Shown: positions 1 to 64,000 of the stretch, one piece after another
How the letters are laid out: every line of letters begins with the position of its first letter
Position numbering within the stretch: the first letter of the stretch is position 1
Program-made: the position numbers and the translations under genes
The notes under the pieces: model-generated
Databases searched by the model: none
The model's input: only the letters and a program-made list of their open reading frames with translations
Told to the model about the DNA's origin: nothing
Virus record (IMG/VR): IMGVR_UViG_3300029993_000005
Location: 166,111 to 230,110 of that record
From: a virus
DNA: 64,000 nt
Reading direction: 5' to 3' (one strand)

Positions 1-1
1 T

Positions 2-142
2 AAGAGAGTGGCTATTAGATTTGGACCTAGATTTTATGTGTGGACGGCTGACGCAGATACAGAACAACGAGCGTGCGACAATTCACAAGAATTAGTATTG
101 ATCTTGGACTCGGTGAATCCCACCTCTTTTACCCTTCAGTGA
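2..142 (+). CDS. 3' end of an unknown gene (partial)
   Basis: An open plus-strand frame runs from the window edge to a TGA at 140-142 and encodes about 46 residues (begins KRVAIRFGPRFYVWTADA, ends NPTSFTLQ). It reads like ordinary coding sequence and ends shortly before the exonuclease gene on the same strand, so it is probably the C-terminus of an upstream gene. No family is recognisable from so short a stretch, and it could be a chance open frame. Confidence 0.4.
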   Translation, partial: KRVAIRFGPRFYVWTADADTEQRACDNSQELVLILDSVNPTSFTLQ

Positions 143-173
143 TCACTGACCAGTAACTACTGTTGATAAATTT

Positions 174-1097
174 ATGACCAATATAAAAAGAGAACGTCTG
201 TTTGTAGTGGACGGTAATTGGGCCCTACACAAAGCAGCATCCACACTCCACACAAATCGTCCGATTGAGGATGCGCTCCCCTATCACCTGTTAGGTATCA
301 TAATTAAAGATGCACTGGCATTGCGCGCACCTTACTTGTGTGTTGCATTTGATGGACCCGATGTATTCAGGTACAAGGTCTATCCTGGATACAAGGCGAG
401 CCGCAAATTAGGAAAGGCTAAGCGCAAGGCTGAAACAACCAAAAATAGTTCAGCTAGTGACAGAGCCGTCAACGAACTCTACAGTTATTTGCCATGTATC
501 TATAAATTGTTTGACGAATTAGGCATCGTCTACTATCAACCGCCAACATTCGAAGCTGATGATGTACTGGCGTCTGTAGCTTTTAAATATGGCGGCGTCC
601 ATGAGGTATTGATTGGCACCAAAGACAAAGATGCTAATCAATATTTGATGCCCCATGTACGATTGACCTACACGTACAGGGATAAAGATAAAAATACAAA
701 ACGGGTGTTTATTACGCATGACGATGTTGAAGCTAAATTTGGGTTACGCGCTGACCAAATGGTGGACTATCAAACATTGATTGGGGACAAGGGTGATGAT
801 GTTCCTGCAATCAAAGGCTTTAGTCCAGCTAGGGCAAAGAAAGTGCTGACCGAGTTCGGAACATTGTCCAACTGGTATAAGAAATCTACAGGTGACGAAA
901 AAGCGTTCATCACGTCTCAATTAGAGAATTTGAGACGCAATAGAAAACTCGTTCATCTGGTGACTAATTGTCCACCACCGAACGAATTGAACGAATGGAA
1001 AATCCCGAAGATTAAGCCAACAAATAAATGGTTAAGTCGCACCTATCACGAGTTCCATGCTATGTGCTGGCCTAAGTCTAAGGGACTCTTTGGTTGA
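174..1097 (+). CDS. 5'-3' exonuclease / flap endonuclease (FEN family)
   Basis: A 307-residue structure-specific 5' nuclease of the Pol I 5'-exonuclease / T4 RNase H type, expected to remove RNA primers and 5' flaps during phage DNA replication. Visible landmarks in order are VDGNW (Asp13), VAFDG (Asp60), the arch-like YPGYKASR (70-77), FEADD (Glu127, Asp129, Asp130), GTKDKD (Asp151, Asp153), and the helix-3-turn-helix DNA-binding segment LIGDKGDDVPAIKG (202-215, with Asp205, Asp208 and Asp209). These acidic residues match the two-metal site of the family, so it should be active. The length is typical for a stand-alone enzyme without a polymerase domain. No clear Shine-Dalgarno precedes the ATG. 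Its stop codon directly abuts the stop of the convergent gene at 1098. Confidence 0.93.
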   Translation: MTNIKRERLFVVDGNWALHKAASTLHTNRPIEDALPYHLLGIIIKDALALRAPYLCVAFDGPDVFRYKVYPGYKASRKLGKAKRKAETTKNSSASDRAVNELYSYLPCIYKLFDELGIVYYQPPTFEADDVLASVAFKYGGVHEVLIGTKDKDANQYLMPHVRLTYTYRDKDKNTKRVFITHDDVEAKFGLRADQMVDYQTLIGDKGDDVPAIKGFSPARAKKVLTEFGTLSNWYKKSTGDEKAFITSQLENLRRNRKLVHLVTNCPPPNELNEWKIPKIKPTNKWLSRTYHEFHAMCWPKSKGLFG

Positions 1098-1970
1098 TTA
1101 CATATTGACACCCGAGCAGCCATCGCTAGCACCGGCACCCGCACGCAAGTTCCCAACCAGCGAACCTCCAACTGTAGTCACCCCGCTGGAGTAGGTGTAA
1201 GTAGATGTTGCTTGTGTGCCGGATGAGATGTTTCCTAAAGCAAATATACCTAATGTCGAATTACCGGCAGCAGCCCCTTCGTTACTTGTTGAACTTAGCG
1301 CTGTTCCCGCACCTACAGTATTGCCTGAGTAGGTGTATTTGTACGTAGTAGTGAGTGAGTCACCTCGCGCAAATATGCCGAACGTAGAATCCCCAACAGC
1401 AGTACCGCTATCAACGAATAAGGTAAGTGCGGTACCTGTCGCCACAGTGTTACCTGAATAGGTGTACACATCGGTAGAGGTGAACGTACCACCCTGAGCA
1501 AACACACCCAAAGTTGCGTTACCCGCTGCACCTCCGTAGTTAGCAGCAAATGTTAGATTTGTGCCAGCCGTCGTCGCGTTAGTACCCCACGTGTACGTAT
1601 TGGTTACATGCCCGGAGCTACCTAAAGAAAACACTCCAACAGTAGAATTTCCTGCAGCGGCACCCCCGTTCACTGTGGCGGTAAGAGATGTTGCTGGACT
1701 GACTATAGAAGCATAGTAGCTGTAGTTATAGCTAACGGTGCTTAAAGCAAATATACCGTTCGTGCTAGTACCTGCCGCCGCACCAGCGGTGCCCCCAGGA
1801 CTTAAGGAACCACCGACAGCAGTTGTAGCTCCTGAGTAGAAATAGACATTGGTAACACTAGGTGCCTCAGTGCCCATTGCAAATACTGCCATGGTTTGTG
1901 GAACACCACGGTCTCCAGGGAGAAGCGAAGCACTAGCACTTGCCAACAAAAGAAGCATTATGTCATTCAT
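1098..1970 (-). CDS. Kelch-like repeat protein of the tail-fiber module
   Basis: About 290 residues made almost entirely of six imperfect repeats of about 40 residues. Each has a Y-x-Y-S-G-N-T-V-like strand, a G-T-x-L turn, a G-A-A-A-G-N-S-T segment and a closing G-I/V-F-A-x-G strand. The spacing and the Gly/aromatic pattern resemble kelch-type beta-propeller blades. The N-terminus has a short hydrophobic stretch (IMLLLLASASASLL). The frame is open to a TTG at 1976, but the ATG at 1970 has a GAGG seven bases upstream and is preferred. It follows the large fiber gene on the same strand with a few bases of overlap or spacing, so it is probably translated with it. It may be a fiber tip, a receptor-binding accessory or a fiber chaperone; which one is inference. 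Confidence 0.72.
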   Translation of the reverse strand: MNDIMLLLLASASASLLPGDRGVPQTMAVFAMGTEAPSVTNVYFYSGATTAVGGSLSPGGTAGAAAGTSTNGIFALSTVSYNYSYYASIVSPATSLTATVNGGAAAGNSTVGVFSLGSSGHVTNTYTWGTNATTAGTNLTFAANYGGAAGNATLGVFAQGGTFTSTDVYTYSGNTVATGTALTLFVDSGTAVGDSTFGIFARGDSLTTTYKYTYSGNTVGAGTALSSTSNEGAAAGNSTLGIFALGNISSGTQATSTYTYSSGVTTVGGSLVGNLRAGAGASDGCSGVNM

Positions 1971-1972
1971 GT

Positions 1973-4645
1973 TCAAGCCTCGATGTTCAGACCAATTACA
2001 AATACCATATAGGTCGAACTAGTCGTGTCGTAACGGACGGCCACCAAATCAACACCCGACGCGGTGAAAGTAGGTGCTGTTCCTCCATTTGCGAACTGAG
2101 TACCCGACGGCCAACTGATGGTCGACGAACCCCCGTTAGTTATCCGCAAGCAGATGATCTGTGATAGACCGGCAGCCAGCGTATTAGTGAAGGCAAAAGT
2201 CAAAGCCCCAGTCACAGTCAACGTCCATTCGGTAGCGGATACTAAGTTCAACGTCTGTGTACCCGACACTGAACCTAGAGCAACCACAGTGTAGCTGGAG
2301 GCCACCGTCTCTACACGTCCCGTAAACTGTGGGCTAGCAATTGGCGCACCGCCTACACCAGTCACGTCAGAAAGTTGCAACGTAACGGCACCTGTACGAG
2401 TATTGAAGCTTGTAACAGAAGCTGAACTAAGTTCATTCAGAACAAACGCGCAGGTTGCTAATTGGGTGCTATTGGTTCCATTTGCTGCGGTTGGTGCCTG
2501 TGGAATTCCCGTGAATGTTGGGCTAATTAAGTTAGCAGGCGTATAAGTCAGTGCACCAGTTACGTCCGTAAAACTTAGGTTCACCGCACCTGTTCTGGAA
2601 TTAAAACTAGTTACACCAGCACCACTAACCGCAGCAGTAACAAAAGCCGTCGTTGCTACCTGAGTTGTGTTGGTACCCGACGTAGCTGTTGGCGCTGTTG
2701 GAACTCCGGTTAACGCCGGACTAGCTAGAAGTGCACCGCCAGCGCCTGTGATATCTGAAGCTTCAAAAGTAATGGCCCCGGTTCTTGAGTTAAAACTTGT
2801 TACTCCAGCTGATGCAGCAATAGCGGAAGTAACAAAAGCTGTGGTCGCCAACTGAGTATTGTTGGTGCCCACCGTTGCCGTTGGTGCCGTAGGCGTACCT
2901 GTGAACGCTGGACTAGCAATGTTGGCCGGAGTGTACGTTAGAGCCGTCGTTATATCTGAATTGGTTAGAGTTACTGCCCCTGTTCTCCCATTAAATGAAG
3001 TGACACCGGAACCGGCAATAGCAGAAGCAACAAAAGCAGTGGTTGCTAATTGATTCGTTGACGTGCCAGGCGTAGCCGTTGGAGCCGAAGGAACACCTGT
3101 AAATGTAGGGCTGGCTAGCAGTGCTCCACCTACACCAGAAATATCCGAGGCTAAAAAGGTGATAGCCCCTGTTCTTGAATTAAAAGAAGTAACAACACCT
3201 GAGGCTAATGTGGCCTCGACAAAAGCGGTTGTTGCTATTTGTGTGGTCGAGGTACCCAGGCTTGCTGTCGGAGCTGTCGGTACACCAGTCAACGAAGGAT
3301 TAGCCAACGGAGCATAACTGTTGGAAATAAATGCCGTCGTTGCTAGTTGCGTAGTGGACGTACCTGGACTAGCAGTTGGTGCCGTAGGAATCCCTGTAAA
3401 TGCAGGACTAGCCAACAAGGCTCCACCAACACCCGTTAAATCGGAAACCAAGAAAGTCACTGCACCCGTTCTGGAATTGAAAGATGTGACTGTATTTAAT
3501 CCCAATTCAGCTAGGACAAAGGCTGTGGTTGCGATCTGGGTATTGTTGGTGCCTAGACTTGCTGTAGGGGCCGCAGGAACGCCTGTAAATGTAGGGCTGG
3601 CTAACGGTGCGGGATTAAAACCCAAGGCCGTTGTGACGTCTCCTGACGCTAATACTATGGCCCCCGTTCTTGAATTAAAAGAAGTCACTGGCGAACTGGA
3701 AGCCGCTACATTCAACAGACCGCCAGAAGTAATGGTCAAGGTGTCACCAATCTGGACAACACCTAATTGCGTGGTTGTCGCTATTTGGGGACTAGGTGCC
3801 ACACTAGTTGCGGTTCTTTCAAAGACCGAGAACAGGTCTCCAACAATTGGAGGACTCATTAAAGGGTTGACGAAACCCAGAGTCACGAAATTTCCACTGA
3901 TCACCGTTGTCTGAACATAGCGACAAATACTGTACAAGTTCCCGGTCACAAATTCCAGAATGACCTGACCTAGATACGAAGGGGTCATTGCTTCAACGTA
4001 GTCGGACAGGGCAATAGTCACCGACTGTGTGTCGAACGAAGTGATGGTCGCCGTTGCTTGGTTAGCAAAATTGTAGGCATCGAAATTCCACAGGCCCGTC
4101 TGATTTGTGTAGGCTAGAAATGACGATTGATAATTCGTTATTCCGCTGATCACATAAGCATTAGGAGTTGCCTGGTTGCTCGGCGGTAAATAGTCAGGAC
4201 TACCTAGAACAGCCATGCGGAACGCGTTATCGGACTCAGCGAATTGCAACCACATCGCGTAGTTTTGTCCCACCATCGATAGATAGCAGTCGATCCGGAT
4301 AGAATTACCTGGCGGTGTAATTGCAGCTGCTAATTTGACTACCAATTCGTTACCAGCACCCAAAGCGAATAGTGTGCCGTCCTCAGTGAACAGTCCTACT
4401 TCACCGAAAGAGAAAGGTCCGAGTTCAGCATTCAGGAACAAAGAATAAACAACTATGTTGGCTGTGACCGGTGTTGGCAAACTCGGTGTCATTGAGAATA
4501 CCAAGGATCCATGAATGTTGGTATCTGTTGCTTCAGGCACGTAATTAAAGGCAGATCCTAATTCGGCAGTAGTAATAGTGATAGGACCTGTATCCGCGTT
4601 TAGAAGAGCGGCACCCGCGTCCGTCAGTTGAAATAGAAAGCTCAT
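1973..4645 (-). CDS. Long tail fiber protein with seven tandem repeats
   Basis: An 890-residue tail fiber. The N-terminal 160 or so residues match the phage tail-collar/fiber attachment domain (LTDAGAALLNADTGPITIT, then a GSPDYLPPSN segment) and are closely related to the N-terminus of the next fiber gene. The shaft holds seven copies of a module with TSFNSRTGAV, a D-x-T-G/A-A-L stretch, SPxFTGxPxAPTA and QLATTAFV, a pattern common in fibers of Gram-negative phages. The C-terminal 110 residues (RVETVASSYTVVALGS onward) are unique, end in GLNIEA, and are probably the receptor-binding tip. Fibers with such repeats usually form trimers. The unusually long antisense open frames here arise from the repetitive composition and are not genes. 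Confidence 0.9.
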   Translation of the reverse strand: MSFLFQLTDAGAALLNADTGPITITTAELGSAFNYVPEATDTNIHGSLVFSMTPSLPTPVTANIVVYSLFLNAELGPFSFGEVGLFTEDGTLFALGAGNELVVKLAAAITPPGNSIRIDCYLSMVGQNYAMWLQFAESDNAFRMAVLGSPDYLPPSNQATPNAYVISGITNYQSSFLAYTNQTGLWNFDAYNFANQATATITSFDTQSVTIALSDYVEAMTPSYLGQVILEFVTGNLYSICRYVQTTVISGNFVTLGFVNPLMSPPIVGDLFSVFERTATSVAPSPQIATTTQLGVVQIGDTLTITSGGLLNVAASSSPVTSFNSRTGAIVLASGDVTTALGFNPAPLASPTFTGVPAAPTASLGTNNTQIATTAFVLAELGLNTVTSFNSRTGAVTFLVSDLTGVGGALLASPAFTGIPTAPTASPGTSTTQLATTAFISNSYAPLANPSLTGVPTAPTASLGTSTTQIATTAFVEATLASGVVTSFNSRTGAITFLASDISGVGGALLASPTFTGVPSAPTATPGTSTNQLATTAFVASAIAGSGVTSFNGRTGAVTLTNSDITTALTYTPANIASPAFTGTPTAPTATVGTNNTQLATTAFVTSAIAASAGVTSFNSRTGAITFEASDITGAGGALLASPALTGVPTAPTATSGTNTTQVATTAFVTAAVSGAGVTSFNSRTGAVNLSFTDVTGALTYTPANLISPTFTGIPQAPTAANGTNSTQLATCAFVLNELSSASVTSFNTRTGAVTLQLSDVTGVGGAPIASPQFTGRVETVASSYTVVALGSVSGTQTLNLVSATEWTLTVTGALTFAFTNTLAAGLSQIICLRITNGGSSTISWPSGTQFANGGTAPTFTASGVDLVAVRYDTTSSTYMVFVIGLNIEA

Positions 4646-4666
4646 TGCCTATCCTTTTAATTTATT

Positions 4667-6541
4667 TTAATAGCCGATGACAATCCAGGTGCAGTCTACA
4701 ACGGCGTGTGGCTCTATGGCCCCAGTAGTGCAGCTATATGGCGCTGTATAGACACCGATCTGCACAAGCGGATTACCGGATGTATATGCTGATACCGAAC
4801 AGGAGAAACCAGATACTCCAACGTCGGAGGCGACCCCACCCAAGTAAGCTGTTGTGAACGCTATAGGAAGCGTCTGCACCACGACGTTCACACCAGCCGC
4901 TATAGTTGTCACACCCCACTGAATGATGAATGATTTACTGGAACCGCCTATCGGTATCTCGAAATACCCAGGATTACCAAACGAGCCGGTGAAGTCAGCC
5001 AAGGGCGCAAAGTTGCCGGAGATGGCAGCCAATGCAGCTGCGACAAAAGCAGTACTAGCAAGTTGAGTTGAATTTGTACCTGGATTTGCTGTTGGTGCTG
5101 ACGGAACGCCCGTGAACGTAGGGCTGGCCAGTAGTGCTCCACCAGCACCCGTAATATCAGAACCAGTCAATGTCACAGCACCTGTGCGTGAATTAAAACT
5201 AGTCACAGCTCCACTAACACTCAAAACACCAGCGCCAGTCACAGCTAGTCCTGAACCAACAGAAACAATTCCGGGGACACTAGTTGTAGCAATCGGAGGT
5301 AGCGGAACGACAACATTCCCTGAACCATCAGCGGCCACGCTGTTGACTTTTAATACAGGGCTAAAGCCAATATCTAATGTTCCGTCACCGGCAACCGTAA
5401 TATGTCCATTCGATGAGGCCTTGACTCCACCCAACACAGACGTTGTGGCTATGGGCAAAACATAAGTTCCGGGCGCACCAATCAAACTAGAATATAGACC
5501 CGTGGTTGCTACCGTAGCTAGACCCGGAATATCCGAGGCTACAAGTGCAACATTACCAACCTGACCGTTGACGGATATAACGGGGCACGAACTAGGGTTA
5601 ATGTTTAACAGGCCCTGGCTAGTGACAATCAATGAAGTTCCGATCTGTACGGCCCCCAAGGAACTCGTGGTCGCAATCGGTAAATTAGGAATTGTGGTGG
5701 ATAGTTGTTGACGTCCAAATACTGTAATTTGGTCACCCACTATTGGATAAATCATGAGTGGATTCACGAAACCCAGAGTCACGAAGTTTCCACTAATAAC
5801 AGCCGACGAAACATAACGACAAATACTATAGAGCGCACCTGTCACGAATTCAAGAATGACCTCACCTAAATATTCCGGATTCATGCCCGATACATAGGAG
5901 GCCAAAGGAATTGTTACACTAAAAGCATCGAAAGAAGTGATAGCTGCTGATGCTTGATTAGCGTAGGCATAGGCATCGAAATTCCACAGTCCAGTTTGAT
6001 TTGTGTATGCTAGAAACGAGGACTGTGAACTGGTGACACCACTAATTATGTACGCATTGGGAGTAGCTTTATTGGACGGTGGCAAATAATCAGGACTACC
6101 AAGAACCGCCATCTGAAATTGATTATTTGACTCTCCTAGCTGTAGCCACATTTCGTAGTTCTGACCCACCATCGATAGATAACAATCAATGCGAATTGAA
6201 TTCCCAGGAAATCCTACGGACTGTGCTAATTTATAAATTAGAAGATTGGAAGCACCTAGTGCAAATAAGGTTCCATCACCAGTAAAGAATCCAACCTCAC
6301 CAAAGTCAAATGGACCAACCTCGTAGTCCAAGTAAATAGAATAGCGAACAACGTTTGCTGTTGCAGCTACGGGCAAGCTAGGGGTAGTCTCGAAAATTAG
6401 TGATCCATGAATGTTGGTATCCGAGGGCTGCGGAATGTAGTTAAAGGCCGATCCCAGTTCACAATTGGTAAGTACAATAGGTCCAGTATTAGCATTTAGA
6501 AGCGCGGCACCTGCCGTTGTAAGCTGAAGAACAAAACTCAT
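4667..6541 (-). CDS. Tail fiber protein, paralogue of the adjacent long fiber
   Basis: A 624-residue fiber whose first 280 or so residues parallel those of the 1973-4645 fiber (for example NIHGSL, NSIRIDCYLSMVGQNY, GSPDYLPPSN, NQTGLWNFDAY). The shaft has S/T-x-x-G-x-V-Q-I-G and ATTSxLG modules and only one copy of the TSFNSRTGAV-SPTFTGVPSAPTA unit. The C-terminus contains the SKSFIIQWG signature of the gp53-like fiber C-terminal domain and ends in CTWIVIGY, so its tip differs from that of its neighbour. It lies upstream of the longer fiber on the same strand and is separated from the divergent nuclease gene by about 70 bases. Confidence 0.9.
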   Translation of the reverse strand: MSFVLQLTTAGAALLNANTGPIVLTNCELGSAFNYIPQPSDTNIHGSLIFETTPSLPVAATANVVRYSIYLDYEVGPFDFGEVGFFTGDGTLFALGASNLLIYKLAQSVGFPGNSIRIDCYLSMVGQNYEMWLQLGESNNQFQMAVLGSPDYLPPSNKATPNAYIISGVTSSQSSFLAYTNQTGLWNFDAYAYANQASAAITSFDAFSVTIPLASYVSGMNPEYLGEVILEFVTGALYSICRYVSSAVISGNFVTLGFVNPLMIYPIVGDQITVFGRQQLSTTIPNLPIATTSSLGAVQIGTSLIVTSQGLLNINPSSCPVISVNGQVGNVALVASDIPGLATVATTGLYSSLIGAPGTYVLPIATTSVLGGVKASSNGHITVAGDGTLDIGFSPVLKVNSVAADGSGNVVVPLPPIATTSVPGIVSVGSGLAVTGAGVLSVSGAVTSFNSRTGAVTLTGSDITGAGGALLASPTFTGVPSAPTANPGTNSTQLASTAFVAAALAAISGNFAPLADFTGSFGNPGYFEIPIGGSSKSFIIQWGVTTIAAGVNVVVQTLPIAFTTAYLGGVASDVGVSGFSCSVSAYTSGNPLVQIGVYTAPYSCTTGAIEPHAVVDCTWIVIGY

Positions 6542-6612
6542 GATTTGGCCTCGGGTTGAAATTTAATATTGCTTATATCCGTAAAATTGCGCATTTTCCT
6601 CAAAGGCTTTTA

Positions 6613-7512
6613 ATGACCCGTATACGCCCCCTATCATCACATTCAATTGGTTCTGACTTCGTTCAGGTCTACCGAGAGGCTATGGCTGAACAACTAGTAA
6701 CCGACAAAAATACACCGCACAGGGTCTTGAACTTGCGTCCCTCACAAATGCCGTTCTGTCCTCTAAATTTCTTTATTCAGCATGCAGTTCGCGGCCTCTA
6801 TAGAGACCTGGACATGAAGGGCACTTTCTATACGTCTGTAGGGACCACTGTTCATGAAGTACTTCAGAATTTTCTGTGCAGAAGCGGAAGACTACTAGCC
6901 GACTACTATTGTCGTGAATGTGATACCTGGCACCGCTTTTCATACGTCCATGAATGCTGTGAGTTTCCAACCGCGTACCATGAAGTCTCAATAAAGTGGG
7001 GAGGTGTGCAGGGGCACATCGATGCTGTCTACCAAGATAGAAAAGGGAAACTTTGGGTATTAGATTTCAAAACAACATCAATTGACGGAGCTGAGGCCAA
7101 GAAAAAAGATCCAGGGGTAGCCTACAGAGAGCAGATCGAGACTTACGCTGTATTGTTCGAACTTCAGTACGGCTTGCAAATCGAAGGAATCATGGATGCC
7201 TTTATTATTCGTGACAATCCAGAAAAAGATCCCGTGATATGGGCACGTCCACTAACCGATGCACTAAGGTCCAAGGTAAAGACCCGGCTGAACAAATACA
7301 AACGTATGCACAGAGATGCGCTGGATGCAGAGACTGGCCCAGAAGTAGTAGCTTTGTTGAATTATGGACGTTGTGTTGATCCTTATTGCAAGGTCTGCAA
7401 GCTTAGCGATGCATCGTTGAGGACTCGTCTTAAGCACGCGTATCGAATGGGTAAAGCCAATGGCAACGTGCCGATCCGGGCAATGGCTAACCGTGCATTG
7501 TCTAGTAAATAA
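6613..7512 (+). CDS. PD-(D/E)XK (Cas4/RecB-like) nuclease
   Basis: About 299 residues from the preferred ATG at 6613, which has AAAGG upstream; the frame is open to a TTG at 6556. It resembles RecB/Cas4-type PD-(D/E)XK nucleases. Visible are a GTTVHEVLQNFL helix, then GHIDAVY (Asp) and WVLDFKTT (Asp-x-Lys) forming the metal-binding core, and a YREQIETYAVL helix with the usual Gln-x-x-x-Tyr element. Four Cys/His in the YCRECDTWHRF...HECCEF region, and C-terminal Cys residues in GRCVDPYCKVCKL, could bind zinc or an iron-sulfur cluster as in Cas4. It probably serves phage recombination or replication. It is the first gene of the plus-strand replication block, divergent from the fiber genes. Confidence 0.85.
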   Translation: MTRIRPLSSHSIGSDFVQVYREAMAEQLVTDKNTPHRVLNLRPSQMPFCPLNFFIQHAVRGLYRDLDMKGTFYTSVGTTVHEVLQNFLCRSGRLLADYYCRECDTWHRFSYVHECCEFPTAYHEVSIKWGGVQGHIDAVYQDRKGKLWVLDFKTTSIDGAEAKKKDPGVAYREQIETYAVLFELQYGLQIEGIMDAFIIRDNPEKDPVIWARPLTDALRSKVKTRLNKYKRMHRDALDAETGPEVVALLNYGRCVDPYCKVCKLSDASLRTRLKHAYRMGKANGNVPIRAMANRALSSK

Positions 7513-7514
7513 AG
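7502..7514 (+). promoter_or_regulatory. TAGTAAATA element, candidate promoter
   Basis: CTAGTAAATAAAG overlaps the last codons (Ser-Lys-stop) of the nuclease gene and precedes the small gene at 7565. The same core is found before several other non-structural genes, which is the reason for calling it. The overlap with coding sequence makes this copy weaker evidence. Confidence 0.4.
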
Positions 7515-7564
7515 AGTGAGTTAATGATTGACACGTACACGTAAGATAGACTACGGAGAATGTC

Positions 7565-7753
7565 TTGGAACTACGCGAATTCATATTGCAGGAAAAGGAA
7601 TTGCTAGACGGCTTTGCTTGGACCTACGCACAGCACATAAAGAAAGGAAAGGCCTTGACCAATATAAGGCCTGCAGAAGAATGGACCATATTATTAACCG
7701 AATATTTGGAGACCCGAAAAGATGGCAATCAAAGACAAAGTGAAGCTGCCTGA
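7565..7753 (+). CDS. Small protein of unknown function
   Basis: A 62-residue protein starting at a TTG with GGAG seven bases upstream (MELREFILQEKELL...). It is predicted to be largely alpha-helical and charged. I recognise no family. It overlaps the next gene (7722) by about 30 bases in another frame, which fits the dense overlapping layout of this operon but keeps confidence moderate. Confidence 0.55.
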   Translation: MELREFILQEKELLDGFAWTYAQHIKKGKALTNIRPAEEWTILLTEYLETRKDGNQRQSEAA

Positions 7754-7970
7754 ACGTCAGCCTGAAAGCCTCACTGTAACAGTTTCAAGAACAGCTCAGA
7801 TTCGGCAATTCGAACCTGTTCATGTGTCAGTGACTCAGGTCTATACCGTGGGCGACAGCATAAGTATTAGTTCATTGCGACGGACGGCCCTAGAGGCTAT
7901 CGGCTCAGCAGTTGAGCAGGCAATTGACAAGGAGATTGACCGATACTCAACGCACGTAAGAGACGATTAA
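7722..7970 (+). CDS. Small protein of unknown function
   Basis: 82 residues (MAIKDKVKLPERQPESL...). The first half looks beta-rich (SLTVTVSRTAQIRQFEPVHVSV) and the second half is a helix with alternating charged residues (ALEAIGSAVEQAIDKEIDRY). A GGAG lies about ten bases upstream of the ATG. The family is unknown. It lies between the nuclease and clamp-loader genes, so a replication-associated role is possible but is inference only. Confidence 0.65.
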   Translation: MAIKDKVKLPERQPESLTVTVSRTAQIRQFEPVHVSVTQVYTVGDSISISSLRRTALEAIGSAVEQAIDKEIDRYSTHVRDD

Positions 7971-7971
7971 C

Positions 7972-8211
7972 ATGGGTCGCTACGATACGGTGTACTTTAA
8001 TTGCCCCGCGTGCTCGGACCTCAATTCTGAGCAAACGAAAGTCGGAGCCTGCAAATTCGACGGTTATCCAATAACTGAAGTTCCAGCTGAAATTGCTAAA
8101 TCCATTCTCAATGATTGGACCACCTGTTACTGCCAACACTGTGGAACCCACATCGTGTTCGGTCACATAGACAATCAAATAATCCCATTAGTTTGTAGAG
8201 AGCACGCATGA
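7972..8211 (+). CDS. Small zinc-ribbon-like protein
   Basis: 79 residues with two Cys pairs, CPAC near residue 11 and CQHC near residue 54, plus further Cys at 28, 52 and 75 and a nearby His. This is the pattern of a small zinc ribbon. The stop overlaps the ATG of the clamp-loader gene (ATGA at 8208-8211), suggesting coupled translation. No precise family is recognised; it may bind nucleic acid or a partner protein. Confidence 0.7.
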   Translation: MGRYDTVYFNCPACSDLNSEQTKVGACKFDGYPITEVPAEIAKSILNDWTTCYCQHCGTHIVFGHIDNQIIPLVCREHA

Positions 8212-9362
8212 CCACAAAAAAAGTAGAAGACGTAGACTCCACAGATAATTCTAATAGACTGGCCCTCAAGTACAGGCCTCGCACGTTCGCACGAGTCCTA
8301 GGCCATGAGACGGTCGTGACCCGTCTTAGGGGCATGGTTGCCAAAGGCACACTGCCCTCTGTTATTGCATTCTTTGGGCCACCGTCAGCAGGCAAGACAA
8401 CGCTAGCCCGTGTTCTAGCCGCAGAATTCAATGGACGACCAGTCGAACAACAACCGTCGTTCAAAGAGTTAAATGCGGCAACTCAGCGTGGAATTGATGA
8501 TGTACGTGATCTAGAAAAACTCTCCAAGTTTAGACCCATGGACTGCAAGCAACGATTCATCGTTATCGATGAGGCCCAGCAGTTCATGAGCAATGCTGTG
8601 GCAGCGCAGGGATTGCTCAAGCCTATGGAGGAACCGGGGAAAAGCACAACTTGGATTATTTGTTCCATGGAGCCTGATAAGTTTCAGGGTTCTAAAGTCG
8701 GGCGTGCAATCCTTAGTAGAGCTACACAATTTGTGCTTAATCCACCTACAGCCTCGGACATGCTGAAACAGGCATTACGCATAGCCAAGGGTGAGTCCAT
8801 GGACTATGTATTGACTGAAGACCGATCTATTCTGAAGGCTATCGTAAAGGCTAGCAATCAAGAACTGCGAGTAGTCGCCAACTTAATGGCCGACCTTCAG
8901 AATTACTACGATGGACTGGGGGTCAAGCCTAAGTTTCTTTCAGCCGAGAATGTCTCTGACGTCTTGGCCTCAACCGAAAGCTCAGATGACGAAGTAGCGT
9001 TGAAGTTCATGGTTGCTTTGTATTCTCTAAACTATAAGAAACTACAGCGAGCACTTTTAGACGTTACAGATGGTTTTGGTTTCATAAAAAAGATTTGTTG
9101 GTTATCCTCATTTATTCTAAATACTGAAGTCCTGGACGGTGTACGACATTCGAAAGTTTGGTCCTCACCCTTAAATAAGAAACTGCATGTTCAAGTAAAG
9201 GCCATGAACACGAGTTTTGATTTGATAGCCCAAGTGAATGCAAAGCTGATCCAGGTCCAGGGTCTGTCCATGCAATTCCAGGTCCAGGCCACCGAGCTTT
9301 TATCCTCCGAATTGTATGGGTTTATTAAGAGTGTTTGCTATCGTGATCGTGAAGTTAAATAA
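8208..9362 (+). CDS. Clamp loader AAA+ ATPase subunit
   Basis: 384 residues of the RFC/DnaX/T4 gp44 clamp-loader family, which uses ATP to open the sliding clamp and load it onto primed DNA. Landmarks are the KYRPRTF box (21-27) typical of clamp loaders, Walker A GPPSAGKTT (57-65), Walker B FIVIDEAQ (117-124), a sensor-1-like WIICSMEP and an arginine finger in AILSRATQF (Arg171). The C-terminal 180 residues are helical, as in the collar domain. The cognate clamp is encoded at 13703-14773. A small-subunit partner comparable to T4 gp62 is not obvious in the window. It sits in the middle of the replication operon, with the SbcC-like gene 16 bases downstream. Confidence 0.92.
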   Translation: MTTKKVEDVDSTDNSNRLALKYRPRTFARVLGHETVVTRLRGMVAKGTLPSVIAFFGPPSAGKTTLARVLAAEFNGRPVEQQPSFKELNAATQRGIDDVRDLEKLSKFRPMDCKQRFIVIDEAQQFMSNAVAAQGLLKPMEEPGKSTTWIICSMEPDKFQGSKVGRAILSRATQFVLNPPTASDMLKQALRIAKGESMDYVLTEDRSILKAIVKASNQELRVVANLMADLQNYYDGLGVKPKFLSAENVSDVLASTESSDDEVALKFMVALYSLNYKKLQRALLDVTDGFGFIKKICWLSSFILNTEVLDGVRHSKVWSSPLNKKLHVQVKAMNTSFDLIAQVNAKLIQVQGLSMQFQVQATELLSSELYGFIKSVCYRDREVK

Positions 9363-9378
9363 CAGCAATAGGTAACAT

Positions 9379-11640
9379 ATGAACGTAGTCCACAGTATCA
9401 GACTAAAAGACGTAGGTGTTTTTAAAGACGTCGAGCTTAAGGTAGAGCCTGGCATTACAGTTCTGTACGGACTGAACCGAAGTGGTGGACGAGCCTCAAA
9501 GAACTCGAATGGTGTGGGCAAGTCCCTGATTACCAGTTCTTTGGCTGATCTCTTGTACGAGGAGCCTATTGTTGGTGAAAAGTCTGATCGTATGCGTGTC
9601 GGTAGCCGTTATACGTCGTTCACCGATTATAGGGGACGTAAAGTAGACTTGAGTCGAGTTATGAACGGGCGTTCCGAAAAGATTGGAATTTCTGTTGATG
9701 ATAAAGAATTAAAGCTTAGGACGTCTACCTACAACAGACAGACCCTGAAAAAGCTGTGGCCTATTAGTCAAGAAGAATATCAGACCTACGTTCATATAGA
9801 TGGTCGAATTCCACACCCCTTGGTCATGGGAAAAAGCGTTGAACGCAAAGCATTCTTTACTGCGTTCTTCGGCTTGGACAAAATGGATGCTGAACGCAAA
9901 CTCTACACTGCTGAATTATCCAAATTATCCAAGATAAAATCTGCGTTCCAAGAATTAAGGACTGCTTACACTAAAGCAAAATTAGATTTATTGGACACCG
10001 AGGCAGAGACTCAAGTCACTGAGCTGGTCACCAAGTACAGACAGCAACTAAAGAACGTACAGCAACGGTTCAATAAGGCACAAGACATATTGCGTTTACT
10101 GAACTTTGCGACATCCGCAAAGTCCCATATCTCTACATTGGCCAAGGCCTGTGGGGGGACTATAACGGAGGAAGAGGTTGAACGCTGTGTGTCAGATAAT
10201 AAATGGGAATTGAAGAAAGCTACTTCCGACCTAGAAGACGCTGAGAACTGGACGCTATACCAACGCGAAACTTCGAACTACACAAAGGCTATCGAGAAAT
10301 TAAGTAAGAGCACGAGAGCTAGGATAGAAAAATATGGAGTCAAGAAGGCCTTGACCCTGGCTAAAGCGAAGACCAAAGAGCGACGCGAACTTCTTCATAA
10401 ATCAGAAGAACTAAGAGAAGAAATAGGCACCGCCAAATATGCATTAGACCGATTAAAACTCGAACGCGTGATGAGACCTCAAGGGGAATTAGCTGATCTT
10501 GAAACAGCGCTTAGGTCCTACGTGCATCAGTTGGAACATGCCTTACAGTTCAAGTCGGGTACGTGTGAAACTTGTGGGCAATCTGTGACAGTAAAAGACC
10601 CGAGGACCCTAGAGTCCAAGGTCACTAAATTGAGGTCGCAAATTGAACAGCATAGGACCTACACTGAGTTCAAGAAGGCCCAGGCAGAGAGAACTAAACT
10701 AACAGAGATTTTTACATCGGCTAGTGCTGAACTTGAAGAGGTAAAAGCTAAAAGTTTAGCATTAACTACATGGTCTTCTGTCTACGAAGAACTGATTGAT
10801 CTTCCGTCCAAACCTTCTCCGTTTGAAGGCAAGAAATTGCAGGCTGAGGTCATGCGCAGGGTCATGGCTGAATTAGTTGAGCGCAGATCCTTGTTCGATT
10901 ATTTAGTGCCCCATCTAGAAACTATTCTTGAGTTCCAGGCATTGACCAAAGACGACTTGGAGTTGGCTACCCAAGTTGATGATATGTCAGAACGCATGAA
11001 TCGGGTTCAAGAGCGGTTGGCTAAGGTTCAGGTCAAGCTTGAAGTGCATAAAACGGTGAAGACTCGTATCTCTGAAATGAGAACCCGTCTTGTATCAATG
11101 AAGCACGAATTAAAAGACGAACCGGCACTTAAGTTATTAGTCCAAGGTTTCCAAGATAAGGTCATGAAGAAGATGGCTGTCGAGGCTATTGGTCAACGCT
11201 TAATGGCATTAGTCAACACTTATGCGGCAGCAGCCTTTCCTGAGAACTATAGGTTCGAGATTCAATGGGGTTCACAAGTCGATATCTTGGTTCATCGAAA
11301 ATATGGCAAGCGTGTATTGACGTCAGATGTTCGAAAACTCTCTGGTGCCGAATCTACAATATTTACACTGATATTGGTATGTGCACTTTTTGCTTTCGTT
11401 CCGTCACACAAACGCTGCAATCTTTTGATACTGGATGAACCGAGTGCTCGTCTATCGAAAGAAATGACTGACGTACTGCAACACTTGCTTAAGGTCCTCA
11501 ACAAATTCATACCTTCAATCATTGTTGTGACGCCTAAAAACGATGAAATTTTTGAGGGTGCCCGAGCACTCACAATTGTCAAACAGAATGGTTACGCAAC
11601 AATTAGATCGGGTTTCCCTCATCAACAAACTAGCAATTGA
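9379..11640 (+). CDS. SbcC/Rad50/gp46-like recombination ATPase
   Basis: A 753-residue SMC-like ATPase, corresponding to the ATPase subunit of the Rad50-Mre11 (SbcCD, T4 gp46/47) complex that processes DNA ends. Visible are Walker A NSNGVGKS (42-49), preceded by an unusual extended loop GLNRSGGRASK, long coiled-coil arms, a zinc-hook CETC (Cys396, Cys399) in the middle, the ABC signature LSGAES (about 653-658) and Walker B LLILDEPS (Asp686, Glu687). The length is between T4 gp46 and bacterial SbcC. No Mre11/SbcD/gp47 metallophosphoesterase lies next to it or elsewhere in the window; the next gene is of unknown type. It should act in recombination-dependent replication or DNA-end processing. 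Confidence 0.9.
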   Translation: MNVVHSIRLKDVGVFKDVELKVEPGITVLYGLNRSGGRASKNSNGVGKSLITSSLADLLYEEPIVGEKSDRMRVGSRYTSFTDYRGRKVDLSRVMNGRSEKIGISVDDKELKLRTSTYNRQTLKKLWPISQEEYQTYVHIDGRIPHPLVMGKSVERKAFFTAFFGLDKMDAERKLYTAELSKLSKIKSAFQELRTAYTKAKLDLLDTEAETQVTELVTKYRQQLKNVQQRFNKAQDILRLLNFATSAKSHISTLAKACGGTITEEEVERCVSDNKWELKKATSDLEDAENWTLYQRETSNYTKAIEKLSKSTRARIEKYGVKKALTLAKAKTKERRELLHKSEELREEIGTAKYALDRLKLERVMRPQGELADLETALRSYVHQLEHALQFKSGTCETCGQSVTVKDPRTLESKVTKLRSQIEQHRTYTEFKKAQAERTKLTEIFTSASAELEEVKAKSLALTTWSSVYEELIDLPSKPSPFEGKKLQAEVMRRVMAELVERRSLFDYLVPHLETILEFQALTKDDLELATQVDDMSERMNRVQERLAKVQVKLEVHKTVKTRISEMRTRLVSMKHELKDEPALKLLVQGFQDKVMKKMAVEAIGQRLMALVNTYAAAAFPENYRFEIQWGSQVDILVHRKYGKRVLTSDVRKLSGAESTIFTLILVCALFAFVPSHKRCNLLILDEPSARLSKEMTDVLQHLLKVLNKFIPSIIVVTPKNDEIFEGARALTIVKQNGYATIRSGFPHQQTSN

Positions 11641-12377
11641 AAACTATGACTATACTTGGAGCATTCGGAGTTGTTCATCTATCACCATTAGAGGTGGTTC
11701 AGGCCCTAACCGAATTAAGAACCTCATATACGTTGGTCAGCCGTGAACGTAATTTGAAGGTCCATACTTCAGATGGACTATGCGAGGCACAACCGGCATG
11801 GCCTATTGTCATTGACTCATTAAAGGCTCTCAATAAAGTCAGAGGTGTTCCTCATGATCGGCATGTCTACCTGATAGTTGATAGCAGGGCTGCACTTTCA
11901 CATACCAACGTTGATAAAACGCTGTGGCCCGAATCAGGGACTCAAGCTGAGTTCAGGACTAATCTTAAAAAAGCGTTGAGATTAGCGGCTAAGTCTACAT
12001 ATGAATGGCGGCTAGTCAACAGTGAACCCTCGATTACGGAGTATGTGAATTCAGCGACGAAGCCCTCATTCTTGAACTTCATTCAGACAGAGCTATACAA
12101 GATCACGAACTATCAATTGCGTAAAGAGGTACAGGGGCTAACCATTGCCTATTTGGCGGGGGCACTGCCTATCTCTGTACTGAGGCGTCGTATCAAGAGC
12201 AGTCATAAATTAACTGCTCTTGGGACCTATGTTCTTTCTGACAAGGCCAAACAGTTGAAGGACGCAATAGCTATGCTGAAGACCACGTCTATGGAACAGG
12301 TAGTCAAATCCACGGGTTTCCAGCAGTTTGAACTAATGTATGTGACAACCAGTCACGCTAAGTCCAGTTTGAAATAG
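11637..12377 (+). CDS. Unknown protein following the SbcC-like gene
   Basis: About 246 residues if the TTG overlapping the previous stop is used, or 243 from the ATG at 11646; neither has a good ribosome-binding site. It begins MTILGAFGVVHLSPLEVV and has a mixed alpha/beta N-terminal half and a helical, basic C-terminal half (VLRRRIKSSHKL). I find no nuclease motifs (no Asp-x-His or GNHD), so it is not a recognisable SbcD/gp47. Its position between the SbcC-like and clamp genes suggests a replication or recombination accessory factor, possibly a diverged small clamp-loader subunit. That is a guess from context. Confidence 0.75.
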   Translation: MKTMTILGAFGVVHLSPLEVVQALTELRTSYTLVSRERNLKVHTSDGLCEAQPAWPIVIDSLKALNKVRGVPHDRHVYLIVDSRAALSHTNVDKTLWPESGTQAEFRTNLKKALRLAAKSTYEWRLVNSEPSITEYVNSATKPSFLNFIQTELYKITNYQLRKEVQGLTIAYLAGALPISVLRRRIKSSHKLTALGTYVLSDKAKQLKDAIAMLKTTSMEQVVKSTGFQQFELMYVTTSHAKSSLK

Positions 12378-12424
12378 ACAATTTTATAAAGTAAGTCGAC
12401 AATTCAATCTGGAGTTATAAAAGC

Positions 12425-12799
12425 ATGACTTCCTATATCCGGCTGTACTTGGTTCCCACACAACCGACAGCTACTCAGCAAGTGATAGACGTAGATTCAA
12501 CCCTATTGGTCTTGTCCCAAGGTCAGTTTTTACCTGTTCAAAGTGCACCTACTTTGACTCTAGTAGGGACACCTACCAGTTCTAGTTTTGATCCGTTCAC
12601 CAGTGCGCAACTAGCTTTAACAATTAGTACGGAGCAGACTCAAGAAATAAAAGTATGTTGGCGAGAACCTGTAGGCACCGATCAGTTTCCTAATGAAGAT
12701 GTGATCACAGAAGTTGACCCGAGTGGTGGAACCTGTGTTTGCGGCATAACCTGCAACGGCACTGACTTGGCCTATGTTATGGTCCAAAACGTAGCCTAA
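12425..12799 (+). CDS. Unknown 124-residue protein
   Basis: Begins MTSYIRLYLVPTQPTATQQ; GGAG lies ten bases upstream of the ATG. The composition is beta-rich with many Thr, Ser and Pro, more like a virion or cell-surface protein than a replication enzyme. Two closely spaced Cys pairs near the C-terminus (CVCGITC) could coordinate a metal or form disulfides. It pairs with the following gene, which has similar composition. No family recognised. Confidence 0.75.
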   Translation: MTSYIRLYLVPTQPTATQQVIDVDSTLLVLSQGQFLPVQSAPTLTLVGTPTSSSFDPFTSAQLALTISTEQTQEIKVCWREPVGTDQFPNEDVITEVDPSGGTCVCGITCNGTDLAYVMVQNVA

Positions 12800-12817
12800 A
12801 TTTAAAAGGATTTTCAA

Positions 12818-13660
12818 ATGTCGAGTAATCAATATGGGCTTCCCTTGGCTAAGCCTATTACCCAGTCAATACTTCCCATCGTTATGCCTGATGGTCGGCT
12901 TTACGGGTTTTATCCAATTAGCGAGCACACATTCACAGGTACTGAAACTTCATTTGCACTAAGTCAAGGCTCGGTTCCTATCACCACTGTAACGTTGGCA
13001 CCAAAAGTTTATACCAATGTTTATGATGAACAGCGTGTTGAACAATACATGGCAGCTCAATGGCCGTCCAATACTGAAGGTGTGTTCCCTTGGCGCGGTT
13101 ACGAAGAACTGGTAACCGTTGACCAGCCACAGAATATTGGGACTTATAGCTGGTGGTCAATGCCTGTCAATCACATCATGAAGCACTTCGGGCGCGGTAT
13201 CCTGTGGAACGCCTTAATGTTCAACATGAATCAAACACCGTTTGTGCCTACACCTCCGGAGCCGCCTGTCGTGACTACACCCCAAGTTCTCCAATGGGCG
13301 ACGTCCCTTAATCAACAGGCTTTTAGTCAAGACTGTGCGTTTATCGACTTTAACTGGGTGAATCTGTTTCAAGCCGTGATTGTGAGCGATCCAAGCCAAG
13401 AAGGTAACGGCGTGGTGCCCATGTCTATCTCGACGGTTAGCAACCCCACTGGCGGCTATTTTAAGGCCTCTGTGGTGACCGGGGCGACCGTAGGTCAAAC
13501 TATTTATCCGGGTGGTGGCGCGGTCTTTAATACCGTGCGTATTTTGCGCCTTCAAGATCCACCGGCTGGCACCTACACGTTCAACTTCAACATCACGTAC
13601 ACGTTGAACGGCAGCAACACAATGAACGTGCCAGCAGTCTTGACCTTAACTGTTGTGTAA
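12818..13660 (+). CDS. Unknown protein with an Ig-like C-terminal domain
   Basis: 280 residues starting MSSNQYGLPLAKPIT behind a good AAAAGGA ribosome-binding site. The first 145 residues are aromatic-rich (QWPSNTEGVFPWRGYEEL, TYSWWSMPVNHIMKH). A proline-rich linker (PTPPEPPVVTTP) follows, then a beta-sandwich-like domain of about 130 residues ending in repeated beta strands (GTYTFNFNITYTLNGSN). The architecture suggests a structural or surface-binding virion protein, which is odd within the replication operon. Its product and that of 12425 may form a pair. Confidence 0.78.
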   Translation: MSSNQYGLPLAKPITQSILPIVMPDGRLYGFYPISEHTFTGTETSFALSQGSVPITTVTLAPKVYTNVYDEQRVEQYMAAQWPSNTEGVFPWRGYEELVTVDQPQNIGTYSWWSMPVNHIMKHFGRGILWNALMFNMNQTPFVPTPPEPPVVTTPQVLQWATSLNQQAFSQDCAFIDFNWVNLFQAVIVSDPSQEGNGVVPMSISTVSNPTGGYFKASVVTGATVGQTIYPGGGAVFNTVRILRLQDPPAGTYTFNFNITYTLNGSNTMNVPAVLTLTVV

Positions 13661-13680
13661 CTAGTAAATAGACTATAACG
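13661..13680 (+). promoter_or_regulatory. TAGTAAATA element upstream of the sliding clamp
   Basis: CTAGTAAATAGACTATAACG begins right after the previous stop codon and 42 bases before the clamp ATG. It shares both the GTAAATAGA core and a following TATAACGAA with the element at 29909, making this the best-matched pair in the window. The clamp gene has no good Shine-Dalgarno. Confidence 0.55.
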
Positions 13681-13702
13681 AAAACAACAAAGCCCCTTCC
13701 CG

Positions 13703-14773
13703 ATGAACGCAACTATAGATTCAGATCTGATTCAAGAAGCACTGAGGGTAGCTCTACGTTTGAGTCCTCCAAGCTCAGGTAACGTAACCCTAAATTCGGA
13801 TGGCACCAAACTATTTCTAATCTCTAGTGCTGAACTCAGCCGGTGCCGAGTTCTAGTTCCATGCGTCCTTGAGGGTGAAGCCTTATTCGCGATTCCAACA
13901 GCCGCGATTCAAGCTTCGGTCAAGGGCCGCAAGGAACTGTCAATTGTCTACGACAAGACTGTGCTCAATATAAAAAGTGGGCGATACAAAGCACAGTTGG
14001 CAACCGTAGACGCCATTCAAATGGACGAGGGTGACGAGAAAGCAGCCGACATTAAGACGTGGGTCATTACAGCGGAACAGCTTGAATGGTTAAGAACTGC
14101 TGTTGCTGCTGTAGCATTAAAGCCAACGGCTAATGTCACGGCATTCATGCCGGTCTCCATCAAGTTGGGCCCCAAATATGCGTTTGTTGCGTGCTACGAT
14201 GAACAACACATGGCATTTGCTTTTGATCGATCAATGAAAGGTGACTTGGAAGTTACTATTCCATTGGATACGTTGACCGCTGTCTTAGACACATTCAAGA
14301 ACCTAAGTTGTAAACTGCAGGTCACGCCATCGGCCCTCCACGTTCGAAATAAATTGGTTAGCGTCCAACTAGCACTTCCGTCTATGGAAGATCAGAAGAT
14401 CAACGGGTCTGATGTATTAGAGAAGTCAAAAGAAGTACTCAAGGTTGATGGACAGTCCATTATATTCGTCAAGAAAGACGTTTTGATATTCTTGGATAAT
14501 GCCAGAGCCGTTGCAGAAAAAAGTCGAATGGAACTTAAGGTTAGTACCGAAGTTGGAAAACTAGGACTATCCGTTACAACAGGTCAGGGGCGCGCACAGG
14601 CTACGATCAAGGCTAACACAAAGGCAGAAACCAGTTTCAAAGTAGACTTTGAATTCTTCGAGGAAGCGGTCCGCAAGTGCACGGATGATATCCAGATGAA
14701 GGTAGTAGGTTCAGACTTTCTTTCGTTTGTGGGCAAGAACGCTACCATCCTTGTAGCCTTAAACGAGGACTAA
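13703..14773 (+). CDS. DNA polymerase sliding clamp (DnaN-like)
   Basis: 356 residues, the length of a bacterial beta clamp (three repeated domains forming a dimeric ring) rather than the shorter T4 gp45. The pattern is clamp-like throughout: N-terminal helix NATIDSDLIQEALRVALRL, alternating beta strands, LFAIPTAAIQASVKG in domain I, and a C-terminal strand FVGKNATILVALNED. It should tether the replicative polymerase and other factors to DNA and is the target of the clamp loader at 8208-9362. In T4-like phages the clamp also activates late transcription; whether that holds here is unknown. A TAGTAAATA element precedes it. Confidence 0.83.
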   Translation: MNATIDSDLIQEALRVALRLSPPSSGNVTLNSDGTKLFLISSAELSRCRVLVPCVLEGEALFAIPTAAIQASVKGRKELSIVYDKTVLNIKSGRYKAQLATVDAIQMDEGDEKAADIKTWVITAEQLEWLRTAVAAVALKPTANVTAFMPVSIKLGPKYAFVACYDEQHMAFAFDRSMKGDLEVTIPLDTLTAVLDTFKNLSCKLQVTPSALHVRNKLVSVQLALPSMEDQKINGSDVLEKSKEVLKVDGQSIIFVKKDVLIFLDNARAVAEKSRMELKVSTEVGKLGLSVTTGQGRAQATIKANTKAETSFKVDFEFFEEAVRKCTDDIQMKVVGSDFLSFVGKNATILVALNED

Positions 14774-14778
14774 TTGAC

Positions 14779-15192
14779 ATGGCGCGAACTAAAGTTAAGG
14801 ACGAAGAACCGACAGTCCCCATCAAGATGTTGCTGGATGTTGAGCCTGGGCTTTTCTACGAAGTTGGGGATGCCCATCTAACGTTCTTCAGAGAAGAGAA
14901 GGCAACTACATTTTGGTTGGGTCCTAAAATTCCATTAGCCTGTATGTTCGAGGCCCATTGGATTGTTCTGGACGGTGAACGAGTGGGTTTGCACTTTGTT
15001 ACCCAGTTCCAGGTAACCAATGGTGGAGGCTATCTTTTAGGATACCTGAATAAAGGACGAGGAAAGGCCTCCAAAGTAGAAGTGCTCTTGAAGTCTAAGA
15101 ACATCGTCATCTACTCGTTTCCCAATAGAGGGGCGCTAATTATTGCCTGCAAGATTGGGCCTGATGTACTTACAATCTTCGAAGAGCAGTAA
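14779..15192 (+). CDS. Unknown 137-residue protein
   Basis: Starts MARTKVKDEEPTVPIKML five bases after the clamp stop. The sequence is beta-rich with a Gly-rich middle (TNGGGYLLGYLNKGRGK) and a basic stretch, compatible with a small nucleic-acid or protein-binding domain. I recognise no family. Tight linkage to the clamp gene suggests co-expression in replication. Confidence 0.72.
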   Translation: MARTKVKDEEPTVPIKMLLDVEPGLFYEVGDAHLTFFREEKATTFWLGPKIPLACMFEAHWIVLDGERVGLHFVTQFQVTNGGGYLLGYLNKGRGKASKVEVLLKSKNIVIYSFPNRGALIIACKIGPDVLTIFEEQ

Positions 15193-15211
15193 TTCTAAAC
15201 TGGAATTAATA

Positions 15212-15760
15212 ATGGCTAAGACCGAAGAATTCGATCTGCAAGACTTACTAGCTGAAATTCGTAACGATCCAAGTTTTACCAAGTTCAAGCGTGTGGTCAG
15301 AATTACAGGCACGCGCCTGAACCTAGAAAAAGATAGAGAAGAAGCACTAGCTAGTCATGCAGCACGGACCAGCAGAACATTACACGGTTCAAAACGATAT
15401 TCCCCAAAAGACTTGATTGATGCAACGCTTACTGATGGACGGACACGTAGTCGATTAGTAGAAATCAGGGTGAAGGCCTCAAATCATATTGAGCTTTTAG
15501 AAGATGCCTGTGATGCAATCAAACATCATTTGTTCACCGAGTACCACGAACAGTTAAAAGCGTTTTCTACTGTTGATCAACGATCAGCTCTAGTCAAAAG
15601 AGTCCAACGAGTAGCCCTAAACATGGTGGCTGAAGGTCGGACCCTGCTCGATCTATTGGACCAGATCATCAAGGACATCGACCAGAACGGACATAGCTTA
15701 CGTAATTCTATGGAGCTTTTAAAGTTGCTCGACGGGGCTAAGAGTGGAGTCGTTATATGA
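15212..15760 (+). CDS. Unknown helical protein
   Basis: 182 residues from the ATG at 15212 (MAKTEEFDLQDLLAEI...). The frame extends upstream to 15143 inside the previous gene, but that start is unlikely. It is almost entirely alpha-helical and charged, with a basic central segment (SRTLHGSKRYSPKD). The stop overlaps the next ATG (ATGA, 15757-15760). The family is not recognised; a DNA-binding or complex-scaffold role is conceivable. Confidence 0.75.
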   Translation: MAKTEEFDLQDLLAEIRNDPSFTKFKRVVRITGTRLNLEKDREEALASHAARTSRTLHGSKRYSPKDLIDATLTDGRTRSRLVEIRVKASNHIELLEDACDAIKHHLFTEYHEQLKAFSTVDQRSALVKRVQRVALNMVAEGRTLLDLLDQIIKDIDQNGHSLRNSMELLKLLDGAKSGVVI

Positions 15761-16233
15761 CAACAGAAACGATAAGAGTTCCTGATCTACGAAACTTCTT
15801 CAATGACATGGGGTATCTAGGAATTAGTCAGGAAGTTTCTAGTTTGTGGACCTATTATGAACGGGCAGTAAACGACGTAACTTATCAAGAATTGCGATTG
15901 GTGGGTAACTCTGTAATTATCCAACAGGCGTCCGATCAATTTGGACTATCCGTTCTAGCCTTACAAACAAATGAGTTACGAGTCTACGAGCATGCAGCAT
16001 TTATGCTGGCTCAGGCCCTACCCTATTTCGTGCGTGGCTCCTCTGTTCTGCACCTTCATTTTCTAGGCACCGGTTACCAAGCATTTATAGGATTGGACCT
16101 GAGTCTATTAGGCCTGCAAGCAGAATTGATAAAGTTGGAAGGATCGTTAGAACTAGTAAATAGACATGGAGTACCCTACGACAAAGAAATATCCAAAGTC
16201 ACAGGTGCTCTAGTTAAGGTAAAAGGAAAATAA
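15757..16233 (+). CDS. Unknown 158-residue protein
   Basis: Begins MTTETIRVPDLRNFFND with GGAG upstream and overlaps the preceding stop by four bases. Helical N-terminal half, then a hydrophobic region LGLDLSLLGLQAELIKLEG that is not long enough for a clear membrane span. A copy of the TAGTAAATA sequence falls inside the gene near its end (16153-16164). No family recognised. Confidence 0.72.
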   Translation: MTTETIRVPDLRNFFNDMGYLGISQEVSSLWTYYERAVNDVTYQELRLVGNSVIIQQASDQFGLSVLALQTNELRVYEHAAFMLAQALPYFVRGSSVLHLHFLGTGYQAFIGLDLSLLGLQAELIKLEGSLELVNRHGVPYDKEISKVTGALVKVKGK

Positions 16234-16234
16234 A

Positions 16235-16729
16235 ATGAACAATAATTATTTGGTAGCTACAGCACCTTCATTGTCATCAGCTACGGTTGATGCCTCGGGA
16301 TCTCGCCATTTCGTTTTGATAGACCTGGGTGAGTTAGGTCCCTGGTCCCTTGCTTCTTTAGCTGTCAATCAAAAATTGAATATCCGGACCTTGTCACTAA
16401 ACCCTAAATACGACTATTCAACTGATATTTCCGCAGACGAAGGTTCAGCTATCGTTAAATTTCTCGTGTCTATGGTTGCTCAATTCGGTAAAGCCCCGTT
16501 GATTATTACCGGCAGTCCGGCCGTGACCCTAGCCTTGGCACTAACTGTGCAGTATGCAACAAACAACCCAGACTTGAAGAACCTGAACATCGTATTAACG
16601 GCCGAAGTCGATCCTCAGTCCCAGTCAAATGTGGCGGTCAACCGTGTATCCTTGAGTAATAGTGAAATATCTGGAATATCTGCTTTGGGGTCGCCCACGA
16701 GTTTAAATCTAGCTTTCACCAGCGTTTGA
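16235..16729 (+). CDS. Unknown 164-residue protein
   Basis: Begins MNNNYLVATAPSLSSATV behind a strong AAAGGA site, one base after the previous stop. Alternating alpha/beta pattern with a buried FVLIDLG strand and LIITGSPAVTLALAL. It may be a small Rossmann-like domain, but no catalytic motif is clear. Lies directly upstream of the UvsW-like helicase. Confidence 0.72.
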   Translation: MNNNYLVATAPSLSSATVDASGSRHFVLIDLGELGPWSLASLAVNQKLNIRTLSLNPKYDYSTDISADEGSAIVKFLVSMVAQFGKAPLIITGSPAVTLALALTVQYATNNPDLKNLNIVLTAEVDPQSQSNVAVNRVSLSNSEISGISALGSPTSLNLAFTSV

Positions 16730-16735
16730 TGTGAT

Positions 16736-18271
16736 ATGACAGGCACTATCACCATCCATGCACGAGAGGCATTCTTCATCAAGAAACAGGATATTAGTCC
16801 TAAAATAAGATCAACGTTGATCGACAAATATCGTCACATGTTTTATGAGGTTAAAGCCTGCAAAAAATGCGAGTTCTATGAAGAAAGATTGGCTGACGAG
16901 AAACAGCATCTTGAGGTCTGTGACAATTGTGCAGCTTTCAAGGGTGGCGCGGAACTGGCAACAGAAGTTAAGGTAGGTAAGAATTCGTATATCCGAACAC
17001 CTCTGGGCAATCCTGGGCCTTTAAAATCGGTGCTGGACCATCAAGAAATTAAGTACAAGTTCAAGTCCCATTTTCCGGATAAAAAGTTTAGTACCCCTAT
17101 TAAGTTCACTGGGACTTTGAGAGACTATCAACCAGAGGCCGTTGAGGCCATGGTTAAAAAGAAGCGAGGCGTAGTAAAATCCAGGGCGCGTACAGGGAAG
17201 ACGGTAATGAGTTGTGCCGCCATTTGTAGAATTGGCAAAAAAACAATTATCATGGCGTCTCAACGTGAATGGCTTTTAGGTTTTCAAGAAACATTCATCG
17301 GGTCAAAAACACAGAAAGCCTTAACTGACTGCAACCCCGATAAGATAGGTTTTGCACGCAAGATCGAGGACTTCAAAAAATACGACGTTTGTTTGGTAAC
17401 GGTTCAGACTTTCTACAGTGAAGGTGGACAGCGCTTGCTAAGAAAGATTCGTGACATGTTTTCAGTTTTAGTCTGTGACGAGGTACACACAGCAGCTGCC
17501 TCCAAATATGCCTCAGTTATTTCCAAACTTAATTGTGGCTGGAAGATAGGTCTTTCTGCGACACCCTCAAGGAAAGATTTTAAATTTTCGTTGGTACGTG
17601 ATTTGATGGGGCCAAATATCGCCGACCTTAAGGTTGCGCGGTTAAGGCCCCATGTTCGTTTGATACGTACCGAATATGTGAAGAAAGGGAAGGGACAACA
17701 ATTGTGGCCTTATATTGTTGGATCCTTAGAAAAAGATCCGAAACGTTTAAAGCTTATTGCCAAATGGGCCTTGCAGGACGTCAAGAACGGGCACATGGTA
17801 CTCATACCTTTTGCCCAAGTAGCGCCCATTAAAGCCCTCGTAGCGGCTATCAACACGATGGCTGGTAAGACCGTGGCCTACCCATTCTATGGGGGCCTTA
17901 AAAAGGCGGATAGGGATAAGTACATTGAAGGTGCGCGTCGGTACACTCACAAAATATTGGTGGGTAACATCAAACTCCTGTCCACCGGTACCAACATTCC
18001 CAGGGCCAGTTGTTTGTATGAGTCTACACTTTCTAGTAATATGGAAAATGCTGAACAGCGGGTGTCTCGTATTCTCACACCTATGGACGGCAAGATCACA
18101 CCTATTCTCCGTATCTTTTTGGATGATGCTCATGTTAGACGTGCGTGCTTAAGGACCGAATGGTTTGGGTGTATCAAGCCCATGTTCAAGCCCGTCATTT
18201 CAGAAAAAGACACAGAAATCCTGAAGGCTTATTTTGCTGACAAAGACCGGGTCCCCAAGGTGGAATGGTAG
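16736..18271 (+). CDS. UvsW-like SF2 DNA helicase
   Basis: A 511-residue superfamily 2 ATPase of the T4 UvsW/RecG-like branch-migration group. An N-terminal zinc-finger-like module carries Cys42, Cys45, Cys62 and Cys65. Helicase motifs follow: the Gln-containing LRDYQPEA (129-136), motif I SRARTGKT (149-156), motif II VCDEVH (DEVH, 248-251), motif III LSATPS (273-278), motif V GTNIPRAS and motif VI EQRVSR. UvsW resolves stalled forks and R-loops and shifts T4 from origin- to recombination-dependent replication; a similar role is inferred. The Cys4 module is not in T4 UvsW and may help DNA binding. Confidence 0.9.
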   Translation: MTGTITIHAREAFFIKKQDISPKIRSTLIDKYRHMFYEVKACKKCEFYEERLADEKQHLEVCDNCAAFKGGAELATEVKVGKNSYIRTPLGNPGPLKSVLDHQEIKYKFKSHFPDKKFSTPIKFTGTLRDYQPEAVEAMVKKKRGVVKSRARTGKTVMSCAAICRIGKKTIIMASQREWLLGFQETFIGSKTQKALTDCNPDKIGFARKIEDFKKYDVCLVTVQTFYSEGGQRLLRKIRDMFSVLVCDEVHTAAASKYASVISKLNCGWKIGLSATPSRKDFKFSLVRDLMGPNIADLKVARLRPHVRLIRTEYVKKGKGQQLWPYIVGSLEKDPKRLKLIAKWALQDVKNGHMVLIPFAQVAPIKALVAAINTMAGKTVAYPFYGGLKKADRDKYIEGARRYTHKILVGNIKLLSTGTNIPRASCLYESTLSSNMENAEQRVSRILTPMDGKITPILRIFLDDAHVRRACLRTEWFGCIKPMFKPVISEKDTEILKAYFADKDRVPKVEW

Positions 18272-18278
18272 CTTACGG

Positions 18279-18290
18279 CTAGTAAATAAG
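18279..18290 (+). promoter_or_regulatory. TAGTAAATA element, candidate promoter
   Basis: CTAGTAAATAAG lies eight bases after the helicase stop and 26 bases before the next ATG, at the head of a run of small overlapping genes. The core is identical to the elements before the clamp and the helicase at 21496. Confidence 0.5.
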
Positions 18291-18315
18291 TATAGAACTA
18301 TCAACGAGACGAACT

Positions 18316-18477
18316 ATGTTTTTTACAACTGTCCAATCGCCTATTACGTACAACCCAACTGAGGCCTCCCTATCTTTGTTAAAAGGCCTTCATCTTCTGT
18401 ACCCACATATGATGAATGAAGATCAAACTATGTTCTACGCACCTAATGGACATAGTTTGGAGGTGAGGCTTCAATGA
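18316..18477 (+). CDS. Small unknown protein (53 residues)
   Basis: ATG at 18316 (MFFTTVQSPITYNPTEASLS...) to TGA at 18475-18477, overlapping the next ATG by four bases. The overlap and the upstream TAGTAAATA element support it as a real gene. No family recognised. Confidence 0.6.
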   Translation: MFFTTVQSPITYNPTEASLSLLKGLHLLYPHMMNEDQTMFYAPNGHSLEVRLQ

Positions 18478-19259
18478 ACGAGATCAATGGTGGTTCGTCC
18501 AGGGCTAAGGTCCCCTATGCTAGGGGCTCTACTTACACTAGGTCCGGGTCTAAGTCAGGGTCTCCCGTCTATGATCCTAAAGACGAGGCCTCGGTAGAAG
18601 ACCTTCAGAGTATCAATAAAAAAATAGTTAAAAAACAAGAATTAGCTAAATCAGAATCCAAATCTAGTAGTACTCGTATTATGGTGAAACAAGGAATAGC
18701 TATCAAACAGGTGGTGCCTTCATCTGTCTGGCGCTGTGCTCCATTTAAATGGGACCCCTTACCTTTTTCTGTAGAGAATGAAAAACTTAATGACAGAATT
18801 ATTGAGGCCGAGGTCCAGAACCAAGGCTTATCCATGTTTCTGGACGATGTAAGAATTCCCATTGTTTATGGTGTGTCAGGCAACCCCGATGACGTACAGG
18901 CCCGTTATTTCGCGGCCTTCCTAGTCGACGCTCATCTACAGGCCCTAGGATCAAAAGCAAATGTAGTGTGGCATACCTTGTACGGTGGATTTGACAATCC
19001 GTTACTCAAGTCCCACACGGATAACGATTTAATAGAAAAACCCTCATTATTGGTTCTCACCAATTTGAGCCCCGCTAGTACAGGGGTGAAACTGGATAAG
19101 GCTAAAGATCTGCTGGAGAAGTTTCAAGACATTCCACGTATAGTGGTCATGGCCGGTGAAGACCCTTTGTCATTCCTGTCCTGCAGACTATACAGTGAAG
19201 TAAATGCTTTAGCCTATTTCTGTCAAAGCTTGGTCAAACGAAAAATGGATATTATATGA
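18474..19259 (+). CDS. Unknown protein, possibly a degenerate helicase-loader ATPase
   Basis: 261 residues. The first 75 are disordered, Ser/Gly/Lys-rich (SKSGSPVYDPKD, SESKSSSTR). The rest is alpha/beta, with a strand PIVYGVSGNPDDVQARYFAAF where a P-loop would be expected, a buried strand SLLVLTNLSPAS, and IVVMAGEDPLSFLSCRLY near the end. The order of elements resembles DnaC-type loaders, but Walker A (G-x-x-G-x-G-K-T/S) and Walker B are absent. Its neighbourhood, a few kb upstream of the DnaB-type helicase, suggests a loader or a loader-derived protein. I am unsure. Confidence 0.72.
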   Translation: MNEINGGSSRAKVPYARGSTYTRSGSKSGSPVYDPKDEASVEDLQSINKKIVKKQELAKSESKSSSTRIMVKQGIAIKQVVPSSVWRCAPFKWDPLPFSVENEKLNDRIIEAEVQNQGLSMFLDDVRIPIVYGVSGNPDDVQARYFAAFLVDAHLQALGSKANVVWHTLYGGFDNPLLKSHTDNDLIEKPSLLVLTNLSPASTGVKLDKAKDLLEKFQDIPRIVVMAGEDPLSFLSCRLYSEVNALAYFCQSLVKRKMDII

Positions 19260-19600
19260 AGGACCCTCAAGTTGTTATTCAGTTATCAACGTTTTCGTTA
19301 GCTAAGACTTGGAGACCAGGAGTCCGTAAGTCAAAACCTATTGCTACTCTGACCGGCGTTATTCATAACGGTGGCGGGTTTAACTGCAAATTCAGTTTCA
19401 ACTTTGGACATAGATCACAATTGGTGTTTGAGGACGCTCGTATATTTGATGGTTCCGAGCCTAAGACACTAGCTTTGTTAGTAAAGAATCGATTACTGGA
19501 TTGGGCAAAGGCAACTGATTCCATACCTGAAGAACTAAGATCCGAGCTGGTTCAAAGCATATTGAAACATGATCAAGGTCAAGGTCACGGCTCGTCATGA
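19256..19600 (+). CDS. Unknown 114-residue protein
   Basis: Overlaps the preceding stop by four bases (ATGA) and the following gene by four bases. A beta-rich N-terminal part (VVIQLSTFSLAKTW, FNCKFSFNFGHR) is followed by a C-terminal helix pair. Ends in a Gly/His/Ser tail (DQGQGHGSS). No family recognised. Translationally coupled to its neighbours. Confidence 0.7.
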   Translation: MKDPQVVIQLSTFSLAKTWRPGVRKSKPIATLTGVIHNGGGFNCKFSFNFGHRSQLVFEDARIFDGSEPKTLALLVKNRLLDWAKATDSIPEELRSELVQSILKHDQGQGHGSS

Positions 19601-19803
19601 AATGGTCAACCAATGAAAAAGTTGATAAAACGTTGCAGGACTATGCTCAAAGAGTTATTGATACTGAGGACGACAAAGAAAGATTTGCTGTAGCCCTAGG
19701 TTATATTGGTGCGGCCTGTACTTTGTACAGAGGAGAGCCATTGTTGAATAATTATATTTGTATATTAGCCCAATTAGCTTTATTTCCATTGGACATTAAA
19801 TGA
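19597..19803 (+). CDS. Small unknown protein (68 residues)
   Basis: MKWSTNEKVDKTLQDYA..., mostly helical, with a hydrophobic second half (LLNNYICILAQLALFPLDIK) that may be a membrane-proximal or buried helix. Four-base overlaps on both sides place it firmly in the operon. Function unknown. Confidence 0.65.
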   Translation: MKWSTNEKVDKTLQDYAQRVIDTEDDKERFAVALGYIGAACTLYRGEPLLNNYICILAQLALFPLDIK

Positions 19804-20126
19804 ACAGCGATTACACCAAGTTAGTTAAAGATTTGCGGCTCCTGTATTTCACTACGGTAGTGCAAGAGCTAAATGATGAACAAACCCGTCGTTCACTAAG
19901 AATCCTGTTTCTAGAACACTGCTACTCAAGTCCCGGAATAACTAGCGCCCAAATACAATGTGATAAATCCAATAACCCACCGTCCGTTGTTGAGGCTAAG
20001 GACTTGGCGATTCGAGTTAAAGTTCAATGGTCTGCTGGTGATCAGACAATGATTTATATGTCGGTATATAAAGTCAGCGTGTTCCACAATTTAAAAGAAG
20101 TACCAAATGGGTTGAATCCAGAATGA
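19800..20126 (+). CDS. Unknown 108-residue protein
   Basis: MNSDYTKLVKDLRLLYF..., a helical start followed by a beta-rich domain (AIRVKVQWSAGDQTMIYMSV). It overlaps both neighbours by four bases. No family recognised. Confidence 0.65.
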   Translation: MNSDYTKLVKDLRLLYFTTVVQELNDEQTRRSLRILFLEHCYSSPGITSAQIQCDKSNNPPSVVEAKDLAIRVKVQWSAGDQTMIYMSVYKVSVFHNLKEVPNGLNPE

Positions 20127-20248
20127 GAAGTAAGTTAAGGCGCAAATGCGCTATCTGTTGGTGGCTAGTCCTAGTATTTGTGGTTGTCCCAATATCGACT
20201 TATTTATATGTAGCAGCGGTCTTAACCGAGGGTTCTCAATATGAATAG
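20123..20248 (+). CDS. Small membrane protein (41 residues)
   Basis: ATG at 20123 overlaps the previous stop (ATGA) and the frame ends at TAG 20246-20248. A basic N-terminus (MRSKLRRKCAICWW) precedes one hydrophobic span (LVLVFVVVPISTYLYVAAVL), the layout of a single-pass protein with the N-terminus inside. Two Cys sit at the membrane boundary. It could be an inner-membrane effector or a lysis-related peptide; nothing points to one over the other. Confidence 0.55.
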   Translation: MRSKLRRKCAICWWLVLVFVVVPISTYLYVAAVLTEGSQYE

Positions 20249-20414
20249 TCGACAACGTAGGGTTAACCGCCGAGCTGATCTAAGAAAACCTTATTGCTTT
20301 GTTCTTGAGCCAGAACACGATTTCTATGAAAGACTAGTGGCTGACTATATTGAACCCGACGAACCTATAGCTAAGGACAGACCGCTATTAAAAGGCGAGT
20401 TAGGAACGATCTAG
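20241..20414 (+). CDS. Small basic-acidic protein (57 residues)
   Basis: ATG at 20241, inside the end of the small membrane protein gene, to TAG at 20412-20414. The first 17 residues are strongly basic (MNSRQRRVNRRADLRK) and the rest acidic. No family recognised. A tandem AGGTTATC repeat (20413-20428) follows the stop. Confidence 0.5.
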   Translation: MNSRQRRVNRRADLRKPYCFVLEPEHDFYERLVADYIEPDEPIAKDRPLLKGELGTI

Positions 20415-20458
20415 GTTATCAGGTTATCTATTAAACTAAATAAATATAGGTTTCAGCT

Positions 20459-21328
20459 ATGATTTATATGGGAAGTAAAGCGAGTTTCGGCAAAGAAATA
20501 ATGAGGACTATGCTGTCCAGCAGACCAGATGCTACAGTTTATGTAGAGCCATTTGCCGGTGGTATGAACATGATGAAATATGCTCCACCAACAATGAAAA
20601 GAATCGGGAATGACATTAATGAATTCCTGATTGCCATGTGGAGAGCATTGGATAAGGGCTGGACCCCACCTAAGTTCGTTAGTCGTGCACTCTAAGTAGA
20701 GTGCAAAGCTAATCACTATGCACGGTCAGCGGCCCTAACCAGCTACATTGGGTTTGGTTGTACTTTTGGTAGTGCATGGTTTAGTAGTTATTTAGACAAA
20801 GGTAAATTCAAAGACGGTAGTGTACGTAACTATCAAGCTGAGGCCTTAAAAAGTATACTCAAACAACTTCCGGCCCTAACGGATGTTGAGTTCTTAAACA
20901 AAAGTTACTCGGATTTGGAAATACCTGACGGTGCTTTAGTATATTGTGATCCCCCCTATGAAGGAACTGCAGGTTATAAAGATGCATTTGACAACTCCAA
21001 GTTCTGGACCTGGGTTAGAAAACTTTCATTAAGATGTACTGTCTTTGTCTCTGAATATAAGGCTCCACCAGATTTTAATTGTGTTTGGAGTAAAAATAGA
21101 AAAGTGACTCTGCATAATGCTTCTAACAAAATATCCAAACAAAGAGTAGAAAAACTATTTGTCTGGAGCGGAGCATCAATCAGAAAAGAGGAGAATGCTA
21201 TTTTGATTCTGTGGACTGAACCCTTAGTTGAGACTAAAGCTTTCTTAATTGAGCCTAAGTCCGATAAGCAACGTCAGAAACTTTTATCTTTGAATAATCG
21301 ATTCGTCAATGACTCAAATCTAGATTAA
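20459..21328 (+). pseudogene. D12-class Dam adenine methyltransferase interrupted by an in-frame TAA
   Basis: Two in-frame pieces (20459-20695 and its continuation to 21328) together form one N6-adenine methyltransferase of the D12/Dam class. Visible are the SAM-binding start MIYMGSKASFGKEI, motif I VEPFAGGMN, a central YIGFGCTFGSAWFSSYL segment and the catalytic YCDPPYEG. A single TAA at 20693-20695 separates PPKFVSRAL from VECKANHYARSAAL; the reading frame does not change, and homology continues smoothly across it. The TAA lies inside a perfect 7-bp hairpin. After the terminal TAA the same frame stays open to 21457 (KHLVYQLNERVQDQDP...). Either the gene is inactivated by a nonsense mutation, or readthrough or two-piece complementation occurs. 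A second, intact D12 methylase is at 27113-27985 on the other strand. Confidence 0.85.
20687..20704 (+). promoter_or_regulatory. Hairpin enclosing the in-frame TAA of the Dam gene
   Basis: GCACTCT-AAGT-AGAGTGC is a perfect 7-bp stem with a 4-base loop, in the middle of the methylase gene. The TAA codon straddles stem and loop. No U-run follows, so it is not a normal terminator. Confidence 0.6.
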
Positions 21329-21457
21329 AAGCATCTGGTCTACCAGTTGAATGAAAGAGTTCAAGATCAAGATCCAACACTGAATAAATACAGGGTTGAT
21401 TATCCCTTGGCTTTAAACCAACCATTAACTGTTGTCCATTGTGGAATTATTGACTAG

Positions 21458-21468
21458 CAGTAAATAAG
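21458..21468 (+). promoter_or_regulatory. AGTAAATA element upstream of the DnaB-type helicase
   Basis: CAGTAAATAAG lies 28 bases before the helicase ATG and is followed by AGTAGAGCAACAT. It is slightly diverged from the CTAGTAAATA core (CTAGCAGTAAATA). Confidence 0.45.
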
Positions 21469-21495
21469 AGTAGAGCAACATAAAAGGATTAAGGT

Positions 21496-22854
21496 ATGGC
21501 CCGATTAGTTAGCCTGAAAGCAGAGTTAGCAGTGCTTAGAGGTATGTGTAGCAAGAATAAAAAGATAGCGGGGGCCCTACTCTCAAATACAGACGAATCA
21601 TATTTTTACTCAGAAGAAAGTGTAGAACTCTACCAGGCAATCAAGCGGCATATGCATGAATCGGGGACAGCCCCCAGCTACAGACTGCTTATTGAAGACC
21701 CGGAAATCAGTGAAGACGCAAGATCCCACATGCGGGATAGCCAGGCATCAGTGCTAACTGTTGAAGACGCTGATAAAGCTGCACGCATCCTCAACCGTTA
21801 TCGTCAGACACGTGGACTCTTCAACTTAGCCTCCCACATCAATGATGCGATGAAGGGTTCCCGTCTCAATATTGATAACCTGTTAGAGGACTCGGCAACG
21901 GCCATCAATATTGTACGGAGCAAGAAGTCTAATAACGATGCTTTCACCCATTTCGGGCGCAACAACAACTCGAAAGAACTGGTTCATGATATTCTGTACG
22001 GCGATAACTCAGAGGACTTAATACCGTCTGGCATTGAAGCCTTTGACGAAGTGAACGGAGGATTTGCCAGAGGCTCTTTAGTTACTGCTGGTGCCAACTC
22101 AGGTGGGGGTAAATCAGTTTTAGCCGGTGCCATGGGTCTGAAGATGGCGGCTTTAGGCTACAAGGTATTGTTCGTTCCCTTGGAAATGTCTGAGAAAGAA
22201 ATGACTCAGCGTATCTTGGCAAACGTAACAAAGACCAATCTAACAAAGATCATTAGACAGCAGTTAGCAACAGGTGAACGAGATTTAGTATTCAAGCGTC
22301 AACGACGTTGGGAACGTAGAGTCAAAGAAGCTGGTGGTCGATTCACTATATTTAAGCCTCGTGAGGACATGAATATTGAGGAGATCATGGCTGCAACCGC
22401 TGCCTACCAGTGTGATGTGATGATCATTGATTATATTTCACTTTTGAAAGGTGTAGACGGTGACGATCAGTGGCGGGCCTTAGGGTCAGTTGCTCGTTAT
22501 GCTAAGATCAATGCCGAAATAGAAGGTCGCGTAAATATTTTATTGTGTCAAGTTAGCGATGATGGCAAGATCCGTTATGCGCGAGCCATAAGCGAGCACA
22601 GCAGCAATTCTTTAATTTGGATTAATTCAAAAGAACAAAAAGAATCGGGCATTACCCGTATTGAACAACCTAAGTCCCGTAATTCTATGGCCTTTCCTTT
22701 CTCTGTCAAGTTCGTATGGGACCAGATGAGAATTGAAAGGGCACCTACAGACGAAAGTTTGGGTGCAGTTGAGCATCCGCCAGGATCAGATGCCGAGGAC
22801 CCCAAAAAGGCCCCAAAAAGGCGGAAAATGCCCAACCTTGCCACTGATACATGA
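21496..22854 (+). CDS. DnaB-type replicative DNA helicase
   Basis: 452 residues of the DnaB/T4 gp41-like hexameric helicase family, which unwinds DNA 5'-3' at the phage fork. An N-terminal helical domain (LAVLRGMCSKNKKIAGALL) is followed by a RecA-like core with Walker A AGANSGGGKS (198-207), a downstream LFVPLEMSEKEM containing the catalytic Glu, and Walker B DVMIIDYISL (Asp312). A C-terminal ILLCQVSDDGKIRYARAISEHSS region corresponds to motif H3/H4. The tail is a Pro/Lys-rich stretch (KKAPKRRKMPN). A primase is not visible in the window. Good AAGG ribosome-binding site. Confidence 0.92.
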   Translation: MARLVSLKAELAVLRGMCSKNKKIAGALLSNTDESYFYSEESVELYQAIKRHMHESGTAPSYRLLIEDPEISEDARSHMRDSQASVLTVEDADKAARILNRYRQTRGLFNLASHINDAMKGSRLNIDNLLEDSATAINIVRSKKSNNDAFTHFGRNNNSKELVHDILYGDNSEDLIPSGIEAFDEVNGGFARGSLVTAGANSGGGKSVLAGAMGLKMAALGYKVLFVPLEMSEKEMTQRILANVTKTNLTKIIRQQLATGERDLVFKRQRRWERRVKEAGGRFTIFKPREDMNIEEIMAATAAYQCDVMIIDYISLLKGVDGDDQWRALGSVARYAKINAEIEGRVNILLCQVSDDGKIRYARAISEHSSNSLIWINSKEQKESGITRIEQPKSRNSMAFPFSVKFVWDQMRIERAPTDESLGAVEHPPGSDAEDPKKAPKRRKMPNLATDT

Positions 22855-22917
22855 TCCTCAATTTAGGGTCGCCACGGGCCTCAAAAGGGCCTTAAAACAG
22901 CACGTGGCGTGGCAAGG
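22836..22917 (+). other. Nested inverted repeats, likely structured RNA leader
   Basis: Two nested perfect repeats lie between the helicase and the next gene. CCTTGCCAC (22836-22844) pairs with GTGGCAAGG (22909-22917), and CGCCACG (22870-22876) with CGTGGCG (22903-22909), enclosing a small GGCC...GGCC stem. The outer left arm is in the helicase coding end. No U-run follows, so a regulatory or processed RNA structure is more likely than a terminator. Confidence 0.5.
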
Positions 22918-22953
22918 CACTGCATGTTTCATGCTCCAATTTAGAGAAAAACA

Positions 22954-23196
22954 ATGACAAACGTTATTAATTTTTGTAGGCCAGTCATTAGTCCCAAACC
23001 TAAGGTAGAATTCAGCAAGTGGAACGGTGGGCCCGGGCCCTGCCCTGTTTCCAAAGACCAAGTTGTGCGGGTAGTCCTACGCAACGGAAAAATTATGACT
23101 ATCAGCGCATGTGCTTTAACTTGGGAACATCGGGGCTTACCTTCCGATATAGTAGGATGGTCCGTAAGTCTAGAGCTGGATGCGTCTAAATACTAA
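22954..23196 (+). CDS. Small unknown protein (80 residues) starting MTNVINFC
   Basis: Begins MTNVINFCRPVISPKPKV with a weak GAGA site, preceded by the structured leader. Contains a GGPGPCP turn (DNA palindrome GGGCCCGGGCCC at 23029-23040) and a beta-rich C-terminal half (QVVRVVLRNGKIMTISACAL). The first eight residues recur in a tiny open frame at 23579. No family recognised. Confidence 0.65.
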   Translation: MTNVINFCRPVISPKPKVEFSKWNGGPGPCPVSKDQVVRVVLRNGKIMTISACALTWEHRGLPSDIVGWSVSLELDASKY

Positions 23197-23219
23197 GTTT
23201 AAAAATCAGGAATTTGGTT

Positions 23220-23561
23220 ATGCCAAAAATTAAGACTTATGTTCAAACTAAAGTTCATGTCGAAATAGACGTTGAATTTCCGTTTTACCGCAAAATTCGT
23301 GATGTCCACCATTCGGATTACTACAACGAAGATACCTATGTAAAGATCGAGGAGACTAGAACAATAACCTTGGTTTTCCGAACGGGTTGCGGCTATCCTG
23401 GAGACTATGAAAAGACTTCAATTCTAGTTGGGGCTACTAGTCTTGAGAACTATGGGATAGCTTATCTGAAAGGTACTGCGGATAACATGCTTACTGCGTC
23501 CGAGTTTAAGGCTAAATTAGCTGAAGCTTTGTCAGACATATCCCTAGCCGACCTAGACTGA
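23220..23561 (+). CDS. Unknown 113-residue protein
   Basis: Preferred ATG at 23220 with AGGA upstream; the frame is open to a TTG at 23214. MPKIKTYVQTKVHVEIDV... is beta-rich in the first 75 residues and ends in a helix (SEFKAKLAEALSDISLADLD). No family recognised. Last sizeable gene of the plus-strand block. Confidence 0.7.
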   Translation: MPKIKTYVQTKVHVEIDVEFPFYRKIRDVHHSDYYNEDTYVKIEETRTITLVFRTGCGYPGDYEKTSILVGATSLENYGIAYLKGTADNMLTASEFKAKLAEALSDISLADLD

Positions 23562-23578
23562 ACAGATTAAGATTAGAA

Positions 23579-23635
23579 ATGACCAACGTTATCAATTTTT
23601 GTATGTCAAGGCCCCCGACCATATACAAACATTAA
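23579..23635 (+). CDS. 18-residue mini-ORF repeating the MTNVINFC start
   Basis: ATG at 23579 encodes MTNVINFCMSRPPTIYKH and stops at 23633-23635. The first eight residues are identical to those of the gene at 22954, but the DNA differs at synonymous positions (ACA/ACC, ATT/ATC). It could be a truncated duplicate, a leader peptide or chance. Sits just before the block's terminator. Confidence 0.35.
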   Translation: MTNVINFCMSRPPTIYKH

Positions 23636-23654
23636 AAGCGTGCGTGCTCTAAAT

Positions 23655-23698
23655 AAAAAAGGGACTACACAATCAAATGTGTAGTCCCTTTTCTTTTA
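23655..23698. terminator. Bidirectional terminator between convergent blocks
   Basis: A-rich tract, then GGGACTACACA, a 6-base loop and TGTGTAGTCCC, then CTTTTCTTTT. A perfect 11-bp stem with U-runs on both strands lies between the plus-strand block and the minus-strand protease gene. Confidence 0.9.
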
Positions 23699-23708
23699 GT
23701 CTCTCAGT

Positions 23709-24470
23709 TTATGTGCTACGCTCTACGGTCCAAAAACTATCTGATAACGTTGGGTCTAGTACAAAGGCAAAGGGAAGCCAGAAATAGCCGTCTAGTCCCC
23801 ATTTAATGCCCCAACTATTGCGGACCAGAAACATACGGGTATTTAAATCGTAGCCCACCATTAATACAGCGTGACCGCCTAAGCATTTTTCTTTTGTATT
23901 ATCGGGCATAGGTACTATCCCCGTCTTTGCTACAACTTCGTTCTCAAACGATTCGTAGACAACGATACCGAACACAATAGGACGACCTTCACTTAAGAAA
24001 TGAAGAATCGTATTTTCGTGCTGGCTAATCTTTGTACATTTTAGGGCTCTACGTTTTAATCCATCAATATAGGCATCAGCTGAGGGTTTAGCCTTAAAAT
24101 GATGAACGTTATAGGGCCAGACGGCCTCTTCACATACGCCGTAAGTCTTGAGTGCTTGTATGCCATCAGCGATCTGGGCCCCAGCGTCTTGTCTGGTTGT
24201 CCCCTCAATTAATCGTTCGTTGTAATAAACAAAGTTGCGACTTAACCGGGTGAACTTCTGATGCTGAACCAGTTCTAAGTGCTCCATTGCACCAATGAAT
24301 GCGTGACCCGTACACGAGCCCTCCGATTCTTGATTCTCTACCGGACTACACTTAGGACGTAGATCAACTGTTCGCGGAACATCCACAGGATTAGCAACAG
24401 CGAATACTGGAGTCCTTGAGTCATAACTATCTCTCACTCTGCTATATTCTCTACTCATCGTTAGCCCCAT
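23709..24470 (-). CDS. Papain-like (C1 family) cysteine protease
   Basis: 253 residues with the full papain catalytic set. The oxyanion Gln47 and nucleophile Cys53 are in NQESEGSCTGHAF, His200 in CLGGHAVLMVGY, and Asn218 in VRNSWGIKWG. The domain starts after a short N-terminal stretch (PRTVDLRPKCSPVENQ aligns with the mature papain start), so no long inhibitory pro-peptide is present. No signal peptide is obvious. It is flanked by terminators on both sides, so it can be expressed alone. Possible roles are cleavage of a host protein, processing of virion proteins, or an injected effector; the sequence does not decide. Start choice between 24470 and the Met at 24458 is uncertain. Confidence 0.9.
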   Translation of the reverse strand: MGLTMSREYSRVRDSYDSRTPVFAVANPVDVPRTVDLRPKCSPVENQESEGSCTGHAFIGAMEHLELVQHQKFTRLSRNFVYYNERLIEGTTRQDAGAQIADGIQALKTYGVCEEAVWPYNVHHFKAKPSADAYIDGLKRRALKCTKISQHENTILHFLSEGRPIVFGIVVYESFENEVVAKTGIVPMPDNTKEKCLGGHAVLMVGYDLNTRMFLVRNSWGIKWGLDGYFWLPFAFVLDPTLSDSFWTVERST

Positions 24471-24483
24471 AAATAATAATGAA

Positions 24484-24521
24484 CAAAAGAAAAGGGCTAC
24501 ACCTAGTGAAAGATGCAGCCC
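24484..24521 (-). terminator. Terminator downstream of the 24551-25309 gene
   Basis: On the minus strand GGGCTGCA, loop, TGTAGCCC, then TTTTCTTTTG. The stem has one mismatch and a clear U-run. It isolates the protease gene from the virion gene upstream. Confidence 0.75.
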
Positions 24522-24550
24522 TATAGTTAAGCTTTTGGTCTAAAACTGGT

Positions 24551-25309
24551 TCAAGCAGTAGTGCCTTCATTTACCTGAGAAATTACGTCGCTCAAATAAG
24601 CAGGATCGTAAGAATACAACTGCTTCCAATATTCTATAGCCTTTGCCTTGTCAGCACGACTAATACCAGCCTTCACCATCTTTTCGTTAAACGACTTCAT
24701 GACCGGAACCTGAGCAATCGAGGTCACCAGATCATAGCTAACTGTAGTCGCCAGATTAGTAGTTGAGGATACAACCTGTACCTTTTCACTATTGGCCTGG
24801 ACAGCAAACCCATAGTCCATGTCCCCGCTTTTAGCCACAAACGAAACGAATTCACCCGGTGCTGCTGAGGCCATAGACAACTGAGCTAGGCGTGGTACAT
24901 CGGGGCGACGGCTGACCGTGGCTTCAACCAGTTCCGACAGATCTTCATGACCGTGACGTGCCAGATATTTGCCACTCTTACCTTCACGTACTTCCCACAG
25001 TGACTTGTCTTTATTATCCATCATGATATTCGAGCTCATGACACGATAACTAGCCCGTACTTCTTTTTCATTCAAGACTCGCACTTCTTTGTGAGCACGA
25101 ATAAAACCAACAGCTACACCAGCCTTAATAATACGGAAACTGTCTTCAACGATAGCTGCTAAATGACTAAACTTGGATCCAACTGATGCACGAATGCTGT
25201 CTTTAGTTTGCTGACCCGTAAACGAGACAATAACCTTGGCTAGGGTTGGAGTTTTCATCTCGAAATCGGTAACAGCTACGGTAGACGTTTGAATATAATC
25301 GTTGTTCAT
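24551..25309 (-). CDS. Unknown protein, probably a virion component
   Basis: 252 residues, MNNDYIQTSTVAVTDFEM..., with a strong AAGGA site. Alternating alpha/beta; a basic middle (SRRPDVPRL) and a C-terminal helical segment (KAKAIEYWKQLYSYDPAYL). It does not carry the AAxRL motif. Position at the end of the virion block suggests a structural or injected protein. No family recognised. Confidence 0.75.
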   Translation of the reverse strand: MNNDYIQTSTVAVTDFEMKTPTLAKVIVSFTGQQTKDSIRASVGSKFSHLAAIVEDSFRIIKAGVAVGFIRAHKEVRVLNEKEVRASYRVMSSNIMMDNKDKSLWEVREGKSGKYLARHGHEDLSELVEATVSRRPDVPRLAQLSMASAAPGEFVSFVAKSGDMDYGFAVQANSEKVQVVSSTTNLATTVSYDLVTSIAQVPVMKSFNEKMVKAGISRADKAKAIEYWKQLYSYDPAYLSDVISQVNEGTTA

Positions 25310-25388
25310 TTTTAATCCTTATTGCGAAAGGGAGAGTACAGATTGTGAACCTCTAAGGGTTATCATTAAATTGTGGAACGTAGAACTA

Positions 25389-25745
25389 CTATTTAGCGTT
25401 GATAATGCCAACCAATTTGTAGTAGCCATTGGTGTTACAGATAAACTGCAGATTTTTAATTTTTGACAGGTCCTTCATCAAATTATGGATTTCTAAGATT
25501 CCGCTAGGGTCCCAAGACGTACCTCTGAGGCCCGGAATACTGCTTTTACTAGCCTTCAAATAGATCGATATGACATTATCCGCTTCTTCACCATAACTAA
25601 CTCCATCAATAATATGGTGCTTGGAGAATTCATGTTTCAAAAGTTCAGCAATTTCTGGATTTGAGGCCTCAAGTTGTGCAAAACCTGGATCGCGACTAAT
25701 ATCTGTTGCCACTAATCTTTGTGCTGCATTAACTTTGATGTTCAT
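25389..25745 (-). CDS. AAxRL-tagged unknown protein
   Basis: 118 residues beginning MNIKVNAAQRLVATDIS, that is, with the AAxRL motif at residues 7-11. The rest is a small alpha/beta domain (NVISIYLKASKSSIPGL, NLQFICNTNGYYKLVGI). It overlaps the stop of the upstream tagged gene by four bases (25742-25745), so the two are co-translated. If the motif is a capsid-loading tag, this would be an internal head protein. Confidence 0.75.
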   Translation of the reverse strand: MNIKVNAAQRLVATDISRDPGFAQLEASNPEIAELLKHEFSKHHIIDGVSYGEEADNVISIYLKASKSSIPGLRGTSWDPSGILEIHNLMKDLSKIKNLQFICNTNGYYKLVGIINAK

Positions 25746-27067
25746 TTGCTATCCTTTGATTGTTGATCAAGTTCCTCTTGTGCTTTGGTCCACGCAGCGT
25801 CAGGTATATCACCTGACTCAACGTAGTCAGCAATTGCATCAATCACTTTACCTACAAGTTCGTCGTCCAGTTTATCGCTAGTTTCGGCTGTAATCAGTCT
25901 TGAAGCAATGCTTAAGGTTAGTGAACTATGGACACCATGTCGACTATTTTTGGTGCCTGGTCCACCTTGACGTTGACGGCGGTCTATTTCTTCGTCGCTT
26001 AATGTATCATATTCGTGTTTGGATAGCGGTACCCAATCGCCGTTTTTCCAATATCCATATTTATTTGCTTCAGCTTCTTCATCTGACCACCCTTTCTTTC
26101 TAGGCTTATCGTTTCCTAGTTTCTTAATGCTCGATCCAGCACCGACCACACCTTTCTTTACCAGACTATATATTGCCGGTGCACCCAAGTGCTTAACAGC
26201 CATGAAAGCTACTAGTCCAACACCACCTGAGGCACCCAGTACACCAGCCATAGCTGCACTGCCTAGGATATTACCGACCATTGATGCAATCTTCTTTACA
26301 TCGCCTTCCTGCGTCTTACCATTCAATAGTCTGTGAGTTGCACCAATACCCGATAGTAGGCCTCCACCGTCCCTTATAATGCCTCTAATCAACCCTTTCT
26401 TCTTAGCCTCAGCTTTAACCTTGGAAGCTGCGGTTTTGCGTTGTGGACTACTTGGTTTCTTATCCTCTGGTGTTATTTTGGGTTTACTGCTTTTAGTAGG
26501 TGCTTTAACCGGCACCTTAGACTGGGGTTTTGGTTCAGGACTATCCACTCCTGACTTGTCCTTAGCTTCAGGTTTCCCTTTAGCTTTAGGTTCAGGAGCA
26601 GAATTGGGTTCAGGTTTCAACAAATCTTTCTTATTCTGCTCAAATTTCTCTTGTTCGGTTTTGGGTGCGGGTGTGGCTGCGGGTTTCTGCTTCTGAGTTT
26701 CGCTTATTGATTTAGGCAACGTCTTCTGATCCCTGGTCACGGTCACCGGCTGATTACGATCAGTGGGTCTAGATTTGGGTTTATTGTCCTCAGATTTTAT
26801 GTCATCCGCGTACTTGGAACCCGGATGTTCCTCAACGTAGTCTTCTTGTTCTGGTTTTGAGAGCTTATCAAACCATTCTTCATTGAGTTTGTATTCTTTG
26901 TCGGGTTGAGGGTTATTGACCTTATAGAATTTATTAGGCTGATTCTTTTTGACTGGCTTTTTAGTCTCTAACGGCTGAGGTCTAGTGCTCTGCATTTGAG
27001 CCTGCCCCGTAGGTGCTGCACTAATAGTTTGGGTGCTCAATAATCGAAAAGCAGCGTTGAGTTTCAT
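25742..27067 (-). CDS. AAxRL-tagged Lys/Pro-rich protein with two motif copies
   Basis: 441 residues in three parts. The N-terminal motif MKLNAAFRLLSTQ leads a long disordered Lys/Pro/Glu-rich region (about 20-215). A hydrophobic Gly/Ala-rich region (about 225-310, e.g. ILGSAAMAGVLGASGGVG) may insert in a membrane. The C-terminal part carries a second motif copy (SIASRLITAETSDK, near residue 386) before a final acidic helix. Two motif copies suggest proteolytic processing into separate peptides. The composition and hydrophobic segment fit an ejected or internal head protein. Good AGGA ribosome-binding site. Confidence 0.78.
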   Translation of the reverse strand: MKLNAAFRLLSTQTISAAPTGQAQMQSTRPQPLETKKPVKKNQPNKFYKVNNPQPDKEYKLNEEWFDKLSKPEQEDYVEEHPGSKYADDIKSEDNKPKSRPTDRNQPVTVTRDQKTLPKSISETQKQKPAATPAPKTEQEKFEQNKKDLLKPEPNSAPEPKAKGKPEAKDKSGVDSPEPKPQSKVPVKAPTKSSKPKITPEDKKPSSPQRKTAASKVKAEAKKKGLIRGIIRDGGGLLSGIGATHRLLNGKTQEGDVKKIASMVGNILGSAAMAGVLGASGGVGLVAFMAVKHLGAPAIYSLVKKGVVGAGSSIKKLGNDKPRKKGWSDEEAEANKYGYWKNGDWVPLSKHEYDTLSDEEIDRRQRQGGPGTKNSRHGVHSSLTLSIASRLITAETSDKLDDELVGKVIDAIADYVESGDIPDAAWTKAQEELDQQSKDSK

Positions 27068-27112
27068 TGTTGTTCCTGATCATAATTTGGTCCATAACTA
27101 TTCGGCGCATAA

Positions 27113-27985
27113 TCAAATTTGTAGATAGCTAAGAGACTTCGAAAAGTACATTAATTCTTTACCTTTTCTTAAGCTTGCATGCGCACTATACGCAAGGTCA
27201 ATTTCATGCCCCGCCCCCGCACTGGCCTTATAGCATTCTTTTATCAAGGGGTGACTGTCATAGGACATAATCCAAGGAAGCTTTAATTTCTTCTGTACCC
27301 ACGTAGCGAGTCTTCTATGGTCAGCCTCTTTATACGCATCTGTGTATAGACCCGGACCTTTCTCAACGTAAGGAGGGTCTAGATATACTAATGAATTCTT
27401 TGGTACTTGTGACTGTATACCAGACATAAAGTCCAAGGCATCTAAATTATAGATACCTATACGGGACTTGAGTTTCCCAATAGTCTGAATTCGTTTTATG
27501 AGTCCATCTTTGTTGTAACGAGCATCTAATTTATATGTTCCAGCCTGTTGTTTTCCGCCGATAACACCAGCCTTTAGGATCCCAGATCTGTTCACCCTAT
27601 TAAGAAAGAATGTAGCAAAACCTAGGTTTAGAAGAGGGGCTTTATTTCTGTTCAACCAAGTCTCACGTTGAAGATACCAAGTGTCCATGGTGCAAGGCAC
27701 TGTTTCGATAAGAGAGCACAAAGCATCTGGTTTACGAATACAGCTATACCAAAATGCATAAATCGCTCTATCGTAGTCGTTGAGATGAATCGCGCTAACT
27801 GAATCAGTCAGCAATAAGCCTAGTGCTAATCCGGCTCCGCCACAGAAAGGTTCTATGTAGTGCCCGCTCTTTAACTTATTGTTGGCTATTAGTTTTTGAA
27901 AATACGGGAGTAGTTGAGACTTCCCACCGGGGTATCTTAAAGGTGTGTAATTAGTAATTTTCTTTCCTAGATTAGTCCACAACAT
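27113..27985 (-). CDS. D12-class Dam DNA adenine methyltransferase
   Basis: About 290 residues from the ATG at 27985 (MLWTNLGKKI...); the frame extends to a GTG at 28015. It is an intact N6-adenine methyltransferase of the Dam class, likely GATC-specific, although specificity cannot be read directly. Landmarks are TPLRYPGGKSQLLPYF, motif I IEPFCGGAGLALG, NRVNRSGI and the catalytic VYLDPPYVEKG. It would modify phage or host DNA, for example against restriction. The ATG lies in one arm of a 13-bp inverted repeat whose other arm is upstream, and a TAGTAAATA-like element precedes the gene. Neither start has a good Shine-Dalgarno. Compare the broken paralogue at 20459-21328. Confidence 0.92.
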   Translation of the reverse strand: MLWTNLGKKITNYTPLRYPGGKSQLLPYFQKLIANNKLKSGHYIEPFCGGAGLALGLLLTDSVSAIHLNDYDRAIYAFWYSCIRKPDALCSLIETVPCTMDTWYLQRETWLNRNKAPLLNLGFATFFLNRVNRSGILKAGVIGGKQQAGTYKLDARYNKDGLIKRIQTIGKLKSRIGIYNLDALDFMSGIQSQVPKNSLVYLDPPYVEKGPGLYTDAYKEADHRRLATWVQKKLKLPWIMSYDSHPLIKECYKASAGAGHEIDLAYSAHASLRKGKELMYFSKSLSYLQI

Positions 27986-28047
27986 AGTTGGTTTACTGCA
28001 TTCAAGTCGAAGCACTGAGCACTAAACTATATTTACTATGTTGTGGA
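27976..28047 (-). promoter_or_regulatory. Inverted repeat overlapping the Dam start codon
   Basis: TCCACAACATAGT (27976-27988) and ACTATGTTGTGGA (28035-28047) are perfect 13-bp inverted repeats, extendable to about 17 bp with one mismatch. They are separated by 46 bases and the inner arm contains the methylase ATG. In RNA they could form a hairpin hiding the start; in DNA they could be paired operator sites. Confidence 0.6.
28024..28040 (-). promoter_or_regulatory. TAGTAAATA element upstream of the Dam gene
   Basis: On the minus strand CATAGTAAATATAGTTT, about 40 bases before the ATG at 27985, overlapping the outer arm of the inverted repeat, an arrangement suited to autorepression. Confidence 0.45.
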
Positions 28048-28066
28048 ATAAGTCTAACAAAACATT

Positions 28067-28573
28067 TTACACATCTTGAACGTAATCGAAGCTCCAACCG
28101 ATCTGTAGTGTAATCAGATTAGAGGCTCCACCGTCAAGCTCCACCTCGTTCACGGTCTCCGGCCACATACCGTAAACGTTAATAGTTCTACTAACTTGGG
28201 GTAAATCGTTATATACGACTATCTGACCATTTACGCCATATGAAGACTTAAAAGTACCGCTATTATTAAGCCATGAACGGGCGCTTTCAGACCAAGCATA
28301 AAACTGAGCACGTGTACTCCAGTCAGAGGCTTCCATGAAAGTTGAATTAAAACTTCCCGTGTAAGTCTTCATGCCCGCATAGTTAAGTTTTGTTCCGTGC
28401 AAAGGAACTACAACTTTATCCATTGCAAAGCCAGGAAGGCCAGTGGTCATACATTTCCAGGTTAAGGCCTGTGTAGAACTAGAGCCTGGAATAGCTGGTA
28501 AAAAAAGATCAAAATTCCAAGACTGAGCTGGGTCGGCAACCGCTTGTACATCTGCTAAACTCGAACGTCCCAT
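28067..28573 (-). CDS. Tail tube protein (T4 gp19-like)
   Basis: 168 residues with the fold pattern of gp19-type tube proteins. Features are an N-terminal SLADVQAVADPAQSWNFDL segment, FLPAIPGSS, the alternating strands YAGMKTYTGSFNSTFME, the SDWSTRAQFYAWSESARSWL helix and C-terminal LITLQIGWSFDYVQDV. It should stack into the inner tube of the contractile tail through which DNA passes. Good AGAGG site. It is separated from the sheath gene by several kb, an unusual arrangement since tube and sheath are usually adjacent. Confidence 0.85.
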   Translation of the reverse strand: MGRSSLADVQAVADPAQSWNFDLFLPAIPGSSSTQALTWKCMTTGLPGFAMDKVVVPLHGTKLNYAGMKTYTGSFNSTFMEASDWSTRAQFYAWSESARSWLNNSGTFKSSYGVNGQIVVYNDLPQVSRTINVYGMWPETVNEVELDGGASNLITLQIGWSFDYVQDV

Positions 28574-28599
28574 AATACACCTCTAGGTTTAATGATTAA

Positions 28600-28634
28600 T
28601 GACTAGTGACTAGTGACTAGTGACTAGTGACTAG
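28600..28634. repeat. Five tandem TGACTAG heptamers
   Basis: Five perfect TGACTAG copies upstream of the tube gene, flanked by degenerate copies (TGATTAA, TGATTGA). Each junction creates the palindrome ACTAGT. May be slippage-prone filler or a repeated binding site near the tube gene's start. Confidence 0.85.
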
Positions 28635-28673
28635 TGATTGATGATTAAAATAACAATAGGTTGATCAATCAAA

Positions 28674-29078
28674 TCAACCCAAAATTTGAATAACTGGATC
28701 CCAACCCTCTCTTAATTCTCGGACTCTGATCAAGCAGTCTTTACCTTTAAATAGATAAGAATTAGGTGGCTCCCCATGGGGTATAGGCTGGGCCTTGAAA
28801 TCAAGCATTTGAACGGCCTTTAAAAGCTTCGCGAAATCGCAGTGACAACCTAAGCTAAAGTCCGCTTGGTTCAGGTGCACTCTTAGACCATGCATTTTCA
28901 ATAACTGATTTAAGGCTATTGCTTTAACTCCACGGGTGCCTATGTCCGCTACATGCTGTGGATTCTGGCCCTTGAGCTGGTACTTAGGTTCTTCATGATA
29001 AGTAGCTAGTAATCGATGCCAGGCCTTAGACTTGATAACGACGCCTAGTCGTGGATTAACTGGAATTAAATTTTCCAT
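28674..29078 (-). CDS. Unknown 134-residue protein
   Basis: Preferred start is the ATG at 29078 (MENLIPVNPRLGVVIKS...), just after the upstream stop; the frame is open to 29135. Contains a CHCDF pair near the middle and many His. Ends GWDPVIQILG. I recognise no family. It lies between a tagged protein and the tube gene, so a virion or assembly role is possible. Confidence 0.7.
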   Translation of the reverse strand: MENLIPVNPRLGVVIKSKAWHRLLATYHEEPKYQLKGQNPQHVADIGTRGVKAIALNQLLKMHGLRVHLNQADFSLGCHCDFAKLLKAVQMLDFKAQPIPHGEPPNSYLFKGKDCLIRVRELREGWDPVIQILG

Positions 29079-29085
29079 AAGTGTC

Positions 29086-29859
29086 TCAGCCCAATGGTTG
29101 TTGACCCATGTTAAAGAGTCGAGGATCAGCATCACTTAAGACCTCGTGTTCTAAGACCTGCTCTCTAGTCATATTGGCTTCTTGATCCTCGTTCAAAACA
29201 CCGGGCAACGATTCGTACATAAAGCCATCTGATTTAGAAGTCGATGGCGGACCGGCCTCTAATTGTTTTTGACCTTTCTTTTGCTTAGCATAGCTTTGGT
29301 TATCACCTTCTTCGCCAATCATTTGATAGCCGTCAAATAAGCCTGGCATCCCATCTGTATCCACAGTCGAATTAGCAATCCTAGGTTTAACTTTAGATTT
29401 AACTTTAGATTTAAGTTTAAGTTCGGCCCTAGCTACTGGACGCTGCTTAGTATTAGGTCTACGCGTGGACTCTTCTAGTGCAGCGTTCTCCATGTCCATT
29501 GTTAGGGGGTCGTCCTCAGCACCGGATTCAATACGAAACAAACGTAATGCAGCCTTAATCTTAAGATAGGCCTGGGCGTGGGCGTACTGAGCATCAGTTT
29601 GTTGGGTCGTCGGATTCTTGCTCACTGGTGTAGAACTAGCTGTAGTGTCCGTGCCCGTGTCTTTAACTGCTGTTTTATCCATAGCTGATTTAGGGCTAGT
29701 GCTAGTGCTTTCTTTGTTCTCAGTCGTTTCCCTGGTATCTTGCTGATGCTCTAACTGCTTTTCGTTCTGGGACTTGAAATCTGTAGCTGGTGCTATTACG
29801 TCTGAATTCGACTCAGCAACTAGTCTGAATGCTGCCCTTACCTCGGTTTTAATTTGCAT
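29086..29859 (-). CDS. AAxRL-tagged acidic protein with two motif copies
   Basis: 257 residues, largely disordered. Motif copies are at residues 9-13 (AAFRL followed by VAES) and 103-107 (AALRL followed by FRIES). Between them is a Thr/Ser/Asp-rich linker; after the second copy come a basic KSKVKSKVK stretch and an acidic tail. The two copies each end in a Glu-Ser, which would suit cleavage by a T4-like prohead protease. Likely an internal head or scaffold-associated protein, by inference. Confidence 0.75.
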   Translation of the reverse strand: MQIKTEVRAAFRLVAESNSDVIAPATDFKSQNEKQLEHQQDTRETTENKESTSTSPKSAMDKTAVKDTGTDTTASSTPVSKNPTTQQTDAQYAHAQAYLKIKAALRLFRIESGAEDDPLTMDMENAALEESTRRPNTKQRPVARAELKLKSKVKSKVKPRIANSTVDTDGMPGLFDGYQMIGEEGDNQSYAKQKKGQKQLEAGPPSTSKSDGFMYESLPGVLNEDQEANMTREQVLEHEVLSDADPRLFNMGQQPLG

Positions 29860-29908
29860 CTTAACCGCCTGTATGTTTACGTGCTTAGTGTTTGTACTGT
29901 GGTGTGTT

Positions 29909-29930
29909 ATAGTAAATAGAGGGTATAACG
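29909..29930 (+). promoter_or_regulatory. TAGTAAATA element of the plus-strand cassette
   Basis: ATAGTAAATAGAGGGTATAAC ends 17 bases before the cassette ATG and is followed by GAACG. It matches the clamp element (13661) over both the GTAAATAGA and the TATAACGAA parts. Confidence 0.55.
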
Positions 29931-29945
29931 AACGTCAGGGCCATC

Positions 29946-30731
29946 ATGTACAATCCAAATTACAATAATATAAAACCGGGGCACCTGAAATGGTGGGTAA
30001 CCGTTGATCAAGTGCCTGAGAAAGTTTTCAAGGACGTAGAGAAATTAACTGGAAAATTCAAGATCGAGGACTGGACGGCTAAAGATGATGACGCGTTAAA
30101 GACCCAAATTTTGAAGTTCAAGTCTAGCAAGCAAATTACGCATTGGTTGCCTGCAGCCTTCTATGAACTAAAATTGACCAATCCTCGTCTTTGGAATAAA
30201 TTCTGGTATTTAAATAGAGGCTATCTTCTCATCTTGGAACTAATGCTAAATGACCAAGCCAAGACCGTAAATGCTAGCGAATGCTTGGTAAAGAAGTCGA
30301 AGATGACACCTGAGTTAAAAACATTCTTTGCCCGAACCTGCATTCAAGGAAGTCCAGAAACGCAAACAGTGATATCTCTTGTTCAGGGCTCTGCTGTTGT
30401 AGCCGCATTAGCCTTTAAAAAATTAACTGAAAACGGTGGCTACGAATTACTAGCCTATGGATCATCACTACGTATTCAAGGACTGGTACCGAAACTTAAA
30501 GAGGCCCTGTTGAAACTGACGGACGCCAAGTACATAATTTCGTTTAGCGTCAACTCAACTTCAACAGGGAGTCTGCAAAAAGCATTAGGTTTTACCAAAC
30601 TAAAAGACGTGGGTCCCGAAACAAAAGTTTGGTACGGTCCTAATCTAGTAGGTTCTAAAACTGGAGACTATGAAGTAGGACTACCCTCATTTGTTGACGC
30701 AGGTAAAACCAAGTGGAAGCTAGAGTTTTAA
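29946..30731 (+). CDS. GNAT-like domain protein, solitary plus-strand gene
   Basis: 261 residues. The C-terminal 120 residues look like a GNAT-type acyltransferase domain of the kind found in phage Mom-like and homing-endonuclease-associated proteins. They include AVVAALAFKKLTENGG, YELLAYGSSLRIQGLVPKLKEALL, the strand YIISFSVNSTSTGSLQ, KALGFTKLKDVGP and WYGPN. The N-terminal 130 residues are unrecognised and helical. It is the only plus-strand gene in a long minus-strand virion block, with its own upstream element and a dedicated palindromic terminator. This makes it an independent cassette, perhaps an acquired gene. A DNA- or protein-modifying function is possible but unproven. Confidence 0.78.
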   Translation: MYNPNYNNIKPGHLKWWVTVDQVPEKVFKDVEKLTGKFKIEDWTAKDDDALKTQILKFKSSKQITHWLPAAFYELKLTNPRLWNKFWYLNRGYLLILELMLNDQAKTVNASECLVKKSKMTPELKTFFARTCIQGSPETQTVISLVQGSAVVAALAFKKLTENGGYELLAYGSSLRIQGLVPKLKEALLKLTDAKYIISFSVNSTSTGSLQKALGFTKLKDVGPETKVWYGPNLVGSKTGDYEVGLPSFVDAGKTKWKLEF

Positions 30732-30768
30732 AAGTAGGGTGGGTAGGGTACCCTACCCACCCTACTTT
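30731..30768. terminator. Perfect 38-bp palindrome, bidirectional terminator
   Basis: Nineteen-base arms (AAAGTAGGGTGGGTAGGGT and its exact complement) meet with no spacer, between convergent genes and starting on the last base of a stop codon. Flanking A/T tracts allow termination on both strands. Confidence 0.85.
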
Positions 30769-30779
30769 GGCACCAACAA

Positions 30780-32732
30780 TCATTGAGGAGTAACTTGCGA
30801 GAGCGCTTCTGTAAAGGATACACCCTGTTGACTAATAACTACTTGGAGGTTAATAATATGCGTTGGCACCAGCGGAATTACGATCACCGTCACATTTCTA
30901 ATTCCAGAATTAAAATCCTGAGCCGTATTATTCGAGTTGTCACTAACAACAGTGAAACTAGAAATACCCCGAGCATTCTGAATAGATTGCAAGTAATCAG
31001 TACACGAGGCTACGATCTGACGGCCTAGAAAATCATCATTAGGTTCCTGCAGGGCGTATAGCAAGAAGTTATACAACGCTGTCTTCATCACGTTGACGAT
31101 TCGCCGTACACTAACCCATGACAGGGCACTAAATTGAGCAGCTAATGTTTGTTGTTCCCACAGAGCCGTACCTTGACCGATGAATGTTTGCGTGTAATTA
31201 ATCTGCGCATCAAACAGGTCATCCATCTGTCCAGCATCATAGGTGTAACGGGTACCCAATACATTGACGATACCTCGGTTTAAGCCCGCGATACTGAAAG
31301 ATGGATTGGCCACGCGGTCTGTACGTGCACACAGGGCTGCAGCCCAACCAGAGAACGGCACATACTGTTGCTTGCCATTAATCGTATCTGCTTCCAACAT
31401 ATCGGGGCTAAAGATCGCGCTGTACGTTGAATTAAGATTAAGCTGCAGATTCCTATAGTTCAAGGCATTCTGGAACTGCTGGCTAGCACTTGGCATATCA
31501 ATTAAAGATACACAATCACCACGAGATTGAGCCAGTGTATCCATTGCTAGTTGAACGGTGGGCGTCGAGTTACCCGAGTTCAGCAATATATTGATCGAAT
31601 ACAATTGTTTATTCTGGAACGTCGACCACGCAGCTGCTACGTCATACGGTGTAGGAGCTGTTCCCGAGTCACCGCCAGCCATTGCAGTGGAAGCCACGCT
31701 ATCAATAGGCGGCAAGTCAACAGGATAGCCAGGAAGCGCCGGTACATTGGATGTCACTTGAATATACTGAGAGAACGGGTTAATCCGCTGCTCCAATTCG
31801 GTCTCCATACCCGTGCTATCCGTGTAATCAATTAAAGAGCAGTTGAACTGTTCCACAGGGTAATTCAGACTCTGGCTCAAACTATAAACGTTTAGGCCGA
31901 AAGTGGGGCTGGGTGCTGCAACATTGGCCGGACTGGTAATAGGCAGAATCGCAGGATTGGGGATCAGTGCCCCTGTATCGATGAAGCTCGATGTACCCTG
32001 CCCAATCGTTGCCATAAGCCCGTAGGTGCCCCCAGTAACCCGCCCATACAGGTTATAACCGATGGCATTGGGGTCAATCACCCAGGTTACGGTCACCGTA
32101 TTCGTCACACCCATACCACTAATAATGATCTGGGCAGGAGCTGAGGCCAGGGTCTCACCTGCGGGACCCAAGCTAGAGACCTGGTACTGGTAGGTACCGG
32201 CTACTAGGGTGCCGCCTGTCAGGGCTGAGGCTAAGGTAGGTTCGGCTGGTTGCTGAAGATTAGAGCTAACAATCGAGATTGCTAGGTTATCCCCGTAGCT
32301 TCCGGGTCCCAAATTCGGGTAGAACAGAGCCAGTGCTTCGTTAGTAGAACCTACAGGCAGAATAGCTGCCCAATCGGGTTGGGTAGGATCGACAATACCT
32401 GCTGCAATTGGCGTCAAATAGGTTAAGACGCCATCGCTCCACATGAGAACTGATGAGTAAAGTGCACCTTCACCAACAACTCTAAGGCCCCAGAGTTGAT
32501 TACCTTCACTGAAATAATCTAAGGCGCAGTAGACGTCGAAACTGATCTGCGCATTTGGATTACCATACTGGCTCAAATAGTTCTGACCATTGGTGAATAG
32601 TTTAGGACTAGTCGATCCTTGGTTGGATACTATAACTTGGGCTACTACGGATGTTGAGGCCGAGGTAATAACTTGAGAGAGATTAATTTCCTGGATTATT
32701 ACCTTACTCGACTGCTGTGCTGAGATGGTCAT
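30780..32732 (-). CDS. Contractile tail sheath protein
   Basis: 650 residues, matching myovirus sheath proteins in length and pattern. The N-terminus is VIIQEINLSQVITSASTSVV, with the insert-prone middle region containing Ig-like strands (about 150-260). The conserved C-terminal sheath core includes INILLNSG, AALCARTDRVANPSFSIAG, the VNVLGTRYTYDAGQMDDL segment, YTQTFIGQGTALWEQQTLAAQ and the VSVRRIVNVMKTALYNFLLYAL helix. It forms the contractile outer layer around the tube. GGAG site nine bases upstream. Followed by the palindromic terminator. Confidence 0.92.
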   Translation of the reverse strand: MTISAQQSSKVIIQEINLSQVITSASTSVVAQVIVSNQGSTSPKLFTNGQNYLSQYGNPNAQISFDVYCALDYFSEGNQLWGLRVVGEGALYSSVLMWSDGVLTYLTPIAAGIVDPTQPDWAAILPVGSTNEALALFYPNLGPGSYGDNLAISIVSSNLQQPAEPTLASALTGGTLVAGTYQYQVSSLGPAGETLASAPAQIIISGMGVTNTVTVTWVIDPNAIGYNLYGRVTGGTYGLMATIGQGTSSFIDTGALIPNPAILPITSPANVAAPSPTFGLNVYSLSQSLNYPVEQFNCSLIDYTDSTGMETELEQRINPFSQYIQVTSNVPALPGYPVDLPPIDSVASTAMAGGDSGTAPTPYDVAAAWSTFQNKQLYSINILLNSGNSTPTVQLAMDTLAQSRGDCVSLIDMPSASQQFQNALNYRNLQLNLNSTYSAIFSPDMLEADTINGKQQYVPFSGWAAALCARTDRVANPSFSIAGLNRGIVNVLGTRYTYDAGQMDDLFDAQINYTQTFIGQGTALWEQQTLAAQFSALSWVSVRRIVNVMKTALYNFLLYALQEPNDDFLGRQIVASCTDYLQSIQNARGISSFTVVSDNSNNTAQDFNSGIRNVTVIVIPLVPTHIINLQVVISQQGVSFTEALSQVTPQ

Positions 32733-33097
32733 TATGCGTTCTCCGTTTTCGTGGGCGTTGCACTAGCGGAGGACTGAGCTGCACTAGAGGCCGTAGTTGC
32801 TACAACAGTCGCGGGAATTGGAACTGGAACTGGAGCTGTCACCGTCTTTGATTGAGCCATAGTCCGGGGCTTTGAAGAATTGGTCTTGACCGGAGGCTTA
32901 CTATTAGAAGTGCTAACCGTTGTTGGCGTGAACGATTTCACCGTATTCGGATGCAGGGCTTCCCAGTTAGGATCAACAACAAATCCTGCAGGTAGATCAA
33001 CACGTCCCTTAGGACTAATACGGGCACCGCCTTTGATTCCTGACGAATTAATCGTGTCCGGAAACTGACTTACTTTAGTTAAGTTAACGACTCTCAT
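32732..33097 (-). CDS. Unknown 121-residue protein preceding the sheath gene
   Basis: MRVVNLTKVSQFPDTINSSG..., a short ordered N-terminal half and a disordered Ser/Thr/Ala/Pro-rich C-terminal half. The stop shares bases with the sheath start and its own start with the upstream gene's stop (single-base overlaps at 32732 and 33097), so the three are tightly coupled. Probably a tail assembly or accessory protein. Strong GAGGAG site. Confidence 0.72.
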   Translation of the reverse strand: MRVVNLTKVSQFPDTINSSGIKGGARISPKGRVDLPAGFVVDPNWEALHPNTVKSFTPTTVSTSNSKPPVKTNSSKPRTMAQSKTVTAPVPVPIPATVVATTASSAAQSSASATPTKTENA

Positions 33098-33771
33098 TAC
33101 TGCTCCTCTGTAGGGAAGGCGAAGAACTGCGAGCTAACAATTTGGCTGTTCACGCCTCCGATTTGTGCATTCACATTGATTTGATTCGTCTTGCCCATTT
33201 TTGCAGTGTAGGGTTCACTGATATAGCCGTGGATAGTGGCTAGTACAGTAATTTCGTATTTCGTTTCTTGCTCTACGATATTTTCACGCTGAGGAATATT
33301 GATTGACTCAGCTAGCGTCAGGCCTATGCCGAATTGTTTCAAGCCATAGTCCACACTGAACTTTAAATAGCCTGCTCTTCTGGCTAGGAGCCATCGTCGG
33401 ACAAATGCCCTAACCGATCCTTGCTCTATAGAATCAAATTTGTTGGTTACGTAGGTCACTTCGATGTCGAAATTAGTGGGTTGAATCCGCGCCATTTGAA
33501 TTGTGTCGTCAGATCTCACACCAATCCTAATTCCCCTACGTACCCATTGATGAGGGTTATAACTTTCGTTGTTGACGCTAGTCGTCTGGATCACAAAATA
33601 AGCATAGGGATAAGTCAGCGTCTTTCCCTGACCGAATAGCGCATCTAGGACCTTCGTCTTATCGTTCTGGTTAATGAACGCACATTTAGCACAACCGAAT
33701 ACTTGCTGGAATCGTTGAGCAAATCCCTCCATCACAAACATGTCCAGGGGTTGTACTGAAGGATCACTCAT
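33097..33771 (-). CDS. Unknown virion protein, probably neck or tail-completion
   Basis: About 224 residues from the ATG at 33771; the frame is open to 33777. MSDPSVQPLDMFVMEGFAQ... includes YPYAYFVIQTTSVN and a beta-rich central part (ARIQPTNFDIEVTYVTNKFDS), then YEITVLATIHGYIS near the end. Length, beta-rich composition and position immediately upstream of the sheath suggest a tail terminator or neck protein. The match is contextual, not by signature. Confidence 0.72.
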   Translation of the reverse strand: MSDPSVQPLDMFVMEGFAQRFQQVFGCAKCAFINQNDKTKVLDALFGQGKTLTYPYAYFVIQTTSVNNESYNPHQWVRRGIRIGVRSDDTIQMARIQPTNFDIEVTYVTNKFDSIEQGSVRAFVRRWLLARRAGYLKFSVDYGLKQFGIGLTLAESINIPQRENIVEQETKYEITVLATIHGYISEPYTAKMGKTNQINVNAQIGGVNSQIVSSQFFAFPTEEQ

Positions 33772-33802
33772 AAGCAACTCCTTTGTGTAGTACTAAAACT
33801 AA

Positions 33803-33847
33803 AACTAAAAGAAAAAGGGCACGGCGGTTCGAATCACCGGCGTGCCC
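33803..33847 (-). terminator. Terminator with T-loop-like apex
   Basis: On the minus strand GGGCACGCCGGT, loop GATTCGA, ACCGCCGTGCCC (one mismatch), then TTTTTCTTTTAG. Downstream of the 33878-34297 gene. The plus-strand apex reads GGTTCGAATC, as in tRNA T-arms, but no tRNA is present. Confidence 0.85.
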
Positions 33848-33877
33848 TTCTTTGTTGAAACTTTTGACTATGGATTA

Positions 33878-34297
33878 TTACTTTTTCTTGGTAGGAATCA
33901 ATTCAGCCAAGGCTTTAGCAAACAGAGCTTTAGCCAATGCCTCTTTATCATCCGTCTTATCCTCGTCCTCAACAGCCTCGTCTTCTACTTCTTCAGGCTC
34001 GCCTTCGGGTTCGGCTTCAGCCTCAACCTCTTTACCCTCTTCGTCTTGGTCACCAACCAGATGATCCAGAGCTTTTTCTTCAGCCGCTTTTACCTTAACT
34101 TTCTTGGCATTAGCCGTAGCCTCTACCTTGGCTGTGTAGGCCTGAGCATTATTATGCTCAAGAATAGCGATAGCCGACTGCACGTCCGGTTGGCTAAGAG
34201 CTTTAGCAAAAAGAGCTGCTGCCGTTTTAGGCTTGCCCTTTGATGCTTGCTCCATGGCCAATACCACGTAGTCCAAGGACTTGTTGTAAGTCTTCAT
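33878..34297 (-). CDS. Acidic Ala/Glu-rich protein, possible head core protein
   Basis: 139 residues. A helical N-terminus (MKTYNKSLDYVVLAMEQASK) is followed by AALFAKAL, a Lys/Ala region, a very acidic central stretch (about 80-120), and a second ALFAKALAEL before a Lys tail. The repeat of A-x-LFAKAL at both ends is notable. Composition resembles prohead core or internal proteins. It lies directly between the capsid and tail genes. No family is firmly recognised. Confidence 0.72.
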   Translation of the reverse strand: MKTYNKSLDYVVLAMEQASKGKPKTAAALFAKALSQPDVQSAIAILEHNNAQAYTAKVEATANAKKVKVKAAEEKALDHLVGDQDEEGKEVEAEAEPEGEPEEVEDEAVEDEDKTDDKEALAKALFAKALAELIPTKKK

Positions 34298-34348
34298 GAT
34301 TCATTCCTTTTGAATTCGGTAATTGTAAGGTTCGACGTATTTTGAGCA

Positions 34349-35377
34349 CTAAATCAACAACTTTAAATTGAGCAAGCGTGTAATCTCATTTTTAGTCCAG
34401 AACTTTTCAGTGGGGTAAAACATCCCATCGATATGAACATAAGTCTTGTACTCGGCAAAATGCAGACTTGCAGCTTCCGCTTTAGCACGGTTCTCTATCA
34501 GAGCTTCTTCTTTGGGCATCCAGTGATAATCTCTTAACCCTAGAGACGACAAATCTTTAATCTCTATATAAGTATCTCCAACCTTAAAATCTGGAGAATA
34601 CTTAGCCATTCTATTTAGTCTTGGATTAAAATAATCTACTGATTCCTTGGGTTCATATACTATGTCGTCAACGGGAGTAGCCCTGTGTTTAACTAAATGC
34701 TCAACAAAGGCTTTCTCGATCAACGACCTAGTATTGAAATCCTTACCATTAATTCTGAACTTAAACCATATGTGATTTGGGTGGCAGATAGGACATATTC
34801 CAATAGTTTTTAGCTTGAAGAGAGTTTCAGGTTGATGACTTACCTTATGCCCACATTTAATATATTGATGCAAGATCGGAGTCTTCGTACCTTTATACTT
34901 CTCTATGACACGTATGTTATTACTACGTTCTGTCACTTCAGCTACATAAACATCATTCGGTTTCTTAACCCAAGGTCTACACTTGGAGCACGGATCTATG
35001 CACATATTGAAACAAGACAATCGCATGTCGAACACAAAACCGCAGTTATGCTTGTAGGTGAAAACAGTGCTATCTTTACTGCCTTCACCTTCTGTAATTT
35101 TTATGCATTTGTAGTCACCTTTACCTGCACTTTTTAGATGTTCGGTATAAGTTTTAGGCGTTCTCTTAACTTTGTAGAACTGCCGTTTATGAGTACATCT
35201 ACATGCGTGTCCCATCTTACTGTGCTTGCATTCAACAATCCGCAACTCATTACAAGCATTACATTTAACCTCAAACTTGCGGTCACCCAAGACCCTGAGC
35301 AACTTATAGTTAAACGTTACTGAATACTTGTGAGCATAGTCCTCAGGACTAAGTGGTTTAGGTCCAGTCTTTGCCAT
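34349..35377 (-). CDS. Putative freestanding homing endonuclease (PD-(D/E)XK type)
   Basis: About 342 residues from MAKTGPKPLSPEDY at 35377. The N-terminal two thirds carry a series of Cys pairs (CNAC, CRC, CSKC, CPIC) typical of repeated zinc-ribbon DNA-binding modules in phage homing nucleases. The C-terminal third has KYSPDFKVGDTYIEIKDL, an Asp...Glu-x-Lys nuclease core near residue 262. It sits between the capsid gene and tail-side genes, where freestanding homing endonucleases often invade phage genomes. The nuclease assignment is good; the homing role is inference. Confidence 0.78.
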   Translation of the reverse strand: MAKTGPKPLSPEDYAHKYSVTFNYKLLRVLGDRKFEVKCNACNELRIVECKHSKMGHACRCTHKRQFYKVKRTPKTYTEHLKSAGKGDYKCIKITEGEGSKDSTVFTYKHNCGFVFDMRLSCFNMCIDPCSKCRPWVKKPNDVYVAEVTERSNNIRVIEKYKGTKTPILHQYIKCGHKVSHQPETLFKLKTIGICPICHPNHIWFKFRINGKDFNTRSLIEKAFVEHLVKHRATPVDDIVYEPKESVDYFNPRLNRMAKYSPDFKVGDTYIEIKDLSSLGLRDYHWMPKEEALIENRAKAEAASLHFAEYKTYVHIDGMFYPTEKFWTKNEITRLLNLKLLI

Positions 35378-35535
35378 TATTCTGTCCAATAATATTTAAT
35401 TTGATGAGGTAGATTAGTCCGGACAGGAACCAATCAGGGCCGCTAAACCTTTTCCCTCAAACTCGTTCAAGCTTCTGATAGAGAACCGCGCTAAACACGG
35501 AGTCTTAAGGCTTATTGTTGATTAAACGTTGGTGC

Positions 35536-36627
35536 CTACACACGTAAACCTTTCGCGACGGATCTGCTGTTGGCGATAGACACGGCCAAACTTTCATACA
35601 TCACCCATCCGCGACCCGGAATACGCTCAATAGAAATGTCGATAGGTTGCGATTGCAGGCCACCACGATCCGAGTAAGCACCGTGATTCAATGCATCGGC
35701 AATGACGAAGAACTCACCTTGGTTCAACACCTTATGTTCCGGATGACGATAAGCGTCCGAAGTAATCGTGCAACCATACATCACACCCAGTTCACCGGTC
35801 AGCAACAACTCGTGACGTGCAACCGGATCAATGGCGGCAAAGAAATCCGAATTACCGATGATGTCCTGATAGATATCGGTAGCGATCAGGACATGCGGTG
35901 CTTTCAGGCCCCAGCGCGTAACGTTCGTCATTACTTGAGCGAACGTGTAGGGCGTAAGCTGACCTGAGATAATCGACAGCGGATTATCAATACCTACGAT
36001 CTGATTCACCTGGTTGTACCACAAGCGATCTTCACCCACCATGATTGCTTCGGTTGCTTCAACATACTTCTCTTGCAGAACGTCGCCAGCTGATTGGTTC
36101 AACTCGTTCATCGGAATAAACGGACGAGTAACGACTTGCATTTCCGGCGGTGTAAACCATTTATCGCGAGTGATCTGCGACTGAATCTTGGTGGGGCTAG
36201 TCGAGTACACAGCCGTTACGTTTTTAGTACGCAAGGGGAACCGTGGGATAGCGCCTTGCTCGACGGTAATCTTCGTCAAGTACTTGCGCATAAAACCCTG
36301 ACGATTTGCCGTGATATACAAAGAATCGCTAATCTTTTCACCCAAGACACGATGGGCTTCTTTGTCGTTGAACGCTGCTTGCACTAGTTCGCGACTAAGC
36401 TTGACTTGTTGCTCTGCGCTAGCAAATACACCATCAGCAGCCAAGGAACCATTCGAGGATGCAGCCAAGAACTTTTGTTGGCGGTTAATAAGGTCACGTT
36501 TATCCGATGCATTAATTTCACCGTTACGACCAATTGCACGCTCACCTTCTTGCATGCCGTCGAAACGATACTCGGATGCTGCCACCATTGGCGTCTTCGA
36601 CGCCCGAACCTGAACTTTTGTACGCAT
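35536..36627 (-). CDS. Major capsid protein (HK97 fold)
   Basis: 363 residues with HK97-like capsid features of SPO1-like and jumbo myoviruses. The N-terminal extension (about 1-80, MRTKVQVRASKTPMVAASEY...) has several possible protease sites and may be trimmed. The core includes SDSLYITANRQGFMRKYLTK, IPMNELNQSAGDVLQEKYVEA, the E-loop/P-domain helices, ELLLTGELGVMYGCTITSDA and the ending VMYESLAVSIANSRSVAKGL. The gene follows scaffold and decoration genes in the usual head-assembly order. GGAG lies eight bases upstream of the start. The start of the protein resembles the AAxRL leaders only loosely (VQVRAS). Confidence 0.9.
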   Translation of the reverse strand: MRTKVQVRASKTPMVAASEYRFDGMQEGERAIGRNGEINASDKRDLINRQQKFLAASSNGSLAADGVFASAEQQVKLSRELVQAAFNDKEAHRVLGEKISDSLYITANRQGFMRKYLTKITVEQGAIPRFPLRTKNVTAVYSTSPTKIQSQITRDKWFTPPEMQVVTRPFIPMNELNQSAGDVLQEKYVEATEAIMVGEDRLWYNQVNQIVGIDNPLSIISGQLTPYTFAQVMTNVTRWGLKAPHVLIATDIYQDIIGNSDFFAAIDPVARHELLLTGELGVMYGCTITSDAYRHPEHKVLNQGEFFVIADALNHGAYSDRGGLQSQPIDISIERIPGRGWVMYESLAVSIANSRSVAKGLRV

Positions 36628-36653
36628 CTTAATACTCCGTTATTTTGTTTAAG

Positions 36654-36693
36654 TTAGGACCACTAATTAAATGATTAACCTTAGTGATCCTAA
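36654..36693. promoter_or_regulatory. Intercistronic hairpin upstream of the capsid gene
   Basis: TTAGGACCACTAA and TTAGTGATCCTAA form a 13-bp stem with one mismatch between the decoration and capsid genes. No U-run; likely mRNA processing or stability rather than termination. Confidence 0.55.
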
Positions 36694-36712
36694 ATTTGTT
36701 CTTAACTAGTTA

Positions 36713-37414
36713 TCAATTCGAGGCCGAGAACTCAATACCCAACCACGGATAGTCTTGACCCGGAACAGCAATAACCGAACCAGGAATACCCACATTCGGG
36801 CCAGCAGTAGTGTTAGCCAAAGTAACTTGACCACTCGCACCCAAGGCCAATTGCGTAGCAGTAGTCGAACCCGCAGCAGCCCAGTTTTGCGAAGCATCGA
36901 ATTCCGAGGTGAAGATGACACCGCGAGTAGCAACGCCGATTTGACCCACGTAGGCACCGCTGTAACCACCCGGTTGAACATCACCAAACAAGGCCCGTTC
37001 TTGAACAATGGTCAGGCTGTACTTGTAGGTAACGTTCACCGTGTCACCAGCGGTCAGGCCCGTGACCTGATTACCAACAACCGTCGGGCTAGTAACCGGA
37101 GCATTAGCCGTAACGTCGAATACGAAAACCTGACCAGAAACCGGCGTCAGGCTCAACGTAATTGCCCCCGTCGACGGAACCAGGAATTGTTCTACTTTGT
37201 TGTAATACGATTCAGGGAAAGGCAAGGCCGAGGTACCGGCAACAACGAACCCTTGGAAAATATCAGATGCGGTACCCGTCGATACCAAAACACCGGCCGA
37301 AGTATTACCTTGAGTACGAACCAAGGCCTGGCCTTCAGCCAAAAAGATTGCGCCGGGTGCAGTCAGCATCTCGGTCGAATCGGAGAGTCGAGTTCCTGGA
37401 AAATACAAGCTCAT
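36713..37414 (-). CDS. Putative capsid decoration/head protein
   Basis: 233 residues, beta-rich and Gly/Thr/Val-rich, with no signal peptide. It contains an internal Ig-like stretch (SGQVFVFDVTANAPVTSP) and QERALFGDVQPGGYSGAYVGQ, followed by GVATRGVIFTSEFDASQNW. Its location between scaffold and capsid genes, own strong AGGAG site and flanking hairpins fit an abundant capsid-binding protein. The assignment rests on context and composition. Confidence 0.68.
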   Translation of the reverse strand: MSLYFPGTRLSDSTEMLTAPGAIFLAEGQALVRTQGNTSAGVLVSTGTASDIFQGFVVAGTSALPFPESYYNKVEQFLVPSTGAITLSLTPVSGQVFVFDVTANAPVTSPTVVGNQVTGLTAGDTVNVTYKYSLTIVQERALFGDVQPGGYSGAYVGQIGVATRGVIFTSEFDASQNWAAAGSTTATQLALGASGQVTLANTTAGPNVGIPGSVIAVPGQDYPWLGIEFSASN

Positions 37415-37455
37415 GATGTGAAACTCCTGTTTGGAATTTGTAAATAATTAGGCAG

Positions 37456-37493
37456 CGGGAACTATAAAACTTGAAGTGTTAATTAAGTTCCCG
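37456..37493. promoter_or_regulatory. Intercistronic hairpin between scaffold and decoration genes
   Basis: CGGGAACT and AGTTCCCG form a perfect 8-bp stem with a possible inner AACTT/AAGTT stem. No clear U-run. Parallels the hairpin before the capsid gene. Confidence 0.55.
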
Positions 37494-37533
37494 TCACCAT
37501 TAAATTAAGGATTGTGTGAACTTAGACTTAGGA

Positions 37534-39177
37534 TTAAGCAAAAGGCAAAGGAGCTTTACCCGAAAGCACGGCCGCAGCATTTACCGAATAACCGGTTGAG
37601 CTTGCCTTTACTTCGTTGATACGGCGATGAATCGGTCCACGCAACAGCGCTGCTTGAACCGTGTTGGGGGCCTGTTCTTCTGCAAATTCATCGTTGAACT
37701 CGTCATCAGAATCACCAGCAGCGAATTCCGATTGAAAATCCGGGCTAGCCGAGTCACCGAACAAGTCTTCTTCGTCATCAGTGCTGGTGCCTGCTTCATC
37801 GCTAGTCATGTCCAAGGCAGATGCAAATGCATTACGTTGAACTTCAGGCAAGCCCGAAAGTTTGTTAGCAACAGTGAGAATCGATTTAGCGTAATCCACA
37901 CCGTAGCTAGCAAATACCCGACGAACTAACGACACGCCACCGCGAACACCTGCAGCCTGCAATTCTTCTTCTAGGGCTGCACGCAGTTCATTGCGCGTAT
38001 CCTTGAAGTACTGTTTGTTGATGCCAACAGCAGCAATTGCCAAGCATTGATTCAGGGCATCGTTAGAAACTTGATTAGAACGACGAACGGCAGCTGTCAA
38101 TTTAGCGGCTTTAGCCTCAACACGTTTGTTCAGTACTTCTTGAGAACCTACGTTGACGGTGGCCAGTACAAATCCCATCTTTTTCAAGCCCGCACGCAAG
38201 CCATGTTTTTGCATCTCAACTTCAGTTACTTCCTGGAATTGATCCGACAAATACATGTCGCCATGACCCGCTTTTACAGCTACTTTTTTGCCCAGAGATG
38301 CAACAATACGATTAGCTTTAATTGCGTGAACTCGGGTCCCCACAGTAGCGAATACAACGTCGTCGCCTTCATCATCCGTACCATCTACGTCCAACAAGGC
38401 TACGTTGTCTGCTTTATCAGCAACGGGTGCAACTTCAAGCTCATCCGAATCTTCAGTGTCCGTGTCCGTGTCGTCTTCGTCGTCAAACTCCGAATTAACT
38501 TCTTCGGCGTCACCGGCGTCCCAGTTATCATCAACTTCCAACAGCGATTGAGGATTGTCACCGTCTTTCAATTCGACTTCCTCGTTATCGAAATCGGCAT
38601 CGACTTCATCTGCTTCCTCCGTATCATCCGAATCTTCAGTGTCAGTGTCTGCATCTGAGCCAACCGTCAAATAACCGGCAGCAGGATCAACTGCATTCGG
38701 AAGATTAGTGGTTGCTTGCTGGCCCGGTACATTCGGATCGTTGTCAGCCTTAACTTTATTGGCTTTCAAGGTTCCAGAATCAGGACCACCGGCTTTAAAA
38801 TTAGCATCAGCATCGGGACCTTTAACCGTATCTAGATCAACTTCATCAGCTGCATCATCAGCGTCCAATCTGGCTTGCGCAGGATGTTTCTTGGGCGAAA
38901 CCTTCGACAGAGGAACTGGTTTAGTTTTACCCGGCTTAGCCGCTGCCGTGGTTCGACCCCCGTTGTTCATCTTCGATTTCTTGTTGTATTCTTCGTTGTT
39001 ATTGAAGTGTGTAGAACCGCCTTCGTCGTCCTCCGGATCAGTCAGAGTTTCCGGCACTTGATGGTTCAAAGCCTGTTGACCATTATCGTCAGCGGGCTTC
39101 GTCGTGTTATTTGGAAAATGCGTGCTGGTGCTAGACTGGGCTTCAGCTTCGACTTTCCGCTTGGTACCGATGGTCAT
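37534..39177 (-). CDS. Acidic scaffold / prohead core protein
   Basis: 547 residues. The first 275 or so are disordered and strongly acidic, with Asp/Thr/Glu-rich stretches such as DADTDTEDSDDTEEADEVD. A folded helical region (about 280-445) includes LRAGLKKMGFVLATVNVGSQ and VRRVFASYGVDYAKSILTVA. A second acidic segment and a C-terminal tail (GYSVNAAAVLSGKAPLPFA) follow. Composition, size and position immediately upstream of capsid and downstream of the protease gene are those of a scaffold that is cleaved during head maturation. No T4 gp22 signature is visible. Confidence 0.75.
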   Translation of the reverse strand: MTIGTKRKVEAEAQSSTSTHFPNNTTKPADDNGQQALNHQVPETLTDPEDDEGGSTHFNNNEEYNKKSKMNNGGRTTAAAKPGKTKPVPLSKVSPKKHPAQARLDADDAADEVDLDTVKGPDADANFKAGGPDSGTLKANKVKADNDPNVPGQQATTNLPNAVDPAAGYLTVGSDADTDTEDSDDTEEADEVDADFDNEEVELKDGDNPQSLLEVDDNWDAGDAEEVNSEFDDEDDTDTDTEDSDELEVAPVADKADNVALLDVDGTDDEGDDVVFATVGTRVHAIKANRIVASLGKKVAVKAGHGDMYLSDQFQEVTEVEMQKHGLRAGLKKMGFVLATVNVGSQEVLNKRVEAKAAKLTAAVRRSNQVSNDALNQCLAIAAVGINKQYFKDTRNELRAALEEELQAAGVRGGVSLVRRVFASYGVDYAKSILTVANKLSGLPEVQRNAFASALDMTSDEAGTSTDDEEDLFGDSASPDFQSEFAAGDSDDEFNDEFAEEQAPNTVQAALLRGPIHRRINEVKASSTGYSVNAAAVLSGKAPLPFA

Positions 39178-39504
39178 AGTGTTCCTCGCTCAAAAGTTAA
39201 TATGTAGGGATTACAATGACGCGCGTCCTAATAATCTCACATACAGTAAAATTAACGTATGTGCGGAATTAAGAATCGGAATTTGAATTACAAATGCTGG
39301 GGATTGATAACTGGATTTTAAATTTAATTAATAACTACGAATAATTATTAATTAAGCTGTAGGACGAATGTGGGTGCCGAGTATTTATAATTAAATACTG
39401 GAAATTGAAGAGTGAGGAGTGAAGAGTTAATAACGCATTGAGGACAAAAAGAAAGCCACCGATTTCATTTAAGAAAAGGGTGGCTTTTATACTGCTAATT
39501 AAAA
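39178..39504 (-). promoter_or_regulatory. AT-rich intergenic control region before the scaffold gene
   Basis: The only gap above 300 bases in the window; no gene is visible in it. Two perfect inverted repeats lie here: TTAATTAATAA/TTATTAATTAA (39324-39334 and 39345-39355) and AGTATTTA/TAAATACT (39380-39387 and 39392-39399). The minus strand reads TATAAATA at 39389-39382, identical to the T4 late promoter core, about 205 bases upstream of the scaffold start. The protease-gene terminator closes the region at its upper end. Confidence 0.6.
39452..39487 (-). terminator. Terminator downstream of the prohead protease gene
   Basis: On the minus strand AAAGCCACC, 18-base loop, GGTGGCTTTCTTTTTG; a 9-bp perfect stem with a U-run. 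It separates protease transcription from the scaffold-capsid unit. Confidence 0.8.
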
Positions 39505-40410
39505 CTATAAAAACTGCTGAGGTTTTGAACTTCCAGGGACATCTAAATCTGCTTTTACTTCTGACGTCCAAGGATACTCAACCCAATCTGAAAGGGCTGA
39601 CGCCCAAGCTGGATCCCGAACAATGGAACACTCTATCGGACTTATTCCGTGAGCATTCAAAAATGCTAAATGCGATGAGCCATCATAATCTTGATAGCGT
39701 TTCCAATTGACGTTGTCCGTACCTGAAGTATGTGAGCAACGTCTGTCCTTAGAGCAAACGGTTCCGCAATAACCGCAGGTAAAACTATCGACTAGAGCAC
39801 CCATAGAATAAGTATTAATTGTTCCATCTAAAACCTGTTGAGCAATGTCCGGATACTTATTTTTATCAATGCCTAAAAGACCCATCACTTTCCACAGTTT
39901 TCCATTCCCATAACCCTGGACTTTATTGAAAGATGCGTCAAAGATAACTCCATGTGCCGTGGAGCAGTCCTCATTGGAATGTTCCTCATGGATCGGGCAA
40001 CCTACCCAGGCCTTATAAGACAATCTGTTTATTGGTGGTGGTTGAAATCTTACTAATTCGGAACGCGGAAATGCAATGCCGTTTCGATTAGGAAGATCGG
40101 ATGGACATATAATAGTCCGGACCAATATGTAGTCTTCAATACGGGGCGAAATTTTGTAGACCGGAGCACAGAAGGGTAGCCATGTTGCGTAATCCAGTTC
40201 ACTAATTCGCGCCATTTCTTTTTCAGCTTCAAACGTTTCGATTGATCGCTGAAGGTTATCTACTGAGTTGGTTTCTAACGTGCGTTCTAGAGGCACAGTA
40301 TCGGCTGTAACTTGATGCTGGTATTTAGCAACACTAAGCTTTTGGTGGGCACTGACACTGACACTGGCACGGGCACTCAGAAATGATTTTGGTACCTGAA
40401 GGTTAGCCAT
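39505..40410 (-). CDS. Putative prohead (head maturation) protease
   Basis: 301 residues. The arrangement PNRNGIAFPRSEL, GCPIHEEH (His141/His144), AHGVIFDASF and INTYSMGALVDSF (Ser202) matches the His...Ser order of myovirus prohead proteases that digest scaffold and trim capsid proteins. Unusually, a Cys cluster (Cys212, Cys215, Cys219, Cys225, His227) follows the putative catalytic Ser and looks like a zinc site. The N-terminal 35 residues (Ser/Ala/Lys-rich) may be self-cleaved. The gene lies just upstream of scaffold and capsid. If the AAxRL motif marks capsid cargo, this is the enzyme that would clip it. Confidence 0.72.
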   Translation of the reverse strand: MANLQVPKSFLSARASVSVSAHQKLSVAKYQHQVTADTVPLERTLETNSVDNLQRSIETFEAEKEMARISELDYATWLPFCAPVYKISPRIEDYILVRTIICPSDLPNRNGIAFPRSELVRFQPPPINRLSYKAWVGCPIHEEHSNEDCSTAHGVIFDASFNKVQGYGNGKLWKVMGLLGIDKNKYPDIAQQVLDGTINTYSMGALVDSFTCGYCGTVCSKDRRCSHTSGTDNVNWKRYQDYDGSSHLAFLNAHGISPIECSIVRDPAWASALSDWVEYPWTSEVKADLDVPGSSKPQQFL

Positions 40411-40417
40411 ATAGACC

Positions 40418-40810
40418 TCAATGAGATACTACGTAGAACTCACCAGCTTCAGTCCACGTAACCCGAATACACGAGAATAAATTAATTGTTGGTTGAACAA
40501 TCGTATCTGCAGGAACCGTCAGCGTGTTAGCCCATTTAACGGAGGCCTGGACCGCTGGATCAGGATTGGCAGCTAATCCCGCGTTCTGCAAGGTGAAGTC
40601 CACGGTACAGCCACCAGTCGATTGAAAAGCGTAACCCTGAAACAATTTATTATTTGAAGTACAGGACGCGGCCGTGAAATAAGCTACGTCTCCGGCCTTG
40701 CCAACAGCGCCAACCCAACTAATAATTCCGTCAGGTTGGTTGCTGATGCCAATACCATCGGCTCCACCTTTGAAATAGGCTGACCGATTGCTAATTACTT
40801 TGGCAACCAT
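40418..40810 (-). CDS. Unknown virion-type protein (130 residues)
   Basis: Begins MVAKVISNRSAYFKGGADGIG with a clear AAAGGA site; a compact beta-rich protein with several Cys (SCTSNN, GGCTVDF, FSCIRV) and a final strand GEFYVVSH. Ends eight bases before the protease gene. Likely a head decoration or stabilising protein by position and composition; no family recognised. Confidence 0.7.
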   Translation of the reverse strand: MVAKVISNRSAYFKGGADGIGISNQPDGIISWVGAVGKAGDVAYFTAASCTSNNKLFQGYAFQSTGGCTVDFTLQNAGLAANPDPAVQASVKWANTLTVPADTIVQPTINLFSCIRVTWTEAGEFYVVSH

Positions 40811-40825
40811 GATTCATCCTTTGAC

Positions 40826-41323
40826 TTAGGGTTGTGGCGTAACTTCGGGTTCGATTGTTTGTGTTGATTGTTCTACAACCGGAATACTTTCTGTAGCTGG
40901 TGCTGCAACTTCAGTTACTGCCTCTGGCGTAGGTTCAGCAACAGTCTCAATCACTGGCGTCTGCTCTACAGCCGGTGCAACAACTTCGGTAACTACAGGT
41001 TCAGCAACGGGTGCTGAATCCGTAATAGTTGATGCCTCAACAGCAGGGACTGGAGTTACCGGCGCTGCCGCAGGAGCCTCAACTTTAGGACCAGCAACTT
41101 GTGCACCAGCAGTAGTTTCTGCCTGCGGGTGGCCTGGAAAATCCTTGGTGATTGTCGAGGGATAAGCCAGACCATATTGAACCTGTTTCTTGGAAAGCCC
41201 AAGATGCAAATAAGCCCAGTCATAGAGTTCAAGCATATCTTTGTGCGCCAATTCCGCGCCCTCGGTAACCACGTGACCAGCCTCAGTCAATGCTGCTTTA
41301 ATTTTTGAGATATTGAAACTCAT
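40826..41323 (-). CDS. Head-associated protein with Pro/Ala/Glu-rich stalk
   Basis: 165 residues. The N-terminal 60 residues (ISKIKAALTEAGHVVTEGAE, then KKQVQYGLAYPSTIT) share a domain pattern with the start of the protein at 48514-49002: the K-A-A-L-x-x-A-G helix and the Y-G-x-A-Y-P-S ending. The remaining 105 residues are a Pro/Ala/Val/Glu/Thr repeat-like stalk without stable fold. The pair may use a common capsid-anchoring domain with different outer parts. AGGAG site upstream. Confidence 0.7.
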   Translation of the reverse strand: MSFNISKIKAALTEAGHVVTEGAELAHKDMLELYDWAYLHLGLSKKQVQYGLAYPSTITKDFPGHPQAETTAGAQVAGPKVEAPAAAPVTPVPAVEASTITDSAPVAEPVVTEVVAPAVEQTPVIETVAEPTPEAVTEVAAPATESIPVVEQSTQTIEPEVTPQP

Positions 41324-41367
41324 GTATAGCTCCTAGGTGAAGAATGGATTCATGAACAGCGCTACAA

Positions 41368-44300
41368 TTAAATTGTGTTGTTTTCAGTTTGGCGAAATTT
41401 CAATTTTCGTAACTTATTGAATTCTCTGGACAGCGATTTAGCATTAGTTATGGTCATACCTAGGGCCACTATTTTACGCACGACGTCCCGCACTTCTTTT
41501 ACTGAGCCGTAAAATGACATGGTGGACTCGCTCTTGTGCCATTCATAGGTTGGTCGTTTAAATCGCATAGCAGCCTTCGTACCTGCTTGGCCTACTGCCG
41601 GTAATACCAAGTAAGGTACGCCGTTCTGGATCATCGGATAAGGCTTGTAAACGTGTTTATCGTTATTCGGTTTGTGCTGCAATTGATAGAAATTCACCGT
41701 CTTTGATTTAGATAAAGCTTTGACCACGGATTCATGGTCAGAAACTTCTTCCTCGACTAAAAGATGCAACATAGCTTGGAGGGATTCCCGCACACCGTTT
41801 TTGTAGACCGACGGATCAGGAGTCAGCCCCTTCTGACGCCAGAGTTTGAATTGATTTCTTAGGGCCGCAGCATTCTTGACCTCAGAATAATAAAAGTCAG
41901 ACATGGGTCGCAAGCCACACTTAGTCAACAATTGAATTGCAGCCTGACTACTATTGGTCATCACGTAGTCAATGCCCAAGAAGCCATTGGCAACCACGAA
42001 TTCTAGGCGAATAGTGGTGTCGGCTTTACGCTGGCGCTCACGGACTTTGTACTCGCGAACTTTGATCTTGGTCTCTTGCTTCTTAATTTTTGCTGCTAAT
42101 CCTTTGGAAGGCTTCCAAGATGTAGCCAAGGTGTTAATCGAACGAGTGACAGGAAAATCGCCAACTAAAGTCAATAATTGTTCTCTAGTGTCGTGGGCCA
42201 CTGAATCAGGAGCAAGCAAGAACACTTGAGACTTGTGGGTCTGCACGGAATAGCTGTTGAGCAGATCAATCGTAATCAGCGCATTGTTAGGAGCACATTT
42301 CGAAATATAGCCGTTGCCATATTCCGTGTGGACTAGTCTGTGTTTGAGTTCCTGTGCTTTCTGTTTGCGTTCAATCGAGACCTGATCGCTACCCGAGTCA
42401 TCAGAGAATTCATTCTCGTCATCGTCATCGGAGTCTGAGTCAATATTGGTATTCAGATTGAGGAATTCGTCAATACGAATAAGACCTAGAGCTTCGGCCC
42501 CAAACAAATTCATCCCCGGAGTATAGACCGTGCTAGTCAGTAACTTGGTATCTGCGGGTGCCTCAGCAACAGGAATTAATTCTAGAGCTGGGGCCTTGCC
42601 ATACTTAGCGATGTAGTCCTCTTTGTACTGACGGTAGTCCTCATCACGTACCTTCACATAAACAGCTTGTGCCTTTGCATAGTCCAATAGTCCTGGATTA
42701 TCTGGGCCTAGGGCCACCCAACTATTGAACTCGATAATTGAGTCAATAGTCATGCTGATAGTTGGTACATCAGGAATAGTGGAATACTCAGCGTTGTCCG
42801 CGTTCTCAAACTTAGCAGCTGCAATTACCTTCGAAATTAAGCGTGCGCTTTTCGTGATGTCAATCGTGCGATCAGCAACCACAGTGTCAAAGAAGATTTC
42901 TTTGCGGAATTCTTCTTTCTTGAGTTCCGGTCTATCGATACGAGAATTACCTTGTTCCAATGTACCTGGGTTCCACGGACTTTCACATCTGATCAATCGG
43001 TCTGAATGCTGAAAATTGAGACCTTCATTCATGGACGCCTCTACACCCGCCATCCATCGAATGGTCTTAATCTTTTCGTACTTAGCGCCATCCTCGATCT
43101 TACGATGAGCCTTATATAGTATTCCGCACTCTTTTAATTCTGGGCCTGCCAGTTCATAGATTTCTTCAGCAGAAATAATGTTGTTGGTGAAGATCAGGAC
43201 CTTGCCGGGAAAAGGTCCGTATTGGACTTTCTCGCCAGTATCAGGGTCCGTAATTAAGCCACCGAAAATATGCAAGCGTACACGTTCAAGAATAGCTAGA
43301 ACCTTAGGGCTAATTGCATCTTCACCCTGTAGTTGATCAGGTGCGATCTTTCCCGGCGCAATGATGAATTGTTCTAGAGTTGCTAGATAAGGCATGATCG
43401 CAGTCTCTGTCAACTCACCTGAGTCTTCGTCTACTGGATTATCGTAGTCAAAGTCCTCAGGTGCCTCGCCCTCGACGTCTTGGGCAAAGAATTTACGCAA
43501 GGCCAGCGCCTTTTTCCTTGAACCCTTGATCGAGTCCTCTTGCATTTTCTTTAGTGCGCCAGCCAGCAAATCGTTGTATACGCTCTGCTGATTAGGTGTC
43601 AGAGTCACACCACCAATCCATTCGCGCTTGGACGGCAATAATGCAGCCCACTCCTTGCGCATAGCCCTGGCCTCTACAATCCGGGATCTGATTTTAAGCA
43701 TGATCTGGACCTGGGCACCAGGCTTCCATTCAACTACACGGTCACTTTTGACGATCAAGCCATAAGTATTATTGAAGTTCTCACGTGATCCAAAAAGCGT
43801 TGGGTCCAGAGCCATAATTTGGAGGGCTAAATCCGATGGCGAATCGTGAACCATGGTTCCGGACGCCAGTCGTTTCTTTGGAATGTCTGTGATCAACATC
43901 ATGGCTGCACGTGTACGCGCCGTATTATTCTTGACGCGATGGGCCTCGTCTAAGGCTGAATAACCGAAGTCGAATTGACGCAAGAAATCAATGACAGGAA
44001 ATACCTGGATCGGGGTCGTTCCGTAATTAATTATTCGATTGAAACCCTTGGGCACGTAGCTCAGGGTGTCATAGGCAACAAACACCACGGTGTTACGTGG
44101 TGCCTGCTCAAACAGGGTCTGCAGACGTGCGAATCCCAACTGGCGTATGGCAGAATTGGTGATAGCCAATACGTTCAGTTGTCCGTTAGTAAAGTACGCA
44201 ACTTCTTTTACGTAGTTCGATACCAAATGACCTGGGCACAAAACAATGTAAGGATCATTTGAATTTTCTTTAATTTCGTACAATATGTCGGTGATAAGAA

Positions 44301-46026
44301 GTAAACTTTTTCCACCCCCTGCTTGTACGGGTAGAATTGCTAGGTCAGGACTGTCCTTCAGTAAATTGCGTACTTTCTTTTGATGCGGCAAGAACCCAAT
44401 ATTCGGAGCCAGCAACGGAATAGCTGGAATTTCCCAATCAGGATCAACACCCTGATTAATTGCTGCATACCGATTGGCCTCATCATTGGTGCGTACCCAT
44501 TCCATCCGTGATGCATATTTAGCAATCAGGGTTAGCCAGGGCAGCATTTCAGTAACAGAGGCTACACTCCATTTCGTGTACACGGCCTCCAGGTTTTCAT
44601 TGATAGCTGTTTCAAGGATAGCGAAATACCGGGCCAATGATCTGAATGGCCCGAAACCTGTTTCGCTTATTTCGGAAAACTTAATTGATGATCGATCTTC
44701 ATATCTTTGATGAAGTACCACAGATGCTTTAAACCAGTCTTGTGGACCGGCCGCACTATCAAATGTATGTTGAAGCTGCGGCTCTAGGGCTAGGCCCTCA
44801 AAATCCGAATCTTGAATGCATGAACGAAAGAAATTGGGATCAATGCCTGCGCTCTTGCCCATGCGAGCAAACCAGTCTACTTTTTCTGACGTAATAAACC
44901 GGTTGTCCAACAGTTCACGGATGTGCGAAATATCTGCCTTGCGATGACGTGTTAGGTCCTCAACATGCAAGTTTCCCTGAGTGTTGGTGTACGAAAATTT
45001 GTTGTTCACCCAGTCAAGGGCCACCACCATGTTATGTGGGAGTTGCGTCCTAGCGTCAGTTTGTGAGCCTAATTCTAGGTTAGCTGAGGCTAGAGTAGAT
45101 AAAGCAAAACAATCGTTGTGAGTCCCGGCCTGTGCATAGCGATCTTCATAAACAATTGCGTTATTTCGATCTACTGTTAGAGGAATAAATTCGGGTTCGC
45201 CAACAGGTGAAATAGAAATATTGTACTTATTTGTACGAGCGGATTCAACGTGATCTGGAGGCAAGCCAAACACGATTTTCGAAATCGGAAACGAAGCAGT
45301 GCTAGGCAGTCCTCGTTCGCCAAAGCCTGAACCTACCCAGTGCAGAATCAATGGATAGATATCGATGTCACGAATCTGAGACCACTCGGTGGTCGTTAGT
45401 TGTTCGGCCTCGTCCTTAGCTATTTTGAAGTCCGCAAAAATGATGTACAGATGTCCTCTAACTTGGACTTTTAATTCTAAGAAGCAATTGAGCAACGCCT
45501 GTTTAGTTGTGGCCTTGATGTCTTTCAGGTTAGCGATAACAGTAGCTGCCGGGACACTTCTTGTGGACACAAAAGAAAGGGATTCGTCACCCAAAAGTTC
45601 AGCAAATTCTTTGTACTCTTGAACCTGCTGCATGTTGGCTTCTGGACCATGCGTTTTCTCACCCAGAAACCAGTCTTTCAAGAAGGCTAATGGCGCACCC
45701 CACGTGTCCTTGCTAAAAGATGCCAGCGGCAATGACACCTCGTAATGAGGAATATGTGCATCGTCTACTTTGTTGATTGATAAATAGGTCTTCGGATTTA
45801 TTTTTCTTAATTTTTCGGCCAACAATCGACTGGAGCCACGGCGTGGGTCTGCAACAATCGAAGGAAAGAAGGTTGACGCCCACAAAGTAGTCAGAAAGAA
45901 AGACGGACTCCCACTGTATTTTTCTGTGTAGAAATGCATGAAGCGCTCACCCATAAGACGTCGGTTGAGCTTCAGGTGCTGAGGTACCACCAAATTCGAT
46001 TTGGGCCTTAGCTTGTCTTTTAGCAT
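41368..46026 (-). CDS. Giant SNF2-type SF2 helicase/ATPase (1552 residues)
   Basis: A very large superfamily 2 protein. About 550 N-terminal residues are unrecognised, then a SNF2-like motor: LPHQKKVRNLL, motif I PVQAGGGKSLL (near residue 570), LCPGHLVSNYVKEV, motif II SALDEAHRVKN (near 692), motif III LASGTMVHDSPSD, and motifs V-VI in SMNEGLNFQHSDRLIRC and GTLEQGNSRIDRP (near 1027). A further 500 residues follow, including an acidic linker (SDSDDDDENEFSDDSGSD). It is placed within the virion gene block rather than the replication operon. Phages such as P1 pack very large helicase-domain proteins in the head to counter restriction; a virion role here is inference. Confidence 0.85.
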   Translation of the reverse strand: MLKDKLRPKSNLVVPQHLKLNRRLMGERFMHFYTEKYSGSPSFFLTTLWASTFFPSIVADPRRGSSRLLAEKLRKINPKTYLSINKVDDAHIPHYEVSLPLASFSKDTWGAPLAFLKDWFLGEKTHGPEANMQQVQEYKEFAELLGDESLSFVSTRSVPAATVIANLKDIKATTKQALLNCFLELKVQVRGHLYIIFADFKIAKDEAEQLTTTEWSQIRDIDIYPLILHWVGSGFGERGLPSTASFPISKIVFGLPPDHVESARTNKYNISISPVGEPEFIPLTVDRNNAIVYEDRYAQAGTHNDCFALSTLASANLELGSQTDARTQLPHNMVVALDWVNNKFSYTNTQGNLHVEDLTRHRKADISHIRELLDNRFITSEKVDWFARMGKSAGIDPNFFRSCIQDSDFEGLALEPQLQHTFDSAAGPQDWFKASVVLHQRYEDRSSIKFSEISETGFGPFRSLARYFAILETAINENLEAVYTKWSVASVTEMLPWLTLIAKYASRMEWVRTNDEANRYAAINQGVDPDWEIPAIPLLAPNIGFLPHQKKVRNLLKDSPDLAILPVQAGGGKSLLLITDILYEIKENSNDPYIVLCPGHLVSNYVKEVAYFTNGQLNVLAITNSAIRQLGFARLQTLFEQAPRNTVVFVAYDTLSYVPKGFNRIINYGTTPIQVFPVIDFLRQFDFGYSALDEAHRVKNNTARTRAAMMLITDIPKKRLASGTMVHDSPSDLALQIMALDPTLFGSRENFNNTYGLIVKSDRVVEWKPGAQVQIMLKIRSRIVEARAMRKEWAALLPSKREWIGGVTLTPNQQSVYNDLLAGALKKMQEDSIKGSRKKALALRKFFAQDVEGEAPEDFDYDNPVDEDSGELTETAIMPYLATLEQFIIAPGKIAPDQLQGEDAISPKVLAILERVRLHIFGGLITDPDTGEKVQYGPFPGKVLIFTNNIISAEEIYELAGPELKECGILYKAHRKIEDGAKYEKIKTIRWMAGVEASMNEGLNFQHSDRLIRCESPWNPGTLEQGNSRIDRPELKKEEFRKEIFFDTVVADRTIDITKSARLISKVIAAAKFENADNAEYSTIPDVPTISMTIDSIIEFNSWVALGPDNPGLLDYAKAQAVYVKVRDEDYRQYKEDYIAKYGKAPALELIPVAEAPADTKLLTSTVYTPGMNLFGAEALGLIRIDEFLNLNTNIDSDSDDDDENEFSDDSGSDQVSIERKQKAQELKHRLVHTEYGNGYISKCAPNNALITIDLLNSYSVQTHKSQVFLLAPDSVAHDTREQLLTLVGDFPVTRSINTLATSWKPSKGLAAKIKKQETKIKVREYKVRERQRKADTTIRLEFVVANGFLGIDYVMTNSSQAAIQLLTKCGLRPMSDFYYSEVKNAAALRNQFKLWRQKGLTPDPSVYKNGVRESLQAMLHLLVEEEVSDHESVVKALSKSKTVNFYQLQHKPNNDKHVYKPYPMIQNGVPYLVLPAVGQAGTKAAMRFKRPTYEWHKSESTMSFYGSVKEVRDVVRKIVALGMTITNAKSLSREFNKLRKLKFRQTENNTI

Positions 46027-46125
46027 AAGTTTCCGTAAAAATTAGGGTAAGACATGGACTTAATATTGTACATCAATTCTCAAAGCTATCAATCCTGATT
46101 GCAAAATCTGATCAGCAAATAGAAA

Positions 46126-46153
46126 AGAGCCCACCTTATTAGGGATGGGCTCT
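46126..46153 (-). terminator. Terminator upstream of the giant helicase gene
   Basis: AGAGCCCA, 12-base loop, TGGGCTCT, followed on the minus strand by TTTCTATTTG. Perfect 8-bp stem after the 46180-46554 gene. Confidence 0.75.
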
Positions 46154-46179
46154 GGACTGACAAATGAAAGGGCCTACTC

Positions 46180-46554
46180 TTATTTACTAACGCTCGTAGT
46201 ATCCGGCGAACTTGAAACGATAGTTGTTTCAGACACGGCGCTAGGCACCGTAACTACAGTTGAGGAAACAATAGAGCCGGAACTTGTGGAACCGGAACCA
46301 GAAGCTGACGCACTCGCAGCACTGGTCTCAGTCTTAGCTGCTTCTTTCTTGACCGCCGATGCAACGTCTAAAGCTACTTTCTGCACGTCCGTGTCGATGG
46401 TGGTCAGGAAGTGACCTAGCAGGGTTGGATTGGTACGCAACAAATAGCGGTAGACCAAGACACCTAGGACTAAACCAATCAAAAGAAAGGGCACGTCAAC
46501 AGCCAGGCGTACAGCGGTTTCAACCGCACTCACAATAGTGGTGACATCATTCAT
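46180..46554 (-). CDS. Single-pass membrane protein
   Basis: 124 residues. One membrane span (VPFLLIGLVLGVLVYRYLL, about 20-38) lies between a short N-terminus and a long C-terminal region with a helix and a Ser/Thr/Ala-rich tail. AAGGA site. It could be a virion membrane-interacting or lysis-related protein; the Ser-rich tail argues against a classical holin. The last codons and stop read GTTAGTAAATAA, a coincidental TAGTAAATA match. Confidence 0.7.
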   Translation of the reverse strand: MNDVTTIVSAVETAVRLAVDVPFLLIGLVLGVLVYRYLLRTNPTLLGHFLTTIDTDVQKVALDVASAVKKEAAKTETSAASASASGSGSTSSGSIVSSTVVTVPSAVSETTIVSSSPDTTSVSK

Positions 46555-46567
46555 TTCTTTTTTCCTT

Positions 46568-47299
46568 TTAAATAAGACGGCGTAGGGTCTTCAACGGTCG
46601 TGCTGACATCATGACTGGACGCCATAAAATATCCAACACGAATTTCTCAATTTCTGCCTTTGACGGCAATTGATTGGTAGGCAAATCAGGGAAAATAGGA
46701 CACACAATTTCGTAACCTAGATGCCAACGTTGATCCATTGATCTGGAATAGTCGTTGTACGCAAATAGTGTAAGTCCGTCCATCAATTGACGCCTGTAAT
46801 GTCCGTTAAGCGTGTCTAACTGGAATTTAGGGTAGGGTGTGCGCTTCAACCATTCAACAAACGTTGGATCCTTTACGTTGACATCAGCATTAACTGTTAG
46901 CACGAATCCTTTGTCAGTTACTTTGACCTCTCTGGTAGTCGACTTGATAAATAGGTTACCAAACAAATCGGTTAGATTCACGAACTTGACGAAGGCCCGA
47001 CGACGCTCAGTCAAATACGTTGAAATCTGATCATTGCGTGACTGGCTAACGTTCTGGAACGGAAACAAATCATGAACCATACACAGATCAACGTATCTGC
47101 GAATAGCTACAGACCAGTCAAGAATCGAATTGTTTGTGACCTCCGATTCAGTAACTGCCTGAGCCCAGGCCAATCGATTGTTCTGATTAAAAGCCAACGG
47201 AAATCCTTCAATCGTTGGCTTCCGTGCTTGCTGCAGAACGGGAATTCCCAAGTTACTGAGAAATGGATGCTGCGTCTGTTCCTCACGTTCACGACTCAT
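46568..47299 (-). CDS. Unknown 243-residue protein
   Basis: MSREREEQTQHPFLSNLGIP..., basic and aromatic-rich, with a central beta region (FVLTVNADVNVKDPTFVEWL) and a helical C-terminus ending KTLRRLI. Starts two bases after the end of a tagged protein gene. Position suggests a virion or assembly protein (neck, baseplate or portal vertex). No family recognised. Confidence 0.72.
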   Translation of the reverse strand: MSREREEQTQHPFLSNLGIPVLQQARKPTIEGFPLAFNQNNRLAWAQAVTESEVTNNSILDWSVAIRRYVDLCMVHDLFPFQNVSQSRNDQISTYLTERRRAFVKFVNLTDLFGNLFIKSTTREVKVTDKGFVLTVNADVNVKDPTFVEWLKRTPYPKFQLDTLNGHYRRQLMDGLTLFAYNDYSRSMDQRWHLGYEIVCPIFPDLPTNQLPSKAEIEKFVLDILWRPVMMSARPLKTLRRLI

Positions 47300-47301
47300 G
47301 A

Positions 47302-47751
47302 TTAACCCGCACTTTCAGTCAGACGTAAAGCGGCTTTGAGTTGCATGGGTGCAACGCCGTCACTAATCATTGCATCTTTGTCACCGTCAATTCCGGTCCC
47401 CACATCGTTGATGCCAACACCGTCATTTAATGTTGAATCCTGCAATGCTTGCTGGCTAGTAGTTCCCGCTGGTGCCCCGTCATTTAACACCAAGTCTTCA
47501 ACGCTAGTTGTGTTCGGATCGTACTCGCCGTCCAGCACTTCTTCGCTCTCTGTCTGGGGTGGTTGAACTATTTCAGCCACTACTTCTTGTTCAATTTCGT
47601 TGGTGTCGGCCAACATGGCATAAGCAATTGATTCTAAACTTTCATGATCAACACCAACGGACTCAGCCAGCGCGTGGAACTGAGCATCAGACGGTTCAGG
47701 ATTGATCTGAAGAAACAAAGCAATTAGGCTTACAAGTTTTTGATTATCCAT
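47302..47751 (-). CDS. Unknown acidic protein with C-terminal AAxRL motif
   Basis: About 149 residues from MDNQKLVSLIALFLQ at 47751 (frame open to 47775). A helical domain at residues 1-50 is followed by an acidic, Asp/Gly-rich linker. The last residues are MQLKAALRLTESAG, the AAxRL motif at the extreme C-terminus. Placement at the C-terminus shows the motif is not only an N-terminal leader. It lies directly downstream of another tagged gene. Confidence 0.72.
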   Translation of the reverse strand: MDNQKLVSLIALFLQINPEPSDAQFHALAESVGVDHESLESIAYAMLADTNEIEQEVVAEIVQPPQTESEEVLDGEYDPNTTSVEDLVLNDGAPAGTTSQQALQDSTLNDGVGINDVGTGIDGDKDAMISDGVAPMQLKAALRLTESAG

Positions 47752-47764
47752 GACAGGTTTCTCT

Positions 47765-48145
47765 CTATAGGGCACGCAATTGGGACAGGACTTCGTCTAG
47801 TCCAGGTACCTTTTTATTTACTTCCGTTGCTGCTTTTCCGATTGAAGCCAGTAAGCTTTGATCATCCGAGCCTTCGGCCTTTAATTCGTACTTGTATTTA
47901 GAGGCCTTGAAATAAAAGTTTAAGTCCTCATCAACCGTACTGAAGTTCAAGACCGCTTGATACTCGGAAGTGCGCCAGATCAAAGACTGGTTGGTAGACG
48001 ATCTATCATCCAGCAGAAAATGAATGCCTAGAATTCTTTTTAGAATGGTCAGCACGTTTTCCACGTCCTCGGGACCTGCCTCTATGTTGGTGCCTTTCTC
48101 ATCGGCGTCTGCCAATAGGCGTAGGGCTGCTGTGATCATGGTCAT
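47765..48145 (-). CDS. AAxRL-tagged unknown protein
   Basis: 126 residues starting MTMITAALRLLADADEKG (motif at 6-10, or 3-7 from the second Met). The rest is an alpha/beta domain (NVLTILKRILGIHFLL, LNFYFKASKYKYELK). AAAGG site. No family recognised; grouped with the other tagged proteins. Confidence 0.75.
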   Translation of the reverse strand: MTMITAALRLLADADEKGTNIEAGPEDVENVLTILKRILGIHFLLDDRSSTNQSLIWRTSEYQAVLNFSTVDEDLNFYFKASKYKYELKAEGSDDQSLLASIGKAATEVNKKVPGLDEVLSQLRAL

Positions 48146-48173
48146 AATTACCTTTTCAGAAGCTAATGTTGGT

Positions 48174-48500
48174 TCATCTTTTCTTTAATTGTGCTGCTCT
48201 AACTAAATGTGGGTGCCTACGGTCGTGACAGGCCTGGCACAAAAGAATTAAGTTAGATAAATTATTGGTGCCACCAGCGTTTAACGGCTGTATGTGGTGA
48301 ACCTCAGATCCAGGCTTTAAACAACGGGTGCCCCTAATTAAGGCCTGGCACACACCTTTATCCCTAGCATAGGCCTTGGCTCTGAGTTCCCACCAAGAAT
48401 TGTTCTGGGTGAACCCATTGACCGTCGAATAACTGTCTCTTTTTATGCTGGCTACGCCATGCACATTTCGGGCTCTTGGTCGTGATCTGCGCGCCAGCAT
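48174..48500 (-). CDS. HNH endonuclease
   Basis: 108 residues with a complete HNH fold: Cys at CQALIRGTRC, then GSEVHHIQPL (catalytic His), NNLSNLILLC (Asn) and CQACHDRRH (Cys/His zinc site and final His). The N-terminal 45 residues are basic. HNH nucleases in phages serve either as homing endonucleases or, beside terminase genes, in DNA packaging. No terminase is visible here, so a homing role is more likely. AGGA site. Confidence 0.88.
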   Translation of the reverse strand: MLARRSRPRARNVHGVASIKRDSYSTVNGFTQNNSWWELRAKAYARDKGVCQALIRGTRCLKPGSEVHHIQPLNAGGTNNLSNLILLCQACHDRRHPHLVRAAQLKKR

Positions 48501-48513
48501 AATTAATTCCTAT

Positions 48514-49002
48514 TTACGATAGAATAGCCGGAGCCGTAGCGGAAATTGCGGGCACCTGGTTACCGCCAACAGTCGGGACCACCGAAGCTGTAAACGTACC
48601 GGCCGCACTATAGGTATAAGTCAGGTGAGGTACTGTGGTAACCTGCGGGGATGAACCGTCACCCAGGTGCCAAGAATACGAAGTACCTGTAGCTCCGGTC
48701 TCGGTCAGGGTCCATGTAACAGGTGTAGATGCATGGGCACCAGTCAATGGAGTACCGGCCAACGTTGCATGATAGTCATCGATCTCTACAGCGTCCAACA
48801 CGGATACAGGCATGATCGATGGATAAGCAAACCCGTAATTAGTTTGATACTTGCTGTATGCAACACCACCTTTGTAGGTAGCAGCTGCAGCGAACTTATC
48901 GTAGGATGCTTGGTCAATTCCTTCCCAATTGGAGCCAGCGCTGGTTGGTAGTCCAGCAGCAACCAAGGCCGCTTTAGCATTCGTGTAATTTACAGTAGTC
49001 AT
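48514..49002 (-). CDS. PKD/Ig-like domain protein with shared head-protein N-terminus
   Basis: About 162 residues from MTTVNYTNAKAALVAAG at 49002, with GAGG upstream (frame open to 49059). The N-terminal 75 residues share the K-A-A-L...Y-G-F-A-Y-P-S pattern with the protein at 40826. The C-terminal 85 residues are a PKD-type beta sandwich (SYSWHLGDGSSPQ, HLTYTYSAAGTFTASVV). Such domains on phage heads or tails bind weakly to surfaces. Probably a virion decoration protein. Confidence 0.78.
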   Translation of the reverse strand: MTTVNYTNAKAALVAAGLPTSAGSNWEGIDQASYDKFAAAATYKGGVAYSKYQTNYGFAYPSIMPVSVLDAVEIDDYHATLAGTPLTGAHASTPVTWTLTETGATGTSYSWHLGDGSSPQVTTVPHLTYTYSAAGTFTASVVPTVGGNQVPAISATAPAILS

Positions 49003-49010
49003 TGTTAGCC

Positions 49011-49358
49011 TCAAATGGAAAAGAAAATTCTTAACGCTACCTGCACGCGCTGCAAGCATACGCCGTCGTTACCCTTAACCGCGAACGAAACCCTTTTGAA
49101 TATTCCAGGGCTTGCATTCATGGCGTACTTTAAACGGTTCAAAACTTCAACAGAGGCTTCGGCCTCACGTCCAACATCCTCTGGATTGCTCTTGTGGAAC
49201 ATCAAATGTGGGTGTACGAATTTATAAATTAAGCCGTGCTTGCGCAACTCGGCCTGTATTTTACGAAGCTCATCACCTTTACCTTCGTGAATTTGAGCCT
49301 CTACTTTTTGTTCTTCATCTTCTATAGCTTTCAGTCTCTGAGCTGCATGCACGTACAT
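49011..49358 (-). CDS. AAxRL-tagged unknown protein
   Basis: 115 residues, MYVHAAQRLKAIEDEEQK (motif at 5-9 followed by KAIE). A charged helical first half is followed by an alpha/beta second half (LIYKFVHPHLMFHKSNPED, KRVSFAVKGNDGVCLQRV). AAGGA site. No family recognised. Confidence 0.75.
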   Translation of the reverse strand: MYVHAAQRLKAIEDEEQKVEAQIHEGKGDELRKIQAELRKHGLIYKFVHPHLMFHKSNPEDVGREAEASVEVLNRLKYAMNASPGIFKRVSFAVKGNDGVCLQRVQVALRIFFSI

Positions 49359-49394
49359 TAATTATCCTTATAGTTCAAAACTGACTCATAAATT

Positions 49395-49829
49395 CTATTG
49401 CGGTGGATTTCCAGCTGGTGTAACTGAATTATCCTGGGGTCCACCCATTCCCACTCCACCCACATTAGAATTAGCCGGGATTTGGTTGCTACCGTAGCTG
49501 AAGTCCGTGCGTCCTCGACTAGTCGTCCATTGATTGATGGCCTGGGCGGCTGTCCATATCCCCATGTACGTAGTGAAGTACACACTGTCCATTCGATTTT
49601 GTAGCGCTAAATACACCAAGAGCCAAGTACTCATGACTAGAGCCGTGAGTTGCCCTAGTTTATGAATAGAAGGTTGCTTGGTTTGCTCATCAACGATTAA
49701 TGACCGTAGGTCTAAATTATCTTTAGTTCGTTGTACTACCCATAAAAGTATTAGGGCAATGACCACTATTGCCAACAGGACAAAGGCCATGGGATTTTGA
49801 ACAATGAACGAAAGTACGGTATTAAACAT
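49395..49829 (-). CDS. Membrane protein, possible holin-type
   Basis: 144 residues with a strong N-terminal span (MAFVLLAIVVIALILLWVV) and a second hydrophobic region (QLTALVMSTWLLVYLALQN), followed by a weaker one (TTYMGIWTAAQAINQW) and a Gly/Pro/Asn-rich tail. Two to three spans and the small size would fit a holin or a virion-associated membrane protein. No endolysin gene is recognised nearby. GGAG site. Confidence 0.7.
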   Translation of the reverse strand: MFNTVLSFIVQNPMAFVLLAIVVIALILLWVVQRTKDNLDLRSLIVDEQTKQPSIHKLGQLTALVMSTWLLVYLALQNRMDSVYFTTYMGIWTAAQAINQWTTSRGRTDFSYGSNQIPANSNVGGVGMGGPQDNSVTPAGNPPQ

Positions 49830-49918
49830 GAGTGAGCTCCGTGAGCCTAGACCTACATCTACTATGGGTTTATTTTTTGAATGCTTGTGACTGTGATTGT
49901 GAGACTATTACTATTAAA

Positions 49919-50215
49919 TTAGTGCCAGTAACTTAAGTTCAGGTTTCCACCGTGGACCCCAATAGAGATTTCATGATTGGCTTTGGTGTACGTGTCCAGG
50001 CCGTCAACTTCGGATGCCTTCTTTGCGTAGCTAAAACCTGCGATCTCTAAGTTATGAATAAAACGTGCGGCCTTTTCATAAGCATCTTTAGGTGAACTGC
50101 ATCTGAAAATATTGGTGCCCAGTTTAAGTTTGAACCCACCTTCTTTTTCTAGGTCCTCACCGGCATAAACCGTAGTAGTTGAGGCCAGTATTCGCTGACG
50201 TGCATTTGTTTTCAT
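49919..50215 (-). CDS. Unknown small protein with a variant AAxRL motif
   Basis: 98 residues, MKTNARQRILASTTTVYAG. The N-terminus has the variant NARQRIL in place of NAAQRL. The rest is a small alpha/beta domain (NIFRCSSPKDAYEKAARF, HEISIGVHGGNLNLSYWH). The same class as the tagged proteins, with lower certainty for the motif. Confidence 0.7.
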   Translation of the reverse strand: MKTNARQRILASTTTVYAGEDLEKEGGFKLKLGTNIFRCSSPKDAYEKAARFIHNLEIAGFSYAKKASEVDGLDTYTKANHEISIGVHGGNLNLSYWH

Positions 50216-50218
50216 AGT

Positions 50219-51751
50219 TTAAATTCCACGATTTCCAAAGTATCCTGGAGCATAAGCTCCCCACATTGAGGCCTGCGTAATCGTAATTCCTACGGCACCG
50301 ATTGCTCCGTGTTGAAGTTGACCAGCGTTGACCGATCCATCACCTGAAGTATTTCCCTTGATAATAAGATTGGTTTTGATCAGCTTCAATTCGTTATCTA
50401 ATCGGGTTTGAATAGCAGTTGCAGCAGCCTCTAAATATTGAGTTCTATCTACGTCTAAACTAATTGCTGCACCTTGAAAATTAAAGGATTTCTCAGCCTC
50501 CGAAAGATAAGCACTGGCTAAGGCGGCAGCTTCACTGCATAGTAACCAAAATTCACGAATACCACCCAGTGCATTTGTGAACGTGAAATTAGTAAACTGT
50601 CCATAAGCGATATTGAATGCGTCACCACCACGGCGTAGCCAGGTTAAAATAGTTGAAGCAGGGAACAACATATCAGGTGTTCCATAAAGCGTAGTCCGTG
50701 CCTTATTAATCTTGGCTTTAACGTCATTGACCGCACTCATGATCGACGGATTAACAACAAAGAAATCAGCATTTTCCTGATTGATGATTCCCGTATTAGT
50801 TGATGCCCAGTATTTCCAAATTATTTGGTAGGGAACTAGGGATACGCCTAATCCCGAGGTATCTAATACACCAGCAAAGTACCAACCATTAGCAGTTCTT
50901 TCATAGGCTTGAATCTGGGTCGGGGCCACTACTTGAGTGGGTCCAGCCCATAATTCGACTGTCACATTATCATATAGCGTGTCCAACACAATTGAAACAG
51001 TAGCTGGTACACCCTGGAGCTCGACTGATGGTTGGGTACCCAATGGAACTGTGTTCAACCCCACCACCCGAACGTTCTCGAATTGAAAAAATACGTTCTG
51101 GCCTAGGTTCCCTGCTGTGGGATCAGGTGGTGTTCCATACTCTTGACTTAGACTTAGCGTATATCTTAATTGATAGGCTTGTCCATCTAATGATGGTGGG
51201 ACTGTAACGGGCACCGTAATAATAGATTTGGCAACTACAGTATTGGCCAACCCATTTGATTGCACAGTGTAGTCGAAAGCATTACCTGCGGCATAAACAG
51301 TACCGTCTGAGGCTAGAAATTCCCAGGTAACAAAACCACCGGAAGGGTCTATTTGCGGGGGAAACGCAAATACGGATGTTCCGACGGCTGCTTTACCGGC
51401 TTCTATTTCGTCTACTAAGTCTTGGAACGCATCTGGATTTTCAGTGGTGTAAGGAATAAATTCTGCTTGTGAAACTGATGTGGCGACAGTGACGATGAAT
51501 ACACGAGCATTAGTAGTAATTGTTAACTGAAAGCCATAACTAAGTCCGTCATTGCCGCCCGTAATCGTTAATCCAATTACCGAGCTAGTGCCTGTCGTGA
51601 CTGTTGCTGACAAAGGAGTGCTAGTGACGGGACTGGCTGTACCTACAACGATGCTGGTGATTGTCTCAGCCCCAATCAACATTGAGGTTACATCAGCAAT
51701 AACGGCTATATCTGTTGTTGGTGTCTTAAAATAAACATAAGGTACGGCCAT
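50219..51751 (-). CDS. Virion structural protein (510 residues)
   Basis: MAVPYVYFKTPTTDIAVIAD..., with AAGGA upstream. The first 340 residues are a series of beta-sandwich-like domains (VTWEFLASDGTVYAAGNAFD, VSIVLDTLYDNVTVELWAGP). The last 170 are helical (NPSIMSAVNDVKAKINKAR, REFWLLCSEAAALASAYLSE). The modular beta-plus-helix layout suggests a neck, baseplate or fiber-attachment component. No specific family recognised. Confidence 0.75.
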   Translation of the reverse strand: MAVPYVYFKTPTTDIAVIADVTSMLIGAETITSIVVGTASPVTSTPLSATVTTGTSSVIGLTITGGNDGLSYGFQLTITTNARVFIVTVATSVSQAEFIPYTTENPDAFQDLVDEIEAGKAAVGTSVFAFPPQIDPSGGFVTWEFLASDGTVYAAGNAFDYTVQSNGLANTVVAKSIITVPVTVPPSLDGQAYQLRYTLSLSQEYGTPPDPTAGNLGQNVFFQFENVRVVGLNTVPLGTQPSVELQGVPATVSIVLDTLYDNVTVELWAGPTQVVAPTQIQAYERTANGWYFAGVLDTSGLGVSLVPYQIIWKYWASTNTGIINQENADFFVVNPSIMSAVNDVKAKINKARTTLYGTPDMLFPASTILTWLRRGGDAFNIAYGQFTNFTFTNALGGIREFWLLCSEAAALASAYLSEAEKSFNFQGAAISLDVDRTQYLEAAATAIQTRLDNELKLIKTNLIIKGNTSGDGSVNAGQLQHGAIGAVGITITQASMWGAYAPGYFGNRGI

Positions 51752-51754
51752 GAT

Positions 51755-52525
51755 TTATCCTTGAACGGGTGTACTTGGGAGCATTATATTATTGACGCCC
51801 ATACCTGTTCGTGTAGGGTGGTCCCCAAACAAATCAGGCTCTGAATTTAAATCCTCTGTCGTGGTACCGAACCCAGGTTCGTCAACTAGTTTGGCACTAA
51901 CTGAAGAACCGAGGTCCTTTAAGTCTTCAAAACTAAAAGAGGTTCCCAGCATCAAAAGTCGTATCAAATGTGACTTAGCTATTCTTTCTCTAGTCTTTGG
52001 TGACAATATTTCGAGACCCATCAGGTCAATAAGATATGTAGGGAACACTGAAGCTAGGTTCCTCCACAACAGGTTGGCGGCTCTAGAATGTGAGTCACCG
52101 GTCATCAGACAATTACCGGCTTCAAGAAACCATGAATAGATACTTGATACTATTTTCTGCTTCTGATGATCGGGATTAATCTCAGCATGAGGCGTGTATA
52201 GCTTGTTGCCCAGGGCACTTTTCAACTCCATGGTTTTACCATTGAACTGTGTGGCACCAATGCTATTAAAAGTCACCAACCCCACTAAAGAATCTTGAGG
52301 ATAAGCATCAAGTAAATCGTCATGGATAAAAATATAGAAACTATAATTAAAGCTAGCTACGGTCAGCCAAATATTAGGTCTATCTGTTTCGACTATCCGT
52401 AATTCACCTTTCGCCTGAACCCTTAGCCATTCTTTGATAACAGCATCATGATCGTAATTAGGGCCTTCAAATGTACGGAGGGCCAGCAGTCTTGATGCTG
52501 CATAAACTTTAGTTAAGCCTTCCAT
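51755..52525 (-). CDS. AAxRL-tagged unknown protein
   Basis: 256 residues, MEGLTKVYAASRLLALRTFEG (motif AASRL near residue 9). An alpha/beta domain (IWLTVASFNYSFYIFIHDDL) is followed by a helical part (SSIYSWFLEAGNCLMTGDSH) and an acidic, Gly/Pro-rich tail. No family recognised. Grouped with the presumed capsid cargo. Confidence 0.75.
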   Translation of the reverse strand: MEGLTKVYAASRLLALRTFEGPNYDHDAVIKEWLRVQAKGELRIVETDRPNIWLTVASFNYSFYIFIHDDLLDAYPQDSLVGLVTFNSIGATQFNGKTMELKSALGNKLYTPHAEINPDHQKQKIVSSIYSWFLEAGNCLMTGDSHSRAANLLWRNLASVFPTYLIDLMGLEILSPKTRERIAKSHLIRLLMLGTSFSFEDLKDLGSSVSAKLVDEPGFGTTTEDLNSEPDLFGDHPTRTGMGVNNIMLPSTPVQG

Positions 52526-52545
52526 AGCTCGCCTTATTAGATTAA

Positions 52546-53829
52546 TTAGAACTGCAATAGTTTAGCTATCTGGAGGCCCGTGAATCCAAATTTGGAACCC
52601 AAAACCTCAGCGTCATGAGGAATGACCGCCGATTTAATACCCGAGGTTAGAGGTTCAAACGATATGAATTTCGCACCAATCTTCACTCTAAGTTTTACGA
52701 CCGGACTATTGGCAAACAAACGTTTGACCTCAAGATAAAGCGGATACTTAATTTCGTCTATCTGTTCGACAGTAGTATTCGCTTTGAGTCTAAAAGATAT
52801 ACATTTAGCATCAACGTCAACTTTCTTTATATAATCACAGTAGTTAAACATAGAAGCACTGAACTTGGAAGGATCATTCTTCATTCTGGTAGACAGTGGA
52901 ATAGCAGCTAGGCTAGTACTGAAGTTCTCTTGTTCCAAAAGTTTGTCTATCACCACTAAGGCTTCGTTCAATGAACTAACCTCGGAACCGCCATCAACTA
53001 GTAACAGATTGGGTAAGTCAAATTCATGATTAACCTGAATTTGAATTCCTTGGTTCACAGTCCATTGAAGGCTGATGTAGAGATGGGGCGTTACCTGTAG
53101 GTCATCATTCTTTACGTTCTTTAGCAAGATGTAATCCGTAAAGATTAGGGCTCCGTCTTTGACACTGACGTACAAAAACTGTTCCTTGTGCTCGAATATA
53201 ACGTGCTCTTGAAGCTCTTGGACTAATGTCGATACGTAGCTCTGAAACACTTTAGGTACGTAGTGTGAGGCCACGCTGCTCAAGAATTCTAAAACGTTTT
53301 TTAACTGAAAGCCAATCTTGTCCTTCAGTGCTTTTAACAGTCCGTAGGCCTTCGTGTAAGGCTCGCCCCGCTTATCCGTGAACTGTATAGCCAACTGCGT
53401 TTCTAGGGCCTCTAAAGCCCTGTATTTCTCGTACAAGTCTTCTGACAATACATATTGCGTATTCAGCTGTTCAATTTTGGGAACCAAGGTCTTCAAGGAC
53501 TCATGATCAGGATCAGTTTGAGTCTCGCCGTCTAGACTCAAGCCGCTGGCCTTAACTAGGCAGGGATGAGTGTGGATTTGTGCCTGATTTAATTTTGCTA
53601 GTTGTTGCTGCTGGACTCCACTTAGCTGACTTAATTCTTTAACCGTGCTTCCCGTCTGGTCAAGAAATCGAGCAACATCGTCAATATATCGGAACTTAGG
53701 TAGCTCCAAGGCACAAATACGAGCAGCTGCCTTGACTTGAGTTCTTGGTTTATTTTTTGACGTTTTAACGTTACCTGTTTTATCTTTAGTCGTGCTTGCT
53801 TTCAATCTCTGGGCTGCATTGGTAGCCAT
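52546..53829 (-). CDS. AAxRL-tagged protein with two motif copies (427 residues)
   Basis: Preferred start at 53829 (MATNAAQRLKASTTKD), because AAGG is correctly spaced from this ATG. A second copy follows soon after (VKAAARICALELPKF), so residues between them form a basic 30-residue spacer. The remainder is a larger helical and alpha/beta protein (VLEFLSSVASHYVPKVFQSY, PHLYISLQWTVNQGIQIQV). No enzyme motif recognised. Two closely spaced motif copies hint at stepwise trimming. Confidence 0.75.
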   Translation of the reverse strand: MATNAAQRLKASTTKDKTGNVKTSKNKPRTQVKAAARICALELPKFRYIDDVARFLDQTGSTVKELSQLSGVQQQQLAKLNQAQIHTHPCLVKASGLSLDGETQTDPDHESLKTLVPKIEQLNTQYVLSEDLYEKYRALEALETQLAIQFTDKRGEPYTKAYGLLKALKDKIGFQLKNVLEFLSSVASHYVPKVFQSYVSTLVQELQEHVIFEHKEQFLYVSVKDGALIFTDYILLKNVKNDDLQVTPHLYISLQWTVNQGIQIQVNHEFDLPNLLLVDGGSEVSSLNEALVVIDKLLEQENFSTSLAAIPLSTRMKNDPSKFSASMFNYCDYIKKVDVDAKCISFRLKANTTVEQIDEIKYPLYLEVKRLFANSPVVKLRVKIGAKFISFEPLTSGIKSAVIPHDAEVLGSKFGFTGLQIAKLLQF

Positions 53830-53876
53830 GATCATCCTTAAGCTAATGTGCTGGGCTGTGCTTGTCTGATGTTAAA

Positions 53877-55112
53877 TTACGTGCGACGGGGGCCTGTCAC
53901 GTTATCTCTGGTCATTGACGTAGTTCGGTCCTTGGTCGCAACTCTTCCTCTGTGGGGCAAGATACGAAATAATTCTTGAGGCTGAATTACACGGACTTGA
54001 ACCTCCCAACCCAAAACATTCTGCAATCTGGAACGCCAAGGATTGACGTTTTGGACCACTAGAACTTTACCTAGCTGTGATTCAACGATCACGTCCATGC
54101 TCGATATATTGGGTAGGTTAGGACTCAGTATAATTTGGAACGGTTCCATCTGTTCCAGCAGTGCAGTATTAGAGCTAGTCGGACGTTTTGGGAACTCGAA
54201 ATACACGCTCTCTGTCGTCAAGTTGAATTGAAGTTCTAGATGGGTGAACCGTCCGTTAAACGTAGCAGTAACTAGATGTGGCTTTCCATCGCAATAAGAC
54301 AGTAAGGTCGTGATGCCAGTCAGCGGATTTCCGTCAATAGAGAATTTAGCGGGGACCGGAATTGCTGAGTCCCAGACTCGGAACACGTCAACCCCAATAG
54401 CCCCTCTGGGCAGCGTAACTAAGACATTGAAACCGGTCTCTGTTGAGGCCGTCCACGGTTTATCCTCCAGATTAATTTCACCAGTTAATGGGAGCTGGAC
54501 ATCAGGCACAGTAAACACCTGACGATGCGCGTGGTAGGGTGCAAATCCGCCAATGAAGCCGGATCCAAAACAGATGGGGCACGCTACATCGGAAAAGCCC
54601 ATAGTTGAGGCATCAAAGTCGCCTACCATGTCGTCAAGCGATAAGGGAGAAACTGGACCGTTGTCCCCAAATGAATCTTCGTCTGTGATATCAGCTAGGG
54701 GGAAATCCTCGCCCAGGGTCACAACATCGAACACACCCTGATTTTTGTTCTGCGGAGCATTAGGACTGGATTCTCCGTTATAACCTGTTACCCTTTGCTG
54801 ATTGAAGTTATAGGGCGTCACATTGAACGATAACGGAGTTTGGCCCGTGATCAGACTATTGATTGTGCCGGTGCTGGCCTTACCCTGTTCATCTAGGATT
54901 CCACCTAATTGTTTAGCACTAGCTTGGCAATTGCATTTACGACCGGACGTCAATCTGTTGAAGTGCACACAAGTTATGCCCTGCGGACGAAAAGCATCGT
55001 AGTATCTGCGCTGTTGCATAGGTATGATGTGTTCAACCATACGTTCAGCAACATCAGCAGCCCTAGCGTTGGCCGGAAGTAGCCTGTTGTTATTTGATTC
55101 ACGAATTGGCAA
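53877..55112 (-). CDS. Virion-type protein with two Cys clusters
   Basis: 411 residues starting at a TTG with a near-ideal GAGGTGAT six bases upstream (MPIRESNNNRLLPANARA). Cys clusters are CVHFNRLTSGRKCNC near residue 48 and CPICFGSGFIGG near residue 180, the latter resembling a DnaJ-type C-x-x-C-x-G-x-G half-site. The C-terminal 200 residues are beta-rich (VYFEFPKRPTSSN, PFQIILSPNLPNISSMDVIV). Likely a baseplate or neck structural protein; the family is not recognised. Confidence 0.72.
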   Translation of the reverse strand: MPIRESNNNRLLPANARAADVAERMVEHIIPMQQRRYYDAFRPQGITCVHFNRLTSGRKCNCQASAKQLGGILDEQGKASTGTINSLITGQTPLSFNVTPYNFNQQRVTGYNGESSPNAPQNKNQGVFDVVTLGEDFPLADITDEDSFGDNGPVSPLSLDDMVGDFDASTMGFSDVACPICFGSGFIGGFAPYHAHRQVFTVPDVQLPLTGEINLEDKPWTASTETGFNVLVTLPRGAIGVDVFRVWDSAIPVPAKFSIDGNPLTGITTLLSYCDGKPHLVTATFNGRFTHLELQFNLTTESVYFEFPKRPTSSNTALLEQMEPFQIILSPNLPNISSMDVIVESQLGKVLVVQNVNPWRSRLQNVLGWEVQVRVIQPQELFRILPHRGRVATKDRTTSMTRDNVTGPRRT

Positions 55113-55193
55113 TTTATCACCTCACTCAAACTTTAGTTGGTGTGGGATTTGGCTCTCACTCCCAGTTACTATTAAATTTGAGGGTTTAATAAT

Positions 55194-55227
55194 AAAGGCG
55201 CAAACCCGATGAAGAATTTGCGCCTTT
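55194..55227. terminator. Bidirectional terminator at the end of the accessory block
   Basis: AAAGGCGCAAA, 12-base loop, TTTGCGCCTTT; a perfect 11-bp stem downstream of the 55257-55517 gene. On the minus strand it continues TTTATTATTAAA. Confidence 0.85.
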
Positions 55228-55256
55228 TATGCTAAAACTTTAATTGAAAACTGAGC

Positions 55257-55517
55257 TTAGTATGATGCACGACTGGCAATTGTTTTACCTTGCGCATTCA
55301 ATACGTAGGCATTTCCTTGCAGCCAGTATTCCTTACCTGTGTCATCACCATACTTTTTGATAACAGCAAAGACAGGGCTTGAATTATTATCGTCACCTAT
55401 ACGCGGACGTCTCTCGAAAGAAAGCTCCTCATCGTCATTAATTTGAATCAACATAAAATCGTGTGCGGCATCTGAGTCAGCCATAGCCGCACCTGTCATA
55501 AGTTTCAATGTAAGCAT
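55257..55517 (-). CDS. Small unknown protein (86 residues)
   Basis: MLTLKLMTGAAMADSDAAHD..., with AGGA upstream. A small alpha/beta domain (DFMLIQINDDEELSFERR, SPVFAVIKKYGDDTGKEYW). No family recognised. Last gene before a terminator. Confidence 0.7.
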   Translation of the reverse strand: MLTLKLMTGAAMADSDAAHDFMLIQINDDEELSFERRPRIGDDNNSSPVFAVIKKYGDDTGKEYWLQGNAYVLNAQGKTIASRASY

Positions 55518-55599
55518 TATTGTCTATTCCTAGTAATTAGGCATCTCTGCCAAGGTTAAAGACTGGTCCCTAGCTCAGAATCGACCTAAGGGTCCAGGT

Positions 55600-55623
55600 T
55601 TTTGTGTCAACCTAGACACAAAA
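55600..55623. repeat. 9-bp hairpin near the end of the 55627 gene
   Basis: TTTTGTGTC and GACACAAAA separated by 6 bases; a perfect stem just downstream of the 55627-55977 gene. No U-run after the stem; perhaps a weak terminator or processing site. Confidence 0.5.
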
Positions 55624-55626
55624 TGG

Positions 55627-55977
55627 TTACTGCAAATTCTGAACTTTCGGAACAGCCATATCCAGTATTTGGACTGCTAGGTCAGTCAGTTCTTTATTCG
55701 ACTTGCATAGATGGTGCTCGCTATGGAACACACCATTTATTTTCCGGTCAACATACAGCTCTTGGTTGACCGTTACCTTGAAAATGAAGGATCGTTTGGG
55801 ATTAACAATAGTTAGGCTACGTCCAGCGTAAATACGTTCCCAACCTTTAGGTAGCTCGTAGACCCCAACACTTTCTTTGATAGCTAGCCATGCGTCATTG
55901 GTTGTGAACACACGATTCTTGTGGAACACATGATCGGTATTGCCCTGGGGATTTGGATTGGAATTCATGTTTTTCAT
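55627..55977 (-). CDS. Unknown 116-residue protein
   Basis: MKNMNSNPNPQGNTDHVFHK..., starting directly after the deaminase stop. An alpha/beta domain with a beta hairpin (ERIYAGRSLTIVNPKRSFIF) and a C-terminal helix. No family recognised. Co-transcribed with the deaminase. Confidence 0.68.
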   Translation of the reverse strand: MKNMNSNPNPQGNTDHVFHKNRVFTTNDAWLAIKESVGVYELPKGWERIYAGRSLTIVNPKRSFIFKVTVNQELYVDRKINGVFHSEHHLCKSNKELTDLAVQILDMAVPKVQNLQ

Positions 55978-56439
55978 TTAGTACATCAAAAGGCTAGTTC
56001 TAATACCACGTTTGTTGAGCAACGCCAAACCTTTGTTGTCTCTATAGTAATCGGCAAAGACAACCTCGGCAATACCTGTTCTTTGAATTAGTTTCGCGCA
56101 CTCAATACAGGGTGCGTGCGTACAATAAAGCGTGGCACCAACAGCGCTTACCGTAGATGCTGCTAACTTTGCACAAGCATTCATTTCAGCGTGACTGACC
56201 TCATCGTTGGTCTTCAAACCGAAATGCATTACATAGCTGTTACCTACATCGGATCCTGACAGTACCGAATGTTCACATGTATTGTCGTAACCCTGGGGCA
56301 TGCCGTTCCAACCATAGGACACCACAGAGTCATCCTTCACAATTACGCAGCCTACTTGAAGTCGTTGAGCATGACTTCGTTCGGCTGCACGTTTAGCAAA
56401 GTCCATGTACATTTTGTCATCGTCTAGAGGCTGAGTCAT
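55978..56439 (-). CDS. Deoxycytidylate (dCMP) deaminase-like protein
   Basis: 153 residues of the zinc-dependent cytidine/dCMP deaminase family. Zinc ligands and catalytic Glu are in VSHAEMN (His83, Glu85) and APCIECAK (Cys111, Cys114), with the family's GWNGMPQGYDN segment (43-53). It converts dCMP to dUMP, feeding dTMP synthesis during phage replication; close relatives act on dCMP rather than cytidine. No Shine-Dalgarno is evident before the ATG. A TAGTAAATA element lies 27-37 bases upstream. Confidence 0.9.
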   Translation of the reverse strand: MTQPLDDDKMYMDFAKRAAERSHAQRLQVGCVIVKDDSVVSYGWNGMPQGYDNTCEHSVLSGSDVGNSYVMHFGLKTNDEVSHAEMNACAKLAASTVSAVGATLYCTHAPCIECAKLIQRTGIAEVVFADYYRDNKGLALLNKRGIRTSLLMY

Positions 56440-56465
56440 TATTGTATTTAGTTGTTGTATGAACC

Positions 56466-56476
56466 CTATTTACTAG
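56466..56476 (-). promoter_or_regulatory. TAGTAAATA element upstream of the deaminase
   Basis: On the minus strand CTAGTAAATAG, overlapping the stop of the NUDIX gene and followed by GGTTCATACAAC and the deaminase ATG at 56439. Confidence 0.5.
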
Positions 56477-57048
56477 CGGATCGAAAGTTCGGAGTTAACC
56501 AATCTGGATGCTGCATTGACTTTGACACCCGTGCTTAAATTCTGTGCTCTACGTTTCAAGGCTTGCTCCAACACGAATTGCACATGTGGATCATCCAGTA
56601 CCGCTTTAAGTCCTGGATGCATTGGCTGAGGCCATTGATTGAAAGCTGTCCAAATAGCAGCCGTCGATTCTGACCTGAATTCTGATTCTGGGTTGACTAC
56701 GAACTGCTTGGGGACAGTAACAAAATAAGTGTGGTACTCAAAGCCTTTTCCATTTCTGGATACCTTGAGCGGCATTACAGACCACTCACCGTTATAGCCG
56801 GTCTCTTCTCTGAGTTCCCGGCGTAGGGCATTGACCAAGTCTTCTGCGCCGTCAACGGAGCCACCCCACGTTCCGTAGCAATTCGGTGTATCAGAATGAG
56901 GACCACGTAGCTGGAAACTAAAGTTACCGGTGTCTAGGGCCAGTACTAAGGCTCCGACTGCTTGGTGATATCCTCTGATGCCGGGTCCCCAATTCTCTTT
57001 ATCCTTAGACGCCTCTATAGCAATAAGTCGTGACGCTGCTTTTATCAT
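56473..57048 (-). CDS. NUDIX hydrolase with AAxRL motifs at both ends
   Basis: 191 residues from the ATG at 57048, one base after the upstream stop (the frame is open far upstream to 57135). A complete Nudix box spans residues 63-85 (Gly63, Glu69, Arg77, Glu78, Glu81, Glu82, Gly84), so it should hydrolyse a nucleoside diphosphate linked to another group; the substrate is unknown. The protein starts MIKAASRLIAIEAS and ends VKVNAASRLVNSELSIR, with a motif copy at each terminus. The DNA of the two copies uses different codons. Tagging at both ends is unique in the window and suggests a packaged enzyme. Confidence 0.9.
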   Translation of the reverse strand: MIKAASRLIAIEASKDKENWGPGIRGYHQAVGALVLALDTGNFSFQLRGPHSDTPNCYGTWGGSVDGAEDLVNALRRELREETGYNGEWSVMPLKVSRNGKGFEYHTYFVTVPKQFVVNPESEFRSESTAAIWTAFNQWPQPMHPGLKAVLDDPHVQFVLEQALKRRAQNLSTGVKVNAASRLVNSELSIR

Positions 57049-57049
57049 T

Positions 57050-58498
57050 TTATAGTCCACTGTCAGTTCGAAAATTAGAAAAGGCCCACACATCTGAGTC
57101 GTCGTGCTCGTCGTCATACAGTTCACGATTTGCATGGGCTAGGGGCGTCCAATCGCTGTAGACCGCAGCAATAGGCCCAAGGAAGGGCGAAGCGATGTTT
57201 AACACGAATTCAAATGGTAGGTCCTCTGGTTCGCAATAACCTTGATTAGGATTGTCCAGCATCCAAACAATAGCACCTAACATTGAACCCACTACCTGCA
57301 ATGTTGTTGCGTTTTGCCCTTCTACCAGTTCCCGTGATTCTTCGATAGAAAGTTGCGATCCGTACCACAGGGCATTCCGTTCATGACCTAGAAGCAAGAC
57401 CCCTAGTTCATCGATTCCGCTCTGAATACTATTTTTAGCAATTCGGGTCTTTCTGTGCATCCACAATTCTTGTCCCTTCATTTCATGGACAGACGCAATT
57501 GCAGCATCACACGGTTGATACGCATAGTAACAGGTCGGTCGATAATTCTCTGTACTAAAGTATTCGCTGATAGTGATGGCTTCCGAGTGCTGAATCAAAT
57601 AGCCGTTGAATGTACCGCCCAAAGGTACCCACGACTTAACCGTGGTCTCCACACCCGGTTGCTCTAGATAGAGCACAGAGCCACCAGCGAGTTCTTTACC
57701 GTCAGCAGGAATCTCTTTTTCGTGCGTGCCCCACCCCATTTCTGCTGGTGCTCGACCCTCAGCCCAGAACCCTTCACAGCTCCAGGTGTTGACGAATTCA
57801 TTAACACGCTTGGGTTCTTTCAGAATTTGTGTATCGCGCTCAGCCGTTTGAATTATTTTCACATTCAGGGCTTCAGCTAGCATTCCCCATTGCTCTTGGG
57901 ACTCAGGGGTCCCTGTTTTCAGACCTGTATCTTTTGCGAGTTTGAGCAACGCCGCTTTAACAAAATGCGAAACTAGACCTGGATTAGCTCCATGCGTCAC
58001 CACACAGGTAGAGGCCCCAGGATAGGCCGAGGCCATTCTTCGCATTTCTTGATGCGTTGTGTAGAGCGTGCGTTCACCCAGTTCCGGAATGATTTCGTCG
58101 GGTTCAGTAGCCCAACGTTCGATAGACGTGTCAATGTAGAGCACATTATTTTGTAGGCACCACTCAACGATTTCTAGTCCGTCTATGTTCAAGCTTACGT
58201 TAATCAGTAAGTCACCGGGACTCAATAATTCATTTAGTGTTGGCACCAAATTAGATTTGACGATTTCACGATGAACGTAAGTTACACCCAAATCTTCGTA
58301 TTTAGCAAATTCAGGGCGTACCTCTTTATCCAGAACGACTACCGCGCTAGGACTTACATCGAGGTGACGTAGAATTACGGGGAGAATCGATTGACCAACA
58401 CCACCGAAGCCTAGGACCAGGATATGTCCTCTGTGAGTTGCTAGTTTTTCGTGTTGATCCTCCAGCAGTCGTTGTGCAGCGTGTATTTGAACCTTCAT
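57050..58498 (-). CDS. Homospermidine synthase-like enzyme with AAxRL tag
   Basis: 482 residues from the ATG at 58498, which has AAAGGA upstream (frame open to 58537). After the tag MKVQIHAAQRLLEDQHEK comes an NAD-binding Rossmann motif VLGFGGVGQSILPV (about 28-41), then the family's DTSIERW, VVTHGANPGLVSHF and YAYQPCDAAIASVHE segments. The full sequence follows bacterial homospermidine synthase, which makes homospermidine from putrescine and/or spermidine with NAD. The polyamine could neutralise packaged DNA or modify the host. A metabolic enzyme carrying the motif is strong reason to suspect packaging. Confidence 0.85.
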   Translation of the reverse strand: MKVQIHAAQRLLEDQHEKLATHRGHILVLGFGGVGQSILPVILRHLDVSPSAVVVLDKEVRPEFAKYEDLGVTYVHREIVKSNLVPTLNELLSPGDLLINVSLNIDGLEIVEWCLQNNVLYIDTSIERWATEPDEIIPELGERTLYTTHQEMRRMASAYPGASTCVVTHGANPGLVSHFVKAALLKLAKDTGLKTGTPESQEQWGMLAEALNVKIIQTAERDTQILKEPKRVNEFVNTWSCEGFWAEGRAPAEMGWGTHEKEIPADGKELAGGSVLYLEQPGVETTVKSWVPLGGTFNGYLIQHSEAITISEYFSTENYRPTCYYAYQPCDAAIASVHEMKGQELWMHRKTRIAKNSIQSGIDELGVLLLGHERNALWYGSQLSIEESRELVEGQNATTLQVVGSMLGAIVWMLDNPNQGYCEPEDLPFEFVLNIASPFLGPIAAVYSDWTPLAHANRELYDDEHDDSDVWAFSNFRTDSGL

Positions 58499-58529
58499 AT
58501 CAATCCTTTTAAGCACTTTCACTTTCAGC

Positions 58530-58967
58530 TCACGCAACGCTGATAATTTTTGTTTTATTTCCTATGTCCTCTAATTCTACTTCGTGCTCACCTTTACTGA
58601 AATGATTGACCTCGGCGGACCTAGCCTTTGCCCAGTCGTTTGCATAAAGCTTGGCCTCAACGTCTTTTAACGGCGCGTCAACGATCACGAAGTCCTCGTT
58701 GTCCGGACGTTCATACGCATACTGCAGTGTATTTACCCAACCCTCGAAAGCATCTGCTTCCATCTTGGAGACCGCGACTAGGCGTAAGGCTGCTTCAACT
58801 TTAGTGCTACCTGTCATTTTGTGATAAATATAATTAGTCAAAGCATAGGGCTCTTTCTTGCCGCTGCTTTTCTTGGCCTTATCCTCAGCGTCCTTCCATT
58901 TATGTTCAAGACTTTTCTTGCTACCTTTGCCTTGTTTTACGTCATGTTTAATTATGTTATTGGGCAT
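58530..58967 (-). CDS. AAxRL-containing unknown protein (motif internal)
   Basis: 145 residues from MPNNIIKHDVKQGKGS at 58967, with GGAG nine bases upstream. The N-terminal 50 residues are a Lys-rich helical segment ending YALTNYIYHKMTG, a pattern seen in other phage head-associated proteins. The motif AALRLVAVS follows at residues 59-67. The C-terminal domain is alpha/beta (EDFVIVDAPLKDVEAKLYA). This internal motif may separate a removable pro-region from the cargo domain. Confidence 0.75.
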   Translation of the reverse strand: MPNNIIKHDVKQGKGSKKSLEHKWKDAEDKAKKSSGKKEPYALTNYIYHKMTGSTKVEAALRLVAVSKMEADAFEGWVNTLQYAYERPDNEDFVIVDAPLKDVEAKLYANDWAKARSAEVNHFSKGEHEVELEDIGNKTKIISVA

Positions 58968-59002
58968 TGTTGAGACTCCAATCAACTTAGTAAAATCGCT
59001 GA

Positions 59003-59257
59003 TTAATCTTTATACGCACAATATAGAAAACGAACGTTGCGATTTTTCGGCGTACCATCTTTATTTTCTAGACGCTCAGCTAACAAGGTGTAATCTGAAT
59101 TATCGATATCAAAAGGAACATCAATGTAGATGCAACCCATGTAGTCAACATAACCACTATTCTCCGCAGGTCCGCACTCGATCCAGCTCAGGTTCCTGAG
59201 TTCTAACCAGGAAATTAGGTCAAGCCTAGGCTTATACTTGTTGTATTTAGCTTCCAA
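59003..59257 (-). CDS. Small unknown protein (84 residues)
   Basis: Starts at a TTG (MEAKYNKYKPRLDLISW...) without an obvious ribosome-binding site. Aromatic- and acid-rich, with single Cys at CGP, MGC and LYC. Composition is protein-like, but start and function are unsure. Confidence 0.5.
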   Translation of the reverse strand: MEAKYNKYKPRLDLISWLELRNLSWIECGPAENSGYVDYMGCIYIDVPFDIDNSDYTLLAERLENKDGTPKNRNVRFLYCAYKD

Positions 59258-59322
59258 AATACAGGGGAGCGCGCAACCAAACTAGTTATTCTAAAATTGC
59301 GAACCCGAGATAAAAAAGAAAA

Positions 59323-59347
59323 AGGGTGGAATTTTTAGTTCCACCCT
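59323..59347 (-). terminator. Terminator downstream of the MazG-like gene
   Basis: AGGGTGGAA, 7-base loop, TTCCACCCT; on the minus strand it is followed by TTTTTCTTTTTT. A strong intrinsic terminator. Confidence 0.9.
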
Positions 59348-59371
59348 CCTTTACCACACAATAATTAAGAG

Positions 59372-60268
59372 TTATTCATTTATCAACGTTTTCGACCAAA
59401 CCTTAAGTTCCTCTTCTTCGTCATAGTCTTCATCCGCAGCTTCGTCATCTTCATCTTCGTCAGTATCTAGTCCTTCGGCATGAAGAATGTCGGTCATCGG
59501 GTTACACAGCAATTCTTCACCGATAACAGAGAAATCATTAACCAACTGTGACACACCTTCGTATTCAGTAATCAGTTCTTGGGTACCGAACAAGGTGGCA
59601 TAAATATGCTGTTCGGGTGGCATGAAATTCGGACCTTTCTCGACTTTGCCTGTTGCCTCGTTCTTGATAGGCAACCCGTTCTCGTCGAGCTTGGTAAAGT
59701 TCGAACCCATAATACAGGCCAGCATAGACTCCAAAGGAATACCATACTTCAGACTTTCGCTGCGGATGTAGACTACCATGTCACCGAGCCAATCGCCCAA
59801 GGCTACAAGTATCTGGCGCTCGACTTCTGTGGTGCCATCGTCATTGAATTGGAAGCCTGTGCTCTTGTCATGCAGGTAGGCTTTCATGAATGTCTCTGCC
59901 GTGGCCTTAGCACGTTTCGCCGACACGCCGTTGCTGGTCGCCAAATTAGTTACGTCTTGCTCGGTGATGTCCACATTTTCATGTGATGCACGACGGGCCT
60001 GCATCAGGGCTAGAATTTCATGACCCTCGCTGATCTCATCGCTAAGTACACCAAGAAACTTTTGAAGTCTGGCTTCCGGGGGCTCGTTCAGGTATTCGTC
60101 CTTGATCGTCGGGCTTTCGTTGATTGGCAGCGTGTACATTGTGTTCATGCGGACAATGCACCAGGGGAAATACTGGCCGAAAGACAGACCGGTGGCCTGG
60201 AATTCATTGGCCGACGAGCCAACGACGTGGTGATAGGTTTTCAGATCCATGCTATTAATGTTTGTCAT
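59372..60268 (-). CDS. MazG-like all-alpha NTP pyrophosphohydrolase
   Basis: 298 residues. The central part has the paired Glu/Asp helices of MazG-type enzymes: VLSDEISEGHEIL, then VALGDWLGDMVVYIRSESLKYG and ACIMGSNFTKLDENG. The following KVEKGPNFMPPEQHI is often seen in phage members annotated as phosphoribosyl-ATP pyrophosphohydrolase-like. These enzymes hydrolyse nucleotides to the monophosphate, for example lowering (p)ppGpp or non-canonical dNTPs. The N-terminal 55 residues and an acidic tail (about 270-290) are extra. It ends at a strong terminator, so it is the end of a transcription unit. Confidence 0.78.
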   Translation of the reverse strand: MTNINSMDLKTYHHVVGSSANEFQATGLSFGQYFPWCIVRMNTMYTLPINESPTIKDEYLNEPPEARLQKFLGVLSDEISEGHEILALMQARRASHENVDITEQDVTNLATSNGVSAKRAKATAETFMKAYLHDKSTGFQFNDDGTTEVERQILVALGDWLGDMVVYIRSESLKYGIPLESMLACIMGSNFTKLDENGLPIKNEATGKVEKGPNFMPPEQHIYATLFGTQELITEYEGVSQLVNDFSVIGEELLCNPMTDILHAEGLDTDEDEDDEAADEDYDEEEELKVWSKTLINE

Positions 60269-60330
60269 CTTTGTTTCTCTTGTTGGGAAGGGTGATTGGT
60301 ACTCTAACTTTCTTGCTGCTGGTTATAAGA

Positions 60331-60573
60331 CTAAGATTGAATATTCGCAGTTACGTAGTCGATAACCTCTTGAACATTACTGAACTTTTCTGCCTCCTCG
60401 TTATTGACCTCTAGTTCGAATTCATCCTCAATAGCTATCAAAAGTTCGAGCTCGTCTAGGCTGTCGATACCCAAGTCATTGACGAAGTTTGAGGTTGGAA
60501 GAACTTCATAGATAGCTAGTCCTAGCTGTTCAGCTACGATGTTGATGACCCGATCCTGAATACTAGTTTCCAT
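60331..60573 (-). CDS. Acyl carrier protein
   Basis: 80 residues matching ACP closely: RVINIVAEQLGL, then LGIDSLDELELLIAIEDEF with the phosphopantetheine attachment Ser38 in the DSL motif, and the C-terminal helix VQEVIDYVTANIQS. It would carry an acyl group on a 4'-phosphopantetheine arm added by a host enzyme. The acyl chain's purpose in the phage is unknown; diverting host fatty-acid synthesis or modifying lipids or proteins are options. AAAGGA site and an upstream TAGTAAATA element. Confidence 0.93.
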   Translation of the reverse strand: METSIQDRVINIVAEQLGLAIYEVLPTSNFVNDLGIDSLDELELLIAIEDEFELEVNNEEAEKFSNVQEVIDYVTANIQS

Positions 60574-60592
60574 TTGTTTATCCTTTAGTTGA

Positions 60593-60605
60593 CTTTATTT
60601 ACTAG
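60593..60605 (-). promoter_or_regulatory. TAGTAAATA element upstream of the ACP gene
   Basis: On the minus strand CTAGTAAATAAAG, 20-32 bases before the ACP ATG, in the short gap after the upstream gene. Confidence 0.55.
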
Positions 60606-60633
60606 GTGTCCTATGCATCAATCAGTTTCGCAC

Positions 60634-60951
60634 TTAGGCTGTCGATACCCAGGTTGCTGCAGTCTTCATATCGGCTAGGTCCTGGCCGGTGAAACCTCCT
60701 ATCTGGATTGGAATCGTCCCTGTAAGTCCACTGAATGTTATGGTCTGTAGTTGTTGAATTTTCAAATGCTTAACTTCGGCTACAGATTTCCCGTCTTTCA
60801 AAAATACAAGGTTAACAACCGGCTCGTCATTAACTTCAGACTGACGATACTGGACGCTCAAGCTATCGAACGATATTTGCATTTTGGATTTCAACTCAGA
60901 TTCGGCTGAAAGTTGAGCTAGTCCTGCTCCGGTTATAGTCGGGGATATCAT
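60634..60951 (-). CDS. Unknown 105-residue protein
   Basis: MISPTITGAGLAQLSAESEL..., beta-rich (VVNLVFLKDGKSVAEVKHL). The start overlaps the upstream stop by four bases (ATGA). No family recognised; lies between two ACP-like genes. Confidence 0.65.
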   Translation of the reverse strand: MISPTITGAGLAQLSAESELKSKMQISFDSLSVQYRQSEVNDEPVVNLVFLKDGKSVAEVKHLKIQQLQTITFSGLTGTIPIQIGGFTGQDLADMKTAATWVSTA

Positions 60952-61391
60952 AGTATTTGTCCATGTCTGGCAAAGAAATGCTCTACGCGGTTGAGCCAGA
61001 CTTGACGATCTGACAAATGATTTGGTTGGTCGTTGTCGGCAATCTTAATCGCGGTTCGTTCCCCCGCAATCCCGCGAATACCAAACAAAATAGTAGTCTC
61101 TACTAGACTTATTTTGAAAACGCAGGCTAGTGCTTCAAAACCGGATAAATACTCACCATTAACTATGCAATAAGGTTTCCCCCGAACATGTCGTTTAAGT
61201 CCACGATCATTAAACAAGGGATTAACTGCAAGTGTACCAGCGGCACAGGCCAAGGTGCGACACGGGTCAACCATGTGGGGCTGACACCATTTCTCTAGGT
61301 CGATATCCTCGTCAGATGTAGTCTTGATTAGGGCATAAGCATCTCGAAACAAATCCCAGTCAATGTCCTCAGTATCGCGATAATCTTTCAT
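60948..61391 (-). CDS. Unknown 147-residue protein
   Basis: MKDYRDTEDIDWDLFRDAYA..., with AAAGGA upstream. Helical, with a Cys-containing central region (MVDPCRTLACAAGTLAVNP) and basic stretches (GLKRHVRGKPYC). Coupled to the next gene by a four-base overlap. No family recognised. Confidence 0.68.
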   Translation of the reverse strand: MKDYRDTEDIDWDLFRDAYALIKTTSDEDIDLEKWCQPHMVDPCRTLACAAGTLAVNPLFNDRGLKRHVRGKPYCIVNGEYLSGFEALACVFKISLVETTILFGIRGIAGERTAIKIADNDQPNHLSDRQVWLNRVEHFFARHGQIL

Positions 61392-61403
61392 GTCAAATAT
61401 CCT

Positions 61404-61676
61404 TTAAACAATATTTAGATTCAAATCTCTGATACGTAAGTTTACCAGTTGCTTGTTCACCTCGGATACTAAATCTTTGACCCTTGATTCCGGAGTAAAC
61501 AATTTTTCGTCAATCGGGACTTGAAGTTCGCGCTCTACGGTAAGAGCTAGGTCCAGAATATGGAGAGCATCCAAACCCAAACTCTTGAATGTAGAATCCA
61601 GTGTGGCTGCGGAAACACCGAATGCTATGCCAGCCACGGTGTCAAACACGTAGGCTGCAAGTTCTTGATTGGTCAT
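61404..61676 (-). CDS. ACP-like protein lacking the phosphopantetheine Ser
   Basis: About 90 residues from the ATG at 61676, which has AAGGA correctly spaced (the frame is also open to 61682). The sequence follows the ACP fold, with an N-terminal helix, the loop SLGLDALHILDLALTVEREL, and a C-terminal helix. The attachment DSL has become Asp-Ala-Leu: the codon is GCT where TCT would encode Ser. It therefore cannot be phosphopantetheinylated at this site. It may be a structural ACP mimic, a decoy for host ACP partners, or a decayed paralogue of the ACP at 60331. Confidence 0.78.
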   Translation of the reverse strand: MTNQELAAYVFDTVAGIAFGVSAATLDSTFKSLGLDALHILDLALTVERELQVPIDEKLFTPESRVKDLVSEVNKQLVNLRIRDLNLNIV

Positions 61677-62014
61677 GACCATTCCTTAGTCATTATTACG
61701 CTGGGGTTTCTTCCCCACCCGTTATAACAGTCTTCAATAATTGCTGTTTTTACGTCGATCCACGCTTTCGACCAGTCCCAAGCAATACCATAAGCTTTAA
61801 CTGTGTCTCCGGTGTAGAAGCCGGAAGTCACCACACCAGTTATGTCCAAAGAGTAGTCATAATTCTCGGGACACAAATTAGAAAAACGCAGGACCTCGAT
61901 TTCTGAATAGTTGGTCTCTGACGGATTAGAGTACACATAAACTAAAGAAAACGAGTTGACTCCATTTTCAGTAGTCTTTATGAGATGAACATCGGTGTAC
62001 TGAATTGATAACAT
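61673..62014 (-). CDS. Unknown 113-residue protein
   Basis: MLSIQYTDVHLIKTTENGVN..., a compact beta-rich protein with many aromatic residues (YVYSNPSETNYSEIEVLRF, VKAYGIAWDWSKAWIDV). Its stop overlaps the ACP-like start. No family recognised. Confidence 0.68.
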   Translation of the reverse strand: MLSIQYTDVHLIKTTENGVNSFSLVYVYSNPSETNYSEIEVLRFSNLCPENYDYSLDITGVVTSGFYTGDTVKAYGIAWDWSKAWIDVKTAIIEDCYNGWGRNPSVIMTKEWS

Positions 62015-62016
62015 GA

Positions 62017-62268
62017 TCAGTCTTTGTCCTTACCTTCAATCAGTTTGAAATTCAGATCCGGATCGTCAACTAAATTCTTGATTGCTGCAGATACCCGTCC
62101 AGCTTTCTCAAAAGGAATGGTAATACCGTTACGACCTATTTTCCAGTCATCCGGTTCTTTCTTAGTCTTGTAGATTTGGCGGATTGAAATACGCTTGGAT
62201 CCATCTTCGAATTTGATGGCCTCGATTCTGAGTCCCGAACTCGGCGTTATTGCAAGTATTTTTGCCAT
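62017..62268 (-). CDS. Small unknown protein (83 residues)
   Basis: MAKILAITPSSGLRIEAIKF..., basic, with beta strands then a helix (RVSAAIKNLVDDPDLNFKL). Two bases from the next gene. Could be a small nucleic-acid-binding domain, but this is a composition-based guess. Confidence 0.66.
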   Translation of the reverse strand: MAKILAITPSSGLRIEAIKFEDGSKRISIRQIYKTKKEPDDWKIGRNGITIPFEKAGRVSAAIKNLVDDPDLNFKLIEGKDKD

Positions 62269-62328
62269 GGTTGTTTTCTCTATTTCTAATTTTGAACTAA
62301 ACCCGATAGAACTCAGCTAAAGGTTTAC

Positions 62329-62520
62329 CTACGAGTTAGGAGGTCTTTGCTCCTTAACTTTTAAGGCTCCCGGTCCCGCGTACTCGGCGCGGCCGGGTAG
62401 AGACTCCCAAGAGTTACCGTTCCTGATGGGCTCATACTCGCTCCAGTACCAGCTATCCTGGTCGTACTGGAATAGCCATTCAGCCCAATTCGGGGCATTA
62501 GTCCAACTTGGTTTGTCCAT
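62329..62520 (-). CDS. Small Trp-rich protein (63 residues)
   Basis: MDKPSWTNAPNWAEWLFQYD..., with a good GGAG site. Seven Trp in the first 40 residues and a pattern W-x-x-x-P-x-W-A-x-W-L-F-x-x-D common in small phage proteins of unknown function. No further annotation possible. Confidence 0.62.
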   Translation of the reverse strand: MDKPSWTNAPNWAEWLFQYDQDSWYWSEYEPIRNGNSWESLPGRAEYAGPGALKVKEQRPPNS

Positions 62521-62548
62521 AAAATTCTCCGTAACGTTGAGGCTATGC

Positions 62549-62998
62549 TCAGACCAGGATATGGTTGTTATATCTATGTCGCAAGTAGGCTTCGCGACCG
62601 AAGGTCTCCATAGGTGCCCGCTGTTTTACTAAAGATTCATCAATCAGCACATAACAGGAGTCAATGACAGCCGTGCTTGGAATGGAAAATCCGTTAGAAG
62701 CCTTCAACCCGATGTTCCATACTAAGGCTTGATCGCCATAAGTGTCAAATCCTAATTTGGTGTGAGCATAAATAGGCTGGGCCTCGGGTGCGGATGAGGG
62801 AAACCTAAAATCTTGTTGGTGCTTAGGCACCTTCAACACACGTTCTGTTTCTACTACCTTGATGTAGTTAAGGTGCTTGATTACCGGATACGGCAGACTA
62901 TAGTGATGGACAATAGCCGGAACTCCGGATCCATCTAGTATCATCACGTGCTGTTCGTTACTCAATAGTTGCACGACTTCGGAAGTGTGTGAAATCAT
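62549..62998 (-). CDS. Unknown 149-residue protein
   Basis: MISHTSEVVQLLSNEQHVMI..., alpha/beta with LNYIKVVETERVLKVPKH in the middle and a C-terminal RHRYNNHILV. No clear ribosome-binding site. No family recognised. Confidence 0.62.
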   Translation of the reverse strand: MISHTSEVVQLLSNEQHVMILDGSGVPAIVHHYSLPYPVIKHLNYIKVVETERVLKVPKHQQDFRFPSSAPEAQPIYAHTKLGFDTYGDQALVWNIGLKASNGFSIPSTAVIDSCYVLIDESLVKQRAPMETFGREAYLRHRYNNHILV

Positions 62999-63004
62999 AG
63001 CTGT

Positions 63005-63403
63005 CTAGTTATTGATGAACTTCATTGCTCGCATACGGGCATGCATAGCTTGGCGGAAAACATTTGGGCTTACATCATCCCCGTAAGTTGGCCATTGACA
63101 ACCGAGAAAGAAATGAGCAAAAGCATCTAGTAAGCAATCTACAGTCTCTGTATCTTCTCCGTAATAAGCTAGTTTGATTCGTGCATGAGGATATAAGCTT
63201 ATAATACCTCGCATCTGGACTTCCGTCAGATTAAGTCCTACATTTTCCTGGAAAGTCTCGGATGCAAAAACAATATCAGCAGTACTTAATTCTACATTAC
63301 GATTGTCGAATAAGAAACTATTGATATTCCGGGTTATGTTGAGGAGAACACTAATCTCTTCCTCAGCCTCGTATAAAACTTGGTCAACCGGAATATCAAA
63401 CAT
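63005..63403 (-). CDS. Unknown 132-residue protein
   Basis: MFDIPVDQVLYEAEEEISVL..., with AAGGA upstream. Helical, with a SLYPHARIKLAYYGEDTETV segment and a basic Met/Arg-rich C-terminus (HARMRAMKFINN). A GTAAATAAG element lies upstream. No family recognised. Confidence 0.68.
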   Translation of the reverse strand: MFDIPVDQVLYEAEEEISVLLNITRNINSFLFDNRNVELSTADIVFASETFQENVGLNLTEVQMRGIISLYPHARIKLAYYGEDTETVDCLLDAFAHFFLGCQWPTYGDDVSPNVFRQAMHARMRAMKFINN

Positions 63404-63414
63404 GATCTTGTTCC

Positions 63415-63424
63415 TTATTTACGT
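63415..63424 (-). promoter_or_regulatory. GTAAATAAG element upstream of the 63005 gene
   Basis: On the minus strand CGTAAATAAG, overlapping the ribosome-binding region (AAGGA). A partial match to the TAGTAAATA core; weak. Confidence 0.3.
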
Positions 63425-63473
63425 TGTGTATTAACTAAGCAGACAGCTAAAACTAATGATGACTAGTTTGATT

Positions 63474-64000
63474 TCAAGCCTCAATCAACAGCTTCAGTAA
63501 GGTATCGCGCTCCCAGAGCCAATGAGATTCAGCTGAATTGGCTGACAGTGCTAACTCTGCTGATGACCATACTGCTGACCAGTAGGCTGAAAGTGCTGAT
63601 GACCATACTGCTGAACCTGTTACTGACCAGTAGGCTGCTGACAGTGCTGAATCTGCTGCTGACCGGACGATATCGAAAGAACCTGCTGCCCGTGCTGAAT
63701 GTGCTGCTTCTTTACGCTGGTCCTCCGTAGCTGTTCCCTCAATCTTTGCCCTGCAATAGTTGATAATCAACTGGAGGGCATCTAGACACTGGACAGCGTA
63801 GTCCTCTTTGTTATCTTTTAAGGCCTCCAGCTGCCGTTCGTGACGGGCAACTGCTAATTTCCATTGGACAGGCTCCAAATCCTTCCCTATGGGGATTGCC
63901 TCCAATAAGTCAGTACCAAATTGAGGAGCCTCTATAGCTGGCAAGCCTTCAAAAATAGAGTCAGCCAAATGTGCTAGCCATTGAGGCCTGATTTGTTTGG
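63474..64000 (-). CDS. Unknown protein with Ser/Ala/Trp-rich repeats (5' end outside window)
   Basis: The frame is open to the window edge, beyond a possible TTG at 63968 (upstream residues QIRPQWLAHLADSIFEGLP read as coding), so the gene is probably cut by the window. The visible 165 or so residues have a folded N-terminal part (ADSIFEGLPAIEAPQF, DLEPVQWKLAVARHERQLE) and a helical region with a Cys. The C-terminal tail is low-complexity (SAAYWSVTGSAVWSSALSAY), encoded by imperfect DNA repeats at about 63540-63670. This layout is common in phage proteins of unknown function. Confidence 0.68.
   Translation of the reverse strand, partial: KQIRPQWLAHLADSIFEGLPAIEAPQFGTDLLEAIPIGKDLEPVQWKLAVARHERQLEALKDNKEDYAVQCLDALQLIINYCRAKIEGTATEDQRKEAAHSARAAGSFDIVRSAADSALSAAYWSVTGSAVWSSALSAYWSAVWSSAELALSANSAESHWLWERDTLLKLLIEA

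Follow-up and report, generated by a model that had tools for sequence, protein, structure and literature searches.

What is the same short peptide, A-A-x-R-[LI], doing on many otherwise unrelated proteins of one phage? An initial annotation of the window, by which we mean the 64,000-nt stretch of DNA analysed here, had proposed that it is a position-tolerant signal for loading cargo into the capsid. We searched the whole phage genome (~230 kb) of which the window is a part, as well as a clade sample made up of this genome, Achromobacter phage Motura, BcepSauron and ~25 IMG/VR contigs. The phage falls within the Sarumanvirus/Moturavirus clade of jumbo myophages, with homologous major head protein (MCP), sheath, connector, protease and scaffold in similar order; its MCP is 82% identical to that of BcepSauron and 61% to that of Motura, and no near-identical phages were found by megablast. 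Chance expectation for AAxR[LI] was taken from 200 proteome shuffles, with the N-terminus defined as 16 residues, and a tag profile was built solely from relatives, this genome being left out, with cut-offs of at least 8 and at least 12 bits. Counts of tag composition were taken over 64 tags.

Results

The motif is present well beyond chance, as had been claimed, with 18 copies of AAxR[LI] genome-wide against 3.2 expected (maximum 8 in the shuffles) and 8 against 0.26 (maximum 2) within N-termini. The pattern AA.R[LI] stands in nine N-termini, while residue-permuted versions average 0.09. On this genome the relatives-only profile found 17 sites at a score of at least 8 (1.3 in shuffled proteomes) and 15 at 12 bits or more (0.15 in shuffled proteomes). 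Every copy listed in the initial annotation was located (Table 1), with some gene starts revised: the NUDIX reading frame probably begins at M30 (MIKAASRL) and that of the homospermidine synthase homolog probably at M14.

Table 1. Tag sites, half-motifs and head genes. Positions are those of the window, except in the row for genes outside it.
Feature	Position	Strand	Protein or remark
AAQRL core, residues 7-11	25713..25727	-	118-aa protein 25389-25745
AAFRL core, residues 5-9	27041..27055	-	441-aa protein 25742-27067
IASRL, second, weaker tag near C-terminus	25895..25909	-	protein 25742-27067
AAFRL core, residues 9-13	29821..29835	-	disordered 257-aa protein 29086-29859
AALRL, second, internal core, residues 103-107	29539..29553	-	protein 29086-29859
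AALRL, C-terminal core	47320..47334	-	protein 47302-47775, likely start lower than 47775
AALRL core, residues 6-10	48116..48130	-	protein 47765-48145
AAQRL core, residues 5-9	49332..49346	-	protein 49011-49358
ARQRI, variant core (MKTNARQRILAS)	50189..50203	-	protein 49919-50215
AASRL core, residues 9-13	52487..52501	-	protein 51755-52525
AAQRL core near N-terminus	53803..53817	-	protein 52546-53835
AAARI, second core, residues 36-40	53716..53730	-	protein 52546-53835
AASRL core (MIKAASRLIAIE), likely N-terminus	57025..57039	-	NUDIX protein 56473-57135
AASRL, C-terminal core	56500..56514	-	NUDIX protein 56473-57135
AAQRL core (MKVQIHAAQRL), N-terminal extension	58466..58480	-	homospermidine synthase homolog 57050-58537
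AALRL, internal core (residue 65)	58779..58793	-	protein 58530-58985, after small domain
Two further tagged genes outside the window	G000:10943-11296 and 158258-159061
Major head protein (MCP)	35536..36627	-	phrog_2522
MCP N-terminus KVQVRASK	36595..36618	-	conserved in clade as KVxVRA[AS][KR]TPxVAA
Scaffold-like protein	37534..39177	-	phrog_20988
Scaffold half-motif KVEAE	39142-39156	-
Scaffold half-motif RLDAD	38857-38871	-
Scaffold half-motif KVKAD	38743-38757	-
Acidic protein, core candidate	33878..34297	-	adjoins MCP; KVKVKAA at 34082-34102
Head maturation protease, candidate processing enzyme	39505..40410	-	phrog_18299, E 8e-83

The five-residue core put forward at first is present but too short: what is conserved is M-K-[LI]-[NEQ]-A-A-x-R-L-x-A, which in the full clade consensus, M-K-[LI]-[NEQ]-A-A-x-R-L-x-A-[ATS], spans 10-12 residues and consists of two [KR]-[VIL]-x-A-[AST] units in tandem. 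An Ala stands two residues past the tag Leu in 47 of the 64 tags. Glu, which the initial annotation had seen often within five residues after the core, occupies its best position in 12 of 64 and is not defining, and a fixed x-E of the A-x-E or S-x-E type is absent across the same set. T4-like cleavage after Glu finds no support as a general rule either; a head protease is encoded here, yet Glu is found in a minority of tags, whereas removal in T4 follows a fixed Glu.

The 15 AA.R[LI] cores are 15 distinct DNA words and therefore no DNA repeat; a DNA-level repeat or promoter as source of the motif was ruled out on the same ground. GCA is nonetheless over-used for the first Ala of the cores, and synonymous codon identity among them is slightly over random (0.32 vs 0.23). 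The 17 strong sites are without exception minus-strand sites (p ~3e-5), and no strong profile site was found in the replication genes of this genome, in keeping with the restriction first noticed. In Motura, 17 of 19 sites are on the minority late strand, which holds just 28% of coding residues, so that in neither genome was the tag as frequent in early proteins, the outcome that would have spoken against cargo loading.

The search over relatives showed the tag to be clade-wide: each genome has it on 10-18 proteins (about 15) with no other relationship, ordinary enzymes included. Motura carries it as M-x-I-Q-A-x-x-R-L on about 16 proteins (range 11-18), BcepSauron has it too, and in the ~25 IMG/VR contigs N-terminal sites number 95 in sense and one in antisense. 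Among distant relatives no N-terminal excess of AAxRL was seen, and in PaBG, which is also a distant relative, no tag was found. Alexandravirus, Sasquatchvirus and Salmondvirus have another N-terminal motif, M-x-I-x-V-S-L-S, carried by 4-8 different late proteins, a NUDIX protein included.

Between orthologs of 25-45% identity the tags do not vary, while the neighbouring linkers have diverged and are unalignable. In an alignment of the 29086-29859 family, full conservation is confined to the tag A-A-x-R-L-x-A and to DAD/QP at the C-terminus; A5, A6, R8 and L9 of protein 49011-49358 are invariant in four orthologs at ~40% identity, and A-A-x-R-L of protein 25742-27067 is kept in five. The L092 ortholog of protein 49919-50215 has MKLNALKRLTA ahead of ~80 extra residues. 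The proposed tolerance of position stands in part. The N-terminus is the usual place of the tag, yet orthologs also keep copies that are C-terminal or internal. The BcepSauron ortholog of protein 47302-47775 terminates in ISAARRLMGQ, the BcepSauron counterpart of the small domain of protein 58530-58985 has the same tag after it, at the C-terminus, and several orthologs of protein 25742-27067 have a similar sequence at the place of its C-terminal IASRL. The tag is missing from some orthologs of tagged proteins; for protein 52546-53835 it is found in two of four. The tag peptide is predicted to be disordered: in one AlphaFold2 model of protein 49011-49358, residues 1-20 have pLDDT <50 and the rest ~90.

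The carriers belong to unrelated families, as originally stated. Identities could be assigned to a homospermidine synthase, a NUDIX protein, a SprT-like protein and a DUF3175 protein, a zincin match being below cutoff; for most tagged proteins no Pfam, PHROG or PADLOC match was found, and Foldseek with the model of protein 49011-49358 gave nothing significant. On the homospermidine synthase, NUDIX and SprT-like proteins the tag is an extension of a normal enzyme. The match of the first (E 9e-119) to solved enzymes begins at residue 32-37 of the reading frame, past the tag; this protein is tagged here and in contig L093, while the Motura homolog, in another region, is untagged. Cargo candidates in Motura and L092 share R105, S134 and E213/E215, invariant in three sequences, and these R-S-E motifs suggest that they may be ADP-ribosyltransferases; searches gave no useful Pfam, PHROG or PDB match, and a single-sequence model reached pLDDT 37.

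Half of the tag recurs in the proteins of the head. The MCP N-terminus carries [KR][VIL]xA[AST] or a close variant, with AASE or AATE in most relatives, a loose resemblance, as the tag profile gives MCP N-termini scores that are negative or close to zero. Scaffold and core protein have the half-motif repeated between acidic stretches. In counts from related sequences it was found 20 times against 1.4 expected in the disordered part of the scaffold and 21 against 4 in the acidic core protein, although one control pattern was likewise raised there; in untagged proteins here it was about at background (32 vs 26), and a looser version occurs in 6-8% of untagged N-termini. Scaffold orthologs in four contigs (L104, L105, L109 and L114) hold a full AAxR[LI], and orthologs of the acidic core protein read ATKRLKANE, ASKRIKASE and KKVKASEED. 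A papain-like protease at 23709-24470 was rejected as a general tag-processing enzyme, no homolog having been found in BcepSauron or Motura.

Discussion

The sequence comparisons give good support to the tag as an address that works at the level of the peptide and marks proteins of the late region, and its invariance beside diverging linkers points to selection on the peptide. Support for a tie to head assembly is indirect and comes from the half-motif in the MCP, the scaffold and the acidic core protein. We consider the tag, with a probability of about two in three, to be a capsid-targeting sequence of the T4/P1 type that recruits late proteins to the prohead for packaging and ejection; on the best reading its sequence is new relative to that type, its consensus being described from its own clade only. 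Tagged proteins would then most likely be loaded into the phage head and delivered to the next cell. The unstructured tag, mostly N-terminal and sometimes C-terminal or internal, would recruit varied late-made accessory proteins to the scaffold or core of the growing prohead, where core or shell may act as its receptor, and the cargo would be packaged along with the DNA, be present in virions and be ejected with the DNA into the next host. Less surely, the [KR]-[VIL]-x-A-[AST] units may be where the head protease cuts core, MCP and cargo proteins. It is possible, rather than probable, that these units form one linear code for the head of the clade, single in shell, scaffold and core, and paired in tandem as a cargo address (perhaps also a cut site) that is N-terminal, internal or C-terminal, with each lineage using its own version (AAxRL; VSLS; perhaps [IVL]xVxAS in GR7B). 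Such lineage-specific versions would make whole repertoires of injected effectors readable from sequence alone. No virion proteomics for this clade was found in the literature searched. The PaBG virion list, of 14 proteins and covering abundant ones only, has no member of the tagged families; its members tied to the window are only MCP, its neighbour gp81, sheath and helicase, none of them tagged.

The motif could instead be primarily a cut site of the head maturation protease, with [KR]-[VIL]-x-A-[AST] marking where the scaffold, the acidic core protein, the MCP propeptide and the cargo are cut, and with cargo entering otherwise or via protease binding. Half-motif repeats between acidic stretches are what one would expect if these proteins are fragmented during maturation, the MCP of PaBG loses ~20% of its mass and several of its virion proteins are processed, and SPN3US proteins are cut after A-x-E with V/A preferred at P4, MCP N-termini here often being VAASE. 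This is nevertheless unlikely, as known prohead-protease sites are three residues long and less invariant than the tag, Glu is as scarce as described above and missing from several clade MCPs (AASQ, VAQD), and a cut at a C-terminal copy, which stands within the last 8-16 residues, would free almost nothing.

Also rather improbable is a tag that directs late proteins elsewhere, be it to the tail or baseplate, to the membrane, to a compartment built by the phage or, in the manner of an N-degron, to a chaperone or protease of the host. Amphipathic N-terminal peptides can act in such roles, tail genes share the late region and some tagged genes adjoin those of tail tube and sheath, but tail sheath, tube and connector proteins are themselves without the tag, related motifs occur in scaffold and core, and internal or C-terminal copies would be ill-suited to an N-degron or a membrane insertion signal. 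Common ancestry, in which the inherited tag is now functionless and goes back either to paralogy of the tagged genes or to their fusion with a single N-terminal module that spread, is very improbable: the slight excess in codon identity and the adjacent tagged genes of Motura, which could be duplicates, are set against unrelated protein families, 15 different DNA words and a tag that is invariant where adjoining residues cannot be aligned. Chance or the composition of Ala-rich N-termini, with high Ala content and nothing more in its favour, is negligible, being excluded by shuffles, permuted motifs, the antisense strand and the out-of-sample profile.

Capsid-targeting signals are known for a few T4 and P1 proteins, and in the literature we found neither a paper describing this tag nor one with a clade-wide consensus on at least a dozen cargo proteins of unrelated families. 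If capsid targeting is the correct reading, finding the injected proteins of jumbo phages becomes a sequence search, small tagged proteins of unknown function are flagged as early-acting effectors or counter-defences, delivery of homospermidine synthase with the genome is suggested, and a short tag becomes available with which proteins of choice could be placed in large phage heads.

Among known systems, an N-terminal stretch of at most 30 residues of P1 DarB suffices to load a foreign reporter into the capsid (PMC9024508), a packaging stretch placed like most tags here; the P1 Dar proteins have no common consensus (PMC9024508), whereas here one is common to many proteins. SPN3US and phiKZ, jumbo phages too, have numerous internal head proteins and N-terminal propeptides, and two paralogs have an identical 15-residue N-terminus (PMC5694885, PMC10052503). 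Those propeptides differ in being mostly >100 residues, in sharing an N-terminus between paralogs and not unrelated families, and in ending in A-x-E or S-x-E, where the prohead protease cuts, an ending that is not fixed in the tags. The VSLS motif of Alexandravirus, Sasquatchvirus and Salmondvirus, distant relatives with an MCP of ~35% identity, is also N-terminal and on several late proteins; it differs from AAxRL in sequence, its role is likewise predicted, and no cargo families common to the two lineages were found at BLAST level. In T-even phages, the internal proteins are varied defence proteins with a conserved CTS as their sole common feature (PMC3012670). The T4 CTS (IPI-III, Alt) is, as here, a short, mainly N-terminal peptide on unrelated late proteins, and its carriers are cargo made up of accessory enzymes or defence proteins, a cargo role predicted for the present carriers too (PMC3012670, PMC5694885). 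In contrast to T4, the present tag, known from sequence alone, lacks an invariant Glu cleavage residue and has a clade-specific consensus, internal and C-terminal copies, and many more carriers, about 15 in each genome.

Results

The 230-kb virus record, of which the window is the final 64 kb, encodes a major head protein (MCP) with 82% identity to that of Burkholderia phage BcepSauron and 61% to that of Achromobacter phage Motura. PHROG profiles recognised a head maturation protease, a scaffold-like protein and a sheath in the window, and the phage belongs with the jumbo myophages of Sarumanvirus/Moturavirus type. A coding stretch of 61 identical residues is common to both record ends, so a circular or circularly permuted molecule is likely.

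Every copy of the short peptide tag (core AAxRL or AAxRI) listed in the initial annotation was found to be present. Across the record AA.R[LI] occurred 18 times versus 3.2 in shuffled proteins (maximum 8 in 200 trials), and 8 proteins harboured it within their first 16 residues versus 0.26 expected (maximum 2 in shuffles). The top four-residue gapped patterns at N-termini in an unbiased search were A..RL.A and AA.RL, and letter-permuted motifs gave a mean of 0.09 N-terminal matches versus 9 for AA.R[LI]. With a position-specific profile made from 64 tags of relatives, this genome being excluded, 17 sites scored at least 8 bits and 15 at least 12 bits, versus 1.3 and 0.15, respectively, in each shuffled proteome. 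All 17 lie on the minus strand (p ~3e-5) and none in replication genes. The 15 tag cores were spelt by 15 different DNA words, so conservation acts on the peptide and not on the DNA, in line with the initial annotation; a residual mild preference for GCA at the first Ala may reflect the A-rich bias that is usual after start codons.

The tag is found across the clade. In Motura, 17 of 19 profile sites were on the strand of the head and tail genes, which holds only 28% of coding residues (p ~3e-8); since Motura tags had contributed to the profile, this count tests strand rather than whether the motif exists. In 49 IMG/VR loci retrieved with connector or MCP, some being overlapping or repeated contigs that include copies of this genome, there were 126 AA.R[LI] sites on the sense strand (95 with an ATG just upstream) versus 28 on the antisense strand (one with an ATG). 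Altogether 80 distinct tagged ORFs were gathered, and exact per-genome counts may move by one or two because the relatives' genes were called by a simple codon-usage script.

The consensus of the 64 tags extends beyond the core to M-(x0-3)-[K,Q,E]-[L,I]-[N,E,Q]-A-A-x-R-L-x-A-[A,T,S], with Leu/Ile at position -2 in 57 and Ala at position +6 in 47. Glu, initially described as a frequent companion, is a minority feature (12/64 at its best single position), and a fixed xxE is absent. The profile columns allow a reading of the tag as a tandem pair of [KR]-[VIL]-x-A-[AST] units with a spacing of six residues. When diverged orthologs were aligned, conservation was strongest in the tag, and second copies persist in BcepSauron (Table).

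Head proteins carry related motifs. In all close relatives that were examined, the MCP starts with M-x-x-K-[VIL]-x-[VIL]-x-A-[AST]-[KR] or something very similar, and these N-termini score below or near zero against the full tag profile. Scaffold N-termini are commonly M-A-I-x-K-K-x-V-x-A-A, four IMG/VR scaffolds contain a full AAxR[LI] within their acidic disordered region, and an acidic protein encoded beside the MCP gene has ATKRLKANE, ASKRIKASE or KKVKASEED, depending on the relative. Across 25 scaffold entries the single unit, [KR][VIL]xA[AST], occurred 20 times within the disordered part versus 1.4 expected, and across 25 acidic proteins 21 times versus 4. The sequences counted are related to one another, with a few duplicates among the scaffold entries, and one control pattern was also elevated. 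Untagged proteins of three genomes were near background (32 vs 26, 39 vs 36 and 43 vs 29).

Features of the tagged families, their neighbours and other lineages (plain coordinates, window; G000, whole record; L-numbers, fetched loci)
Feature	Location	Remarks
Common coding stretch	G000:1-353; G000:229584-230110	Record ends
Papain-family cysteine protease	23709-24470	PF00112, E 3e-19; adjoins tagged genes; no BcepSauron or Motura counterpart
Tagged family	29086-29859	Invariant columns limited to tag and C-terminal DAD/QP
SNF2-type helicase	41368-46026	1552 aa; among head genes; AAxRL tag absent
Tagged family	49011-49358	A5, A6, R8, L9 invariant at ~40% identity; AlphaFold2 pLDDT <50 for residues 1-20, domain near 90
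Tagged protein	49919-50215	N-terminal tag retained here and in L092 ortholog, which has ~80 extra residues after it
Homospermidine synthase homolog, tagged	57050-58537	PDB matches E 1e-107 to 9e-119
Acyl-carrier-protein-like ORFs	60331-60573; 61404-61682	Two small candidates, late region; DSLDELELLIAIEDEF; DALHILDLALTVEREL
SAYWS-type Ala/Ser/Trp repeat protein	63474-63968	Several paralogs elsewhere in genome (47-56 kb and 72 kb)
DUF3175 protein, two domains, tagged	L009:18261-19061 (G000:158258-159061)	BcepSauron and Motura homologs tagged too
Possible ADP-ribosyltransferases, tagged	L049:12978-14645; L049:15009-16142; L092:11501-12298	Invariant YR, S, ExE residues
Second tag copies	BcepSauron 50612, 53403; 175135	C-terminal; both ends
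M-x-I-x-[VI]-S-[LI]-S carriers	L065-L078 (Erwinia phage pEa_SNUABM_3); L156-L169 (Y3); L170-L182 (JA11)	NUDIX protein included
GR7B motif carriers	L079-L089	Scaffold MKRKISVIASH; NUDIX MTIKRLTVLASK; others start MIKQVTVASA, MSIKRIEVASF

Discussion

The tag is an add-on: the homospermidine synthase is tagged here and in locus L093, while the Motura enzyme (named HSS in PMC9992855) is encoded in another genome region and lacks it. Solved homologs align to the ORF only from residue 32-37, the tag forming an N-terminal extension. This prompts the question of whether the phage packages a polyamine enzyme alongside its DNA. The DUF3175 domain looks like another recurrent cargo, and three tagged proteins are possibly ADP-ribosyltransferases like T4 Alt, judged from motif residues. 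The untagged SNF2-type helicase may be a virion protein, because a PaBG homolog, mass-matched to gp202, was identified in purified virions of that phage (PMC7412058).

Other lineages have different N-terminal motifs. Erwinia and Dickeya jumbo phages of Alexandravirus, Sasquatchvirus and Salmondvirus (MCP ~35% identical) each have 4-8 late proteins that begin with M-x-I-x-[VI]-S-[LI]-S; no AAxRL excess was found in pEa_SNUABM_3, and BLAST turned up no AAxRL-tagged family bearing the VSLS tag. What looks like a third tag type, [KR]-[IVL]-x-V-x-A-S, occurs in Vibrio phage GR7B on a NUDIX protein, a scaffold and two or three further proteins (a by-eye selection of five). If tags vary with MCP lineage, a lineage-specific head receptor would be the natural reason, which is a lead and not a result.

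The best reading of the tag is as a capsid-targeting sequence. The unstructured tag would bind the growing scaffold or core, possibly as a mimic or competitor of the same short motifs where they occur in shell and core, and so bring its protein into the prohead, to be ejected together with the DNA. The head protease may also remove the tag: processing of the MCP and of further virion proteins takes place in PaBG, a distant relative, but the tag has no fixed xxE. The capsid-targeting sequence of T4 and the signal of P1 DarB are precedents for such a role.
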